Positions 1 to 64,000 of a DNA stretch of 64,000 bases are shown piece by piece. The position numbers and the translations under genes are program-made. Source of the DNA: Drechmeria coniospora (taxonomy: Eukaryota; Ascomycota; Sordariomycetes; Hypocreales; Ophiocordycipitaceae); the NCBI RefSeq assembly GCF_001625195.1, contig NC_054391.1:124001-188000 (forward strand). The letters run 5' to 3'. Under the pieces are notes generated by a model. It saw only the letters and a list, made by a program, of their open reading frames with translations, had not been told where the DNA came from and did no database searches. The number at the start of each line of letters is the position of its first letter. Position 1 is the first letter of the stretch.

Positions 1-559
1 AGCAGTTGCCGTGGTCAAATCATGGAGAAGGTTCATATATTCGAGGTGATGACTGATGAAGCAGTTTGCACGTCGGCCTGCTATACGAGCTGCGTGACGT
101 TGGGTAGCCGGTATGAGAAGATGTCGGAAAGGATTTTGAACAATCTTCACACTGCGCATTGCGTATCCTATGCTGCTCTTGGTCGAGGATTGTTATTTTT
201 CTTGCAACGATAACATGTGCAGAGACTCTCAATCCTCTTGAAGATGTTTTGCCTTTATGCTCTTGAAGATATGTTGTCTTAATCTTCTTAAAGTAGGTTT
301 TGCCGCTTTTCATTTCGTCGAACCGAAAGATACCCCTTGACTCTATTTTTTTGCTTCTTCCATAACTCGCTGGGCTCTGGCGATGTTGACCTGGATATTA
401 CACATTGGCCGCTGAAGATGGTTTCATCTTTACTTGGGGTGGGGAGTATATATTGACCAAGGTAATAGATCCAGATATGCCACCAGAGTAGTCAGGTTAT
501 ATCAATGCAAAATACACTTGTTTATGGGGTCTGATTTGCATTACAGTTAGAATGGCAGT
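1..559. other. No gene recognised
   Basis: Short open frames exist on both strands (for example 20-313 on the minus strand), but none has a recognisable domain, a signal peptide or a convincing splice structure. A short stretch at about 451-470 (GTATATATTGACCAAGG) resembles the outer end of the dispersed repeat family annotated from 560 onward, so part of this interval is probably repeat debris. Confidence 0.4.
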
Positions 560-736
560 GTTTAATATAAAGTGACCATGACTTGGACTTGGGTTACGTA
601 ATCACAGCCTCGCGACTCACTGGGGCATACACAGGACACGACGACAGCGCAACCTCCTTTTTCCTCCCTTTGTACCAAATTGAATCATGGAAAGAGATCT
701 CTTGTTATTACCAGTTTCCCCAGAACCGAACCAACA
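560..736 (-). repeat. Dispersed TGTTGGTTCGG-family repeat, copy 1
   Basis: This is one copy of a roughly 190-bp element. Read on the minus strand it begins TGTTGGTTCGGTTCTGGGG, then AACAAGAGATCTCTTT and a CAATTTGGTAC block, a GTTGCG block, a TACGTAATC block, and ends near TTGGTCA followed by TATA-like bases. Copies also lie at 737, 10605, 11455, 11770 and 25586, plus an inverted pair at 59140. It has no coding capacity and could be a solo LTR or a MITE-like element. Copies 1 and 2 are in direct tandem. Confidence 0.7.
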
Positions 737-927
737 CTGTGTTATATGGTGACCAAGGCAAGTCAAGCGTGGGCAAAGTGACTTAGACTTGGGTTACGTA
801 ATCGCAGCCTTGCGACTCACTGAGGCATAAGCAGGACACGACAGCGCAACCTCCTCCTCCCTTTGCACCAAATTGAATCATTTAAAGAGATCTCTTGTTA
901 CCAGTGTCCTCCAGAACGAAACCAACA
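737..927 (-). repeat. Dispersed TGTTGGTTCGG-family repeat, copy 2
   Basis: This directly abuts copy 1 in the same orientation and preserves the same internal blocks: GGTGACCAAGGCAAG, GGGTTACGTAATCGCAGCC, CAAATTGAATCAT and AGAGATCTCTTGTTACC. It ends in the slightly mutated AACGAAACCAACA. Head-to-tail tandem copies are unusual for a MITE and may reflect unequal crossing-over. Confidence 0.7.
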
Positions 928-944
928 GGCACACAGTTTCTTCC

Positions 945-1125
945 ATGGTGCAGAAATGCCCGAGTGTAGAAATACCCCATTGTTGAAATGCCCCAGTGTA
1001 GAAATACCCCGGTGCAAAAATACCCCGATATAGTAATACCCCGATGTAGAAATACCCCGATGCAGAAATACCCCGGTGCAGAGATACCCCGATGTAGGGA
1101 TAACCCTGTGCAGATGTACCTTGTG
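945..1125. repeat. 16-bp minisatellite (AAATACCCCGRTGTAG)
   Basis: About ten degenerate head-to-tail copies of a 16-bp unit close to GAAATACCCCGATGTA, with G/A and T/C variants. The array lies immediately beyond dispersed repeat copy 2. No coding role is apparent. Confidence 0.8.
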
Positions 1126-1269
1126 CGCATGTATCCAGACCCTGTGCGCAAATGGCCTATTAGAGAGACAGTCGCGACTGCTTCCGAACGCTCTCGTGGA
1201 AACAACGCACCGTACACGTACGAATGGCCACGTATAGCAAACTTCAGTACGACGAGGCTCTGCAGAATC

Positions 1270-2335
1270 GTTTCTCTCACCTCTGCCTGGCTCTCGTTTG
1301 GAATAATGCACGCCGTACGAATGGCCGGCCTCGGGTGAGAATCCGCCAGATAACAACGGGCTGCCGAGACGCCTTCTCTCACCTCTGGCTGGCTCTCGTC
1401 TGAAACAACGCACGCCGTACGGATGACCGGCGAGGTGTGACGAAGCGGAGGATGACGAAGTTCTACAGTGACGATTCTCCGGCTGGCTCTTGTTTCGAAT
1501 AATGCACGTCGTACACATGGCCGGCCACGCGTGAGAAACGAAAGGACAACAAAGGGCTGCAGAGACGCTTCTCTCACATCTGATGACCGGCCAGTTGTGG
1601 GAAACACAAAGACAACAGATGGCTGCCGAGATGCTTCCATCACCTCTGATGGCCGGCGAGGTGTGGGATGCAAGAGGACGACAAAGGGCTGCAGACGCTT
1701 CTCACACATCGGATGACCGGCCAGTTGTGGGAAACAAAAAGACAACAAATGGCTTCCGAGATGCTTCCATCACCTCCGATGGCCGGCGAGGCGTGGGAAA
1801 CAAGAGGACGACAAAGGGCTGCGGCGACGCTTCTCTCACCTCTGCCTGGATCTCGTTTGGAATAATGCCCGTCAAACGAATGGCCGGCCACGTGTGGCAA
1901 ACCGCCAGCCGACGAGGTGCTGCGGAAAGGCATCTCTCAACTCTGCCTGATTCTCGTTCGAAATGATGCACGCCGTGGGAATCAAGGACGACAAAGGGCT
2001 GCCGAGACGCTTCTCTCACCTCTTCCTGCATGTTGTCGGAATAATGCCCGTCATTCGACTTGCCGGCCTTGTTTGGGAAACCGCCTAACAACAAAATGCT
2101 GCCGTGTCGCCTCCATCACGACGGCCTGGCTCTCGTTCGGAAGGATGCACGTCGTACGGATGGCCACGTACGGCAGACCGCAGGAAGACAATGTGCCGCA
2201 GAGACGCTTCTCTCACCTCCGCCTGGCTCGCGTTCGAATGATGCACGACGTACGGATGGCCACGTGCGGCAAACCGCAGGACACCGAAGCGCTCTCGAAA
2301 GGCCTCCTCCGCCTCTGCCTGCCCTTGAACCGGTC
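1270..2335. repeat. Degenerate ~105-bp tandem repeat array
   Basis: Roughly ten imperfect copies of a unit of about 95-110 bp. Recurring landmarks are CTCACCTCTGCCTGGCTCTC, then GAATAATGCACGCCGTACG, ATGGCCGGCC, and AGGACGACAAAGGGCTGC followed by CGAGACGCTTC. The repeat keeps several frames open on both strands, which makes spurious ORFs of up to about 290 codons, but none resembles a known protein and unit lengths are not consistently multiples of three. I read it as a non-coding satellite upstream of the transporter gene. Confidence 0.7.
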
Positions 2336-3379
2336 AAGACGAGCGAGCGGTTGGTTTTTGACCCCGAAACTCTTCCTTGCTTGGAATTCTACCCAAGGCA
2401 AATGAAAGGGTCACGACAATGGCCGTGCTCGCTCGCCCAAACGGACGCCGACGATGCAGTGTCCGACGATATGACGGCGTTTCCATTTCCGATTCCCATC
2501 TTCGGTTTCGCAGATGCATCACCCCCCTACCTGCAGGCCACAACGCATGAAACAAGTGCCCATGGCGCACCGGGCACTGGCTGGCCTGCTCGGTCTTCGT
2601 CCCCGGCCTGTGCATCGTCCCCATCCTGGCGACCCGAGTTATCGCCGACCATGTCCGAGGCCAGCCCAAACCGACCGGCATATGCCTCCCCTGCCCGTCT
2701 GACAGACGCCCATCTTCTGTCCGCCTCGTCTTCGAGTCGCTGGGCCCGCGGGCGACATGGGTGCCGGTGCCGGCTTGCGTGTCCGTCCGCCTCTTCGCGT
2801 GGCCACGGTCGGCTCGTGTGGGAGGGTCGCCCATGGCACCCAGAGGCTGACGGCCGCGGCTCGGAGTTTCTCACGCCGCCATCGCCAGGGATGCGGCCAT
2901 GGTCGCACCCGAGATGCCCGTGGCGTCGCAGCGCGCGCCCGACCCCCCGTCGGACTGCTGGGTTGGATGCATGCATGACGACGCACGGCAGCTGCACGGA
3001 GCAACAGAGGCGAGCGCTGGGCCTCTCCCGCGGACGACACGTACGTCCGACGAGGTGTCCGTCGCTCGGCGGCCGCACAGAAACCGTCCCGACAGCAGGA
3101 CGGGGACCGGGGCCACCTGCGGAGAGCCCGACATGGGCGTCCGAAGCTCGCTCGCGACGGCGGCACGCCAGTGGACAGCCTCGCCTCCTCGACGTCCAGT
3201 CGTCCGTCTCCGGCCGTGTAAATCCGAAGACGAGAGGGCGGCCATGGGTGCGTGCGCGTCGCCTTCGCCGCCGGTACATTTGACGTCGCTCGTCCTCCTC
3301 GACCGCCTCGCGCCGAACCTCGCCCCTTCTCGCCTACCATCACGCCCGACGACGACTTGGCTCATCGACAGAGACGACA
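2336..3379. other. GC-rich intergenic region upstream of the MFS gene
   Basis: GC-rich DNA with overlapping open frames on both strands, as expected from base composition. No domain, no conserved splice set and no amino-acid pattern of a real protein was seen. It probably holds the promoter and 5' UTR of the transporter at 3380. No clear TATA element was found. Confidence 0.4.
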
Positions 3380-4711
3380 ATGACGGTCGCCATGGACGAG
3401 AAATCACCCTACGCCACCGGCTCCGACGCGGCGTCGGGAGAGGCGAGGGAATGCGCGCCGCCGCCGCCGCCGCCGACGGAGACGCTGCCGTCGTCGCAGA
3501 GCCCGCCCCCCGACGGCGGCCTCGTCGCCTGGCTTCACGTCCTCGGCGGCTTCATGCTCTTCTTCAACTCGTGGGGTCTGCTCAACACGTTTGGCGTCTA
3601 CCAGACGCACTACGAGTCGGGCGCCATGTTCCGCCGCTCCTCGTCGGACATCTCCTGGATCGGCGCCGTCCAGGCCTACCTCGTCTTCATGGTCGGCCTC
3701 TTCGCCGGGCCCATCTACGACCGGGGATACTTCAAGGCCCTCATCATCTTCGGCTCCTTCGCCATCACCTTTGGCCACATGATGCTGAGCCTCTGCGCCG
3801 CCTACTGGCAGGTGCTGCTCGCCCAGGGCTTCGTCGTCGGCATCGGCGCCGGCTGCCTCTTCGTCCCCTGCGCCTCCATCATGCCGACCTACTTCCGCGC
3901 CCGCCTCGGCCTCGCCATGGGGCTCGCCTCGGCCGGCTCCTCCTTTGGCGGCGTCATCTACCCCATCGTCCTGTCCCGCCTCATGGAGCGGCTCGGCTTC
4001 GCCTGGGCCGTCCGCGTCATCGGCTTCGTCGCCCTCGGCACCCTCGCCGTGCCCGTCGCCGTCATGCGCATGCGCTTCAAGGCGCCCAAGGTGAGGTCGC
4101 TCCTCGACGCCTCGGCCCTCACCGACCGGCCCTACCTGCTCTTCGTCGTTGCCACTCTCGTCGGCTTCGTCGGCCTCAACGTCGCCATCTTCTACATCTC
4201 CTTCTACCCCTTCAACCTCGGCTTGGCCGACAAGAACCTGTCCTTTTACATGGTCGCCGTCTTCAACGCCGCCTCGACCCTCGGCCGCATCGTGCCCAAC
4301 GCCGTCTCGGACAAGGTCGGCCCTTTTAATATCATCGCCCCCTGCGCCGTCCTCTCCGGCGTCGTCCTCTTCTGCATGACGGCCGTGCGCACCCTCGCCG
4401 ACGACATCGTCCTCACCCTCCTCGTCGGCTTCTTCAGCGGCGTCTTCATCGCCATGCCGCCCGTCTGCTTCGCCGCCCTGACGCCCGACCGCTCCAAGCT
4501 CGGCACGCGCGTCGGCATGGGCTTCGGCATCGTCATCGCCGTCTCCATGCTCATCGGGGGCCCCGTCGGCGGCGCCGTCCTGGGCACCACGGAGCCCCTC
4601 AACTGGACCGGCTGCTGGGTCTACGCCGGCGCCTTCACCATGGTCTCGGGCTTCATGTACGCGGCCATCCGCGTCATGCGATCCGGCTACGGGCTCATGG
4701 TCAAGGGATAG
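3380..4711 (+). CDS. MFS transporter, monocarboxylate-transporter-like
   Basis: An intronless 443-residue integral membrane protein. A Pro-rich cytosolic N-terminus (residues about 25-44) leads into the PPPDGGLVAWLHVLGGF motif (43-58), the hallmark at TM1 of fungal MCT-type MFS proteins. Hydrophobic segments then fit 12 helices in two halves. The loop GPIYDRGYF (about 110-118) occupies the MFS motif-A position between TM2 and TM3, and a charged central loop (about 230-250) separates the halves. Family members move monocarboxylates or other small organic acids at the plasma membrane or intracellular membranes; the substrate here is unknown. The first ATG is used, but the in-frame ATG at 3392 has a better context (GCCATGG) and could be the true start. 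The convergent YCII gene follows 415 bp downstream. Confidence 0.92.
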   Translation: MTVAMDEKSPYATGSDAASGEARECAPPPPPPTETLPSSQSPPPDGGLVAWLHVLGGFMLFFNSWGLLNTFGVYQTHYESGAMFRRSSSDISWIGAVQAYLVFMVGLFAGPIYDRGYFKALIIFGSFAITFGHMMLSLCAAYWQVLLAQGFVVGIGAGCLFVPCASIMPTYFRARLGLAMGLASAGSSFGGVIYPIVLSRLMERLGFAWAVRVIGFVALGTLAVPVAVMRMRFKAPKVRSLLDASALTDRPYLLFVVATLVGFVGLNVAIFYISFYPFNLGLADKNLSFYMVAVFNAASTLGRIVPNAVSDKVGPFNIIAPCAVLSGVVLFCMTAVRTLADDIVLTLLVGFFSGVFIAMPPVCFAALTPDRSKLGTRVGMGFGIVIAVSMLIGGPVGGAVLGTTEPLNWTGCWVYAGAFTMVSGFMYAAIRVMRSGYGLMVKG

Positions 4712-5126
4712 CCGCCGAGCCGTGCGCCCCTCCGTCCGTCCGTCCGTCCGTCCGCCCGAGGCTCCGGAGGACGAAGCAGCTTCCGCGCCGCCGGGGTGCC
4801 ACGATTCGGGCCGAGTTGGCCGCGCCCGTCCGCACCCACGTCGTGACACGCGTCCTTTCCGAGCCGACAGGGAGGAGGCTGGCTTCACCTGGACGGCGTG
4901 GGACGCGCTCCGCCGAGAGCAAGCGAGGTACGTGTGGCCGAGGCTTCGGATGGTCATGAGCATTCGGCGTGGATAGACTTGGCGTCAGACGCGGCACGGG
5001 ATAATGCAAATGTAAAAGCGGTTTGACGAGCGTATCGATTCATTCACCGGCTGTACCAGCGTGCGATCCAATTGTCTTGTATTTCAACCCGTCATCTTCT
5101 CCTAACCCTGTTGCCCTTCTTGTACC
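4712..5126. other. Convergent intergenic region with (CCGT)n microsatellite
   Basis: This is the 3' flank shared by the transporter (+) and the YCII gene (-). It contains a short CCGT tetranucleotide run at about 4729-4756, just after the transporter stop codon. No gene is seen. Confidence 0.5.
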
Positions 5127-5456
5127 TTAATACGGCCTCCAGAGCCCGCACCGATACGGCGTGACCGTCACCCTGTCCATGTTCCAGACGCCCACCTTGG
5201 CTAGGGGGTCTTTGGCGAGCATCCGTCGCACCTCCTCCTCGGTGCCGGTTCGGAGGATCAGCACGCTGCCCGTGATCGATAGTCCTTCGGCCGGCGTGTC
5301 GGGGTGCCTGGTGAGAGTAGGGCCGGAGAGGATGAGTGTTCCTTGCTCGAGCAGCGGCTTGTTGTGCGCGAGGTGGGCACCGATGTTTGCCATCCTCTTC
5401 TGCAGCGCGTTTTCCTGGTCGGGAATCTGAACTAAAAAGTCGTTTTGTCCAGGCAT
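5127..5456 (-). CDS. YCII-related domain protein
   Basis: A 109-residue small protein matching the YCII fold over its full length. Landmarks are the start MPGQNDFLVQIPDQ, LQKRMANIGAHLAH, GTLILSGPTL, GSVLILRTGTEEEVRRMLAKDP and the closing VGVWNMDRVTVTPY (given here in pieces). The His in AHLAH and the Asp in the DP pair are the residues usually discussed as the YCII active-site pair. The frame stays open upstream to 5762, but those extra 102 residues have no domain, so the ATG at 5456-5454 is chosen. Fungal members are small cytosolic proteins with no firmly assigned reaction. The gene is convergent with the transporter and divergent from the dioxygenase at 6255. Confidence 0.85.
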   Translation of the reverse strand: MPGQNDFLVQIPDQENALQKRMANIGAHLAHNKPLLEQGTLILSGPTLTRHPDTPAEGLSITGSVLILRTGTEEEVRRMLAKDPLAKVGVWNMDRVTVTPYRCGLWRPY

Positions 5457-6254
5457 CTTGGCAGAGAAGGTGAAGGAAGATGCTCTATCGCGTTGCGAGA
5501 ATGGTCTTGGCAGGCCGATGGGTGTCGACGACCGGCAAGCTCGTCGATGCTGAGCGATGAGATTCGGTCGAATTTGCTTCAAGAAACTACACAAACACGC
5601 AAGGCAATGAAACGCTTTGATCACGTCGTGGGAGCCATATAGGTGGAAATCCCCGATTCCGTCAAGAGTACGTTCAACCAGGAATCCCCGGGAGCCAGGG
5701 GGGGGATAGCTGGTTTCTCCGGGAAGCATAGTATGCGTCGGTCGGGAATTCGCACACGGCACGGCCGAGGGTGAGATGGGAGGTGGTCAGCTCGGGTCGG
5801 AGTATGTCGTTGCGGAACTGCTAACCCCCTTTACCGAACCTACGCTCCTTCGAACCGGCTAGGCCACGGTTCCGAATGCTTACGCTGCGTTCGGTCAAAC
5901 GTCAAACGAACCCCATGGTGGCCGAAGAACGAAATGGACGCTCCAGTAGACGCATGGGCACGGGTGTCATCATACGAGCTTACGCGCCCGTGATGTCTTC
6001 ATGGTTCAGTAATTTGATATAACAGCACCAAGTGGGCTTCGTGCTTGATTCTTTTCTAAACGTCCCCCGCAAACCGGCCGATGATAGTTTCTGTTCAACC
6101 CGCCGAGTATAGCTTCTGCTAAAGTTCCCGGTAATAGTATCTGTTGAATTTGCCGGGCAAGGTTCCTATTCAACCAGCCCTGTCAAGTTCCCGTCCATCT
6201 TGCGACACTTCGAGCCACGACCACTTCTCATCCAGTATCATCCAAAAGGGCAAG
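5457..6254. other. Divergent promoter region with ~33-bp tandem repeats
   Basis: The intergenic space between the divergent YCII (-) and dioxygenase (+) genes. At about 6076-6180 there are three to four degenerate copies of a roughly 30-33-bp unit (GCCGATGATAGTTTCTGTT, GCCGAGTATAGCTTCTGCT, CCGGTAATAGTATCTGTT, GCCGGGCAAGGTTCCTATT), ending about 75 bp before the dioxygenase ATG. Such promoter-proximal iterations could be binding sites or simple slippage; no assigned motif was recognised. Confidence 0.45.
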
Positions 6255-7429
6255 ATGGGTAGCGTCGAAAATACTCCCGAAGTGATTCCAACAGTGGACA
6301 TAAGCCCATTCGTCGCAAACGCCGAGCAGGAGTCTCTGCGCAAAGTGGTGGAGGAGGTCAGACACGCGTGCACGACATACGGCTTCTTCTATCTCGTCGG
6401 CCACGGCTTGTCCCTCGAAGACCAGAACAAGGCGCTCGAATGTGCCAAATTATTCTTTACTCTCCCGATGGAGGAGAAGATGGAGGTGTCGCTCAAGAAT
6501 TCCATGGGAAAGTCGCACCGCGGATACGAACCGCCAGGCATCCAAACCCACAAGGAGGGCTTGCTGCCCGACACCAAGGAGGTGGGTGAGCGCGACATTT
6601 GCATCTTTCTTCTCACTCTCATGATATCCATCTCACTGGGATTAGTGTCCCGTCGTTTGTTTCCTCGGCCCTTGCTGCGGCTGACCGTACAAGGCTTTCA
6701 TCATTGGCGCCGAAGTTGCTGCAGACGACCCCGAGGCCGGCACGTTCTCGACGGGGCCGAACCTGTGGCCCAAGTCCCTCCCAAAGGAGGATTTTCAGAT
6801 GCCCATCATGGAGTACCAGAGCAAGATGGTCGAACTGGTCAAGGTTCTTCTCAAGATCCTTGCCCTTGGCCTACCCGAGGAATGGAGCTGCCCCCCTGAC
6901 GTTTTCGACGAGCTTGCCGTCAACCCGTCGATCCCCATGCGACTGCTTCACTACGCTCCCCAGATGGTGATGGATGCGAGGCAATTCGGAGGTATGTTGT
7001 TGCTTTCACTCCAGCTCAACCTGCGGCGAGCGGATGGGCCGTTGGACGGCAGCTAACGTGGCCGCAGTCGGCGACCATACCGACTTTGGCTGCATCGCCC
7101 TCCTCCTCCAGGAGCCCGCGCGTGAGGGCCTCCAGGTCTGGTACCCGCCGACGGAAAGCTGGATCCCGGTTCCGGTCAAGGAAGGGTCATATGTCGTCAA
7201 CATCGGCGACATGATACAAAAGTACTCGGCCGGGTATTACCGCAGCGCACGACACCGGGTCGTGAACAGCGCCGAGGAGCGCCGGTACAGCGTGCCCTTT
7301 TTTCTCAACGGCCAGCTGAAGCTGAAAGTCAAGGCGCTCGACGGATCGGGCGTCGAGACTGTCGTCGGGGAGCATATCCGCCAAAGGTTGATCGAAACCA
7401 TGGGTGAGAGCGGCAAGGCGCTGAAGTAG
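6255..7429 (+). CDS. 2-oxoglutarate/Fe(II)-dependent dioxygenase (isopenicillin-N-synthase-like)
   Basis: A three-exon gene (6255-6581, 6694-6991, 7068-7429) coding for 328 residues. Intron 1 (6582-6693, GTGGGT...AG, phase 0) and intron 2 (6992-7067, GTATGT...CTAAC...GCAG, phase 1) were placed by frame and family similarity. The DIOX_N region starts at IPTVDISPF and includes [10 protein letters not shown]. The catalytic jelly roll gives the iron ligands His212 and Asp214 (VGDHTDFG) and His271 (RSARHRVVN), with Arg281 (ERRYSVPFF) for 2-oxoglutarate, so all catalytic residues are present. The family oxidises small molecules, often in secondary metabolism or nucleobase salvage; the substrate is not predictable. 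The first in-frame ATG of the wider frame (6144) lacks domain content, so [10 protein letters not shown] is preferred. The gene is divergent from the YCII gene. Confidence 0.93.
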
Positions 7430-7892
7430 AGTATCAAGACAACGCGGGGGCATCTTTATACCAGTCTGAAGGTAACATTGCCTCTGCGAAAACTCCAGCT
7501 TAAATTATAGCCTTGGCGGTTGTGAACGTTTTTGATATGAATAGTCATGTCTGCTCTCCAGTATAGGCAAACGTCGGGTGCACAGAAGTAGGTCAAGTAG
7601 GCCTCAATACAGTAAACGTGTCTTATGAAGAGCCTAACAAAAGAATGTAAATGGAAGCAGAAATCTACCAGTCATGAAATAGCTTCAGCTCCTAGTTTAA
7701 TCGTTGTTGGACTATATCGTAACATCGACTACTGTGTTGAGAACTGGAAACCACGAATCTCTTGCTGCCGACAGGTGATTAACGATGATGCCGAAAATAA
7801 GAACAATTGTCTATAATATACAACGCAACTATGAGTGCCTCTCAGGCTTCAATAACTTTGTTCAGCTTCGAGTCGAGACGTACGATAATCCC

Positions 7893-7977
7893 GGAAACAT
7901 CGTCACTCAAACGACCATCGGTCCAACTGCAGGCACTACGACAATCACGCCCTCTTCGGGCTGCGTTGTCAGCGACG
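7893..7977 (+). pseudogene. Orphan fragment of giant-protein A repeat
   Basis: In frame +1 of the window this reads GNIVTQTTIGPTAGTTTI followed by TPSSGCVVS, which is essentially one 37-aa A-type unit of the giant proteins encoded at 13775-25503 and 27584-39636. The same GNIVTQTTIG and AGTTTIMPSSGCIVS blocks occur in the minus-strand gene. It sits in a short 83-codon frame with no signal peptide and no neighbouring units. I read it as a relic of a third family member or a fragment moved by recombination. Confidence 0.7.
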
Positions 7978-8198
7978 TAAGACAATCTCCAGTGAGATCT
8001 ATCGCGGAATTCAGCGGATTCGAGATCGACTCATAGCCAACGAGGATCTCCTTGACATATAGAGGTGGAGGTGAGATATGGATGAGTTCCGGGCAAAGGC
8101 AGTGAGGCAAACGCAAGACTGCCTTGTCCTAGCAGCATGCAGGTCGAGGAGGGTATCTTGGCCTCAAAGCCGTCACACCACAACAGCACCAATAACGT

Positions 8199-8283
8199 AA
8201 GGATTTGAATGAAGATCCGGTCGGTGTGTAGTTGCTTGATGCTTGGGCAAGTGGTTATGGCGGAACGAGTACAACAAGAGGTT
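8199..8283 (+). repeat. 85-bp dispersed repeat, copy 1
   Basis: This matches 11679-11765 over about 85 bp. Shared blocks are GGATTTGAATGAAKATCCGG, then GGTGTGYAGTTGCTT, ATGCTTGGGCAAG and TACGAGTAC-like bases. It has no coding content and is probably part of a larger degraded element. Confidence 0.65.
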
Positions 8284-9231
8284 CACCAATCATTTCAGTA
8301 TGGCCGGCCAGTTGTGTTCTTTTTGACAGTAGAGCAAAATTTGTAAATTAAAGCCAAGTCCAACATACAAAGGATGACAATTACATTGCCTATTTTTTGC
8401 ATCCAGGTGCATTAAACTTATTACGGGGTTACATCCTTACAAGCGGCTTTGCGGTTTATTTATGCCACATCAAGGATATGGAAAGCTTCTCATATACGTT
8501 CAGTTTCCTCTACAATCTTCTGAGAGAGGTAATGCTAGCAACAAGTACAATCTCGGAATTAGAGGTTTTATTTTACGCTGTAGTTAGATATCTTCCATAA
8601 GCACTTACTGATATTGTTAGGGCTTACACAGAGCGAGCAACAGTTTACTGGCGAGAGCAAATTAAATGACTAAGAGTGGTCTTACAAGACCTACCGACGA
8701 GGACTGCTATGCTGTTACGACTAGCATTATTCTCTAGACGATCCGATCTAATGCTTGGGACTACGCGGACGCTCGCACGACCCCGGTAATTGGCACGCTC
8801 GTACGACCGTGGAGCATACAGCTATGGATACATTCTGAATGTACGGAGTATTACGGAGTAGGGAATTTCAGCAAGCTAGCTAGTGGATTCGGGCTCTAAA
8901 CCTACAAAATAGAGTGCGGAAAGTGATAGTTCATAGTATTGCGGTGCCCCAAGAAACTTAAAATGCGCTAGTCTCAAGGCACTACTGGCTCCTGTCACTC
9001 GTGTCAAAGGAGTTTTTTTATTGGTTATAAAACATCAATATTAGCTTCGCGCCATCGATGCCGACTACGCCGAGGACGGAGAGACCGACGCATCCGAGGC
9101 AGTCCTCCCTGGGTCGCTTTACTTCTGTTACTTTCGAATGGATTGGAGATGCGAATGCATGGACTGGATCTTGGTTGATTGATTGCTTCTCCCTTCCACC
9201 CCCTGAGTTCAGGTCGAGGTAAGCTAGGTTA

Positions 9232-10573
9232 CAGTGGGGTGGCAAAAGTGTCGATTCAGTCGCGTGTAGTAGTACACGTTACGCGCCTCAAAAATTAATT
9301 CCTTACACAACCCTCCAAGTTCAAACTCAATTTATACCAGAACTATGACTCCAACTACGCCTAGACTAGAGCATAGTCCTAAAATTTCAATATGGGCTCA
9401 ATCAGGTCTTTCCCATCGCAAGATTGCGAGAAAAGATGGGGTTTCTCCTGGATCAATATCAAGTACCCTCCTTCGGTACGACGACCAACAAAGTGCCAAA
9501 GACCTTCCTCGCACAGGCCGATCGCGCAGCCTTTCAGAACGCAATAAACGAGTTATTTTCGATATATTTCTAATGACCCTTTTATTTCAGCTAATCAGCT
9601 TCTTCAAGACTGCTGTCTTAATTGTTGTGTAAGGACTTTTACACGATTCCTTAAGACAGAAGGTATCTACTATACCTATGCCTTACGACGGCCAAAATTA
9701 ACACCAGGGCATACCCAAAAGCGCTATACTTTTGCTAGATAATACGTCAATATCCCAGCTTCCCTATAGAAGTATTGAATTTTTTCTGATGAGACTACAA
9801 TTGCTCGTGGGCAAGGCTAAAAGCAGAGGTGGGTTTTCTGCCAAAGAGTATTATAATTACCCTTTGCATTGTACTCTCCTGTAACTGTAGCTAACAAGAT
9901 ATAGGGAGAACTACTTTTGCATAAGAATGTACAGCCTCAGGGCAAACCCAACAAGACACTCACACATGTTCTGGGGCGCTTTTTCGTTTCAGCGTCATAC
10001 ATCTCTGATACAGCTTCTTGGAGATCCAGAATCTATACGCGGTGGTGTTGAAAGTCGACGTATTCTTGAATGCCTTCAAGATAACCTCCCAACAATTGCC
10101 GAGCCGTATTCTATATTCATTCAAGATAATGCCTCTACACCTACAGCCTATATTGTACAAGATTGGCTGCGCAATTGGGCTCAAGAGAATGGGGCTACTT
10201 TAATCGATTGGCCGCAATATTCGCCTGACCTTGATCCGATCGAAAATCTACGGAAACTACTTGATGAACGAATTTGCAACCGCTATCCCGAACTTTCAGA
10301 TATGCCAAGCAATAATCAGTCAAAGCAGCGGCTATGCGAAGCCTCTATTGAGATCTGGGAAGAATTTAAAGAGGTGCTTCTAGAGACCCTTGCATTATCG
10401 ACGGTTTTAAGATTACAAGCAGTTATTGCAGCAAATAGCTGGTATACTAAATATTAAAAATACTATATAATACTCTTGCTTCTACTAATTACAATAATAA
10501 TATTTTTAGTTTTACGTATATATTTTTGTGGTACCGCTGCTTGTAGTGAATCGTCACTTTTGTTAAGTGACTG
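9232..10573 (+). mobile_element. Tc1/mariner-type DNA transposon, full length but decayed
   Basis: The element is 1342 bp, the usual size of the superfamily. It is bounded by TA dinucleotides (9230-9231 and 10574-10575) as expected for a TA target duplication. The imperfect terminal inverted repeats both start CAGT and share CAAAAGTG-N-CGATTCA (left from 9232; right as the reverse complement ending at 10573). It encloses one transposase reading frame annotated as a pseudogene. A dispersed repeat (10605-10806) lies just outside the right end. Confidence 0.85.
9345..10457 (+). pseudogene. Tc1/mariner transposase (DDE_3 type), inactivated by stops
   Basis: A single frame from 9345 to 10457. The N-terminal 95 codons hold a Tc3/paired-like helix-turn-helix (WAQSGLSHRKIARKDGVS, then TGRSRSLSERNKR). 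The C-terminal 176 codons hold the catalytic block MFWGAF, FIQDNAS (second Asp) and WPQYSPDLDPIENL (final acidic residue). Between 9632 and 9927 the same frame is interrupted by several TAG/TAA/TGA codons, yet FSDETT (first Asp region) is still readable near 9784. There is no frameshift, only stops, which fits point-mutation decay such as RIP. The element cannot encode an active transposase. Confidence 0.85.
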
Positions 10574-10604
10574 TATGTACTATTATTCTAGTCCACATAT
10601 AGAG

Positions 10605-10806
10605 ACCGTGTGAGTATATAGTGACGAAGGCAGGTCAAGGCGCATGGGCAAAGAGACCAATACTAGGATTACGTAATCGCAAGCTTGCGACCAACGGGGG
10701 GGTAAGTAGGATGCGTGAGCGTAACCTCCTTTTTCCTCCCTTCGTACCAAATTGAATCATTGCAAGAGATCTCTTGTTACCAGATTCCCCCAGAACCGAA
10801 CCAACA
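10605..10806 (-). repeat. Dispersed TGTTGGTTCGG-family repeat, copy 3
   Basis: Well preserved. Reading leftward from 10806 it starts TGTTGGTTCGGTTCTGGGGG and ends near the GTATATAGTGACGAAGG block at about 10612. It sits 31 bp from the right TIR of the Tc1/mariner element. Confidence 0.7.
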
Positions 10807-11454
10807 GACGGTGTCATTATCCCAAGCGGCCTCGTATAATTAAATTACGATGTGGCTGGCTGTGTATCCACCACACTACTTTAGTATGCCGATGCAATGT
10901 AACTAGTATGAATTTATGATACGTAAGTATACTGGGCAACAGCTGATCCTCAACAAAATGAACTGTTTCCGGAAAGGCTGGGTTCTGGGATGGAATTCCA
11001 GGAATACGGTACGTATACTTCGTACTAAGGAAGTGGATACTAGGACGAAGTGTAAAGATCGAGCTAGATGCATTAAGCTTGCATTAAGGAGGAGATGAGG
11101 CGAATGTTGAGTATTTTCTTGGAATGCGTTGCGAGTATTACTCTTAGTGAAATTTGGCGCATCGAGACGAGAATAAAACAATTACGGGCGCACTTGCGCT
11201 CATATGTTGTAATCCTTCTAGAAACAGGAAATCATGGATCTATTTTCGAAACTGTGTGTATATATTGACAAAGGCCAGTTGGTGCATCGGCATATAGCTT
11301 CTGCAGCTCTTCAACCTTCCGTAATGGCTTAAAAAATACCCAACTGCGTATAGTACTGTATTCCAGCGAACTCAATTGCTAGTAGTAAATAGCGCCTGTT
11401 TAAGTTATAGTAATGTTACTTAGATGCACGGGTACCCGTGCGCCCGCCTATTGG

Positions 11455-11611
11455 ATCCCAAGACCTAGACTAAGATTACGTAAGCGCAACCCGCGAGATA
11501 TAGAGGGGATAAGTTGTCGCGTTACTGCAACCTCCTTTTCCTCCCTTCGTACCAATTTGATTCATTGAAAGAGATCTCTTGTTACCAGCTTCCCCCAGAA
11601 CCGAACTAACA
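11455..11611 (-). repeat. Dispersed TGTTGGTTCGG-family repeat, copy 4
   Basis: The TACGTAA block at about 11479, CCTCCTTTTCCTCCCTTCGT, the GAGATCTCTTGTTACCAG block and the terminal CCGAACTAACA are recognisable. The outer, TATA-like end appears truncated. The next copy (11770) lies in inverted orientation 160 bp away. Confidence 0.65.
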
Positions 11612-11678
11612 GAAACAGTAAATTACAGATCTTGTTACTACGTTATTAGCACCTTAAATTTATAATAAGATAATACAA

Positions 11679-11765
11679 GGATTTGAATGAATATCCGGTT
11701 GGTGTGCAGTTGCTTAATGCTTGGGCAAGGGGATATGGTAGTACGAGTACTCCGTACAGTAGGAG
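11679..11765 (+). repeat. 85-bp dispersed repeat, copy 2
   Basis: Partner of 8199-8283 in the same orientation. Here it lies between two oppositely oriented copies of the TGTTGGTTCGG repeat family, so it may belong to the internal part of an element bounded by them. Confidence 0.65.
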
Positions 11766-11769
11766 GTTA

Positions 11770-11962
11770 TGTTGGTTCTGTTTTGGGGGAAACTGGTAAC
11801 CAGAGATCTCTTTCAATAATTTAATTTGTTATGGAGGGAGTAAAAGGGAGGTTACGCACACGCATCCTACTTATCCCCTCGTTGGCCGCAAGGTGGCGAT
11901 TTCGTATTCCTTATCTGAGTCACTTTACCCATGCATTGACCTTCACTTGGCCAATGTATACT
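11770..11962 (+). repeat. Dispersed TGTTGGTTCGG-family repeat, copy 5
   Basis: Forward orientation, starting TGTTGGTTCTGTTTTGGGGG. The AGAGATCTCTTTCAATAATT, GTTACGCACACGCATCCTAC and ACTTGGCCAATGTATA blocks follow. Together with copy 4 it forms an inverted pair. Confidence 0.65.
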
Positions 11963-12145
11963 GTAGACACACAGGCAGCTCTTTAAAAATAGTCCTATTG
12001 CATGCGACACAATACTCGTGCCAGCTAATAGGGCTTAATGCTGCGCACCCATGACGGCTCGTGAACTTGCCATGTGATTTCGTAATTAAACTCTTGCCTC
12101 GGGCGAGGGGAATGATCTGCATGATGCGTCAGTTTGGCTGGCCCC

Positions 12146-12360
12146 GTCTGGCGAGGCAACCAGCAGACGCCGCGGATCGGCAATCTTGCCCCATAGCTGC
12201 CCGAGGTCCCGATGAGAAGCCGTCGGAAAATAGGGTGCTAGCCGTTTACGAGCGGTATGGCGGTCTAGTTACAAACTCGCCTTTATGACTTTCTGTTTAA
12301 AATGTGTCTCGTTAGGAGGCGATTGGGCCGGGCGGGACGGGCTGCGTCATAGAGTTGGAG
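12146..12360 (+). repeat. ~210-bp direct repeat, copy 1
   Basis: About 85-90 percent identical by eye to 13092-13303. Identical blocks include GCGAGGCAACCAGCAGACGC, CGAGGTCCCGATGAGAAGCC and TATGACTTTCTGTTTAAAAT. Many of the differences are transitions. GC-rich and non-coding; its nature is unknown. Confidence 0.7.
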
Positions 12361-13091
12361 GCGAGCACGAGAGAGGTAAGTAGTAAGTACAGTAGGTCAG
12401 CACTCTGTTCAGTGCGACGAGACTAGCCTTGAACCTTCCTAGTATCCCACATTATTGATTTTTTTGTATCCTAAGTACACAATGCAACATAGTACTGTTC
12501 AAGTCTGATTTAAACAAGTACAAAATAAATATTTCATTCACTGCACCCTATTAGCAAGCACACACAACAGCCATAATATTCATTTCCTGTTATATTTAAA
12601 TTATAATTACAATTCACATACGCTATTTAAGGACATAAAAAATAATGGACTGGTTCCAGTAGATGCTTGAGGTGTAATTATTTGTGTTTCTTGAGAGCTT
12701 CATAGACTTGGTATCTTATTGCTACCCTAGAGCTGCTCTCCCTGTTTCTGGTATTTTTTTTTTGGTTAAGCAGTAATACCCAAGTTGAGCTGCTGATGGC
12801 CCTTGTCGGTACCTGGTCCACATTGGTTATTTACCACAAGGCACAGTACGTCCTCTGCAAGTACTTGCTCCGTACGTACTCCGCTCTCATCGTCCCGTGA
12901 GTTCGTTAGTTCCCAGAACTCTCTCTCCGGTGAAATACCATTACCACGCCTCGTCGTATTACCTAGTACGGAGTACCAAGTACAGTTATGGAGCACTGTA
13001 CTTACATGTACGGAGTAGGCACAGCATACTAGGTACGATTGCATAGAGTACTTGGTCCCCAGGTACTGGGGACTCTCGCTGGTAGCCTCGT
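12361..13091. other. AT-rich spacer, no gene recognised
   Basis: AT-rich, with several short GTACGGAGTA/TACTCCGTAC-like motifs near 12850-13030. No ORF carries a domain and no repeat boundaries could be fixed. Confidence 0.4.
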
Positions 13092-13303
13092 CTCTGGCGA
13101 GGCAACCAGCAGACGCCGCGGATCGGCAATCTTCCTCTATAGCTGCCCGAGGTCCCGATGAGAAGCCGTCGAAAAATGGGGTGCTAGCCGTTTGCGAGCG
13201 GCATGGCGGCCCAGTTTCGATCTCGCCTTTATGACTTTCTGTTTAAAATGTGTCCGCGTTGGGGGCGAGTGGGCCGGGTGGGACGGGCTGCGTCAGAGAG
13301 TTA
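13092..13303 (+). repeat. ~210-bp direct repeat, copy 2
   Basis: Second copy of the repeat at 12146-12360, same orientation, about 945 bp away. Comparing the two shows scattered substitutions but no large indels. Confidence 0.7.
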
Positions 13304-13408
13304 AGAAGCTATTAGCTAGCACGATAAGTTCAGAAAATTGCAATACGATATACTTTAACAACTCCAAGGCGCTACTCGTGACGAAAAGAGAAAGAGTTTC
13401 CGTGACTA

Positions 13409-13617
13409 GCTTGTCCAGCGATAGTAGGTCGAGCTTTTCTCATACTTTAGCATCTCTATTCGAAGGCTAGCTATCGGAATAAAAATGATTATACCGCACA
13501 TTACGAATAGAGTAAGGGATTCCGCCGCTAGCAATGTGCAGCGATAGTAGGTCGAGCCTTTCTCCTACTTAGCACCTCTATACGAACGCTAGCTATCGGG
13601 ATGAAAAATGATCATAT
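13409..13617 (+). repeat. Two-copy ~120-bp tandem repeat
   Basis: The copies at about 13409-13492 and 13530-13617 share CAGCGATAGTAGGTCGAGC, then TTTCTC-TACTT-AGCA and GCTAGCTATCGG-AT-AAAAATGAT. The array ends about 160 bp before the giant gene's ATG. Coding is unlikely. Confidence 0.6.
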
Positions 13618-13703
13618 ATATGTAGCTTCGCCTTTGAACAGTTCATACCAATCAAGATTCACTACCATCTTACCAGAATTGCAGAACGGTAAGACTTATG
13701 GTG

Positions 13704-13716
13704 ATTAATATATATC
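13704..13716 (+). promoter_or_regulatory. Possible TATA element of the + strand giant gene
   Basis: ATTAATATATATC lies about 60-70 bp upstream of the ATG at 13775, a plausible core-promoter distance in filamentous fungi. This is inference from position and composition only. Confidence 0.35.
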
Positions 13717-13774
13717 GACTGCTTTTACTTCCTTAAACATATGCAACAGTAAACTCTTTTAATAATTGCGGATA

Positions 13775-16700
13775 ATGCGACCTATAATAAGTAACGTAGC
13801 CGTTTTATTCGGCTTGCTTCCTTTTACCTATGGCAATAGTCTTAGCTGTAACGATGGGTTAGTTTTCGTTGAAAACCAACCTGTGGAATATGCCTGTTCC
13901 GGCAGTACTTCAAAGGGTATAATTCTTCGGTATGATACATCTCGATATATGAAGGGGGCAACGAAAATATAGCTAATAAAATGTAATTTAGATCGTATAC
14001 TAGCTGCCCTAGCCAGCGTCTTCCAACTGGTGGAATAGTAACTATGGTTACCCCGGGACCAACGGCCGGCACTACGACAATTCCGCCGCCGCCGGGATGT
14101 ACTACAAACTGCTTTACGCGAGTAATTATTACTGCAACAGGTGGAGTGACTACGGACTATACAGCCGGACCGACGCCCGGCACGACAACAGTTCTACCGC
14201 CGACGAGATGTATTACGAACTGCGTTACCCATGTAATTATTACTATAACAGGCGGAGTGACTACCGACTATACACTTGGACCAACGCCCGGCACGACGAC
14301 AGTTCTACCGCCGCCAGGGTGTATTACAAGCTGCTTTACGCATGTAATTATTACTACAACAGGCGGAATAACTACGGACTATACAGCCGGACCGACGCCC
14401 GGCACGATAACAGTTCTACCGCCGCCAGGGTGTATTACAAGCTGCTTTACGCATGTAATTATTACTACAACAGGCGGAGTAACTACGGACTATACAGCCG
14501 GACCGACGCCCGGCACGATGACAGTTCTACCGCCGTCAGGGTGTACTACAAACTGCTTTACGCGTATAATCATTACTACAACAGGCAGAGTGACTACCGA
14601 CTATACACTCGGGCCGACGCCCGGCACAACAACCGTTCCACCGCCAACAGGGTGCATTACGAACTGCTTTACACGCATAATTATTACGATAACCGGCAGA
14701 GTTATTACCGAGTATACACCCGGACCAACGCCCGGTACAATAACGGTCCCACCGCCTACGGAGTGTACTGCAAACTGCTTTACGCGTATAATCATTACTA
14801 CAACAGGCAGAGTGACTACCGACTATACACTTGGGCCGACGCCCGGCACAACGACCGTTTCACCACTGCCAGGGTGCAGTACAAACTGCTTTACGCGCGT
14901 AATTATTACCACAACAGGCGGAGTAACTACCGAATATACACCCGGACCGACGCCCGGCACGACAACAGTTCTAACACCTCCAGGATGTATTACGAACTGC
15001 GGTACACGCGTAATTATAACTACAACAGGCGGAGTGATTACCGACTATACATTCGGACCAACGCCGGGAACAACAACGGTCCCACCGCCGACGGGGTGTA
15101 TTGCGAACTGCGTTACACGTGTAATTATTACTATCACAGGCAGAGTGACAACCGAATATACAACCGGACCGACGCCCGGCACGACGACAGTTCTACCGTC
15201 GCCAGGCTGTATTACGAACTGCGTTACACGCGTAATTATTACTGCAACAGGCAGAGTGACTACCGAATATGCAACCGGACCGACGCCGGGTACAACAACG
15301 ATCCCACCGCCAACAGGGTGTATTACGAACTGCTTTACACGGATAATTATTACGATAACCGGCAGAGTGATTACCGAGTATACACCCGGACCGACGCCCG
15401 GTACAATAACAGTCCCACCACCTACGGAGTGTATTACGAACTGCATTACGAGTGTAATTATTACTACAACAGGTGGAGTGACTACCCACTATACACCGGG
15501 ACCAACGCCGGGTACAACAACGGTCCAGCCGCCACCTGGATGTACTGAGAACTGTTTTACGCGCGTAATTATTACTACAACAGGTGGTGTAACTACCGAC
15601 TATACACCCGGACCGACGCCCGGTACGACAACAGTTCTACCGCCGACGGGATGTATTACGAACTGTGTTACCCGCGTAATTATTACTATAACAGGCGGTG
15701 TGATAACCGACTATACACCCGGACCGACGCCAGGCACGACGACAGTTCTACCGTCGCCAGAGTGTATTACGAACTGCATTACGCGCGTCATTGTTACTAC
15801 AGCAGCCGGAGTGATTACCGACTATACACCCGGACCGACGCCGGGCACCACCACGGTCCAGCCACCGCCGGGATGTATTACGGACTGCATTACGCACGTA
15901 ATTATTACTACAACAGGTGGAGTGACCACCGACTATACACCTGGGCCGACGCCGGGCACAACTACGGTCCAGCCACCGCCGGGATGTATTACGAACTGCA
16001 TTACGCGCGTTATTATTACTACAACAGGCGGAGTGACTACCGACTATACACCTGGGCCGACGCCGGGCACCACCACGGTCCAGCCACCGCCGGGATGTAT
16101 TACGAACTGCATTACGCGCGTTATTATTACTACAACAGGCGGAGTGACTACCGACTATACACCTGGGCCGACGCCGGGCACGTCAACGGTCCAGCCACCG
16201 CCGGGATGTCTTACAAACTGCATTACGCGCGTTATTATTACTACAGCAGGCAGAGTAACTACCGACTATACACCCGGGCCGACTCCCGGTACGACAACAG
16301 TTCTACCGCCGACGGGATGTATTACGAACTGTGTTACCCGCGTAATTATTACTATAACAGGCGGTGTGATAACCGACTATACACCCGGACCGACGCCAGG
16401 CACGACGACAGTTCTACCGTCGCCAGAGTGTATTACGAACTGCATTACGCGCGTCATTGTTACTACAGCAGCCGGAGTGATTACCGACTATACACCCGGA
16501 CCGACGCCGGGCACCACCACGGTCCAGCCACCGCCGGGATGTATTACGGACTGCATTACGCGCGTAATTATTACTACAACAGGTAGAGTGACCACCGACT
16601 ATACACCTGGGCCGATGCCGGGCACAACTACGGTCCAGCCACCGCCGGGATGTATTACGAACTGCATTACGCGCGTTATTATTACTACAACAGGCGGAGT

Positions 16701-19700
16701 GACTACAGACTATACACCCGGGCCGACTCCCGGTACGACAACAGTTCTACCGCCGACGGGATGTATTACGAACTGCGTTACCCGTGTAATTATTACTGTA
16801 ACAGGTGGAGTGATTACCGACTATACATCCGGACCGACGCCGGGTACGATGACAGTCCAGCCATCTTCAGGATGTATTACGAACTGCTTCACGCACGTAG
16901 TCGTAACAACGGCACCAGATGTAATCATAACAACAACGCTGCCCGGCGCGGCATTTGGCACGTCGACCATTATGCCGCCTATTGACTGTACGCACCCTTG
17001 TACAACAAGTATCGTTATCTTTACAACCTGGAACCAGCCGCCAGATACGGTGATTACAATTACTACGATTGGCGCAGTACCCGGCACGTCGACTATTACG
17101 CCGCCCATTGACTGTACGCACCCTTGTACAACGAGAATTATTATAACAACTACGCCGAATCAGCCACCAGATACGGTTATTACAACTACTACAATTGGCA
17201 CGGTGCCTGGCACGTTGACTATTACTCCGCCTATTGACTGTACGCATCCTTGTACGACACGTATCGTTATCTTTACTACGTCGAACCAGGTTACAGATAC
17301 GGATATTACAACCACTTCAATTGGCACGGCATCAATAACTACGCCGAATCAGCAACAAGATACAGTTATTACAACTACTACAATTGGCACGATGCCTGGC
17401 ACTTCGACTATTAATCCGCCTATTGACTGTACGCATCCTTGTACAACACGTATCGTTATCTTTACAACGTCGAACCAGCCGCCAGATACGGTGATTACAA
17501 TTACTACAATTGGTACAGTGACTAGCACGTCGACTATTATGCCGCCTGTCGACTGTACGCATCCTTGCACGACGAGGGTTATTATCTATACTACACCAAA
17601 TCAGTTGTCTGATACGGTCATTACAACTACTACAATTGGAACGGTACCAGGTACATCGACTATAACGCCGCCTATTGACTGTACGCATCCTTGTACGACG
17701 AGTGTTATTATAATAACTACACCAAATCAGCCGCTAGATACGGTCATTACAACTACTACAATTGGCACAGTACCTGGCACATCGACTATTACGCCTCCTA
17801 TAAACTGTACCCATCCTTGTACGACGAGTGTTATTGTATTTACAACCTCGAGCCAGCCGCCAGATATGGTAATCACAATTACTACGATTGGCACAGTACC
17901 TGGCACGTCGACTGTTACTCCTCCTATTGACTGTACGCATCCTTGTACGACGAGCGTAATTATTTTTACTACGCCAAATCAGCCGTCCGATGCGATTATT
18001 ACAACTACTACAATTGGCACGGCACCTGGCACATCGACCATTATGCCGCCCATTGACTGTACGCATCCTTGTACGACACGTATCGTTGTTACTACTACGC
18101 CGAACCACTCGCCAGATACTGTTATTACCACTACTACAATTGGTACAGTACCTGGAACGTCGACTATTACGCCGCCTATTGACTGTACTCATCCTTGTAC
18201 GACACGTATTATTATCTTTACGACGTCGAATCAGCCGCCAGATACAGTAATTACAACTACTACAGTTGGTACAGTACCTGGTATGTCGACTGTAACGCCG
18301 CCTATTGACTGTACGCATCCTTGCACGACGAGCGTAATTATTTTTACTACGCCAAATCAGCCGTCCGATACGATTATTACAACTACTACAATCGGTACGG
18401 CACCTGGTACGTCGACTATTATACCGCCTATTGACTGTACTCATCCTTGCACAACGAGGGTTATTATCTTTACTACGCCAAACCAGCCGCTAGATACGGT
18501 TATTACAACTACTACACTTGGCACAGTACCTAGTACATCAACTATTACGCCGCCTATTGACTGTACTCATCCTTGCACAACGAGGGTTATTATCTTTACG
18601 ACGTCGAATCAGCCGCCAGATACAGTAATTACGACTACTACAATTGGCACAATACCAGGTACGTCGACTATAACGCCACCTATTGACTGTACGCATCCTT
18701 GCACGACACGTATCATTATTATTACTACGCCGAATCAGCCTCTTGATACGGTTATTACAACTACTACAATTGGTACGGCGCCTGGTACGTCGACTATTAT
18801 ACCGCCCATTGACTGTACGCATCCTTGTACAACACGTATCGTCATTTTTACTACGCCAAATCAGCCGCCAGATACAGTTATTACAACTACTACAGTTGGT
18901 ACAGTACCTGGTACGTCGACTATTACGCCGCCAATTGACTGTACTCATCCTTGTACGACGAGGGTTATAATAACAACTACACCCAATCCAACGCTAGATA
19001 CGGTTATTACAACTACTACAATTGGAACGGTGCCTGGCACGTCGACTATTATACCGCCTCTTGACTGTACGCATCCTTGTACGACGAGAATTATTGTCTT
19101 TACTACGACAAATCAGCCGTCAGATACAGTTATTACAACTACTACAATTGGTACGGCACCTGGTACATCGACCATTATGCCGCCCATTGACTGTACGCAT
19201 CCTTGTACGACACGTATCGTTGTTACTACTACGCCGAACCACTCGCCAGATACTGTTATCACCACTACTACAATTGGTACAGTACCTGGAACGTCGACTA
19301 TTACGCCGCCTATTGACTGTACTCATCCTTGTACGACACGTATTATTATCTTTACGACGTCGAATCAGCCGCCAGATACAGTAATTACAACTACTACAGT
19401 TGGTACAGTACCTGGTACGTCCACTGTAACACCGCCTATTGACTGTACGCATCCTTGCACGACGAGCGTAATTATTTTTACTACGCCAAATCAGCCGTCC
19501 GATACGATTATTACAACTACTACAATTGGCACGGCACCTAGTACGTCGACTATTATACCGCCTATTGACTGTACTCATCCTTGCACAACGAGGGTTATTA
19601 TCTTTACTACGCCAAACCAGCCGCTAGATACGGTTATTACAACTACTACACTTGGCACAGTACCTAGCACATCGACTATTACGCCGCCTATTGACTGTAC

Positions 19701-22700
19701 GCATCCTTGCACAACGAGGGTTATTATCTTTACGACGTCGAATCAGCCGCCAGATACAGTAATTACGACTACTACAATTGGCATAATACCAGGTACGTCG
19801 ACTATAACGCCGCCGATTGACTGTACGCATCCTTGTACGACGAAAATTATAGTCTTTACTACAATAAATCAGCCGTCAGATACAGTTATTACAACTACTA
19901 CAATTGGTACGATACTTGGAACGTTGACTATTACTCCACCTATTGATTGTACTCATCCTTGTACGACGACCGTTATTATAACGACTACGCCAAATCAGCC
20001 GCTAGATACAGTCATTACGACTACTACAATTGGCACTGTACCTGGAACGTCGACTATTACGCCGCCTATTGACTGTACGCATCCTTGTACGACACGTATT
20101 ATTATCTTTACGACGTCGAATCAGCCGCCAGACACAGTTATTACAACTACTACAATTGGTACGGCACCTGGTACATCGACTATTACCCCTCCTGTTGATT
20201 GTACTCATCCATGTACGACGAGGGTTATTATCTTTACCACGCCGAACCAGCCACCAGATACGGTTATTACAACTACTACAATTGGTACGGTAGCTAGGAC
20301 GTCGACTATTACGCCTCCTACTGGCTGTACTCATCCTTGTACGACGAGTGTTATTATCTTTACTACGCCAAACCAGCCGCTAGATACGGTTATTACAACT
20401 ACTACACTTGGCACAGTACCTAGTACATCGACTATTACGCCGCCTATTGACTGTACTCATCCTTGCACAACGAGGGTTATTATCTTTACGACGTCGAATC
20501 AGCCGCCAGATACAGTAATTACGACTACTACAATTGGCACAATACCAGGTACGTCGACTATAACGCCGCCGATTGACTGTACGCATCCTTGTACGACGAG
20601 AATTATTGTCTTTACTACAACAAATCAGCCGTCAGATACAGTTATTACAACTACTACCATTGGTACGATACCTGGAACGTCGACTATTACTCCACCTATT
20701 GATTGTACTCATCCTTGTACGACGAGCGTTATTATAACGACTACGCCAAATCAGCCGCTAGATACAGTAATTACGACTACTACAATTGGCACTGTACCTG
20801 GAACGTCGACTATTACGCCGCCTATTGACTGTACGCATCCTTGTACGACACGTATTATTATCTTTACGACGTCGAATCAGCCGCCAGACACAGTTATTAC
20901 AACTACTACAATTGGTACGGCACCTGGTACATCGACTATTACCCCACCTCTTGATTGCACTCATCCATGTACGACGAGGGTTATTATCTTTACCACGTCG
21001 AACCAGCCACCAGATACTGTTATTACGACTACTACTATTGGCACTGTCCCTGGTACGTCGACCATTACGCCACCCATTGGCTGTACTCATCCTTGTACGA
21101 CGAGAGTTATTATCTTTACCACGCCAAACCAGCCACCAGATACGGTTATTACGACTACTACACTTGGCACAGTCCCTAGTACATCGACTATTACGCCGCC
21201 TATCGACTGTACGCATCCTTGCACGACACGTATCGTTATCTACACTACGCCTAACCAGCCGCCAGATACGATTATTACAACTACGACAATTGGCACCGTA
21301 GCTAGGACGTCGACTATTACGCCTCCTGCTGGCTGTACTCATCCTTGTACGACGAGTGTTATTATCTTTACTACGCCAATCCAGCCGCTAGATACGGTTA
21401 TTACAACTACTACACTTGGTACAGTACCTAGTACATCGACTATTACGCCGCCTATTGACTGTACTCATCCTTGCACAACGAGGGTTATTATCTTTACTAC
21501 GCCAAACCAGCCGCTAGATACGGTTATTACAACTACTACACTTGGCACAGTCCCTAGTACATCGACTATTACGCCGCCTATTGACTGTACGCATCCTTGT
21601 ACGACACGTATTATTATCTTTACCACGCCTAACCAGCCGCCCGATATGGTTATTACAACTACTACAATTGGTACGGTAGCTAGGACGTCGACTATTACGC
21701 CTCCTACTGGCTGTACTCATCCTTGTACGACTAGTGTTATTATCTTTACTACGCCAAACCAGCCGCTAGATACGGTTATTACAACTACTACACTTGGTAC
21801 AGTACCTAGTACATCGACTATTACGCCGCCTATTGACTGTACTCATCCTTGCACAACGAGGGTTATTATCTTTACTACGCCAAACCAGCCGCCCGATACG
21901 GTTATTACAACTACTACACTTGGCACAGTACCTAGCACATCGACTATTACGCCGCCTATTGACTGTACGCATCCTTGTACGACACGTATCATTATCTATA
22001 CTACGCCTAACCAGCCGCCAGATACGGTTATTACAACTACTACAATTGGTACGGTAGCTAGGACGTCGACTATTACGCCTCCTGCTGGCTGTACTCATCC
22101 TTGTACGACGAGTGTTATTATCTTTACTACGCCAATCCAGCCGCTAGATACGGTTATTACAACTACTACACTTGGTACAGTACCTAGTACATCGACTATT
22201 ACGCCGCCTATTGACTGTACTCATCCTTGCACAACGAGGGTTATTATCTTTACTACGCCAAACCAGCCGCTAGATACGGTTATTACAACTACTACACTTG
22301 GCACAGTCCCTAGTACATCGACTATTACGCCGCCTATTGACTGTACGCATCCTTGTACGACACGTATCATTATCTATACTACGCCTAACCAGCCGCCAGA
22401 CACAGTTATTACAACTACTACAATTGGTACGGTAGCTAGGACGTCGACTATTACGCCTCCTGCTGGCTGTACTCATCCTTGTACGACGAGTGTTATTATC
22501 TTTACTACGCCAATCCAGCCGCTAGATACGGTTATTACAACTACTACACTTGGTACAGTACCTAGTACATCGACTATTACGCCGCCTATTGACTGTACTC
22601 ATCCTTGCACAACGAGGGTTATTATCTTTACTACGCCAAACCAGCCGCTAGATACGGTTATTACAACTACTACACTTGGTACAGTACCTAGTACATCGAC

Positions 22701-25503
22701 TATTACGCCGCCTATTGACTGTACTCATCCTTGTACAACGAGGGTTATTATCTTTACTACACCAAACCAGCCGCCCGATACGGTTATTACAACTACTACA
22801 CTTGGCACAGTACCTAGTACATCGACTATTACGCCGCCTATTGACTGTACGCATCCTTGTACGACACGTATTATTATCTTTACTACGCCTAACCAGCCGC
22901 CTGATACGGTTATAACATATACTACACTTGGTACAATACCTAGCACATCGACTATTACGCCTCCTACTGGCTGTACTCATCCTTGTACGACGAGTGTTAT
23001 TATCTTTACTACGCCTAACCAGCCGTCAGATACGGTTATTACAACTACTACAATTGGTACGGTAGCTAGGACGTCGACTATTACGCCTCCTACTGGCTGT
23101 ACTCATCCTTGTACGACGAGTGTTATTATCTTTACTACGCCAAACCAGCCGCTAGATACGGTTATTACAACTACTACACTTGGCACAGTCCCTAGTACAT
23201 CGACTATTACGCCGCCTATCGACTGTACGCATCCTTGCACGACACGTGTCGTTATCTATACTACGCCTAACCAGCCGCCAGATACGGTTATTACAACTAC
23301 TACAATTGGTACGGTAGCTAGGACGTCGACTATTACGCCTCCTGCTGGCTGTACTCATCCTTGTACGACGAGTGTTATTATCTTTACTACACCAAACCAA
23401 CCGCTAGATACGGTTATTACAACTACTACACTTGGCACAGTCCCTAGTACATCGACTATTACGCCGCCTATCGACTGTACGCATCCTTGCACGACACGTA
23501 TCGTTATCTACACTACGCCTAACCAGCCGCCAGATACGATTATTACAACTACGACAATTGGCACCGTAGCTAGGACGTCGACTATTACGCCTCCTGCTGG
23601 CTGTACTCATCCTTGTACGACGAGTGTTATTATCTTTACTACGCCTAACCAGCCGTCAGATACGGTTATTACAACAACTACAATTGGTACGGTAGCTAGG
23701 ACGTCGACTATTACGCCGCCTAGTGACTGTACTCATCCTTGTACGACGAGGGTTATCATCTTTACTACGCCAAACCAGCCGCCAGATACAGTTATTACAA
23801 CTACTACAATTGGTACGGTACCTGGTACGTCGACTATTACGCCTCCTATTGACTGTACCCATCCTTGTACGACGAGGGTTATTATCTTTACTACGCCGAT
23901 CCAGCCGCCAGATACTGTTATTACAACTACGACACTTGGTACTCTACCTGGTACGTCGACTATTACGCCTCCTATTGGCTGTACTCATCCTTGTACGACG
24001 AGGGTTATCATCTTTACTACGCCGATCCAACCTCCAGATACGGTTATTACAACTACTACAATTGGTACTGTAGCTAGTACGTCGACTATTACGCCCCCTA
24101 TTGGCTGTACTCATCCTTGTACGACGAGTGTTATTGTCTTTACTACGTCGATCCAGCCGCCAGATACGGTCATTACAACTACTACAATTGGTACAGTACG
24201 TGGAACGTCGACTATTACTCCTCCTATTGGCTGTACTCATCCTTGTACGACGAGGGTTATTATCTTTACTACGCCGATACAGCCCTCAGATACGGTTATC
24301 ACAACTACCATAACTGGCGCAGTACCTGGCACGTCAACTCTTACGCCGCCTGTTGACTGCACGCATCCTTGTACAACGAGAATTATTGTTACGCAACCTC
24401 CTGATGTTGTTATTACTTCTACGGTGACTACCGGAACTGTAACCGGTACGACGACAATCACCCCCTCTGTTGGCTGCATACATCCGTGCACGACCATTGT
24501 AGTCGTAACACAGCCGATTCCCCCTGATACAATCATTACAACTACTATAACCCTTGGGAACGTTTACTCTACGCAGACGGTCACCCCGCTGGCCGACTGT
24601 ACGCACCCCTGTACGACGAGGGTTATTATTAGAGTGCCCCGTGATGTCGCCGTAACTACTACGATTACTGGAACGGTCGCTGGGTCGAGAACGATTACAC
24701 CTCCAGCAGCCTGCACTCATCCATGTACGACGAGTGTTATTGTTACCGTTACCGCTTTGCCCTGTGGCCCTGGGTACCTGCTTCAACAAACTGGAACCGC
24801 TGTAGTAAACCCAATTCGTTTTTATTCGGTAGACCCCGCAACAGGAAATTCTACTCTCCTTAAAACCGACCTCCTGCCTGGGGCGCTGCAGATAAATGCT
24901 ATTGGTTATAACGTACGAGATGGGCGAATATATGGGTCTCTCGGTTCGGCACCTCCCCAAGGTTTGGTGCAAATTGATGCTGCAGGTAACGCTCGGCAAA
25001 TACCTGGCGTAACGTTGCCATTTTATACGTATTGTGGCGATATTACTCCAAACGGCCATTATTGGATTCTAAGTTTTACCCAAGTTCCAGGCCAGACGTC
25101 GTGGGCGGAAATTGACCTATCGAGTCCGGGAACAGCCTCATTTGGCACCGTAATTGCCCAAGGAACAGTGCCCTATAGTTATTCTATAGATGACTGGGCC
25201 TATGTTCCCGGAAACGGCAATGCCTTGTACGGGTTAGCGGTCGGGTTTGGTAGCGTTGCACCTACGGTCCTTTATCGATTTGATATGAATACCCATACGT
25301 TTAGTGTCGTTCGGAACTTTGGAAGCGTGGGTAGTAATTCTGCATCAATAGATGTTTTTGGTAGTTCGGATGGGTATCTATTTGCTAATACTTTTTCCGG
25401 ATTCTATAAGGTAAAGGTTGATGGCTCAGGGAGCTTGGAAAGAATTGGAGACACTGGTGTACTTCCAGACGATGGCGCGAGATGTATTAACGCCCCCTCA
25501 TAA
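13775..25503 (+). CDS. Giant secreted tandem-repeat protein, paralog 1 (A+B repeats, DUF6923-like C-terminus)
   Basis: Two exons (13775-13929; 13992-25503) coding for about 3888 residues. Exon 1 encodes a signal peptide (MRPIISNVAVLFGLLPFTYG) and a short Cys-containing mature N-terminus. The 62-nt intron (GTATGA...CTAAT...TTAG, phase 2) is placed by matching paralog 2, giving the junction LR/SYTSCP against IR/KYTSCP. Exon 2 holds 26 A units of 37 aa (TTTGGVTTDYTPGPTPGT type), about 60 B units of 42 aa (PPDTVITTTTIGTVPGTST then PPIDCTHPCTT) and a globular C-terminal domain of about 245 aa (24763-25500). That domain has FYSVDPATG, INAIGYNVRDGRIYG, CGDITPNGHYW and a final ARCINAP, resembling DUF6923-type propeller domains. 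There is no GPI signal. The Thr/Pro richness suggests heavy O-glycosylation. A role as a secreted or wall-associated adhesin-like protein is inference. Confidence 0.85.
14047..16926 (+). repeat. A-type array of paralog 1, 26 units of 111 bp
   Basis: Each 37-aa unit follows x-G-P-T-P-G-T-T-T-V-x-P-P-x-G-C-I-T-N-C-x-T-R-V-I-I-T-T-T-G-G-V in scattered form, with one C-x3-C pair. Because the period is a multiple of three, two other frames stay open for hundreds of codons; these are shadows. A block of six units is duplicated, with 15631 onward and 16297 onward identical over more than 260 bp. Confidence 0.92.
16927..24756 (+). repeat. B-type array of paralog 1, about 60 units of 126 bp
   Basis: Each 42-aa unit carries DCTHPCTT (C-x3-C) and alternating Thr/Val/Ile stretches suggestive of beta strands. 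One unit near 17300-17345 has an internal deletion (GTASITTPNQQQ). Higher-order copies have offsets of 1134 bp (nine units; 18101 against 19235) and 756 and 378 bp (six and three units; 21321, 22077, 22455). The last units toward 24760 are the most diverged and retain shorter linkers. Confidence 0.92.
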
Positions 25504-25585
25504 TACTACTACCATAGGTAAATTATAGGTAGATATAGGCCGGGGATATGAGCTCCTAGTATAGCTACTCCTTATTTGAGGATTA

Positions 25586-25785
25586 TGTTTGTTCGGTTCT
25601 GTGAGAAACCTGTGACAAGACATCTCTTTCAATGATTCAAGTTGGTACTCCGTACAAAGGGTAAAATGCAGGTTGCGTTATTTAAGCCTACTTCTACCCC
25701 CGTTGGTTACAAGGTTGCGATTTCGTAATCCTCATCTGAGTCACTTTGCCCACGCCATGACCTTTCCTTGGTCAATATATACACG
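25586..25785 (+). repeat. Dispersed TGTTGGTTCGG-family repeat, copy 6
   Basis: A diverged copy starting TGTTTGTTCGGTTCTG, followed by ACATCTCTTTCAATGATTCA, TACAAGGTTGCGATTTCGTA and CTTGGTCAATATATAC. It lies only 83 bp after the stop codon of giant paralog 1, so it may contribute to that gene's 3' UTR or terminator region. Confidence 0.65.
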
Positions 25786-26918
25786 CAACATCTTTTATTT
25801 GCGATTTTTTCGCGTTTCAAGTATGTGATGCTATCCTGCACAAACACGTCCGATGTTTTGGGATATTGAACAGGTAGAAAACAGGGTAAAGGCGCTTGAT
25901 GGCGTCGAGGCAGGCGATATTGGAGTAGGCGACGGGGTAGCGGCAGAGGACCGCCGTAAGAAAGGATGACATAACGGTCAAAGGGGACGGCAGACCTTGC
26001 GCCTGCAGAACAAAAACATACAATCTTGTTGTATACTATTCCAGGCAGCTGCCGCCAGTTATATTGCTGGACACAAAGTGATTGGCAATTGAACACCCTT
26101 TCCCCCCAATTGCCCCCTTACCTCAGTAGAGATCCCTGGGGGGGGAAGCCTATTCTCATCATTTTGGTGTAAATCCAAGCCACCAGCCGCGACCAGCATT
26201 TCATCTTAATCTATTTATAGCAGTTAATGGTCCGACCAGTCCGATCGTGGCCTCGAGAAATCATCATCAGGCTAGGCCATGTCTTTTCAGTCTAGACCAG
26301 ACAGACCAGACCATTCCGATCACTGTCTACAGTTGCATTTCTACTTTGGTGACCTGTTCTTGTGCACGTGACAACTCCAAAGGGATCCAGACGCAAAAGC
26401 GCCTTCTTCCGACGTCTACCCCTGCTCACGTAGTCCCCTTGCAGGCTTTCACGGATTGCAGACCGGCACCCCATGTTCTGCGCCCCCGTCGCTCGATAAC
26501 AAGGCATCGGTATTTCCGGCTGCGAGCCTCATGGAGAGAGGCCCCATGGGGAGAATCCCTCAACGGCGAAATTCACCTATGTCGGGTGTCGGCGATTCGT
26601 CTGCGGCGTCCGTGGTCCCGAATAAGCACAAGTTCGCGGTCGCGTTCGGATTTAGCCCCCAACTCGGCTCGGCGAAACAAAGGCTTGGAGCCATGTCGAG
26701 AACGAGCGGTAAACCAAGAGCGTTCGGCATTGGCGTTTGTCTCGCCGCACACTGCATGACGATGCAAGGCTCCCGCTGGCGTAGATGACGGCGGAGCCGG
26801 CCGTCGCCCGGCCGATGCGGCACTGCTTGGCATGTGCGTCCGTCGGCCGCCTGCAGTACATAAGTAGGGGATGAAGCAGAGGAAGCTGCTCTGAAATTTA
26901 AACCAAGAGGCATCGTCC
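25786..26918. other. Intergenic region, no gene recognised
   Basis: ORFs of 110-172 codons overlap on both strands at 26250-27090, but none looks like a protein family. A minus-strand stretch at about 25817-26030 (containing SPLTVMSSFLTAVLCRYP) has balanced composition and higher GC than its flanks and could be an exon fragment. I cannot identify it. Confidence 0.35.
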
Positions 26919-27380
26919 ATGGCGAAGATGACAATCTTCCACATCGTCCTATTCCAGTTCAAGGAGGGCCTCTCAAAGGCGGAGGTGAAGGCTGTAAGAC
27001 GTCGGTTCCCCCATGCACGCGCGGGCTGTACTTGACGACCGACAATTAGGCCTCGGAGGGAATGGTCGCCATCGACACCAAATGTCTTCACCCCAAGACC
27101 AAGCGGCCGTACGTCCGAAACAGAATGGGCGGAATCAACAACAGCCCCGAAGGACGCGCCGTGAGTGATGCGGCGATGAGCAGCACGTCTTTCCGGGACG
27201 ATTCGCTAACCGCCGTACCAGCGCGGAATGACTCATGGGTACATTTGCGAGTTTGACAACGAGGAGGACCGAATCTATTATCTCGAGGAGGACCCAGCCC
27301 ATAAGGAGTGGGTTCAGCACGTGAAGCCGTATCTTGCCGGTGCGCAAGTCGTCGACTTTGTACCGGGCGTGCACGTTTGA
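26919..27380 (+). CDS. Stress-responsive A/B-barrel (Dabb) domain protein
   Basis: A small three-exon gene (26919-26993, 27050-27160, 27222-27380) giving 114 residues. The introns are 26994-27049 (GTAAGA...TTAG) and 27161-27221 (GTGAGT...CTAAC...CCAG), both phase 0. The product is a single Dabb domain: MTIFHIVLFQFKEGLS (strand 1), MGGINNSPEGR in the middle, then the diagnostic GMTHGYICEFDNEED, DPAHKEWVQHVKPYL and AQVVDFVPG. Family proteins form dimeric alpha/beta barrels; fungal and plant members are linked to stress or small-molecule binding, some to cyclase-like reactions. It lies between the convergent 3' ends of the two giant genes and is unrelated to them in sequence. The substrate is unknown. 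Confidence 0.88.
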
Positions 27381-27583
27381 TTCGAGGCGTCGTCGTTCAT
27401 ATTACGGGAAGCTAGTGCTGGAATGGAAGACTGCGCGGAATATTGATGTGCTGCCACGCTGCCTCCTTTTCGTCCAAGTCATGGTCATGAAGACAGCCGT
27501 TGTGCGAGTTTAGGGGCAAGCATATGACGTTCCCACCACCGTCATGTCTGGCACAGTTGCGATGACAACAGCCCCGTGAGAAC

Positions 27584-30500
27584 TTAATCCGGGTTGAGAG
27601 CTCCGGCGCAGATGGCACCGTCATTGCCAACCGTCACTTGGCCGGTTGTCGAGACAAGCACAGCGTTCCCCGGGTTCACCACCTTGATCCTGTAGATTCC
27701 TCCAGAAGCATTGTCCGAACCGTAAAGAGATCCATCCGATGTTCCGTAGACTGCGCCGAATACGTTGTGTCCAACACTTCCCAGCATCTTTTCTATCGTC
27801 CAGACGCGGGATTGCATGTTGAACTTTGCCAGGTATGTGAAGGTGCAGGTAGGGTTAACTCCTGTTGAGCATCCAATGGGTCCAAAGCCGAATGTCCACA
27901 AGAAGTTTCCGCCTCCAGGAACGTAACCCCAGTCGCTCACATAATATCCTTGGTGACGAGACATTCCCGAGTTCAGAATGGTGCCAAAATTTGGAGAGCT
28001 GGAGTCGGACAAATCCATCTGGGCCCAGTTAAAGGTTCCCTCCTGCGCGTTTGTATCATTGCCTACTGCCCCCCCCAAGGACCAGTAATGTCCTTGTGGA
28101 GTGATATCTCCCACTCTGCTGCCTTCCCAGGCCTGATCGATGGATAGGATCTCACCAACACCTCCAGCTCCGATCCTGACAAGTTTTCCAAGACCGGAGC
28201 TTCCATAAATATAGTTGTCAATCACGTTGAACCCGATGGCGTTTACACCCAGCGCCTCAGGAGTCACGTTTCCATTGATGAGATTCTGCTGGCCAGTGGC
28301 TAAATCAACACCAAAGAGTTGAGTAGGCGATTGGGGAGTGACGTTTTGTATGAGAAATCCCGATATGGTGCAGTTCAGGGTGCCTGGTGGTACGGCAGTC
28401 GCTGTAATGATCACGCTCGTTGTGCAAGGTCGAGTGCAGCTCGCCGGCGGAGTGATGGTCTCCGTTCCGGCCGCCGTACCGGATACGGTCGTCGTCACAA
28501 CAACATTGGGAGCTAGTGTAATGATGACGCTCGTCGTGCAAGGGTGCGTGCAGTCGGTTGACGGTGTGACGGTTCGTGTACCTGCCCTGGTGCCGGTGAC
28601 GGTTGTTGTCACGACGGTATCGGCGGCTGGAACCGTCACGATGATGCTGGTCGTACAGTTGCTACCGCATCCTGCCGTTGGCGGTATTGTTGTCGTGCCG
28701 GCGATCGGCCCGGGGGTGGTGATTGTTGTCCTCGCACCCGTCAGGGTCACGACAACGCTCGTGGTGCAGCCCGTGACGCACCTGGCGGATGGTGTAATGG
28801 TTGTCGTTCCCGGGCTCGGACCAAGAGTTGTTCTGGTGACGAGTCCGCCCGTGACAGTGACCACGACTCTGGTGGTGCAGTTTGTGATGCATCCCGCAGA
28901 CGGTGGAATGGTGGAGGTGCCGGGAGAAGGACCGGCTGTGGTGACGGTCGTAATATCGCCAGTTTCCGTCACGACGACGCTTGTAGTGCAGTTCAAAACA
29001 CACCCTGCCGATGGCATGATCGTGGTAGTACCCGGACTCGGACCAAGGGTTGTCCTGGTCACGAGCCCGCCCGTTACGGTAACAACGATTCTGGTGGTGC
29101 AGTTTGAGATGCATCCGGGCGAGGGCGGAATCGTTGAGGTTCCGGGAGATGGACCTGCCGTGGTGACGGTAGTAATTTCGCCAGTTTGTGTAACGACGAT
29201 ACTTGTGGTGCAGTTCGAAATACACCCTGATGATGGCAAGATCGTGCTCGTACCGGCACTTGGTCCAAGTGTCGTTCTGGTAACGATGTTACCAGTTACA
29301 GTAATTACAATGCTGGTAGTGCAGCTTATGATACATCCAGAAGACGGCGGAATCGTAGAGGTACCGGCAGAGGGACCTGGTGTTATGACGGTGATGATTT
29401 CGCCAGTTTGTGTAATAATAACGCTCGTGGCACAGCCTATGATACAACCTGACGAAGGCGTGATGGTAGTGGTACCCGCAGACGGACCAATTGTCGTTCT
29501 CGTAATGAGTCTGCCTGTTACAGTAACTACAACTCTGGTCGTACAGCTTGTAATGCATCCCGAAGACGGCGGTACCGTAGTGGTGCCGGCAGATGGACCT
29601 GCCGTCGTGACTGTGATGATTTCGCCAGTCTGTGTAACGATGATGCTTGTGGTACAGCCTGTGATGCAACCTGACGAAGGCATGATAGTGGTGGTACCCG
29701 CACTCGGACCAATCGTCGTTTCAGTGACGACGTCGCCCGTGACGGTGACGATTATGCTAGTTGTGCAGCTTATGATGCAACCTGAAGATGGCGGGACTGT
29801 CATGGTCCCGGGCGTTGGTCCGGGTACGGTTACTGTGGTGATTTCCCCAGTCTCTGTCACCACGATACTAGTAGTGCAGCTGACAATGCAGCCCGAGGAG
29901 GGCATGATTGTCGTAGTGCCTGCAGTCGAACCGATGGTCGTTTGAGTGACGATGTTTCCGGTGACTGTTATGATAATACTGGTGGTACAGCCTACAATGC
30001 ATCCCGACGATGGCAGTATTGTCGTCGTACCGCCTGTTGGTCCTGGTGTAATTACTGTAGTAATTTCTCCAGTCTCTGTAACTATGATACTAGTGGTGCA
30101 GCTGACGATGCAGCCCGAAGAGGGCATTATCGTTGAAGTGCCTGCCGTCAAACCAATGGTTGTTTGGGTAACCAGGTTTCCAGTTACAGTGATGATAATA
30201 CTGGTGGTGCAACTGATAATGCATCCTGAGGATGGCATGATGGTTGTCGTACCGCCTGTTGGCCCCGGCGTAATAACTGTAGTAATCTCCCCAGTCTCTG
30301 TGACTACGATACTTGTAGTGCAGCTGACAATGCACCCGGATGATGGCATAATGGTTACGGTACCTGCCGATGAGCCGATGGTTGTTCTGGTAACCAAGTT
30401 GCCAGTTACAGTTACGATAATGCTTGTAGTGCAGCCTACGATGCAGCCCGACGATGGCAGTATTGTAGTTGTGCCGGCCGAGGAACCTGGAGTCAATACT

Positions 30501-33500
30501 GTTGTGATCTCCCCAGTCTCCGTTACGACAACGCTGGTCGTACAGCTGACTATGCAACCCGACGATGGCATGATGGTTATAGTCCCTGCCGATGAGCCGA
30601 GGGTTGTTCTGGTAACTAGGTTGCCGGTAACTGTTATAATGATGCTTGTAGTGCAGCCTACAATGCATCCTGACGATGGCAGGATTGTAGCAGTACCGGC
30701 CATGGAACCTGGTGTCAATACCGTTGTAATCACTCCAGTCTCTGTGACGACAACGCTGGTGGTACAGCTAACAATGCATCCCGAGGATGGCATAATTGTT
30801 GTGGTGCCTGCAATGGAACCAAGCGTAGTTCTCGTAAAAAGGTTTCCGGTTACCGTAATGACAATGCTTGTAGTACAGCCTACGACGCATCCTGAAGATG
30901 GCATTATTGTAGATGTACCAGCCGTGGAACCCGGAGTCAAAACTGTTGTAATTACTCCAGTCTCCGTAACGACAATACTAGTCGTACAGCTAACAATGCA
31001 GCCGGAGGATGGCATAATGGTCATGGTACCTGCCGCCGAGCCAAGGGTTGTTCTCGTAACCAGGTTGCCAGTGACTGTTATTATAACGATTGTAGTGCAG
31101 CCTACAATGCATCCCGATGACGGCAGCACTGTCGCTGTACCAGCCGTAGAACCTGGTGTTAGCACTGTTGTAACTACTCCAGTCTCAGTGACAACAACGC
31201 TCGTGGTACAACTAACAATGCACCCGGGAGGTGGCATAATTGTTGTAGTTCCCGCGACTGAGCCGAGCGTTGTTCTTGTAAAGAGATTGCCAGTTACTGT
31301 AACAATAACACTTGTAGTGCAACCAACTATGCAACCCGAAGATGGAACGATGGTAGTGGTACCAGCCGTTGGTCCTGGTCGTAGTACCGTTGTAATGACT
31401 CCCGTTTCTGTAATTACAATACTAGTAGTACAGCTAGTTATACACCCTGAAGTTGGCATGATTGTTATAGTTCCAGCAGCTGAGCCAATGGTAGTTCTGG
31501 TGACGAGATTTCCAGTAACTGTTATGATAATGCTCGTAGTGCATCCTACAATGCACCCTGATGATGGTAGTACTGTATCTGTACCAGCTGTAGGACCCGG
31601 TGTTAATACCGTTGTAATTACTCCCGTCTCTGTGACAACAACACTAGTGGTACAACTAACGATACAGCCGGGAGGTGGCATGATTGTTGTAGTTCCAGCG
31701 ATTGAGCCGAGAGTTGTTCTGGTAAAGAGATTGCCAGTTACTGTAATGATGATGCTTGTAGTACAGCCAACGATGCAATCTGAAGATGGCATTATTGTCG
31801 TCGTACCAGCCGTGGGTCCTGGCCTTAGAACTGTCGTAAGTACTCCAGTTTCAGTAACGACAACACTCGTCGTGCAGCTGACAATACACCCAGGAGCTGG
31901 CATGATTGTTGTAGTGCCCGCTGTCGAGCCAAGCGTTGTTCTAGTAATAAGGTTTCCAGTTACTGTAATAATAATGCTTGTTGTGCAGCCAGTAATGCAT
32001 CCAGATGATGGCATTATTGTAGTAGTGCCAGCAGTTGGTCCCGGTCTCAATACTGTTGTAATTTCTCCAGTCTCCGTAACGACGACACTGGTTGTGCAGC
32101 TAACAATACAGCCTGGTGGTGGCATGATTGTTGTCGTACCTGCAATTGAACCAAGTGTTGTCCTAGATACAAGATTTCCAGTTACAGTAATAACAACACT
32201 CGTCGTACAGCCAATAATGCAACCAGACGATGGCATTATTGTTGTTGTACCAGCTGTCGGTCCTGGTCTTAACACTGTTGTAAGTACTCCTGTTTCCGTA
32301 ACGACAACACTAGTCGTGCAGCTGACAATACAGCCTGGGGGTGGCATGATTGTAGTAGTTCCTGCAACAGAGCCGAGCGTGGTTCTGGTAAAGAGATTTC
32401 CAGTTACTGTAATGATAATGCTTGTAGTGCAGCCAAGAATGCAACCCGACGACGGCATGATAGTTGTCGTGCCGGCCGTGGGTCCTGGCCTCAATACTGT
32501 TGTCAATGCTCCGGTTTCTGTGACGATAACGCTGGTAGTACAGCTGACTATACACCCCGAAGAGGGCATTATTGTTACAGTCCCTACAGCAGAGCCAATT
32601 GTGGTTCTAGTAACGAGATTTCCGGTAACTGTTATAATAATGCTTGTAGTGCAGCCTACAATGCATCCCGATAATGGTAGTACTGTAGCTGTACCAGCTG
32701 TAGAACCTGGTGTTAATACTGTTGCAACTACTCCAGTTTCTGTAATTACAACACTGGTAGTACAGCTAACAATACATCCGGGAGGTGGCATGATTGTTGT
32801 AGTTCCTGCAACGGAGCCGAGCGTTGTTCTGGTAAAGAGATTGCCAGTTACAGTAATAATGATACTCGTCGTGCAGCCAACAATGCAACCCGAAGACGGC
32901 ATCATTGTTGTCGTACCAGCTGTCGGTCCAGGCCTTAATACCGTTGTAACGACCCCAGTTTCGGTAACAACGACACTGGTCGTACAGCTTACAATGCAAC
33001 CCAGAGGTGGCATAATCGTTGTAGTACCTGCCAATGAGCCGATGGTGGTTCTTGTAACAAGATTTCCAGTCACTGTGATGATAATGCTCGTAGTGCAGCC
33101 AACAATGCATCCGGAAGATGGCATAATTGTGGTCGTGCCTGCTGTAGGTCCTGGCCTTAGCACGGTTGTGAGTACCCCTGTCTCCGTAACGATAACGCTG
33201 GTGGTGCAGCTGACAATACACCCGGGAGCTGGCATGATTGTTGTAGTACCTGCAATAGAGCCGAGAGTTGTACGGGTAAAAAGGTTGCCCGTCACTGTTA
33301 TGATAATGCTCGTAGTGCAGCCAACAATGCATCCCGACGACGGCTGTATTGTCGTCGTACCAGCCGTCGGCCCAGGTCTCAACACTGTTGTAACTACTCC
33401 CGTCTCGGTAACGACGATACTAGTAGTGCAGCTGACAATACAACCCGGAGCTGGCATAATTGTTGTAGTACCTGCAATAGAGTCGAGCGTTGTGCGGGTA

Positions 33501-36500
33501 ATAAGATTGCCAGTTACTGTGATGATAATGCTTGTAGTGCAGCCAACAATGCACCCCGACGATGGCATTATTGTAGTTGTACCTGCCGTCGGGCCTGGCC
33601 TCAAAACTGTAGTGACATCTCCAGTCTGAGTAATGATAATACTTGTGGTACAGTTTGCGATGCATCCAGAACTAGGACCAATGGTTGTTGTGCCAGGGCT
33701 TGGTCCCAAGGTCGTGATCCTTGTTACGGCTCCCGTAAGCGTAACAATAACACTCGTTGTACAATTGACAACGCAACCAGCCGACGGCATGATAGTTGAA
33801 GTGCCTGGAGTTGAGCCAAGAACTGTTGTAGTAGTAAGTCCACCTGTTACAGTTACTATGATACTAGTTGTGCAGCTGGTGATACATCCTGCTGATGGTA
33901 GAATCGTGGAGGTACCCAGAGCTGACCCTATTGTTGTAACTGTAGCTACGGCGCCAGTCTGGGTGACGATGACACTCGTAGTACAACTTGTAATGCACCC
34001 AGAAGGTGGCATGATAGTTGTAGTCCCCGGCATTGGACCAATTGTTGTGCTAGTAATAACCCGACCAGTAACTGTGACAATGATGCTCGTCGTACAGCCA
34101 ATGATGCATCCCGGAGAAGGCTGTATTGTTGTAGTGCCTGGTGTGGTCCCTATCATGGTTTGCGTTGTAATGTCACCAGTTTGGGTGACAACAATACTCG
34201 TAGTACAGCTTACAATACACTCAGAGGATGGCAGAATGGTTATCGTTCCTGCAATCGGACCAAGTGTCGTTCTAGACACAACATCGCCGGTTACAGTGAT
34301 GATGACACTAGTCGTGCAGCCCAATATACAACCAGAAGTTGGCAAAATTGTCGACGAACCGGGGGCGGATCCTAGAGTTGTAATGGTAGTAAGGGCGCCA
34401 GTCTGTGTAACGATGATGCTTGTAGTGCAGTCGGAGATGCACCCAGAGGATGGGACAACAGTTATCGTGCCGGCTGTTGGACCAAGAGTCGTTCTGGTAA
34501 CGAGTTCACCAGTTCGGGTGATGACAATGCTTGTTGTACAATCTATAATGCATTCGGGCGCTGGAGTGATGGTTGTTGTTCCTGCTACAGATCCCAGCAT
34601 TGTTACAGTAGTGATGCCACCGGTTTCCGTGACGATGACGCTTGTTGTACAGTCTCCAATACACTCAAGCGGCGGCGTGATGGTTGTAGTACCCCTGGTT
34701 TCACCAAGGGTTGTAACAGTTACAAGTCTGCCGGTTATTGTAATAACGACGCTAGTTGTGCAGCTCGTAGAACATCCAGAGGTAGGCAGAATCGTTTCAG
34801 TGCCCGGTGTCGGCCCTGGAATTGTCCTAGTTGTAATGACTCCAGTCTGGGTAATGATGATACTTGTCGTGCAGTCCTCGATGCATCCTGATGATGGCAT
34901 AATGGTTGTGGTACCTGCGGTTGGGCCAAGTGTTATTGATGTAACGAGTTCCCCAGTCACCGTTACAATAACGCTTGTCGTACAACTAGTGACGCATCCT
35001 GATGGTGGGAGGATGGTCGTAGTACCGGCCAGCACACCTAGCATAGTAGACGTAGTAACGCCACCGGTTTGGGTTACAATAATACTCGTAGTGCAGTCTG
35101 CAATGCATCCAGAGGGCGGCACAATGGTTGTAGTACCCGGCGTTGAACCCAGAATAGTCATGATTACAAGTTGGCCGGTAACAGTAACAAAGACGCTAGT
35201 AGTACAGCTAGTGATGCAGCCGGGCAAAGGTAATATGGTTGCCGTTCCAGGAGTTGATCCCAATACAGTTTCTGTAGTTACTTCACCAGTTTGCGTAATT
35301 ATAATGCTCGTAGTGCAGCTTGTGATACATCCAGAGGAAGGTTCGATGGTAGTGGTCCCTGCGGTTGGACCCAGGCTTGTTACCGTAACCAATGCACCTG
35401 TCAAGGTTACCAATACGCTCGTCGTGCAGTCAATGATGCATCCTGAGGATGGCTCGATAGTCGTGGTGCCGGCCGTTGGTCCCAAAGTTGTATTTGTAAT
35501 AATGTCACCAGTCTGGGTGACAATGATGGTCGTAGTACAACTTGATATACACCCAGATGAAGGTGGAATCGTTGTAGTTCCCGCTGCTGAACCCAATACT
35601 GTTGTTGTGACTAGTGCACCTGTTACAGTAACGAAAATACTCGTTGTGCAATCAGTGATACACCCCGATGACGGAAGAATTGTAGTGGTGCCGGGCGTTG
35701 GTCCCGGCGTTGAGATGGTAACAATATCACCAGTTTGCGTGACAATTATGCTCGTTGTACAGCTGGTAGTGCATCCAGTAGGAGGCACAACTGTCGAGGT
35801 GCCTGCGGTTGGGCCGATTGATGTTACAGTAACCAGTGCGCCGGTTACCGTTACAACAACGCTGGTCGTACAATCAGTGATGCATCCCGAGGATGGTGTG
35901 ATGGTTATTGTGCCAGGTTCGTCTCCCAATGTCAACAGAGTAGTGATGATGCCAGTCTCTGTGACTATGACGCTTGTGGTACAGCTCTCGATGCATCCAG
36001 GTGGAGGCGAAATAGTTGAAGTTCCCACGGTTGCGCCAAGAGTCGTTATGGTAATGAGTCTGCCCGTAACGGTAACGATGACACTAGTTGTACAGCTCGT
36101 AATACATCCGGGCTCCGGCAAGATCATTGTCGTGCCCGGAATCGATCCTAGCGTCGTGACTGTTGTGATTGCACCTGTTTGGGTAATGACAATGGTCGTG
36201 ACACAATTTGTGATGCACTCACTTGGCGGGGGAATCGTGCTGGTGCCGAGGGTAGGACCAAGACTTGTTATAGTTACAATGCCGCCAGTTATGGTCACAA
36301 TGACACTGGTGGTGCAGTCTGCAGTACACCCTTGGTCTGGCGGAATGGTAATGGTACCGGGGGTCGGCCCAGGGGTTGTTACCGTAACAATCATGCCAGT
36401 TCGCGTAACAATAACCGTAGTTGTGCAACTAGTAATACACCCAGGGGACGGCGCTATCGTTGTTGTTCCTGGAGTAGAGCCGAGCATCGTTGAAGTAACG

Positions 36501-39500
36501 AGTGCACCAGTAACTGTTACGATGACGCTGGTCGTGCAACTAGTAATGCATCCCGAAGATGGGGAAATCGTCGTAGTGCCTGGCATTGAACCAATGGTAG
36601 TAACTGTCACCAGCTCGCCAGTTACGGTAACAAAGACGCTCGTCGTACAGCCCGTAATACATCCTGATGATGGATGCATCGTCGTGGTGCCTGGCGTTGA
36701 ACCAATGGTAGTAACTGTCACCAGCTCGCCAGTTACGGTAACAAAGACGCTCGTCGTGCAACCCGTAATGCATCCTGGCGCCGGTAAACCCGTCGTAGTA
36801 CCCGGGACTGGGCCAAGGGTCGTCGTGCGGACGACATCACCCGTAACAGTAACAAAGACGCGCGTCGTACAACTGGTGATGCATCCAGGTGCCGGCTGCA
36901 CAGTCGTGGTGCCTGGGGATTGACCTAGTGTTGTTATCGTAGTCACTGCACCAGTCTGCGTAACAATGATGGTCGTAATGCAACCTGTTGTACATCCGGG
37001 GGATGGGGAAACCGTTGTAGTACCTGGTGTCGCGCCAATAATTGTGTTGGTAACAACTCCGGCCGTCAAGGTAACGAATACGCTGGTAGTGCAGTCCGTA
37101 ATACATCCCGATGATGGCGGGATTGTCGTCGTACCGGCAATTGGTCCGACTATTACTACTGTAGTGATCTCTCCGGTCTGAGTAACAATGACTGTCGTGG
37201 TACAGTCGTTAACACACCCAGGGGGGGGAGCAATTGTGGTTGTACCCTTGACGGAACCAATTGTCGTCTCAGTAACAACTCTGCCGGTAACCGTAACGAT
37301 AACACTAGTCGTGCAACTGGTAATACAGCCAGGCACCGGCAAGATTGTCGAGGTACCAAGGCTTGGCCCCAGTGTTGTCACTGTTGTGAATAGACCAGTT
37401 ACTGTGATGACAAGGCTCGTAGTACAACTCGTCACACATCCCGCTGGTGGCAAGATTGTTGAAGTGCCTGGGCTTGGAACAAGAGTAGTCCTGGTAAGAA
37501 GGTTACCAGTAACCGTTACGACGACTCTTGTGGTGCAGCTTGTAATGCATCCGGACTCTGGCTGGATTGTCGTCGTGCCAGCAGTTGAGCCCAAGCTAGT
37601 GACCGTAGTAATTACTCCAGTTTGTGTTACAAAAACGCTCGTGATGCAATTTGTAATACACCCCGTGGAGGGCAAGACCGTCCTGGTGCCGGCAGTTGGT
37701 CCAAGAGTAGTCTTTGTAATGATTCCGCCTGTCACGGTTATGATGACGCTCGTAGTGCAGCTTGTGATACACCCGATGCTTGGTGTGATGGTTGTAGTGC
37801 CCGGAATTGGACCCAAGGTCAATTCTGTTACCAGTCTCCCGGTTACCGTGACTACGATGCTCGTCGTGCAACTTTCAACACAGCCACCGGGGGGCATTAT
37901 TGTCGTAGTTCCCGCAGAAGGACCTACGGTGGTTCGAATTACTATTCCACCGGTCACGGTGACGATGACACTCGTCGTGCAGTCCAATATGCATCCGGCT
38001 ACCGGCGAGATCGTCGTCGTACCGGGAGATGGTCCTGGCGTGAGGATGGTGGTGATGGCGCCAGTTTGCGTGAGGATGATGGTGGTGGTGCAGCTTGTAA
38101 TGCATCCACTGGGAGGCACAATCGTCTGGGTACCTGGACTGGAACCAAGTGTCGTCTTGACGACAAGCCCGGCAGTTACGGTGACGATGACACTCGTCGT
38201 GCAGCTCGTGACGCACCCAGGCCCCGGCAAAATTGTCGTAGTGCCGGTCATTGTTCCCAACGTGGTCACCGTCTTGATGGCCCCCGTTTCGGTAATGACC
38301 ACGGTCGTGATGCAATTCGTAACACATTCGGCCGGCGGCAACATTGTTGTAGCGCCTGGCGTTGGGCCAAGCGTGGTCCGAGTCACGACTCCGCCGGTTA
38401 TGGTGACGATTACAGTCGTCGTGCAATGCGTGATGCAGCCAGGAGGCGGTGCCAGCGTCGTCGTGCCTGGGCTTGGACCAATGGTAGTCACCGTCACATG
38501 CTCGCCGGTAACGGTGATGATGACAGTTGTCGTGCAACTCGTAATGCACCCGGGTTTCGGCGTGATTGTTGTCGTCCCGGCCGTTGGTCCCGGGGTGGTA
38601 AAGGTCGTCACCCCCCCTGTGACGGTCACGACAACGCTTGTCGTACAGCTTGTGATGCATCCAGATTCGGGTAGGATCGTCGTGGTCCCAGGCAACAGCC
38701 CGGGGGTAGTCACTGTCGTGACTTTACCTGTCGCCGTGACGAAAATGGTGGTTATACAGCCCGTAATGCACCCAGGAGTCGGGGTGACGGTTGTCGTGCC
38801 GGCCACTGGACCGAGAATGGTCTTGGTCACGAGAGTGCCGGTGACGGTGACGACAACACTGGTGACGCAATGGCTAATGCATCCCGGAGCCGGCAATATC
38901 GTGGAGGTTCCTGCACTGGAGCCGAGAGTAGTTTGAGTGACCAGCATGCCGGTGGTTGTGACGAACACTCTCGTGACGCAGCCGGTAATGCACCCGGACG
39001 CGGGTAAGACGGTTGACGTTCCTAGAGTAGGTCCTAGAACTGTTTCCGTCATGGCACCGCCGGTAACGGTCACGATGATTGTCGTCACGCATTCACCGGT
39101 ACCGCTGGGCGGAGGCGAGATGGTTGAAGTTCCAGCGGTAGGACCCAACGTCATCTGCGTCAAAACCCTACATGTCACAGTCACTACGACGGTTGTACGA
39201 CAATCATCAGTGCATCCAGGCGATGGTGTGACTGTAGTGGTGCCAGGCCGTGACCCAGTGATTGTTTTCGTCACAATTTCGACCTCGACGGTCGTGATGA
39301 TGACCGTGGATGTGCATTTTTTGGTGCATCCAGGCGGTGGCGGAACCGTCGTCGTACCGGCTTTCGGTCCTACCTTTGTTATCGTAATAATGTCCGTGAC
39401 GGGCGGGCAGCTGGTATACTTTCTACAGACCACGGCCATTAGCATTTCCACACCACGGCAGAAATGCGAGGTCAGAGATACCGTATTATGCTACTCTCCA

Positions 39501-39636
39501 CCTTGTTGTCGGAGCAAACCAGAGCAAGAGGTTGATACTCGACGTAAACGGTTCCATGTCGGCATTTTGAGTCTCCATGGGCCAATGCACGGAGCAGCTG
39601 ATGGAAGAACAAAACCAAGAATAGAATCTTGTGCAT
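27584..39636 (-). CDS. Giant secreted tandem-repeat protein, paralog 2 (A repeats, DUF6923-like C-terminus)
   Basis: Two exons on the minus strand (39636-39482; 39422-27584) coding for about 3997 residues. Exon 1 (155 nt, the same length as in paralog 1) encodes the signal peptide MHKILFLVLFFHQLLRALA followed by HGDSKCRHGTVYVEYQPLAL. The 59-nt intron (39481-39423, GTATCT...CTAAT...GTAG) is phase 2 as in paralog 1. The mature protein is about 97 A units of 37 aa (TVTGELVTVTTIGSTPGT type with GCITSCTTS), two B-type units (DCTHPCTT, SCTRPCTT), then a C-terminal domain of about 260 aa (INAIGF-like VNAIGFNVIDNYIYG, GDITPQGHYW, WGYVPGGGNFL, DGAICAGA). No GPI anchor or transmembrane helix is seen at the end. 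A secreted, O-glycosylated surface or matrix protein is likely but inferred. The start at MHKIL is chosen because it begins the signal peptide; the frame stays open to 39690. Confidence 0.87.
28400..28640 (-). repeat. Two B-type units at the C-terminal end of the paralog 2 array
   Basis: The units contain GTRAGTRTVTPSTDCTHPCTT and GTAAGTETITPPASCTRPCTT (each split by the linker VVVTTTVSG-like bases). They match the B units that dominate paralog 1 and sit in the same place relative to the C-terminal domain. This marks the conserved junction between array and domain. Confidence 0.85.
28641..39370 (-). repeat. A-type array of paralog 2, about 97 units of 111 bp
   Basis: Units of 37 aa with one C-x3-C pair each. 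In the region about 29900-33700 the units alternate between a TETGVxTTVLRPGPTAGT type and a TVTGNLxTRTTLGSxAGT type, so the true period there is a 222-bp dimer. Units near the N-terminus (36900-39370) are more diverged. The codon-aligned antisense frame is almost stop-free, giving spurious plus-strand ORFs of up to 1227 codons. Confidence 0.92.
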
Positions 39637-40099
39637 AATCCTTGACTGACGAAACGGAGACAACGTCGGGTGGTTGTAACGGGGAATCAATGAATACCCT
39701 CAACATACGGAAGCATGATCGTCACATACGGGCGATGTTCAAGCGTGCTAGAGGATCGAGTATTCCAAGACTATGCAAGCAACTAGGATAACAACGAATT
39801 TGCCCAATGTTCGACAACTTTGGAGTCTAGTATATCGGATACGTGGGTCAACAATGGCGGCGGGTGGATGTTGCTGGTTATTTAGTTCTTTTCAGCCACC
39901 AAATTCTCTTCCAGCCACCAGGTGATAGGTTACGATATAGCTTGCTGCCGAAGCTTAACCCAATCTCTGCCCTGCGGAAGCATCCGGTAATTTCGAGATG
40001 AGGAGTAGACGCAGCCATACGAGTCCAGCACCTGGCTCCGGTATGCCTCCGCCACTTCACCGTGTGTGCGAGGCATGATAACCACTCGACATACCAAGA

Positions 40100-40170
40100 C
40101 TCGAACTATCAGGGTCAATCATGATTGTAGTTCCTACGGTAGGACCCTGAAGTTCCTTGTGACAATACCG
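40100..40170 (-). pseudogene. Probable frameshifted relic of an A repeat
   Basis: On the minus strand one frame gives GIVTRNF and an adjacent frame gives GPTVGTTIMIDP, which together follow the A-unit order (GxxVTRTTLGPTAGTTTIMP) with an indel between. The nucleotide match to units of the paralog 2 array covers about 50-60 bp. It lies about 500 bp upstream of paralog 2. Confidence 0.45.
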
Positions 40171-43100
40171 GACGCCGTCGAAGTCAATCCATGTCAAGGA
40201 TCAACCACCGGGAACGACTCGAAATCAATCACTCGCCTATCGAGAGACTGTGTGATACAACGATACACTGCACTTTTTGATTACCACAAATGGACGAAGC
40301 GAGGATTTAGAGTTTGCACTGCTCGTAGTTCCTAGTAGGCAAAGCGCCATCAGGGCAACACCGGGTTTTGCAATTAATACTCGAAGACGATGCCAAATAG
40401 GGGGGCCCTGTTTACAGTACAACCCAACTGGAACCGCAGATATTAGTACTCGTGCTTTCTCAATAGGCATGGGCTTGTGGGGAGACCCCGACCAGCTCAT
40501 CTTGGCTGAGCGCCGTGTAACTAATTGGTGCAAAGTGCTGTGAACCGACGACTAGATATCGCGTACGGCACATGCAATGGATGCCAAAAATGTGGGCAAA
40601 TAGTGCTACAAGTAACACGACTGGCACACACATTCTCACCATGTCACAGTCGCCGCCGCCGTGCCTTGACAAGGGCTGTACACATTGTCAGCTCGCCGAA
40701 GCAATCACAATTCTGAGATCCCGTGAGGCGAGCTGGCAAGGCGGCATCATACGCTACAACCCGTCGTACTCGTAATCGCTAGCTGCATCCTCGGGTATCT
40801 GGGCGGATGTGCCTATGCTGCGTCGTTGGCATCACGTACACACATCTCGAAGCCCATGGATAAGGGGCGTAGGGTGATGATGCAAACTCGTGCTGTAGCG
40901 GAATGTGTGGATCTTGTTCAGAACCGACCAAACTAGCAGCCGACATAACAATAACTTGGGTCTCTATTTCTCCTGGTCTCGCGACTAAAAAAGCCACGGA
41001 GTTGTGGTTTAGGAGAGGGTGAACCTTGTTCTCGATTCTTGTGCTAGGGAACCAACTAGCTGGCGTTAGGCGGGTGGTGCTGAAACATTCCTAAACGAAT
41101 CGAGCGGTAGTGCGTCCAGCTGTGACAAGGGAACTGTGGTGTGTGTATTCATGTTGGAACCGAGAACTCGCCTCTTCTTCGTCCTAGAAGAGCCTACACG
41201 GGGGAATATATGACACGCCACGCTTGCTACTAAAATTTAGTACAAACGTCCGTATTCACCAGGCCAAAGTCTAGAACTGAATAATTGCTAGATGTACATG
41301 AACTAGGCTCTAGACGGCAGGGTCTCTACCTTGCGGCCGGATAGTAAACAACTAAATACCTAGCCCACTCCTCACGGCAATAGCCACCGCGGGCCATGGG
41401 CGGCGAGGCCATCGTTCGGCAGTCGCAATATCCGCTCCGCGGACAAATTTGGCAAGCTTCGGGACCTAGCATGCCTACCAGGTTGTATGTCCTATTCGGC
41501 AACATTACGGCCAACTAACCTTCTTCCCCTTCTCGCCCATCTCACCATGTCGAGACTCGTCAGTTCCCTAGCTCCTTCATATTCGTCATGGTAAGCTCGA
41601 CTCTTACTGAAACAATCTCCGTGTCAGGAACACGGCCAATCTCCAGATCGTATCATCGAGGAACATGTCATTTCATGCTGCTGCTGCCGTGCTTCTCGGT
41701 TACCAATGATGATGACCCTTTCTGCTGCATTCAATTTGTCGAATCGAGAGACCCAGCTGTTGTCTGCAGTTCGATAAACGTCGGCAAAGTGTTATAATCT
41801 GCGACGCGTACATGCCAGTCTTGGCTTCTGGTCACTTCTTATTGAATCGCGTTTACCCCCTACTCGCTTCACTACCACCAACACGCAAGTATGGTATTTG
41901 AGCGCTCTATATAGCTATTTCGATGTGCTATACCTACTTGAGTCATCGATAAATTGTAGAATACCGGCCAAGAATTGAAATCTCGCGCTTTATTGCTGAT
42001 GTATTCATCTGCGGTAGGATAACGTGCCGTATGTCGTAGCCATCGCCCAATCCCGGGGGTCGCGTTCTTGGATCTGGGGCTCAAGCGGTATCTATGCAGC
42101 GACTGCGCCGAAGTATATCACACAGAATACTCTACCCACCATCCCTATGTCCTACAATTCATCAGCTCGATCTGGAAGAGCTCTGGAATTGCATACACTA
42201 CGAGATGACCGACGAAATCATGCTCCGACGACAACCCCGATGAGGGCGTGTTGATCGTGAGCAATAACACGACTTCTCGCCATCCGAACGTTGTCAAGAC
42301 GCACAGACGAACACACCGACCTGCAAGGATGACAAGCTAACTCTCATGGTCCTAATATACCCTTGGTGCCACAGGGGATCCTCATGAACTGCATCAGTTT
42401 TTAAAATCTCTCTCCGAATCGAGCAACGAAAAGGGTTCGTAGAGCACAAGCTAGGACAATGAGCCCGCCCTCATGACAATTATCGTCACTCAGTGACAGC
42501 AGAGTGCCTTGTGTACTGCTTCATCATTAAAAAACTTGGATCAGAAACCACCATGTTCGCATATCGATCGACCTTCGTCATACATGGCTCTAGCAATGTC
42601 GGCGACAACGAGTGGCAAGTTACAAAAAGGATATGTCATGACGAGTCTATCGTGTCTACATTTCGAACCAAGAATGAGTATTTGGCCTTGCAAAATATCA
42701 TTTTGTCATTGTTCAATGCGGATTTTGCTCGTGTGTCCATCTATCGTAGGTTAGTAGTTTATTTTGGCTTTCTATCCCGAGTCGCACCAAAAGTATTCTC
42801 GCCCGTCTCTATCCCATCGTGACTTGATATTAATCATCTTGTTATTGCATTGCGCAGTGGAACGAGGTTAATATCGTGTAGTCACAACTCGCAGAATATA
42901 TAAAAGCACGTATGTTGGGAAACCAGGCAGCAGGCATAGAGAGAGCTTCTATTCGCTTTCCTCTTTTGTAGTGCATGTAGATCAACATCTTGTTGGCCAA
43001 CAGACGCGACCAGTTTAGACTTTGACAATGCAGCGCACATGCCATTGATACTTGCTTATCGCCTGGACCGGAGGATGGATGTTGAAGAATTTCTCTAGAA

Positions 43101-43230
43101 TTTTCACCGTAGACGGTGTACGCAACGAGTCTCACATGATGCGAAAGAAGGCCAAGACAAAGAAGCCCAAGGCAAATTTTAATGACGCTTCTCGAAATTG
43201 GTTCGGCAATGTAGATGCCCTATTGAGACT

Positions 43231-43325
43231 TTATCTATCTCATGAAACTCGTTTCAAACTTTACAAGTCTCATGCAACTCGTTTCAAACTTCACAAGTCA
43301 CATGCAACTCGCTTCAAACTTCACT
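43231..43325 (+). repeat. Three-copy 30-bp tandem repeat
   Basis: Copies of CAAGTCTCATGCAACTCGT followed by TTCAAACTT, with small changes. Located about 210 bp beyond the 3' end of the secreted repeat gene. Confidence 0.75.
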
Positions 43326-43533
43326 AGGCGGCCATGTTAAGCATAATGGTTGCTGTGAACGTAACAGGTCATATTCATCATCATAAAGGTCATCTATCAT
43401 ATCTACGTAAGAACGCATCCAACATCCCATAATCCCAATGTCAACACGTATTTTCATCATAAACTCCTCCGAATTGCGGCCGTTGCCTTGGGTTTCCAAT
43501 CTCCATACTTTGCGGTTTCCACGGGAAGGCCGG

Positions 43534-44333
43534 TTAAATGCAGTACGGGCTGCCGTTGGCAAAGTTGAACTGGCAAGTTTGGCCTGGAGCGCAGTCACCA
43601 CCGTGCTAGACTCGTTGTTAGCTAATGGAACTCATTGACCATTCATTGATGGAGGAATACGTACCACCCACTGGCCGCTCGTGTTGCAAACGCTCCAGCC
43701 AGGCAGTCCGTTGTTGAAGTTTTGCGAGCACTGGTACGTCGCAGGACGGCACATGCCGCCCTGGATGAAGGGGCCGTTCTGCCAGTTCTGCCAGTTCTGG
43801 CCGTTTTGCCAGTTTTGACCGTTCTGCCAGTTCTGTCCGTTAGGGTAGTACTGTCCGTTCTGGTAGTTTGGGTAATACTGTCCATTCTGCATGTTTTGGG
43901 GGGGCATGAAGCCGCCCTGGAAACCGGGCTGGAATCCTTGACCGGCCTGGAAGCCACCCTGGAAGTCTTGGCCAGGCATGACGTTCTGGAAGTCTTGACC
44001 GGGCATGACATTTTGGAAGTCTTGACCGGGGATGACGTTCTGGAAGTCTTGACCGGGGATGACGTTCTGGAAGTCTTGACCGGGGATGACGTTCTGGAAG
44101 TCTTGACCGGGCACGACGTTCTGGAAGTCTTGACCAGGCATGACGTTCTGGAAGTCTTGACCAGGCATGGCGCCCTGGAAGTTTTGTCTCGGCATCATGT
44201 TCTGGGCGCAGTCGTACGAGCCATCGGCGCAGTTGTTGGAGTTGTAGTCACCGCTGTCGCCGGACTGATAGGGCACGGGGCTCGCAACGGCGACGGAGGC
44301 CAAGGTCGCGATGGTGGCGGCGAGGAACTTCAT
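43534..44333 (-). CDS. Small secreted repeat protein with Cys-rich C-terminus
   Basis: Two exons (44333-43665; 43605-43534) coding for 246 residues. Residues 1-18 (MKFLAATIATLASVAVAS) are a clear signal peptide. Residues about 50-125 are nine-residue repeats (NVMPGQDFQ and variants), followed by Gly/Gln/Asn repeats (GFQ, NGQYYP, QNWQNG). The tail has Cys residues in the order C-x6-C-x13-C and, after a 59-nt phase-0 intron (43664-43606, GTACGT...CTAAC...CTAG), C-x5-C-x10-C ending SPYCI. Stopping at the unspliced stop codon (43632) would lose three Cys residues. The Cys/Trp tail (GWSVCNTSGQWV) recurs in fungal secreted proteins and loosely resembles CBM19 chitin-binding spacing; that function is a guess. 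The nine-aa array should be length-polymorphic. Confidence 0.85.
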
Positions 44334-44460
44334 GGTGTCCTGTGAGGTGGGATAGGATGGTTTGGAGTGAGGAGTTTTGGATGCTTCAGGAGAATCAGGA
44401 AGTTGATGCTGTGAGTGCTGAGCAGGAAAGGAAGCTGCTCAAGTCGAGGGCAAGCTCGAG

Positions 44461-44470
44461 CTTAAATAGA
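44461..44470 (-). promoter_or_regulatory. TATA-like element of the secreted repeat gene
   Basis: On the minus strand TCTATTTAAG lies about 130 bp upstream of the ATG at 44333. It is followed by a C/T-rich leader containing CATCAACTTCC-like bases typical of highly expressed fungal genes. Inferred from position and composition. Confidence 0.5.
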
Positions 44471-47400
44471 CGAACAACGGCCAAACAGACGGCCTGTCGT
44501 GGCGAGCTCGAGTCGTGACCATACTGGCTGTGGCAGAGAAACGGAGGCTAGCACGGCCCAACGATAGCTGCAAGGTTGGTTTCTCAGGACAACGGGTCCC
44601 ACCAAAGGCGATAGGGGTGGCTAGCAGTTAGCGTGGCTGGTTCACCGCATGGGTTCTACGATGATCCTTGGGCCCTCATCACCGTTTCGTCAAGGGAGCT
44701 AGCTGAGTCGCTTGCGTCGTTCTGTCAACCAGCCTGTCGTGGATGGATTCATGATTCATCGACGGTTAAAATACGAGTATTATACGGGCTCAAACATGGT
44801 GTTTCGCCGGTCAACGACTCAAGGGGGAGGTTGAGTTGACCCGTTTCGGGGGCTAATTTTTAACAACCTAGCACGGTCAGCCACATGAGCCAGTGATGAA
44901 CAACGAGAGCCATCACTAACTTGCCTCTTACCCACCAGCCAGACTTCTTTGCTCGGCTCAGGACGGCAGCCAGTCTGACGTGGCTGCCGTCCGGTCTATT
45001 CTCGGCAAGGTGACCTGTTGTGTTTTTGGCATGGTTCCCGGTCGAGAGCAGAGCATCGAAACATGGCCAAGACGTTGCTCCTCGGGCATGGCCAAACGCT
45101 GACCATGTTCCGGCCAGTCGTTCACTTGTTCATCTACGCTCTCTTGGACTGACCGGACGCCGAGCATCCTCCACCCATCCGTTCCTGGGGCCTATCGGGG
45201 GGTCGTCATGACATTGACGGTCACTAAACCCCAACTTTGACAATTTCCAACGAGCTTCCGGCTCAGAAGGTGACGGCTTCCCATCATCAAACTGGGGTGG
45301 TGGATGCCACGAAGAGTATGGAACATGGCAGCCACGTCATCGTTGGCGAGAGGCGTACGCCCCATCTTGAAACGAGAACAAGTCGTGCGGAGTGACGGCT
45401 GGGTCGCTCTGCCGATTACCCACCGACGGAGGTGCGCATCGAGATACCCACAGCCGACGGCCATCCACATGGAGATGCGCTAGCATGTCGGTCCCTAGTC
45501 CGTGGCTGAAAATAGGCCTTGCCTGCCCCTGAACGACGCGCGAGTAATGCATCGTCAGGACAGCCACTGGACGGCGACGGATGGCCAGCCAACCCCCCAC
45601 CAACCCTCGACCATTGTCCGATTTTGATCCGTTGCCCATGACGAAGCTGGATCTGGATCCGATCTGGATTCGTAGGATTGGAAGATGGAAGACGAAGCAT
45701 GGGATCAAGGTTGACGGCCTCGACGTCGGTTCGTCGCTAGTCAGCCATCGGCGTCTTTTTTTCTTCTTTTTCATCTTCGTGGCGTGCGGCGTGGCTGCCA
45801 CGTTCGGGATCCAGAGCCGAATATCCATTTGTCAACCCAAGCTGCATGTAGTGGCCGCAGGGTGCGAAGGATCGCCAAGGGTTGACGTAATAGAGGTTGG
45901 TAGAGCCGCTTGCTTCCATCCTCGCAGGGTGGCCATTCGCTTTTCGCTTGGCCGTCTGCGGCGTGTCTGGCCAGGACGAAATCCCGCACCGGCTCTGCTA
46001 GAACGGCGCTGGCTCTGGGCACTGTATGCTTCGGAGGACAGACGGCACTGCATGCTTCGGAGGACAGACGGCACTGCATGTTTCGAAGGACAGACGGCAC
46101 TGCATGTTTCGGACGATGGACGGAGCAGACAAACGTCCTGTCAACGAACGATGCACGGTTGAGCACGGTCGTCCATTCAAGGTAGGCACGCAACTATTGT
46201 TTCTCCGACCCGACGCCTCGCTTCCCCGTTCGTGACACAGCCGCGCGGATATGGATTTGACACCACTCCATGCCGTCCGCCCGTACATGGCCGCCCAAGA
46301 TTGCTTCGACTCTGCCGCCATCCATTTCCTGAAGGAATTACGGGAAAGCAAGAGGCAAATTGGCGAGGCTGCTGTCGATGGTTGGGTTGCCTGTGCCCCG
46401 AGTCGGGGTCCCTGTACATGTACATGCAAGCTCCTGCGCAGCGCGCAGTTTCCCCTGCTCGCCATGGCCAACGGGGGCTCCAAGAACCGCACACACATGT
46501 ACCACAGTGCTCGCACAAGTTGGCCAAGGACCAGGTGCACACACTTATCTACATGCACCGAGTACTGACCGAGTTCGGAGCACTCCTTACTGCCTGCGGC
46601 TCCCACTGCTGGCCATCCGCGAATAGAACGAGCAGCGCCGTTTCCCAGCCAACAATCGTCGTGTTCAAAGTGGGGACCTGTGGCTGGACCGCGCTAGTGG
46701 CGCTAGTGCTAGTACCCGGAGGTCGGGATCGCTAATCTGCGAGGCGCGCATCCAATCGGACCCCTACGCAACGCCACTTCCCCCGCCATCGTCTCCACTG
46801 GATACGCCCCACCGTCGCGTATGCCCCACCCCCACCCTTTTCATTAGCACGTGCTCCTGGCATCGCGCCAAGGCGGCAAATCGATCGCGATCCCCGTTGG
46901 TGCGCCAGGCGCCCCCTTGCTGGGCCAACTGCCGATATCGTCGCTGCCTCATTCGCAGTATTATCTCCATCTTGTACCGCCGATTCGCACGATGCGTCCC
47001 TCAAACTCGCAACACGCCCCATGTTCATTGTCGCCTGTTTTTCCGCAACGTCTCAAAGCCCTCGGCTCATGTCGGCGCTGCCTCATGCGCCAACTGAGCG
47101 TCTCGGCACGGTGTCATCGTGACCGACGAATGACGGCTTGTGTTATTGCCGTCAACAGCTCGTGCAAAAGCTGGCACTTGAGACTGAATTTTCCCCTTTC
47201 GCTATCCATGGTGTTGGTGAGCCGAAAGCCATCGCGGGTGTTTGCATGTACCGCCCTGCTCGAGTTGCTGGAGCCGTCACACACGCGCCGGCTCGGATAC
47301 TGAGACATGTACCCGAATAGGTGAGCTGAGAGTCATTGCTGTGTGTAAATGGCGCCAAGCATCGTCAGCCATGTCGTGTAAGATGAGGCGGCCAATCATG

Positions 47401-47644
47401 CCAGGCAGATGTGATGAGCTGGAGATGAAATCGCCGTCTCAAGTTTGCAAAGTCGCACAAGAGTAAATTCGTCATCAACGGGCCCTGACAAATGGCCAAG
47501 TCTTTTTCGTCCCTTGCTGCGATGACGCACGCATGACCAAGACTACGACAAGTTCCCCTCATCCCGAACTTTGCTTGCCTGTAGGCTCTGCTGTAGAATT
47601 TCTTCTGCCCTTGTGCCAGTTCGTGTTGACCACGCAGAGTGGCC
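44471..47644. other. Gene-poor intergenic region
   Basis: About 3.2 kb with overlapping ORFs of up to about 200 codons at 45200-46700 on both strands. None shows a domain or consistent coding character, and several run through a minisatellite (46021-46110). No promoter element for the esterase at 47645 could be assigned with confidence. Confidence 0.4.
46021..46110 (+). repeat. 26-bp minisatellite, 3-4 copies
   Basis: Head-to-tail units close to TGCTTCGGAGGACAGACGGC followed by ACTGCA. Later copies carry C-to-T and G-to-A changes (TGTTTCGAAGG, TGTTTCGGACG). Confidence 0.8.
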
Positions 47645-49498
<1,854 letters not shown>

Positions 49499-51235
49499 GG
49501 CACCAACAGATGCGAGCTTCATTTTTTGCCATGTTTTGGAGGATGATGTTGGTGACGAGCGATGGAAAATGCAAGTGCGAAAACGGTATGCGCTTATAAA
49601 CTAGCCGGCAATAATTGAGCATCTGCGGTACCAGAGTACCAAGAGATTCGAACCTCATTCTTGGTAATGTTTCCCATCATGATGGAAGTGGTAGTGACCA
49701 GCGATGCAAGCAATGGCGAGACTGCAACTGGGAGACCGACGTGCGTTCATCAACTCCCGGCAATGATTGAGCAGCTGGGGTACTAGGGACCAAAGATACG
49801 ACCCTCGTTTTTTTGCCTAGGGTTAGACGATGATGGTGGTGGTAACGAGCGATGGAAATTACAAGCAGTGAGGAGACAGCAACTGGTAGAACGGTGCGTG
49901 TTCATCAACTCGCTTGCAATAATTGAGCAGCCGGGGTACTAGGGGACCAAATCTGCAGGCCTAATCTTTTTTTTGTCCTGGTTTTGCATCATGATGGTAG
50001 TGATGACGATGGTGTTGGTCGTGATGTTGATTGCTGGTGGTTACGAGCCGTGGAAATGGCAAGCAGGGACGAGACAGAAACGGCGAGAACGGTGTGCCCT
50101 GATCAACTTGTCGGGAAAGATTGAGCAGCTGGGACACTAGGGACCGAGGTATGCAATCCTCATTTTTGTGGTTTTTTTCCACCATGATGGTGATGAACAT
50201 GATGGTGATGAACATGATGGTGGTGGTCATGATGGTGTGGTGGTGACGAGAAAGCAACTGGTGGAACGGTGCTCGTTCATCAACTCGCCTCCAAGAATTG
50301 AGCAGCCGGGGCACTAGGAGACCAAAATCTGCAAGCCTCATTTTTCGTCACTTTTTTGCATCGTGATGGTGGTGATGACGATGGAGTTGGTCGTGGTGTT
50401 GATTGCGTGCTGGTGACGAGCCATGGAAATGGCAAGCAGGGACGAGACAGAACTGCGAGAATGGTGTGCGTTTATCAACTCGTCTGAAATGATTGAGCAG
50501 CTGGGACACTAAGGTCCAAGGGATGCGAACCTCATCTTTTGTCATGTTTTTCGACCATGGTGATGACGAACATGGTGGCGTCACGATGGTGTGGTGGTGA
50601 CGAGAAAGCAACTGGTGGAACGGTGTTTGTTCATCAACTCGCCTGCAATAATTGAGCAGCCGCGGCAGTAGGGGACCATAATCTGAAAGCCTCTTTTTTT
50701 GTCATTTTTTTTTGACCATGGTGGTGATGAACATGGTGGTGTCACGATGGTGCGGTGGTGACGAGAAAGCAACTGGTGGAACGGTGCTCGTTCATCAACT
50801 CGCCTGCAATAATTGAGCAGCCGCGGCACTAGGGGAACAGAATCTGAAAGCCTCTTTTTTTGTCATTTTTTTACATGGTGGTGATGACGATGGCGGTGGT
50901 GGTGGTGGTGTTGATCGAGGTGGTGACGAGCCACGGAAATGGCAGGCAGTGACGAGACAGAAACTGCAAGAACCGTGAAAGTCTATCAACTCGTCTGCAA
51001 TAATTGAGCGGCTGGCGTGCTAGGATCCAAGATATTCGAACCTCGTTTTTTGTAGTTTTTTCGATCATGATGGTGATGATTATGATGGCGTGGTGGTGAC
51101 GAGCCACGGAAACTCTAGGCGGTGACGAGGCAGCGACAGAGAGAATGATGTGTGTTCATCCACTCGCCTGCAATGATGAGTAGCTGGGGTGCTAGGGGAC
51201 CACAAGATGCGAACCTCATTTTTGGGTTTTTTTCC
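49499..51235 (+). repeat. About ten degenerate copies of the esterase 3' end
   Basis: Each unit of 130-210 bp carries a version of the last 25-30 codons of the carboxylesterase (ACGAGGCAGAAACTGCGAGA, then GTGTGCGTTTATCAACTCGCC and ATTGAGCAGCTGGGGTACTA). A short 3' flank follows (GGGACCAAGATGCGAACCTC, ATTTTTTGTC and GATGGTGGTGATGA-type bases). ATTGAGC landmarks fall near 49482 (the gene itself), 49613, 49766, 49921, 50129, 50297, 50493, 50651, 50813, 51003 and 51168 (the last as ATGATGAG). Copies contain many substitutions and have no complete open frame, so they are 3' UTR or intergenic repeats, not exons. Confidence 0.85.
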
Positions 51236-51240
51236 CCATC

Positions 51241-51332
51241 ATGATGTTGATGATGATGACGATGGTGGTGGTGATGGTGATGGTGGTGGTGATAGGTGAT
51301 GGTGGTGGTGATGGTGGTGGTGATGGTGGTGT
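51241..51332 (+). repeat. GATGGTGGT-type microsatellite
   Basis: An almost pure run of GATGGTGGT/GATGATGAC trinucleotide-based repeats. It ends the esterase-tail array and matches the GATGGTGGTG tracts inside its units. Confidence 0.85.
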
Positions 51333-51813
51333 GAAGACGACGGATGGACGTTCCCAAGACAGTTTGGTGCCGCCTGTGAGGGTTCGTCGGCAAGCTTCCA
51401 TGTGGGGCCAACAGACGGTCCGGTGCGCTCGTGGTCGGTCCTCCAGTGGGATGATACGCTGAACGGCGGGCCATGGTTAGCGTCTGTTGGCGTCTTTAGG
51501 CTTCGAGGCGCCCCTAAGCTCCCTATATTGCACGCCACAATCGCTCGCGCAGCGTGGCCTTTCAGCGGGTTCGCAGCGGCGACCTGCTGGTTCCAATGGC
51601 CGGTTGCCTGCTTCTGGCGTTAGTGCCCACTGCAGCGCCCACGGTTCGTCGCCCGAAGCCCCTAAATCGAGCCTCCATCCCCCCTTGCCCTCGTCTGCTT
51701 CGCTCGTGGAACAACGCATCATCCTTTTCCATCAACCCTCGACTCGACGCATCGAAATCTCGCCTGCTGCATCCGACTGCCCCTGCAGCTTCTGCATGTA
51801 GACCCGGTACGCA
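51333..51813. other. Upstream region of the paraoxonase-like gene
   Basis: No gene seen. It probably contains the promoter and 5' UTR of the gene starting at 51814. Open frames in this stretch run into that gene in other frames and are shadows. Confidence 0.4.
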
Positions 51814-53169
51814 ATGGCCGAACGTCGTGCATTCGCCGGCGGCCCCGTCGTTGCCCTGCTGGTCGCCGCCTTTCTCGCCTTCCTCCTCGGCCCGGCCATC
51901 CAGCGGACGGCGGTGGTGTTTGGCATCTTCCGCCGCTTCGCCAACTCGACCATCGCCGACGACGGCAGCTTCACCGTCCTCGGCGACACGAGGCACTGCG
52001 AGGACCTCCACTACCACGAACCCAGCGGCCTGCTCTTCACCGCCTGCGAGAGCGAGTCGGGCGGCGTGTCGAGGCACTCCTGGTTCCCGCCCCTGTGCCT
52101 CTTCGACGACGCCAAGGCGGCCTCGACGTCCCGCGGGTCCTTCAAGGTCATCGATCCCAAGGTACGTCCGTCCTCTTGGGCGCCACCGCTCGTCGTCGCC
52201 GGCCTCGGCTGACCCTTGCCTCGCCCCGTCCAGACCATGCACGTCAAGTCGCTGCCGCTGCAGAACTTCGACAAGCCCTTCGTCACGCACGGCATCGACG
52301 TCCTTGAAGACTCGGACCGGCCCCTCGGCGAGGCCGTCTGGATCTTCGCCGTCAACCACGTGCCCAACGACGAGCACTACGCCAAGCACGTCGAGGGCGC
52401 GCCCAAGAGCCGTTCGGTCGTCGAGGTCTTCCACTACCTCATCGGCACCGACTCGGTCCGCCACATCCGCACCGTCTCGCACTCGCTCATCACGACGCCC
52501 AACGACATCCTCGCGCTGACGCCGACGTCCTTCTTCGTCACCAACGACCACCACTACAGGGAAGGCTTCATGAGGCGCGTCGAGGACATGTTCTGGGGCG
52601 CCAAGTGGTCCAACACCGTCTACGTCCAGTACGAGGGCGCCGGCTCGTCCGACGACGAGGGCGTCGGCGCCTCCATCGCCCTCGAGGGCCTCCACAACAA
52701 CAACGGCATCGGCCGCGGCCGCGGTCCTCAGGAGGTGGCCGTCATCGGCTGCTGCAGCGGCCTGATGCACGTCGGCACCATCGACAGGCACACTATCCGC
52801 GTGAGCGAGTCGGTCGAGTTCGACTCCATGGTCGACAACCCGAGCTACTTCCGTGACCCGTACGCCAACGCCACCTACGACGCCAGCGGCTTCGTCCTCT
52901 GCGGCCTGTCGAGGGCCGTCGATCTGCTCGCCCACAGCCGAGATGGCGTCGCCAAGGACGGCGTCATGGTGTGGAAGGCGTCGTCGACGGGAGGCCACGA
53001 GTGGAACAAGACGCTCCTGTTCGAGGATGACGGCAGCAGGATTCGCACCGGCAGCAGCGCCGTCCTCGTCGCCCTGGACCCTGCCGACGAGGGCGGCCTC
53101 CGCCGGGGGCGCCTCTTCGTCACCGGCTTCATGTCGAGGAACATGATTGCCGTCGACATTGACCTGTAG
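51814..53169 (+). CDS. Paraoxonase/arylesterase-like six-bladed propeller protein
   Basis: Two exons (51814-52161; 52234-53169) giving 427 residues. The 72-nt phase-0 intron (52162-52233) runs GTACGT...CCAG. An N-terminal hydrophobic stretch (about residues 10-28) acts as a signal anchor or uncleaved signal. Motifs follow the PON family in order: HCEDLHY (Glu63), GLLFTAC, HGIDV (His135), WIFAVNH, TPNDI (Asn206), FVTNDHHY (Asn220-Asp221), a NNNGI stretch near 230-260, and MVDNPSYF (Asp317-Asn318). These positions correspond to the calcium ligands and the catalytic His of mammalian PON1. Family enzymes hydrolyse lactones and aryl esters with calcium; a lactonase-like secretory-pathway or membrane enzyme is the likely role. 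It lies about 2.3 kb downstream of the carboxylesterase, same strand. Confidence 0.88.
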
Positions 53170-53663
53170 TAGGAGCCATCTCGCAGATGTCCACCTGCTG
53201 TCGGTGCGTGAGCGTGTACATGTATGTAATCTTCTTAGACTTGGTTCCCGGAGCAGCTATGATTCAAGCAGCTATGATTCAAGCAGCCCCATCACTTTCA
53301 TGTCCTTCTAGCTAGCCGTGAACTTGCCGTCAGCACCGTGGCTCGGCCCCACGCTGCGTCGGTACAGCAAGCCGTGCCTGTGCCAGAGAGCCGTGCCTGT
53401 GCCAGAGACCCTTTATGGACGGGCGCAGCTTGCGTTGTGTGTCGGCCTCGCAGATCAGTCAACGAGGTTGCCGTTGACCCGTCCGAGGAGAGTGGAGTGC
53501 AGTCCCTGGTTCTCGTTCAACAATTCAACACAGTCATGGGAGGAAATATGTCCTCTAGGAAGCTAGACGGCCCATCTGGACGTTTGTCCGTTGCACTGTC
53601 ATCAGCTTGAGTGCCCTACCTATCCACCGTTCGCGTGACATTATGTACGCGACATGGTTTTGG
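53170..53663. other. 3' flank, no gene recognised
   Basis: It contains two small exact tandem duplications: GCAGCTATGATTCAA at about 53252-53286 and GCCGTGCCTGTGCCAGAGA at about 53372-53408. No ORF with a domain is present. Confidence 0.5.
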
Positions 53664-54498
53664 CTACATGAACGCTGCCCAGCACACCGTCATGGCCGTG
53701 AGGATTGACCGTCGTAGGTTCGGCTTCCATTTCGCGACACTGGAGTTCGCCGCTGCCCTCGGTTGCCGGGCAGCCAGGGGCCAGTCCTCAAACTTTTCGT
53801 ATAGGTTGTCGTTGATGACAATACTCCCTCCATCTAATCCCAACGACCAGATGTCCGGATCACAAGAGTACCGGTGCGCCCGGATGTAGCAAGTCGGACG
53901 CGGCATTGTCGGTAGCGAGTCTTTTTTTGTCGATTTCAAGGGTCCCGTGGTGTTGAAGGAATGCAAGGCCACAGATTTCCCCGTCGAGATGGATTTGCCC
54001 ATGGCGATGCGCGTAAAGATCTGAAACGCCGTCTCGGGCTGATCCTGGTGTGTATGGTGAGAAGCCTGAAAGATGCGGCTAAAGGAGAGGTTGCCGTATT
54101 GTCGAACCTCGCCGCCCGTATATGTCTCGTTCACTTTGATGGCGGCGTATCCTGATGCTCGAAAGTGAATGGCATAATCACCACCTGCCTGCTCGGCAAT
54201 TCGTAACGAGACCGCTTCGCCTCCAAACCAGTTACAGATGTAGTCTGTCACCATAGTCGAGCCCTATGCGAACATCAGCCCGAAGGAGTTTTGCCAACCG
54301 ACCAACGTTTCCTCCTCTGTATCGATCGGCCGTATCCTCAGAGCCCTGAGAGACGGCCCTGCTGGACAGGGTAAAGTTGACGGGTGATCCGATGGCGTCC
54401 AATACACGTGCTTGGTTGAGGTAATCGAGAAGTTGCATCAGTGAAGCAGAACCTTGCGAAGGCAAAGCAATGTCGTATACGCTTCGATATCTCATGCT
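53664..54498 (-). pseudogene. Serine carboxypeptidase (S10) C-terminal fragment, truncated and frameshifted
   Basis: Minus-strand frames 54495-54232 and 54254-53664 are two pieces of one S10 C-terminus. The first has SVYDI, LLDYLNQARVLDAIGSPVNF and VRIGLDYGD. The second continues DYICNWFGGEAVS (the catalytic Asp region), then FSRIFQASHHTHQDQPETAF (the catalytic His region, with the usual Gly before His replaced by Ser) and IAMGKSISTG. At about 54246-54255 only one nucleotide separates the GGTGAC and GACTAC codons where a full codon is expected, so the reading frame breaks. The N-terminal half with the catalytic Ser is absent: similarity stops at about 54498, exactly where AT-rich transposon DNA begins. 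Family members are vacuolar or secreted carboxypeptidases. Confidence 0.85.
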
Positions 54499-54660
54499 AC
54501 GCTACCTATATACTACACGGACGCTCGTTTTAAAATATAGCGGTACCTCCAAGACCTAAGCCTTATTTATAGCATCGGATGCTTTATTTGCGGATAGTGA
54601 GGATACGCGAAGATCCTCGCAAGGATACTTAATTATACTCTTTAGTGGACCAGTTATTTG

Positions 54661-55060
54661 GAAAGCAACCCGCCAGGCAACCTTAACAACTTCGACAACG
54701 GAGGTAGAGTTGCTTGCATTAGAGCAATGCGCAAAAGAAACAATAGCCCTCCAACGGCTATTTAAAGATATACAGTTTCAGACTAATAAGCCGGATTGGG
54801 ATATACTATGTAATAACTAGTAAACAATCCCACCAGTTATAGAAGAGAGCATGCGAATGAGTACACATCTGCAACATATAGATATACAGAACATATAGTT
54901 ACAGCAGGAAGCTCAGAAAGGCTCCTTTATAGTATCCTATTACCTACAAGTCAGATACCGGCTAACAGACTAACAAAAATACTTACCAAACAGCGGTTTA
55001 AGCATTTTAGAGTACTGCTTAATATGGAAGACAGCTTACAAGGGATTATAGGGACAGTAC
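54661..55060 (+). pseudogene. Ty1/copia RNase H remnant
   Basis: One frame reads TLTTSTTEVELLALEQCAKE, ALQRLFKDIQF, then after stops STHLQHIDIQN and AQKGSFIVSYYL. This is the order of the copia RNase H domain (STxEAEY, then KHIDIxxH, then GxIxxxYVPTxxMxADxLTK). Several in-frame stops make it dead. It is the 3' end of a pol gene, with RT missing to the left next to the truncated peptidase. Confidence 0.75.
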
Positions 55061-55137
55061 AAGAAGAAAGCGCAAAGAATACAGCCTCTTTATACTTACC
55101 CCAAGTAGAGAAAGTAGTACTAAGCTACTAACTCTAT

Positions 55138-55926
55138 TTATTTAAAGAAAAAGTCCAACGGTTCATGCAAAAGAGCAAGCTTCTCAGCCCTCTCCCGCTT
55201 GGATCTAGTAAACCAGTTAACCTCTTCGTTATTATACAGCTCCAAAGTAAGCTTAGCAGCATCCTTGCAGCGCTTCTCTGTCTGCAAAGTAATTAGAAAC
55301 AAGTACAAGAATATAGGGGCAAAAGCTCGTAAACCTTCTTATTGCCTCCTTTAAGAGCATTAAGAAGTTTAGCCACAAAAAGCTCCACGGGGGGAGGCCT
55401 ACAATAAGTACATAAACAATATTAGCCAAGCTCATTAGCCACAGCCAATCTCATTAAGTACAGGTTATACACTTATAAAGGGTAACATTTATAGCCGCCA
55501 GCACAGCAAGCTACGCATTGTTGGCTGCGCCCAACGCTCTCGCGAGAGCGTTCGAAAGCTCCCTTGCCCGAAATCGCAAAGCGCAAGCAATTGAGGCAGG
55601 GAGGATCGAAAGGAGCACCCAACATAACCTTAGGCTGCTTGCTAGGAGCGGCTACTGCCTTTGACTTCTGCTTCTTTGGAGGTAGAGGCGGCGGAGTAAC
55701 TGGGGCAGGTACGGGATCAGGCGCAGGGTATGTACGACCAAGAGGAATTTCGTCAGGCTCGGATTGATAGTTGTAAATTGCGAACTATAACAAGTTAGAG
55801 CATACAACAAGGCAACAGAAAGCTGGATAGAGCAGTACATACGCCTGTAGCAAGTGCCTGAGCCTGGCCGGCCAAGGATTCAATTGGAGGGGTCTCACCC
55901 TCGGCGTCTAACAAAGAAGGCGGCAT
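55138..55926 (-). pseudogene. Four-exon gene with Cys-cluster (zinc-finger-like) motif, one in-frame stop
   Basis: Exons at 55926-55843, 55784-55471, 55398-55335 and 55281-55138, each with good splice signals. Intron 1 is 55842-55785 (GTATGT...CTAAC...ATAG), intron 2 is 55470-55399 (GTATAA...GTAG), intron 3 is 55334-55282 (GTTTAC...CTAAT...GCAG). Without the TAA at 55475-55473 it would code for about 200 residues: MPPSLLDAEGETPPIE, a Pro-rich linker, a Cys cluster (C-x2-C, about 23 residues, C-x2-C-C-x5-C) and a basic helical tail (TRSKRERAEKLALLHE). If translation ends at that stop it makes 131 residues. The TAA could derive from CAA by a C-to-T change. Similar Cys-cluster proteins accompany fungal transposon regions; function unknown. 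Confidence 0.65.
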
Positions 55927-56984
55927 AATAATAATGATGATCAAGAGGAACGGAAGCTCAAGATAGCAGAGAAACAGCCTTCCCTCTCATACTCTGAGCT
56001 CCTGGGATAACAATAGGCTGCTCAAATCATTTAATCGAAGCAGTAGGATCTATTGAATTCACTAAACAATTGGAACGAACCGAATTCACCCAATAAATCG
56101 GTCGATTTGGTTACGTTAACATCATTGCGTACACAATACGAGTAGCCTGACCTATTCAAGCGTTCGAACAATAGGTATTGAACGCGCAATTCGATAGGTA
56201 ATAACTGCACGGGACAAAACACTAAAAATTTACTGAGTTGGTATTATTACCGACTTCATCTGTAGTCATAATAGGGGGTGTATTACACTAATTATACGAT
56301 TATATATTACATAGGAGCTCGGATTAGGTTTAGTCCGAGCAAACTCACAAGAGGCGCAACGCTTCTTACCAGAGGCCACTGTATCTAAGCAGGAAGAACA
56401 CTGTATCTGAGCAGGCCTACAGTAAGGAAAACGCTTACTAGAAAAAGGCCACTATAGCCGGAATCTCTTTTGTAGAAATCAAGGCTATTTCATTTGTTGA
56501 GACGTATGCTCCTATTGAATAAAGCAACGTATAGTGTAACAATTGATTTTAGGTCCTCCATCATAAACTAGCCTTTTTGGGTAACGGCTATAGTTTTTTT
56601 TAGGCTTTGGAAGAAGTTCTGTATAGCCTAGTAAATTGTTGGTCCTTCCTTATTACGTCGGATGTATACCCAACGGAATCGGGATTTTCGATAGATAATG
56701 TAACACATATGGGGAGGTGTGCCTATATGGACAATAGACCAGTTAACCGTTGGACCAAATAGCCAAACTGTCAAAAGATCCGCCAGTATCCGTACTTAGT
56801 GCGGGTACTGCACCTCACATTCGCTTATAAGGCCTCCACGCCTATGGCGCGCCTTACAAGTACCTTACTAAATATATCCTTAGTTTATAGAAAGCTGCTT
56901 ATTCTTTTATGTCTAGGCAGGCCTTCCCTAGCTTTTTTCTGTTTTCGCTTCCTTTAAGTAGTATATATAGGGGTACTATAATTC
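55927..56984. other. AT-rich, no gene recognised
   Basis: No domain or convincing frame. Short direct motifs occur, but no element boundary could be placed. Probably degraded transposon DNA. Confidence 0.4.
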
Positions 56985-57049
56985 CTAAGTAGTTCTTAAT
57001 AAACCTTCTATAGAAATTATAGAACCTAAGGAAAACTTAGATATTATGG

Positions 57050-57412
57050 AACGAGGTAGGCTCTTCCTATTACTGTAACTGCCGGGACTGCTGTGACTAC
57101 CGGGGCCGTTGTAACTAGCCAGGCCGCTGCTGTGACTACCGGGGCCGCTGTGACTAGCCGGGCCGCTGCTGTAACTGCCGGAGCCACTGTAACTAGCCGG
57201 GCCGCCGCTATGACTGCTGGGACCGCTGTAACTGCCGGAGCCGTTGTGAATAGCCGGGCCGCTGCTATAAATACCGGGACTGCTGTGACTGCTGGGGCCG
57301 CTGTGACTAGCCGGGCAGCTGCTGTGACTGCCGGGACTGCTGTAACTGCCGGGGCCGCTACTGTGACTACCGGAGCCATTGTGACTAGCCGGGCCGCTAC
57401 TATTATTTTCCG
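57050..57412. repeat. GC-rich 15-18-bp minisatellite inside the Mutator-like remnant
   Basis: About 22 variants of GTGACTAGCCGGGCCGCT and GTGACTGCCGGGACTGCT. The array stays open on the minus strand as Ser/Gly/Pro/His-rich repeats and on the plus strand as Ala/Val/Thr repeats, in a surrounding sequence that is strongly AT-rich. It follows the MULE catalytic fragment directly. Confidence 0.8.
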
Positions 57413-57418
57413 GCCCTG

Positions 57419-57722
57419 ACCACAGTACTCTAATCCGTGCCCTGATATTTGTATTTATATGAAATGTACAAAGTTGCTGTTGTGTAAATGGAAATGTCCT
57501 ATCTAAAGCATTCTTTAAAGCATGCTCTTTATCGGTAATAGATACCAAAGGTTTAGTAGCACCAATTTGCTGACGAAGGCTATTAAATTGATTACATAGC
57601 TATTGATAGCCTTCTTCCTTTTCTGTATTTATTAGGCCAAAAGCAAAGTTAGCAAGAGTTTGCTGGTCGCTAATTCCAACAACTTGAAACAAGAACATAT
57701 TAAATCGGTTTGTTTTATATGT
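57419..57722 (-). pseudogene. Mutator-like (MULE) transposase, catalytic-domain fragment
   Basis: Reading from 57722 leftward: TYKTNRFNM, LFQVVGISDQQTLANFAFG, INTEKEEGYQ, a TAG where family members have Trp, LCNQFNSLRQQIGA, then VSITDKEHALKNALDRTFPF and LCTFHINTNI. This is the MULE DDE domain around the second catalytic Asp (TDKE). It continues in frame from 58461-58885 once the 738-bp insertion is removed. Confidence 0.82.
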
Positions 57723-58460
57723 CTTGCAATTTGGGTGCGCAAGAGGAGGGGGTAGTGGAAGTGTATCGCACGGACCAGAGCATAATCACGCTGTTAGTAA
57801 TAGCAAAAGGGGTGCCAGTTAGTAACTAGGCAAGATTGCACACGGTAGTACCAAATTGTACAAACGAATACGATTATTCTTCTAACGAAAGTGCAAGAAA
57901 AGTGCGGCTATTTATGTCTACAGAGTAGTACCTTGTAGGTCCAGATATCAGCCGTTTCCGTCATGCAACGGCTGGATATACCGTATCCGTCGTGCCATGG
58001 ATTTATCACTGTTTCCGTTATCCAATGGGTTGATTGCTGTTTTCGTAATGATTGGATAGCTGTTTCCGTTACACAGTGGTTGGACAGCTGTTTCCGTCAC
58101 GCAATAATTGAATGACCCGTAGTAGTACTGTAGGCTGGCAATAGCTAGTAGCGATTGGGAGAGAGGCAATTGTTGTTCCAATCAATTGGCTCCAGTGGTC
58201 GAATGGCTACTACGTATACAAGTCGTATTGTAGTAGTGGGTTGGTCGGTAGTAGTACTGCCGCCGGTCGCTCCGTGTCGTAGTTCGGAGAAATAGTATGT
58301 TGTATACTATTAGTCAACTCTTTATACTTACTTATACTCGCAGTATAGTATAGTATATTTGCTAGTAGTAGTACTCCTAGCAGTTACTACTAGTAGTAGC
58401 AACAATAGGATAGTATCCTATTTGGGTAGTCTTACTAGTATAAGTACTAGTATTTTAACA
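57723..58460. mobile_element. 738-bp insertion in the MULE gene with 6-bp target duplication
   Basis: Plus-strand ATATGT (minus ACATAT) occurs at both 57717-57722 and 58461-58466. Removing the intervening 738 bp restores the MULE codons for NNTY and KTNR without gap. The insert has no ORF of note, contains a degenerate tandem array at about 57950-58130 (units around GCTGTTTCCGTTACACAGTGG), and its end TGTTAAAATACTAGT recurs inverted at 58900. Element class unknown; a solo LTR or MITE is possible. Confidence 0.7.
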
Positions 58461-58885
58461 ATATGTATTATTAAGACCAAAAACCTCTGGAAAACATTTC
58501 TACATTTTCTCACACCATGCGTATGTCCAGAATATACCAATAATACGATTATCTTTCTCAATATTTATATAATGTTTAATATTGTCTTTTTGCAATAGGC
58601 GTATAAATCGTTATGAACTGGTCATACCATTTAGCATTTTCTAACGTATACGTTGGCGATCGTTATAAATATCTCGCGTTTGGAAATATATATGTGATGT
58701 ATCTGATTGTTCGCGAAGAACTAAATCTACTTGGCGAGTAGTAGTACTCCTACTTATAGAAATATCCTGCTGTATTTGTTGTTGTTGTAATGTACGCCTG
58801 CGATAGATATCGTAGGCTAATAGGTCAAGAGACATAGGATAGTTGTGGTTACTATTAGTAACTCGATAAGACCACTTCCAGTCTA
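58461..58885 (-). pseudogene. Mutator-like transposase, N-terminal part
   Basis: The minus strand reads KLDWKWSYRVTNSNHNYPMS (FAR1-like/WRKY-GCM1 zinc-finger end with the HNHP-type motif), AYDIYRRRTLQQQQ, RDIYNDRQRIR, then FWTYAWCEKM, a stop, KCFPEVFGLNNTY. This matches the standard MULE order and joins the fragment at 57722. Two or three in-frame stops inactivate it. The very N-terminus is interrupted by the repeat at 58900. Confidence 0.8.
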
Positions 58886-58899
58886 ACTTCTTAGAAGCA

Positions 58900-59139
58900 A
58901 ATACTGTTGTTAAAAATACTGGTATTTATACTAGTAAGACTACCCAAATAGGATACTATCCTATGTGTGTTGCTACTTGCAATACCTAGTGGCAGTACTA
59001 CTATCCGCCAATATAATACTACAGTACTGTATGTACAAGTAGTATATCGAGTTGACGAATTATATTTACAATGCAACTTCTCCTCGCTCCGACTTGGTAC
59101 GACTAATAGCAGTACTACTGCCAAATAATTTACTACTAT
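58900..59139 (+). repeat. Inverted partial copy of the 738-bp insertion
   Basis: It begins TGTTGTTAAAAATACTGG and shares ACTAGTAAGACTACCCAAAT and AGGATACTATCCTA with the reverse complement of about 58240-58460. The two form an imperfect inverted pair of about 230 bp around the MULE N-terminal fragment and could be mistaken for its terminal inverted repeats. Confidence 0.7.
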
Positions 59140-59567
59140 TGTTGGTTCGGTTCTGGGGGAAACTAGTAACAAGAGATCTCTTTTACTGGATTCAATTTGG
59201 TACGAAAGGAGGGAAAAGAGGCTGCCCCTAAGCGGCCACTTTTATCCTCTCTGTAATCGTGCCCCACACGATTACGTGATCCTAGTCTACCATTGGCCAC
59301 TATATACATATAATACACAACTATTGTACGTCTTGTGCAAGTTGTACTCGGTCGACCAATTAAGATTATTGATCGGACTATTAATTGTGTGTGTTGTATG
59401 TATATAGTGGCCAATAGTAGACTAGGATCACGTGATCGTGTGGGGCACGATCACAGAGAGGATAAAAGTAGCCGCTTAGGGGCAGCCTCTTTTCCCTCCT
59501 TTCGTACCAAATTGAATCCATTAAAAGAGATCTCTTGTTACTAGTTTTCCCCAGAACCGAACCAACA
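59140..59567. repeat. 428-bp near-palindrome of two TGTTGGTTCGG repeats
   Basis: The left arm starts TGTTGGTTCGGTTCTGGGGG at 59140 and the right arm ends with its reverse complement at 59567. Both arms carry AGAGATCTCTTTT, GAGGCTGCCCCTAAGCGGC, GTAATCGTGCCCCACACGAT-type and GGATCACGTGATC-type blocks. Arms of roughly 170 bp flank a unique centre of about 80 bp (near 59310-59395). The arms are more alike than most dispersed copies, so the inversion is fairly recent. No target duplication was seen. Confidence 0.8.
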
Positions 59568-60299
59568 CTAATTAGTACTGTATATAAAGAACAGTGTAGA
59601 TTGGTAAGGCTTGAAGAGGATTACGATACTACTACCCGTTTCCTACCATAGAAGCCTGGTAGCAGTACGCGACTAAAAGGGTCAGATTCACCGGGTATCC
59701 GTTCGTAAATTCAGCAGACGGGCCTAATACCTAGAGTTTAATTGCTACAACAAGATAAAGACTATCTTTTCGTCTATACCTCAGGCCATTAGATATATTT
59801 ACCTTATGCCTAGAGACCTATTTACTAGATTTCTAGGAGTGTCATATTACACAAAAACCAACAATCCCAGTACGACCGTACGTCATTGCCTCCGATTACC
59901 CTGCACCGAAATACGTCATACTGCACAACCCGCAATAAGTGTACGCTTCCAACAAGGATACGTAACCCACTTCCCCACTCGCTACAGTACCAGTACAACA
60001 AGTCAGAATAAAACTACAATACAAAAAAACAATTAAAAACAAATATAAATAATAAAAACAATAAATACAATGGACGCATCAAGTGAATACTGTTACGGAG
60101 TCGCTAGGCAACTGCTCTAGGACTCCCAATGATGTTTATTAAAAGACTTGAAGGAGGGAAAACTACTTAACAGCTAGGGCTCCTAGTTGTGTGCGTTCCT
60201 CCTAGTGGGTCCCTTGGTTCCCTCCGTTCTCCTATATCGGGCTAAGCCCGATACCATAACAAATACCAACGGTCAACACCAGAAGACCAGGAAAGAATA
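59568..60299. other. AT-rich leader region, possible LTR of the copia element
   Basis: Located just upstream of the first gag codons. It contains a GC-richer patch at about 60160-60250 (CTCCTATATCGGGCTAAGCC) that could be an LTR/leader segment, but no second LTR is in the window, so ends cannot be set. An ORF at 59806-60036 has no domain. Confidence 0.4.
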
Positions 60300-62100
60300 A
60301 TGGTATACGTTTTGGAGGGTGCAGATTGCGATTAGACAATAGCAAAGCTACTAAAGGCCGAATACATCGATATTGACTTAATCCCTAACAAGGATGCATT
60401 AATACTATTTTTAAATACCTATGCTATTCGAGCTATTGCAAGTTACCGACGGAACAAGAAACTATCAACAGAGGTAGCATATATAGATTTCCAGACAGAT
60501 TTCAAGGACTAGACTATAGATATATTCGATAGCCTACATATTACGGTAAGAAAACTACTCCGAAATGCCTTACGCTATAACGGTATATATACAGGCACAA
60601 TGCGCGCAGGTATATTACGTTAGCTAGTACAGGTAATTAAAAGTACAGAATTATTGGAATGGAATACTACAGATCTAGAGGGTTGTCTTATAGATTGCTC
60701 ACCATTCTTTTAGGAACGTTATTAATAAAACAATTAATAACAGCAATAACCAAGATTTATCGACTATTATTGTTAATAATCCAATTCGTAATACAGTAAG
60801 TAACTCAGCTAACAGTATAGTACCACGAACCCCCGATTTAAGGAATACACAATACGATACCGTACGACCAACCGATAACACACAATACAATACCGTACGA
60901 CCAACCGATAATACACAATACGATACCGTACGACCGACCGATAACATACAGTACAATACTATACGACCGACCGAGAAAACACAATACAATACATCGTACC
61001 GATTCCGAACAGCAGATACTACAATTCCAACAAATACGGTAAATAATATAATTCCAACAAATCCAGCAAATACTACAATTTAACAAAATACAATTCCAGA
61101 AAATACTATAACCACAGAAAATATAGACCCAGTACCACAAGTACTACAGATATATCGAGGAGGGAATGCATTAGTTAATGCTAAGAATTACCGGGAATTT
61201 TTAAAGTCGTGGAAACAAGAATATATGTATTCGGGAGAACTATATCATATATTGGACGATACAGTTGAACAGTTTCAGGAAATATGTAAAGAGGCGGGGA
61301 TATAGCTAAACCAGTATTATGCAGTTTTTAAAAAGGTATTTACAGGCGAGGCATAGAGATAGGTTCGAAGGCATATACGATTAAAGTCGACTTTCGGGCA
61401 AATGTACAATGCAGTTAAGTAAGAATTTGAGTCAAATATTGCCAAACAGGCATATTTCAACGAATGGTCAACAATTACATTTACAGCAATTAGAAACCAA
61501 AAAGAAAATATAGGCAAGGACTTACAGGATATCTTACGGACACTAACGGAACGAATACAACTATACCAGCGAGTATTAGGTTCCGGATTTATGGGAGAAG
61601 ATATATTAATTGCTGCAGTAATTAGGGCATATAAGAATATACCGGAATTGGAACAGACTTTTACCAGACCTACAACAACATTTAGGGCATTGTACGCCGA
61701 TTTACGTACATCAATACATACATACAACGAAAAACATACAGAAACCTATTTTGTTGACCGGAGATATAATAATAATAACAACTACCGTAACCAGGGTAGT
61801 AGGCAAGGCACCTACCAAGGTAGCAAGCAAGGCACCTACTAAGGTAGCAAGCAAAGCACCTACTAAGGTAGCAAGCAAGGCACCTACCAAGGTACCGACG
61901 AAGGCACCTACCAAGGTACCGACCAAGGCACCTACAAAGGCACCAATCAAGGCACCTACTAAGGCACACTAAATAGGCTACAGCAAAGGTGGAAGAAAAA
62001 GTATTATTTCTACAACAAGACCGGGTGCTGGATGCGGAACCATACATTAGAGGAACAAAAACAAGCAATTAGTCGATGGAAACAAGACCGTAAATTCTCA
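60300..62100 (+). pseudogene. copia gag (capsid and zinc-knuckle region)
   Basis: The ATG at 60300 starts MVYVLEGADCD then a stop. Readable blocks are IPNKDALILFLNTYAIRAIA and ALRYNGIYTGTMRAGILR. At about 60703 the frame shifts by one and continues through NTQYDTVRPTD repeats, IYRGGNALVNAKNYREFLK, ENIGKDLQDILRTLTERI and a Gly/Gln/Thr repeat (QGTY, 61790-61970). A knuckle-like YYFYNKTGCWMRNHT near 62005 follows, where the expected first Cys is Tyr. Multiple TAG/TAA stops are present. It encoded the structural protein and is now inactive. Confidence 0.7.
60843..60985 (+). repeat. 33-bp coding minisatellite in gag
   Basis: Four to five copies of an 11-codon unit (NTQYDTVRPTD with Y/N and T/I variants), in the gag frame. 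Later copies show A/G changes. Confidence 0.8.
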
Positions 62101-62339
62101 GGCAATAATACATAACAGTTTGCGTTATATCTTACGGAATACGAAGGTGGACCAGATAATAACAATAGTAACGAATGCACTACAGGTACTGTAACACCCG
62201 AAGATACAGCAATTATACAGTATAACGATTAGGTCCAGGATTCCTTCTTAATACAGTCGTACCTAACTACCCAAGCAGCATACCATGCACTACTAGGCAA
62301 GGTACCTCCTCCTAAGACTACAGATACAGTAGTCCAGGT

Positions 62340-63760
62340 ACAATACTTCCTTATCGATAGGTATTCAGACCATCAATTCCAAGGCATTCTTCCAGACACA
62401 GGAGCAGCAGAATACTCAACCGGAGGATATAACCAATTTCGGGTACTGCAACGAGAAACTACATTACAACTTAACCAAACACGTGCAGGGGAAGTAACTG
62501 TACAATTTAGAGGTGCAGAACTAATTAAATCTATTGGTACTGTTGAAGTCAATACACCAATTGGTATAATAACATTCCATATTATGCGAACCAAAACACT
62601 ATTCCTACTATACCTACGAGACCTAGACCGACTAGGAGTTAATTTTAATTCACAGAAAAATAAAATCATTAAATACACTAAGACCGGCAAGATTACAATA
62701 CCAGTAACCAGGAAATAGGGATACCTATGGTTTTTACTACGACCTGAAGAAAACGTAGCTATATATTTAACAGATGTACAAATGCGTTAAATACACCGAC
62801 GGTTTGGGCACCCATTAGTTACTAAATTATACAATTTATTGCAACGTTCCGGTAACGATATCGAATATGACCGGATTGCATTAATGAACAAATTCCACTA
62901 CTATTGCCAAATCAAGGGGAACGCACCTACTAGATTTAAATTTACGTTAAAGGACGATATGGAATTTAACTATAACATTATAGTAGATGTTATGGATCTG
63001 GACAGTAATAAAACCCTACATATAGTGGATGCCGCAACTGCATTTCAGGCTGCAAGATTTCTACCCGATATAACTCCACAGGCTACCTGGGAGAAGTTAC
63101 GAGAATGCTGGATTAATACATACTTAGGACCTCCTGATATACTAACTACAGATGCGGGTACTAATTTTACTGCATCTGCATTCCGGGCAGAAGCACAATT
63201 AATAGGAATTATATGCCACTAAGTACCGACAGAGGCACATTGGTCAGTTGGTAAAATTGAACGGTACTACCGACCACTACGCCGGGCCTACCAAATTATA
63301 GGCAAAGAACTAGGAGAATTGGCTACAAAGGAGGCCATATTACAGATGGCTGTAAAGGCTGTAAATGATACTGCAGGACCTAATGGCCTAGTACCAACAC
63401 TCCTTGTTTTTGGTGCTTTACTAAGACTGCATATGGATTCACCACCTTCAGCGGGAACGGTAAAACGCGCAAAGGCTTTAGATAATGCAACACGGGCACT
63501 ACGGGCTATGCAGGCTAAGATGAAGGTAAACAGTACACTACAGGCCCGTAACGGTCCCGATACTACTGCAGTACTTCCATTATTGTTACCGATTGGTAGT
63601 AACGTTCTAGTATACCGTACGGCTAAAGGAACAGAACGAGCGGGATGGACAGGACCTTACGAAGTAATGGGTATTGACGGTACTAATATTCGTATGGATA
63701 TTGGTACTAAGATATCGACCTTCCGGAATAGTTACGTTAAACCGTATTACGAAGACTCTA
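62340..63760 (+). pseudogene. copia protease and integrase
   Basis: Protease: ILPDTGAAEYSTGG near 62386 (the D-T-G catalytic motif). Then the GAG-pre-integrase part RRFGHPLVTKLYNLLQRSG and FHYYCQIKG (about 62790-62915). The integrase core has its catalytic triad in IIVDVMDLD, ILTTDAGTNF and EAHWSVGKIERYYR. Stops interrupt it, for example TAA at 63221, where a Gln codon is expected before VPTEAHW. A C-terminal module GWTGPYEVMGIDG near 63640 ends before a low-complexity tail (TPVTATTTRRNT-like) running to the window edge. Confidence 0.78.
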
Positions 63761-64000
63761 GTACGGTAGAGGCAGCAGATACACCAGTTACTGCAACTAC
63801 TACCCGCCGTAATACAAATACACCAGTTGCCGCAACGACTAACCGACGTAACCCAGATACAGCACCTACTATACAACGTAACCCCGATACACCGGGTGCA
63901 ACAACTACTGCCCGCCGTAGCCTAGATACACCAGGTACAGTAGATACTATACACTGTAACCCAAATACGCTAGGTACACCAGTTACAGTACCTACTATGC

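Follow-up and report, generated by a model that had tools for sequence, protein, structure and literature searches.

Genes A and B, which face each other in the window (the whole 64,000-nucleotide stretch analysed, C3:124001-188000), belong to a large family in the genome of Drechmeria coniospora whose members are mainly subtelomeric; the two do not stand out as a pair. Our preferred reading, to which we give a probability of about 0.6, is that both encode reverse-polarity adhesin-like surface proteins of this modular subtelomeric family. An earlier note on this DNA had treated A and B as a paired unit; this view had to be given up, because both belong to a dispersed family. Its description of two giant convergent genes of about 3.9 and 4.0 thousand residues was borne out, since translation of the spliced exons gives 3,888 residues for A and 3,997 for B, neither with an internal stop. 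The conserved small first exon that it described was also recovered, as A and B share an N-terminal module and the same intron phase.

Gene structure and repeat arrays

The features of the two genes and of the remainder of the window are listed in Table 1. Exon 1 encodes a signal-peptide-like start and the motif [VI]x[VI][ED]xQPxxxxCS...R, and YTSCP-like residues follow after the intron. The introns of A and B break one shared Arg codon (CG before the intron, A after it) ahead of 'YTSC'; the splice sites were placed by the likeness between the two genes. Inspection by eye, which was also the means of assessing the signal peptides, shows a signal-peptide-like start in both proteins, and a GPI attachment signal is not evident in either.

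Table 1. Features of genes A and B and of the remainder of the window (window coordinates).
Feature	Position	Strand	Description
Gene A exon 1	13775..13929	+	signal-peptide-like start and conserved module (VFVENQPVEYACS...ILR); ATG at 13775
Gene A intron	13930..13991	+	62 nt, GT..AG; inferred; phase and position shared with gene B
Gene A exon 2, stop included	13992..25503	+	
Gene A array part 1	14098..16873	+	37-residue CxxxC units
Gene A array part 2	16874..24712	+	CTHPC units of 42 residues, with a few irregular ones; one spacing is 63 residues
Gene A head	24751..25500	+	DUF6923-type domain; six-frame profile search
Gene B exon 1	39482..39636	-	signal-peptide-like start and conserved module (VYVEYQPLALVCS...IIR); ATG at 39636
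Gene B intron	39423..39481	-	59 nt; inferred
Gene B exon 2, stop included	27584..39422	-	
Gene B array	28438..39328	-	37-residue CxxxC units
Gene B head	27587..28372	-	DUF6923 (PF21959, E 3.3e-14); predicted beta-propeller
Dabb gene, between A and B	26919-27380		small, three exons; PF07876, E 1.7e-19; stress-response A/B barrel
YCII domain	5127-5786		
Esterase	48278-49498		PF00135
AT-rich region	54001-64000		GC 0.42, TpA/ApT 1.35; possibly a RIP-affected repeat region

Gene A contains 88 CxxxC pairs, whose spacing is 37 residues in 25 cases, 42 residues in 57 and irregular in five. In gene B there are 98 pairs, with 93 spacings of 37 residues and four irregular ones, one of which is a double spacing with an incomplete unit. 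The Thr content is 30% in A and 27% in B. The Cys-paired, Thr-rich array of the earlier description thus stands, with 88 and 98 pairs in place of its 86-99 units. Identity between units of the gene B array is 0.69 at lag 2 and 0.60 at lag 1, and even lags are higher; two kinds of unit therefore alternate along this array.

Integrity of the open reading frames

The open frames of A and B, both intact, are not due to chance. In 60 first-order Markov copies of 13301-40260, no stop-free frame exceeded 289 codons, compared with 3,968 in the real sequence. Between neighbouring units of equal length, codon position 3 accounts for 941 of 1,530 differences in A and for 2,259 of 4,073 in B. The dN/dS values among units are 0.23 for the 37-residue and 0.21 for the 42-residue units of A, and 0.11 for those of B, where dS is near saturation.

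A unit length that is a multiple of three bases could keep a frame open by accident, and the arrays might then be minisatellites or subtelomeric relics from which little protein, if any, is made. Several family copies are indeed broken, the ALS-annotated genes are published as lowly transcribed (in the available text of PMC4792172), and gene A has a RIP-like surplus of T before A at synonymous sites. However, exon 1, the intron phase and the head are conserved outside the repeats, the unit dN/dS values lie at 0.11-0.23, and 80 Gln and 4 Trp codons remain in the frame of A. We regard this explanation as very improbable.

Third-position T before A is found at 1,081 of 1,239 sites in A and 479 of 1,064 in B; two chaperonin genes have 2 of 94 and 3 of 66, and four other family stretches are also high (0.68-0.75). 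In the heads, the synonymous third-position counts are 25 of 28 in A versus 7 of 37 in B (Fisher P 1e-8). The TpA/ApT ratio of the gene A array is 1.7-1.8, and the frame is nonetheless fully open across 13992-25503. Recent RIP of gene A was considered but not adopted: of the 59 differences between its head and the copy on C2, only five are of the C/T type ahead of A or the G/A type behind T, and the array units show no more than a modest rise in C/T changes before A.

That array length or frame is an artefact of assembly is extremely unlikely. Repeats are prone to such error, and repeat-linked artefacts are described in nanopore assemblies of D. coniospora (PMC7500977, available text); however, PacBio reads and optical mapping are among the data of the published assembly (PMC4792172, available text), more than 3,800 codons are open in both A and B, and 29 further open frames reach at least 3,000 residues.

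The C-terminal heads and the stalk

The C-terminal domains of A and B are 39-40% identical, in agreement with the relatedness claimed earlier. Whole-protein hmmscan identifies DUF6923 (PF21959) in gene B with 53.7 bits, against a cut-off of 27. For gene A, whole-protein hmmscan lists no Pfam family, and the six-frame search gives DUF6923 at 37.7 bits with the same cut-off. The same holds for three paralogue stretches (L034, L040 and L041), in which whole-protein hmmscan misses DUF6923 and the six-frame search lists it. Across nine family stretches, hmmscan reports the domain in five, two of which (L036 and L038) are one gene.

The gene B head is predicted to be a beta-propeller. Its AlphaFold2 model (pLDDT 84, pTM 0.86) matches solved beta-propellers across the whole domain in Foldseek and VIA-align, which upholds the propeller-like end proposed in the earlier note. 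The structural matches tie among several propeller families, and we assign neither a specific family nor a blade number. The head alone has no significant match to PDB sequences (best E 0.69). We know of no ligand for DUF6923; the term DUF6923 was not found in our literature search, and a search combining propeller and adhesin terms returned no paper.

The domain also occurs at 31 bacterial loci, for example in Winogradskyella, Dyadobacter, Microbacterium and Demequina, and the 21 bacterial copies that were aligned are 23-37% identical to the B head. Four of the bacterial proteins were scanned; they are large and multi-domain, and CshA adhesin repeats are present in two of them. Their DUF6923 domain is N-terminal or mid-protein, other domains make up the stalk, and three of the four carry type IX sorting tails. 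Among viral contigs, 38 and 10 pattern-matching stretches were obtained, none of which encodes a relative of the array or of the head.

More than three-quarters of the array residues are T, S, V, I, P or G. The array may plausibly form an extended glycosylated fibre. AlphaFold2 modelling of six B units, based on 33 in-register rows, yielded a low-confidence model (pLDDT 49.7, pTM 0.47) in which strands return every ~37 residues, and the array profile has no match in the PDB. Derivation of the CxxxC unit from an ALS-type unit is not supported: the link consists of one weak BLASTP pairing (16 of 37 residues identical, E 0.004), and the profile-profile probability of 0.1 in both of two tests does not exceed that of 20 column shuffles each (maxima 1.2 and 1.5).

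The family in the D. coniospora genome

The genome searched comprises 32.83 Mb in 28 contigs, three of which have 12,542,233, 10,204,147 and 9,751,215 bases; the published genome of strain ARSEF 6962 has three chromosomes of 12.5, 10.2 and 9.8 Mb (PMC4792172). Searches of this genome gave 37 matches to DUF6923 and 64 to GLEYA, at least 72 to ALS repeats (150 of 803 candidates scored) and at least 222 to the array (150 of 1,144 candidates scored). With exon 1 of gene B as the query, there are 22 matches at E<=10, self included, 12 of them below 0.01; exon 1 of gene A gives 18, self included, 12 of which are likewise below 0.01.

From the matches listed, manual compilation gave at least 43 open frames, each 1,000-6,916 residues long and with one or more shared or sister modules; the frames are mechanical, with introns ignored. 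They total 470.6 kb, ~1.4% of the genome. GLEYA is carried by 28, DUF6923 by 11 and both by two. Ten of the 43 rest solely or almost solely on GLEYA in a long frame, and the other 33 also show the array, the first exon, DUF6923 or ALS repeats. The compilation leaves out frames below 1,000 residues, for example those of 804 (C1:6.17 Mb), 846 (C2:10.115 Mb) and 921 residues (C7), the copies on C10 and at C2:9.40 and 9.43 Mb, which are broken, and other DUF6923, GLEYA, ALS and array frames of up to 921 residues. Two further arrangements were observed. At C1:12238022-12241969 (stretches L016-L019 and L021), one 5,508-residue frame holds five tandem DUF6923 domains. On C2, array stretches on opposite strands at 5139471-5140094 and 5151322-5151945, ~11 kb apart, both score 186.8 bits at 57% identity, which suggests an inverted duplication.

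Published work on D. coniospora describes expanded ALS-domain (10 genes) and GLEYA (nine genes) families and, at each chromosome flank, ~0.5 Mb of repeats specific to this species (PMC4792172, available text), and A or B may be listed in the supplementary tables of published genome work.

Among the compiled frames, 38 have at least 2,000 residues, 31 at least 3,000 and 21 between 3,600 and 4,500; the 31 have a median of 4,136 residues and a CV of 0.16. Such similar sizes would suit a layer, and A and B could be structural wall or mucilage glycoproteins whose arrays themselves form the matrix of the bud or the spore coat, with the heads serving only to cross-link or assemble the layer and not to recognise a host. 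The residue composition of the array agrees with this, and D. coniospora spores carry an adhesive bud (PMC4859500). We nevertheless consider a structural role unlikely, as the heads are conserved recognition-type domains (GLEYA/PA14 lectin or propeller) that differ between similar stalks.

Apparent exchange of parts between loci

Gene A and a gene at C2:10.115 Mb have heads that are 91% identical but first exons with only 30% identity, so the parts look exchanged. The C2 paralogue (L040:1677-4214, minus strand) follows A in the order of its 37- and 42-residue units, with 14 CxxxC pairs rather than 88, which indicates that great length is not required of every member. In gene B, the top non-self genome matches of exon 1 lie at C1:144.5 kb (E 1.2e-8) and C2:8.616 Mb (E 4.3e-8), in genes whose ends, when read, proved to be GLEYA; the B head is nearest to the propeller copies at C1:12.24 Mb (57%, 14 heads compared). 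In local alignment, for which some first-exon peptides were shortened, B exon 1 scores 95 with the GLEYA gene at C1:144.5 kb, 93 with gene A and 88 with the DUF6923-headed gene at C3:0.765 Mb. These scores are nearly equal across head types, and the case for exchange in gene B is therefore weak.

Other members combine the modules in further ways. The protein of L009 (C3:9.737 Mb) holds the array, DUF6923 and GLEYA, and a 6,916-residue frame carries both DUF6923 and GLEYA heads. In the chromosome interior at C1:6.17 Mb (L041:1804-4215), an 804-codon frame has the first-exon module uninterrupted and ends in a DUF6923-type head, with one CxxxC and a small number of CxxxxC units; this paralogue is a candidate for a compact core form.

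With distance taken from the lowest match coordinate of each frame, 29 of the 43 compiled frames are no more than 500 kb from a chromosome end, a zone that makes up 9% of the three chromosomes. Together with the discordance of first exons and heads and the broken copies with stops, this location would fit a repertoire for surface variation or allorecognition, in which subtelomeric copies are exchanged and switched and a changing coat faces host immunity or other strains. Mutually exclusive expression, however, has no support here, and we judge this account distinctly improbable.

Comparison with known adhesins

The earlier note knew of no characterised protein with this architecture; a similar plan is in fact present in the GLEYA/DIPSY flocculins of fission yeast, which have a repetitive beta-rich stalk and a C-terminal ligand domain (Linder and Gustafsson 2008, via PMC13147542, available text). 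These flocculins have a signal peptide and conserved repeats and lack a GPI attachment signal (PMC8621652, available text). Like them, A and B have conserved sequence repeats and a stalk followed by a C-terminal head. Unlike them, A and B end in a DUF6923 propeller rather than in GLEYA or DIPSY, contain 88-98 CxxxC units and a conserved N-terminal exon, and reach ~4,000 residues. The flocculins of fission yeast are much smaller. In A and B, hmmscan found no GLEYA or DIPSY match at E 1 and no PA14 or GLEYA lectin domain, and GLEYA is present in paralogues; A and B are thus likened to the fission-yeast flocculins and not placed among them.

GLEYA-headed paralogues lie in the same genome at C1:144.5-157 kb and C2:8.616-8.628 Mb. 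These genes resemble A and B in the first-exon module and the 37-residue CxxxC stalk, have CTHPC units ahead of the head and carry a GLEYA/PA14 head instead of the propeller.

The Candida ALS and Flo/Epa adhesins share with A and B a repeat stalk and a binding-type domain, and many of their genes are subtelomeric. In contrast to these adhesins, A and B have the head at the C-terminus, and a GPI signal is not evident; in Flo/Epa, PA14/GLEYA is N-terminal. Neither A nor B matches the ALS repeats (PF05792) at E 1; other family frames contain them.

Proposed function

The adhesin reading is strengthened by the two sister genes that resemble A and B in first exon and stalk and end in GLEYA, a lectin domain of adhesins. 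It is also strengthened by the biology of D. coniospora, which infects nematodes through non-motile spores that stick by an adhesive bud (PMC4859500, available text). The earlier proposal of an adhesin or self/non-self surface system accordingly survives in its adhesin part; nothing was seen that links A and B in self/non-self recognition. According to the available text of PMC4792172, none of the 10 ALS-domain genes is highly transcribed, which counts against the adhesin reading of A and B; of the nine GLEYA genes, one shows induction during conidiogenesis and infection.

The order of N-terminal module, long stalk and C-terminal head, with no GPI signal evident, suggests that the protein is held N-terminally with the head outward. 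We infer the following course for adhesin-like A and B. After secretion by the signal peptide, the short Cys-containing N-terminal module would hold the protein in the wall of spores or hyphae. The Thr/Val/Ile/Pro stalk, O-glycosylated, stiffened by disulphides and rich in beta structure, would carry the head far outward. The head, which varies within the family between a DUF6923 beta-propeller (A, B and others) and a GLEYA/PA14-type lectin domain, would bind a surface, of which nematode cuticle or wall glycans are the most plausible; binding of nematode cuticle is probably the likeliest use in this fungus, with the proteins presumably expressed on spores. Arrays may lengthen or shorten through unit recombination, and heads and first exons may be recombined among loci to give a repertoire.

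A bolder version holds that ~40 wall-anchored fibres of a standardised length (~4,000 residues), with lectin-type or bacterial-type propeller tips swapped subtelomerically, form the adhesive bud that captures nematodes and set host range. This is speculative and in our view rather doubtful; many frames are of similar size, which suggests a standard length, but the short paralogue of A argues against a strict one.

Spore adhesion to the nematode cuticle matters in the C. elegans infection model, for which the genome papers, in their available text, name single candidates. We find 28 GLEYA-bearing frames of at least 1,000 residues, compared with the nine GLEYA genes reported (PMC4792172, available text). 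The modular family supplies expressible heads for binding tests, and its arrays provide a case for studying how giant tandem repeats are maintained despite the reported use of RIP by this fungus.
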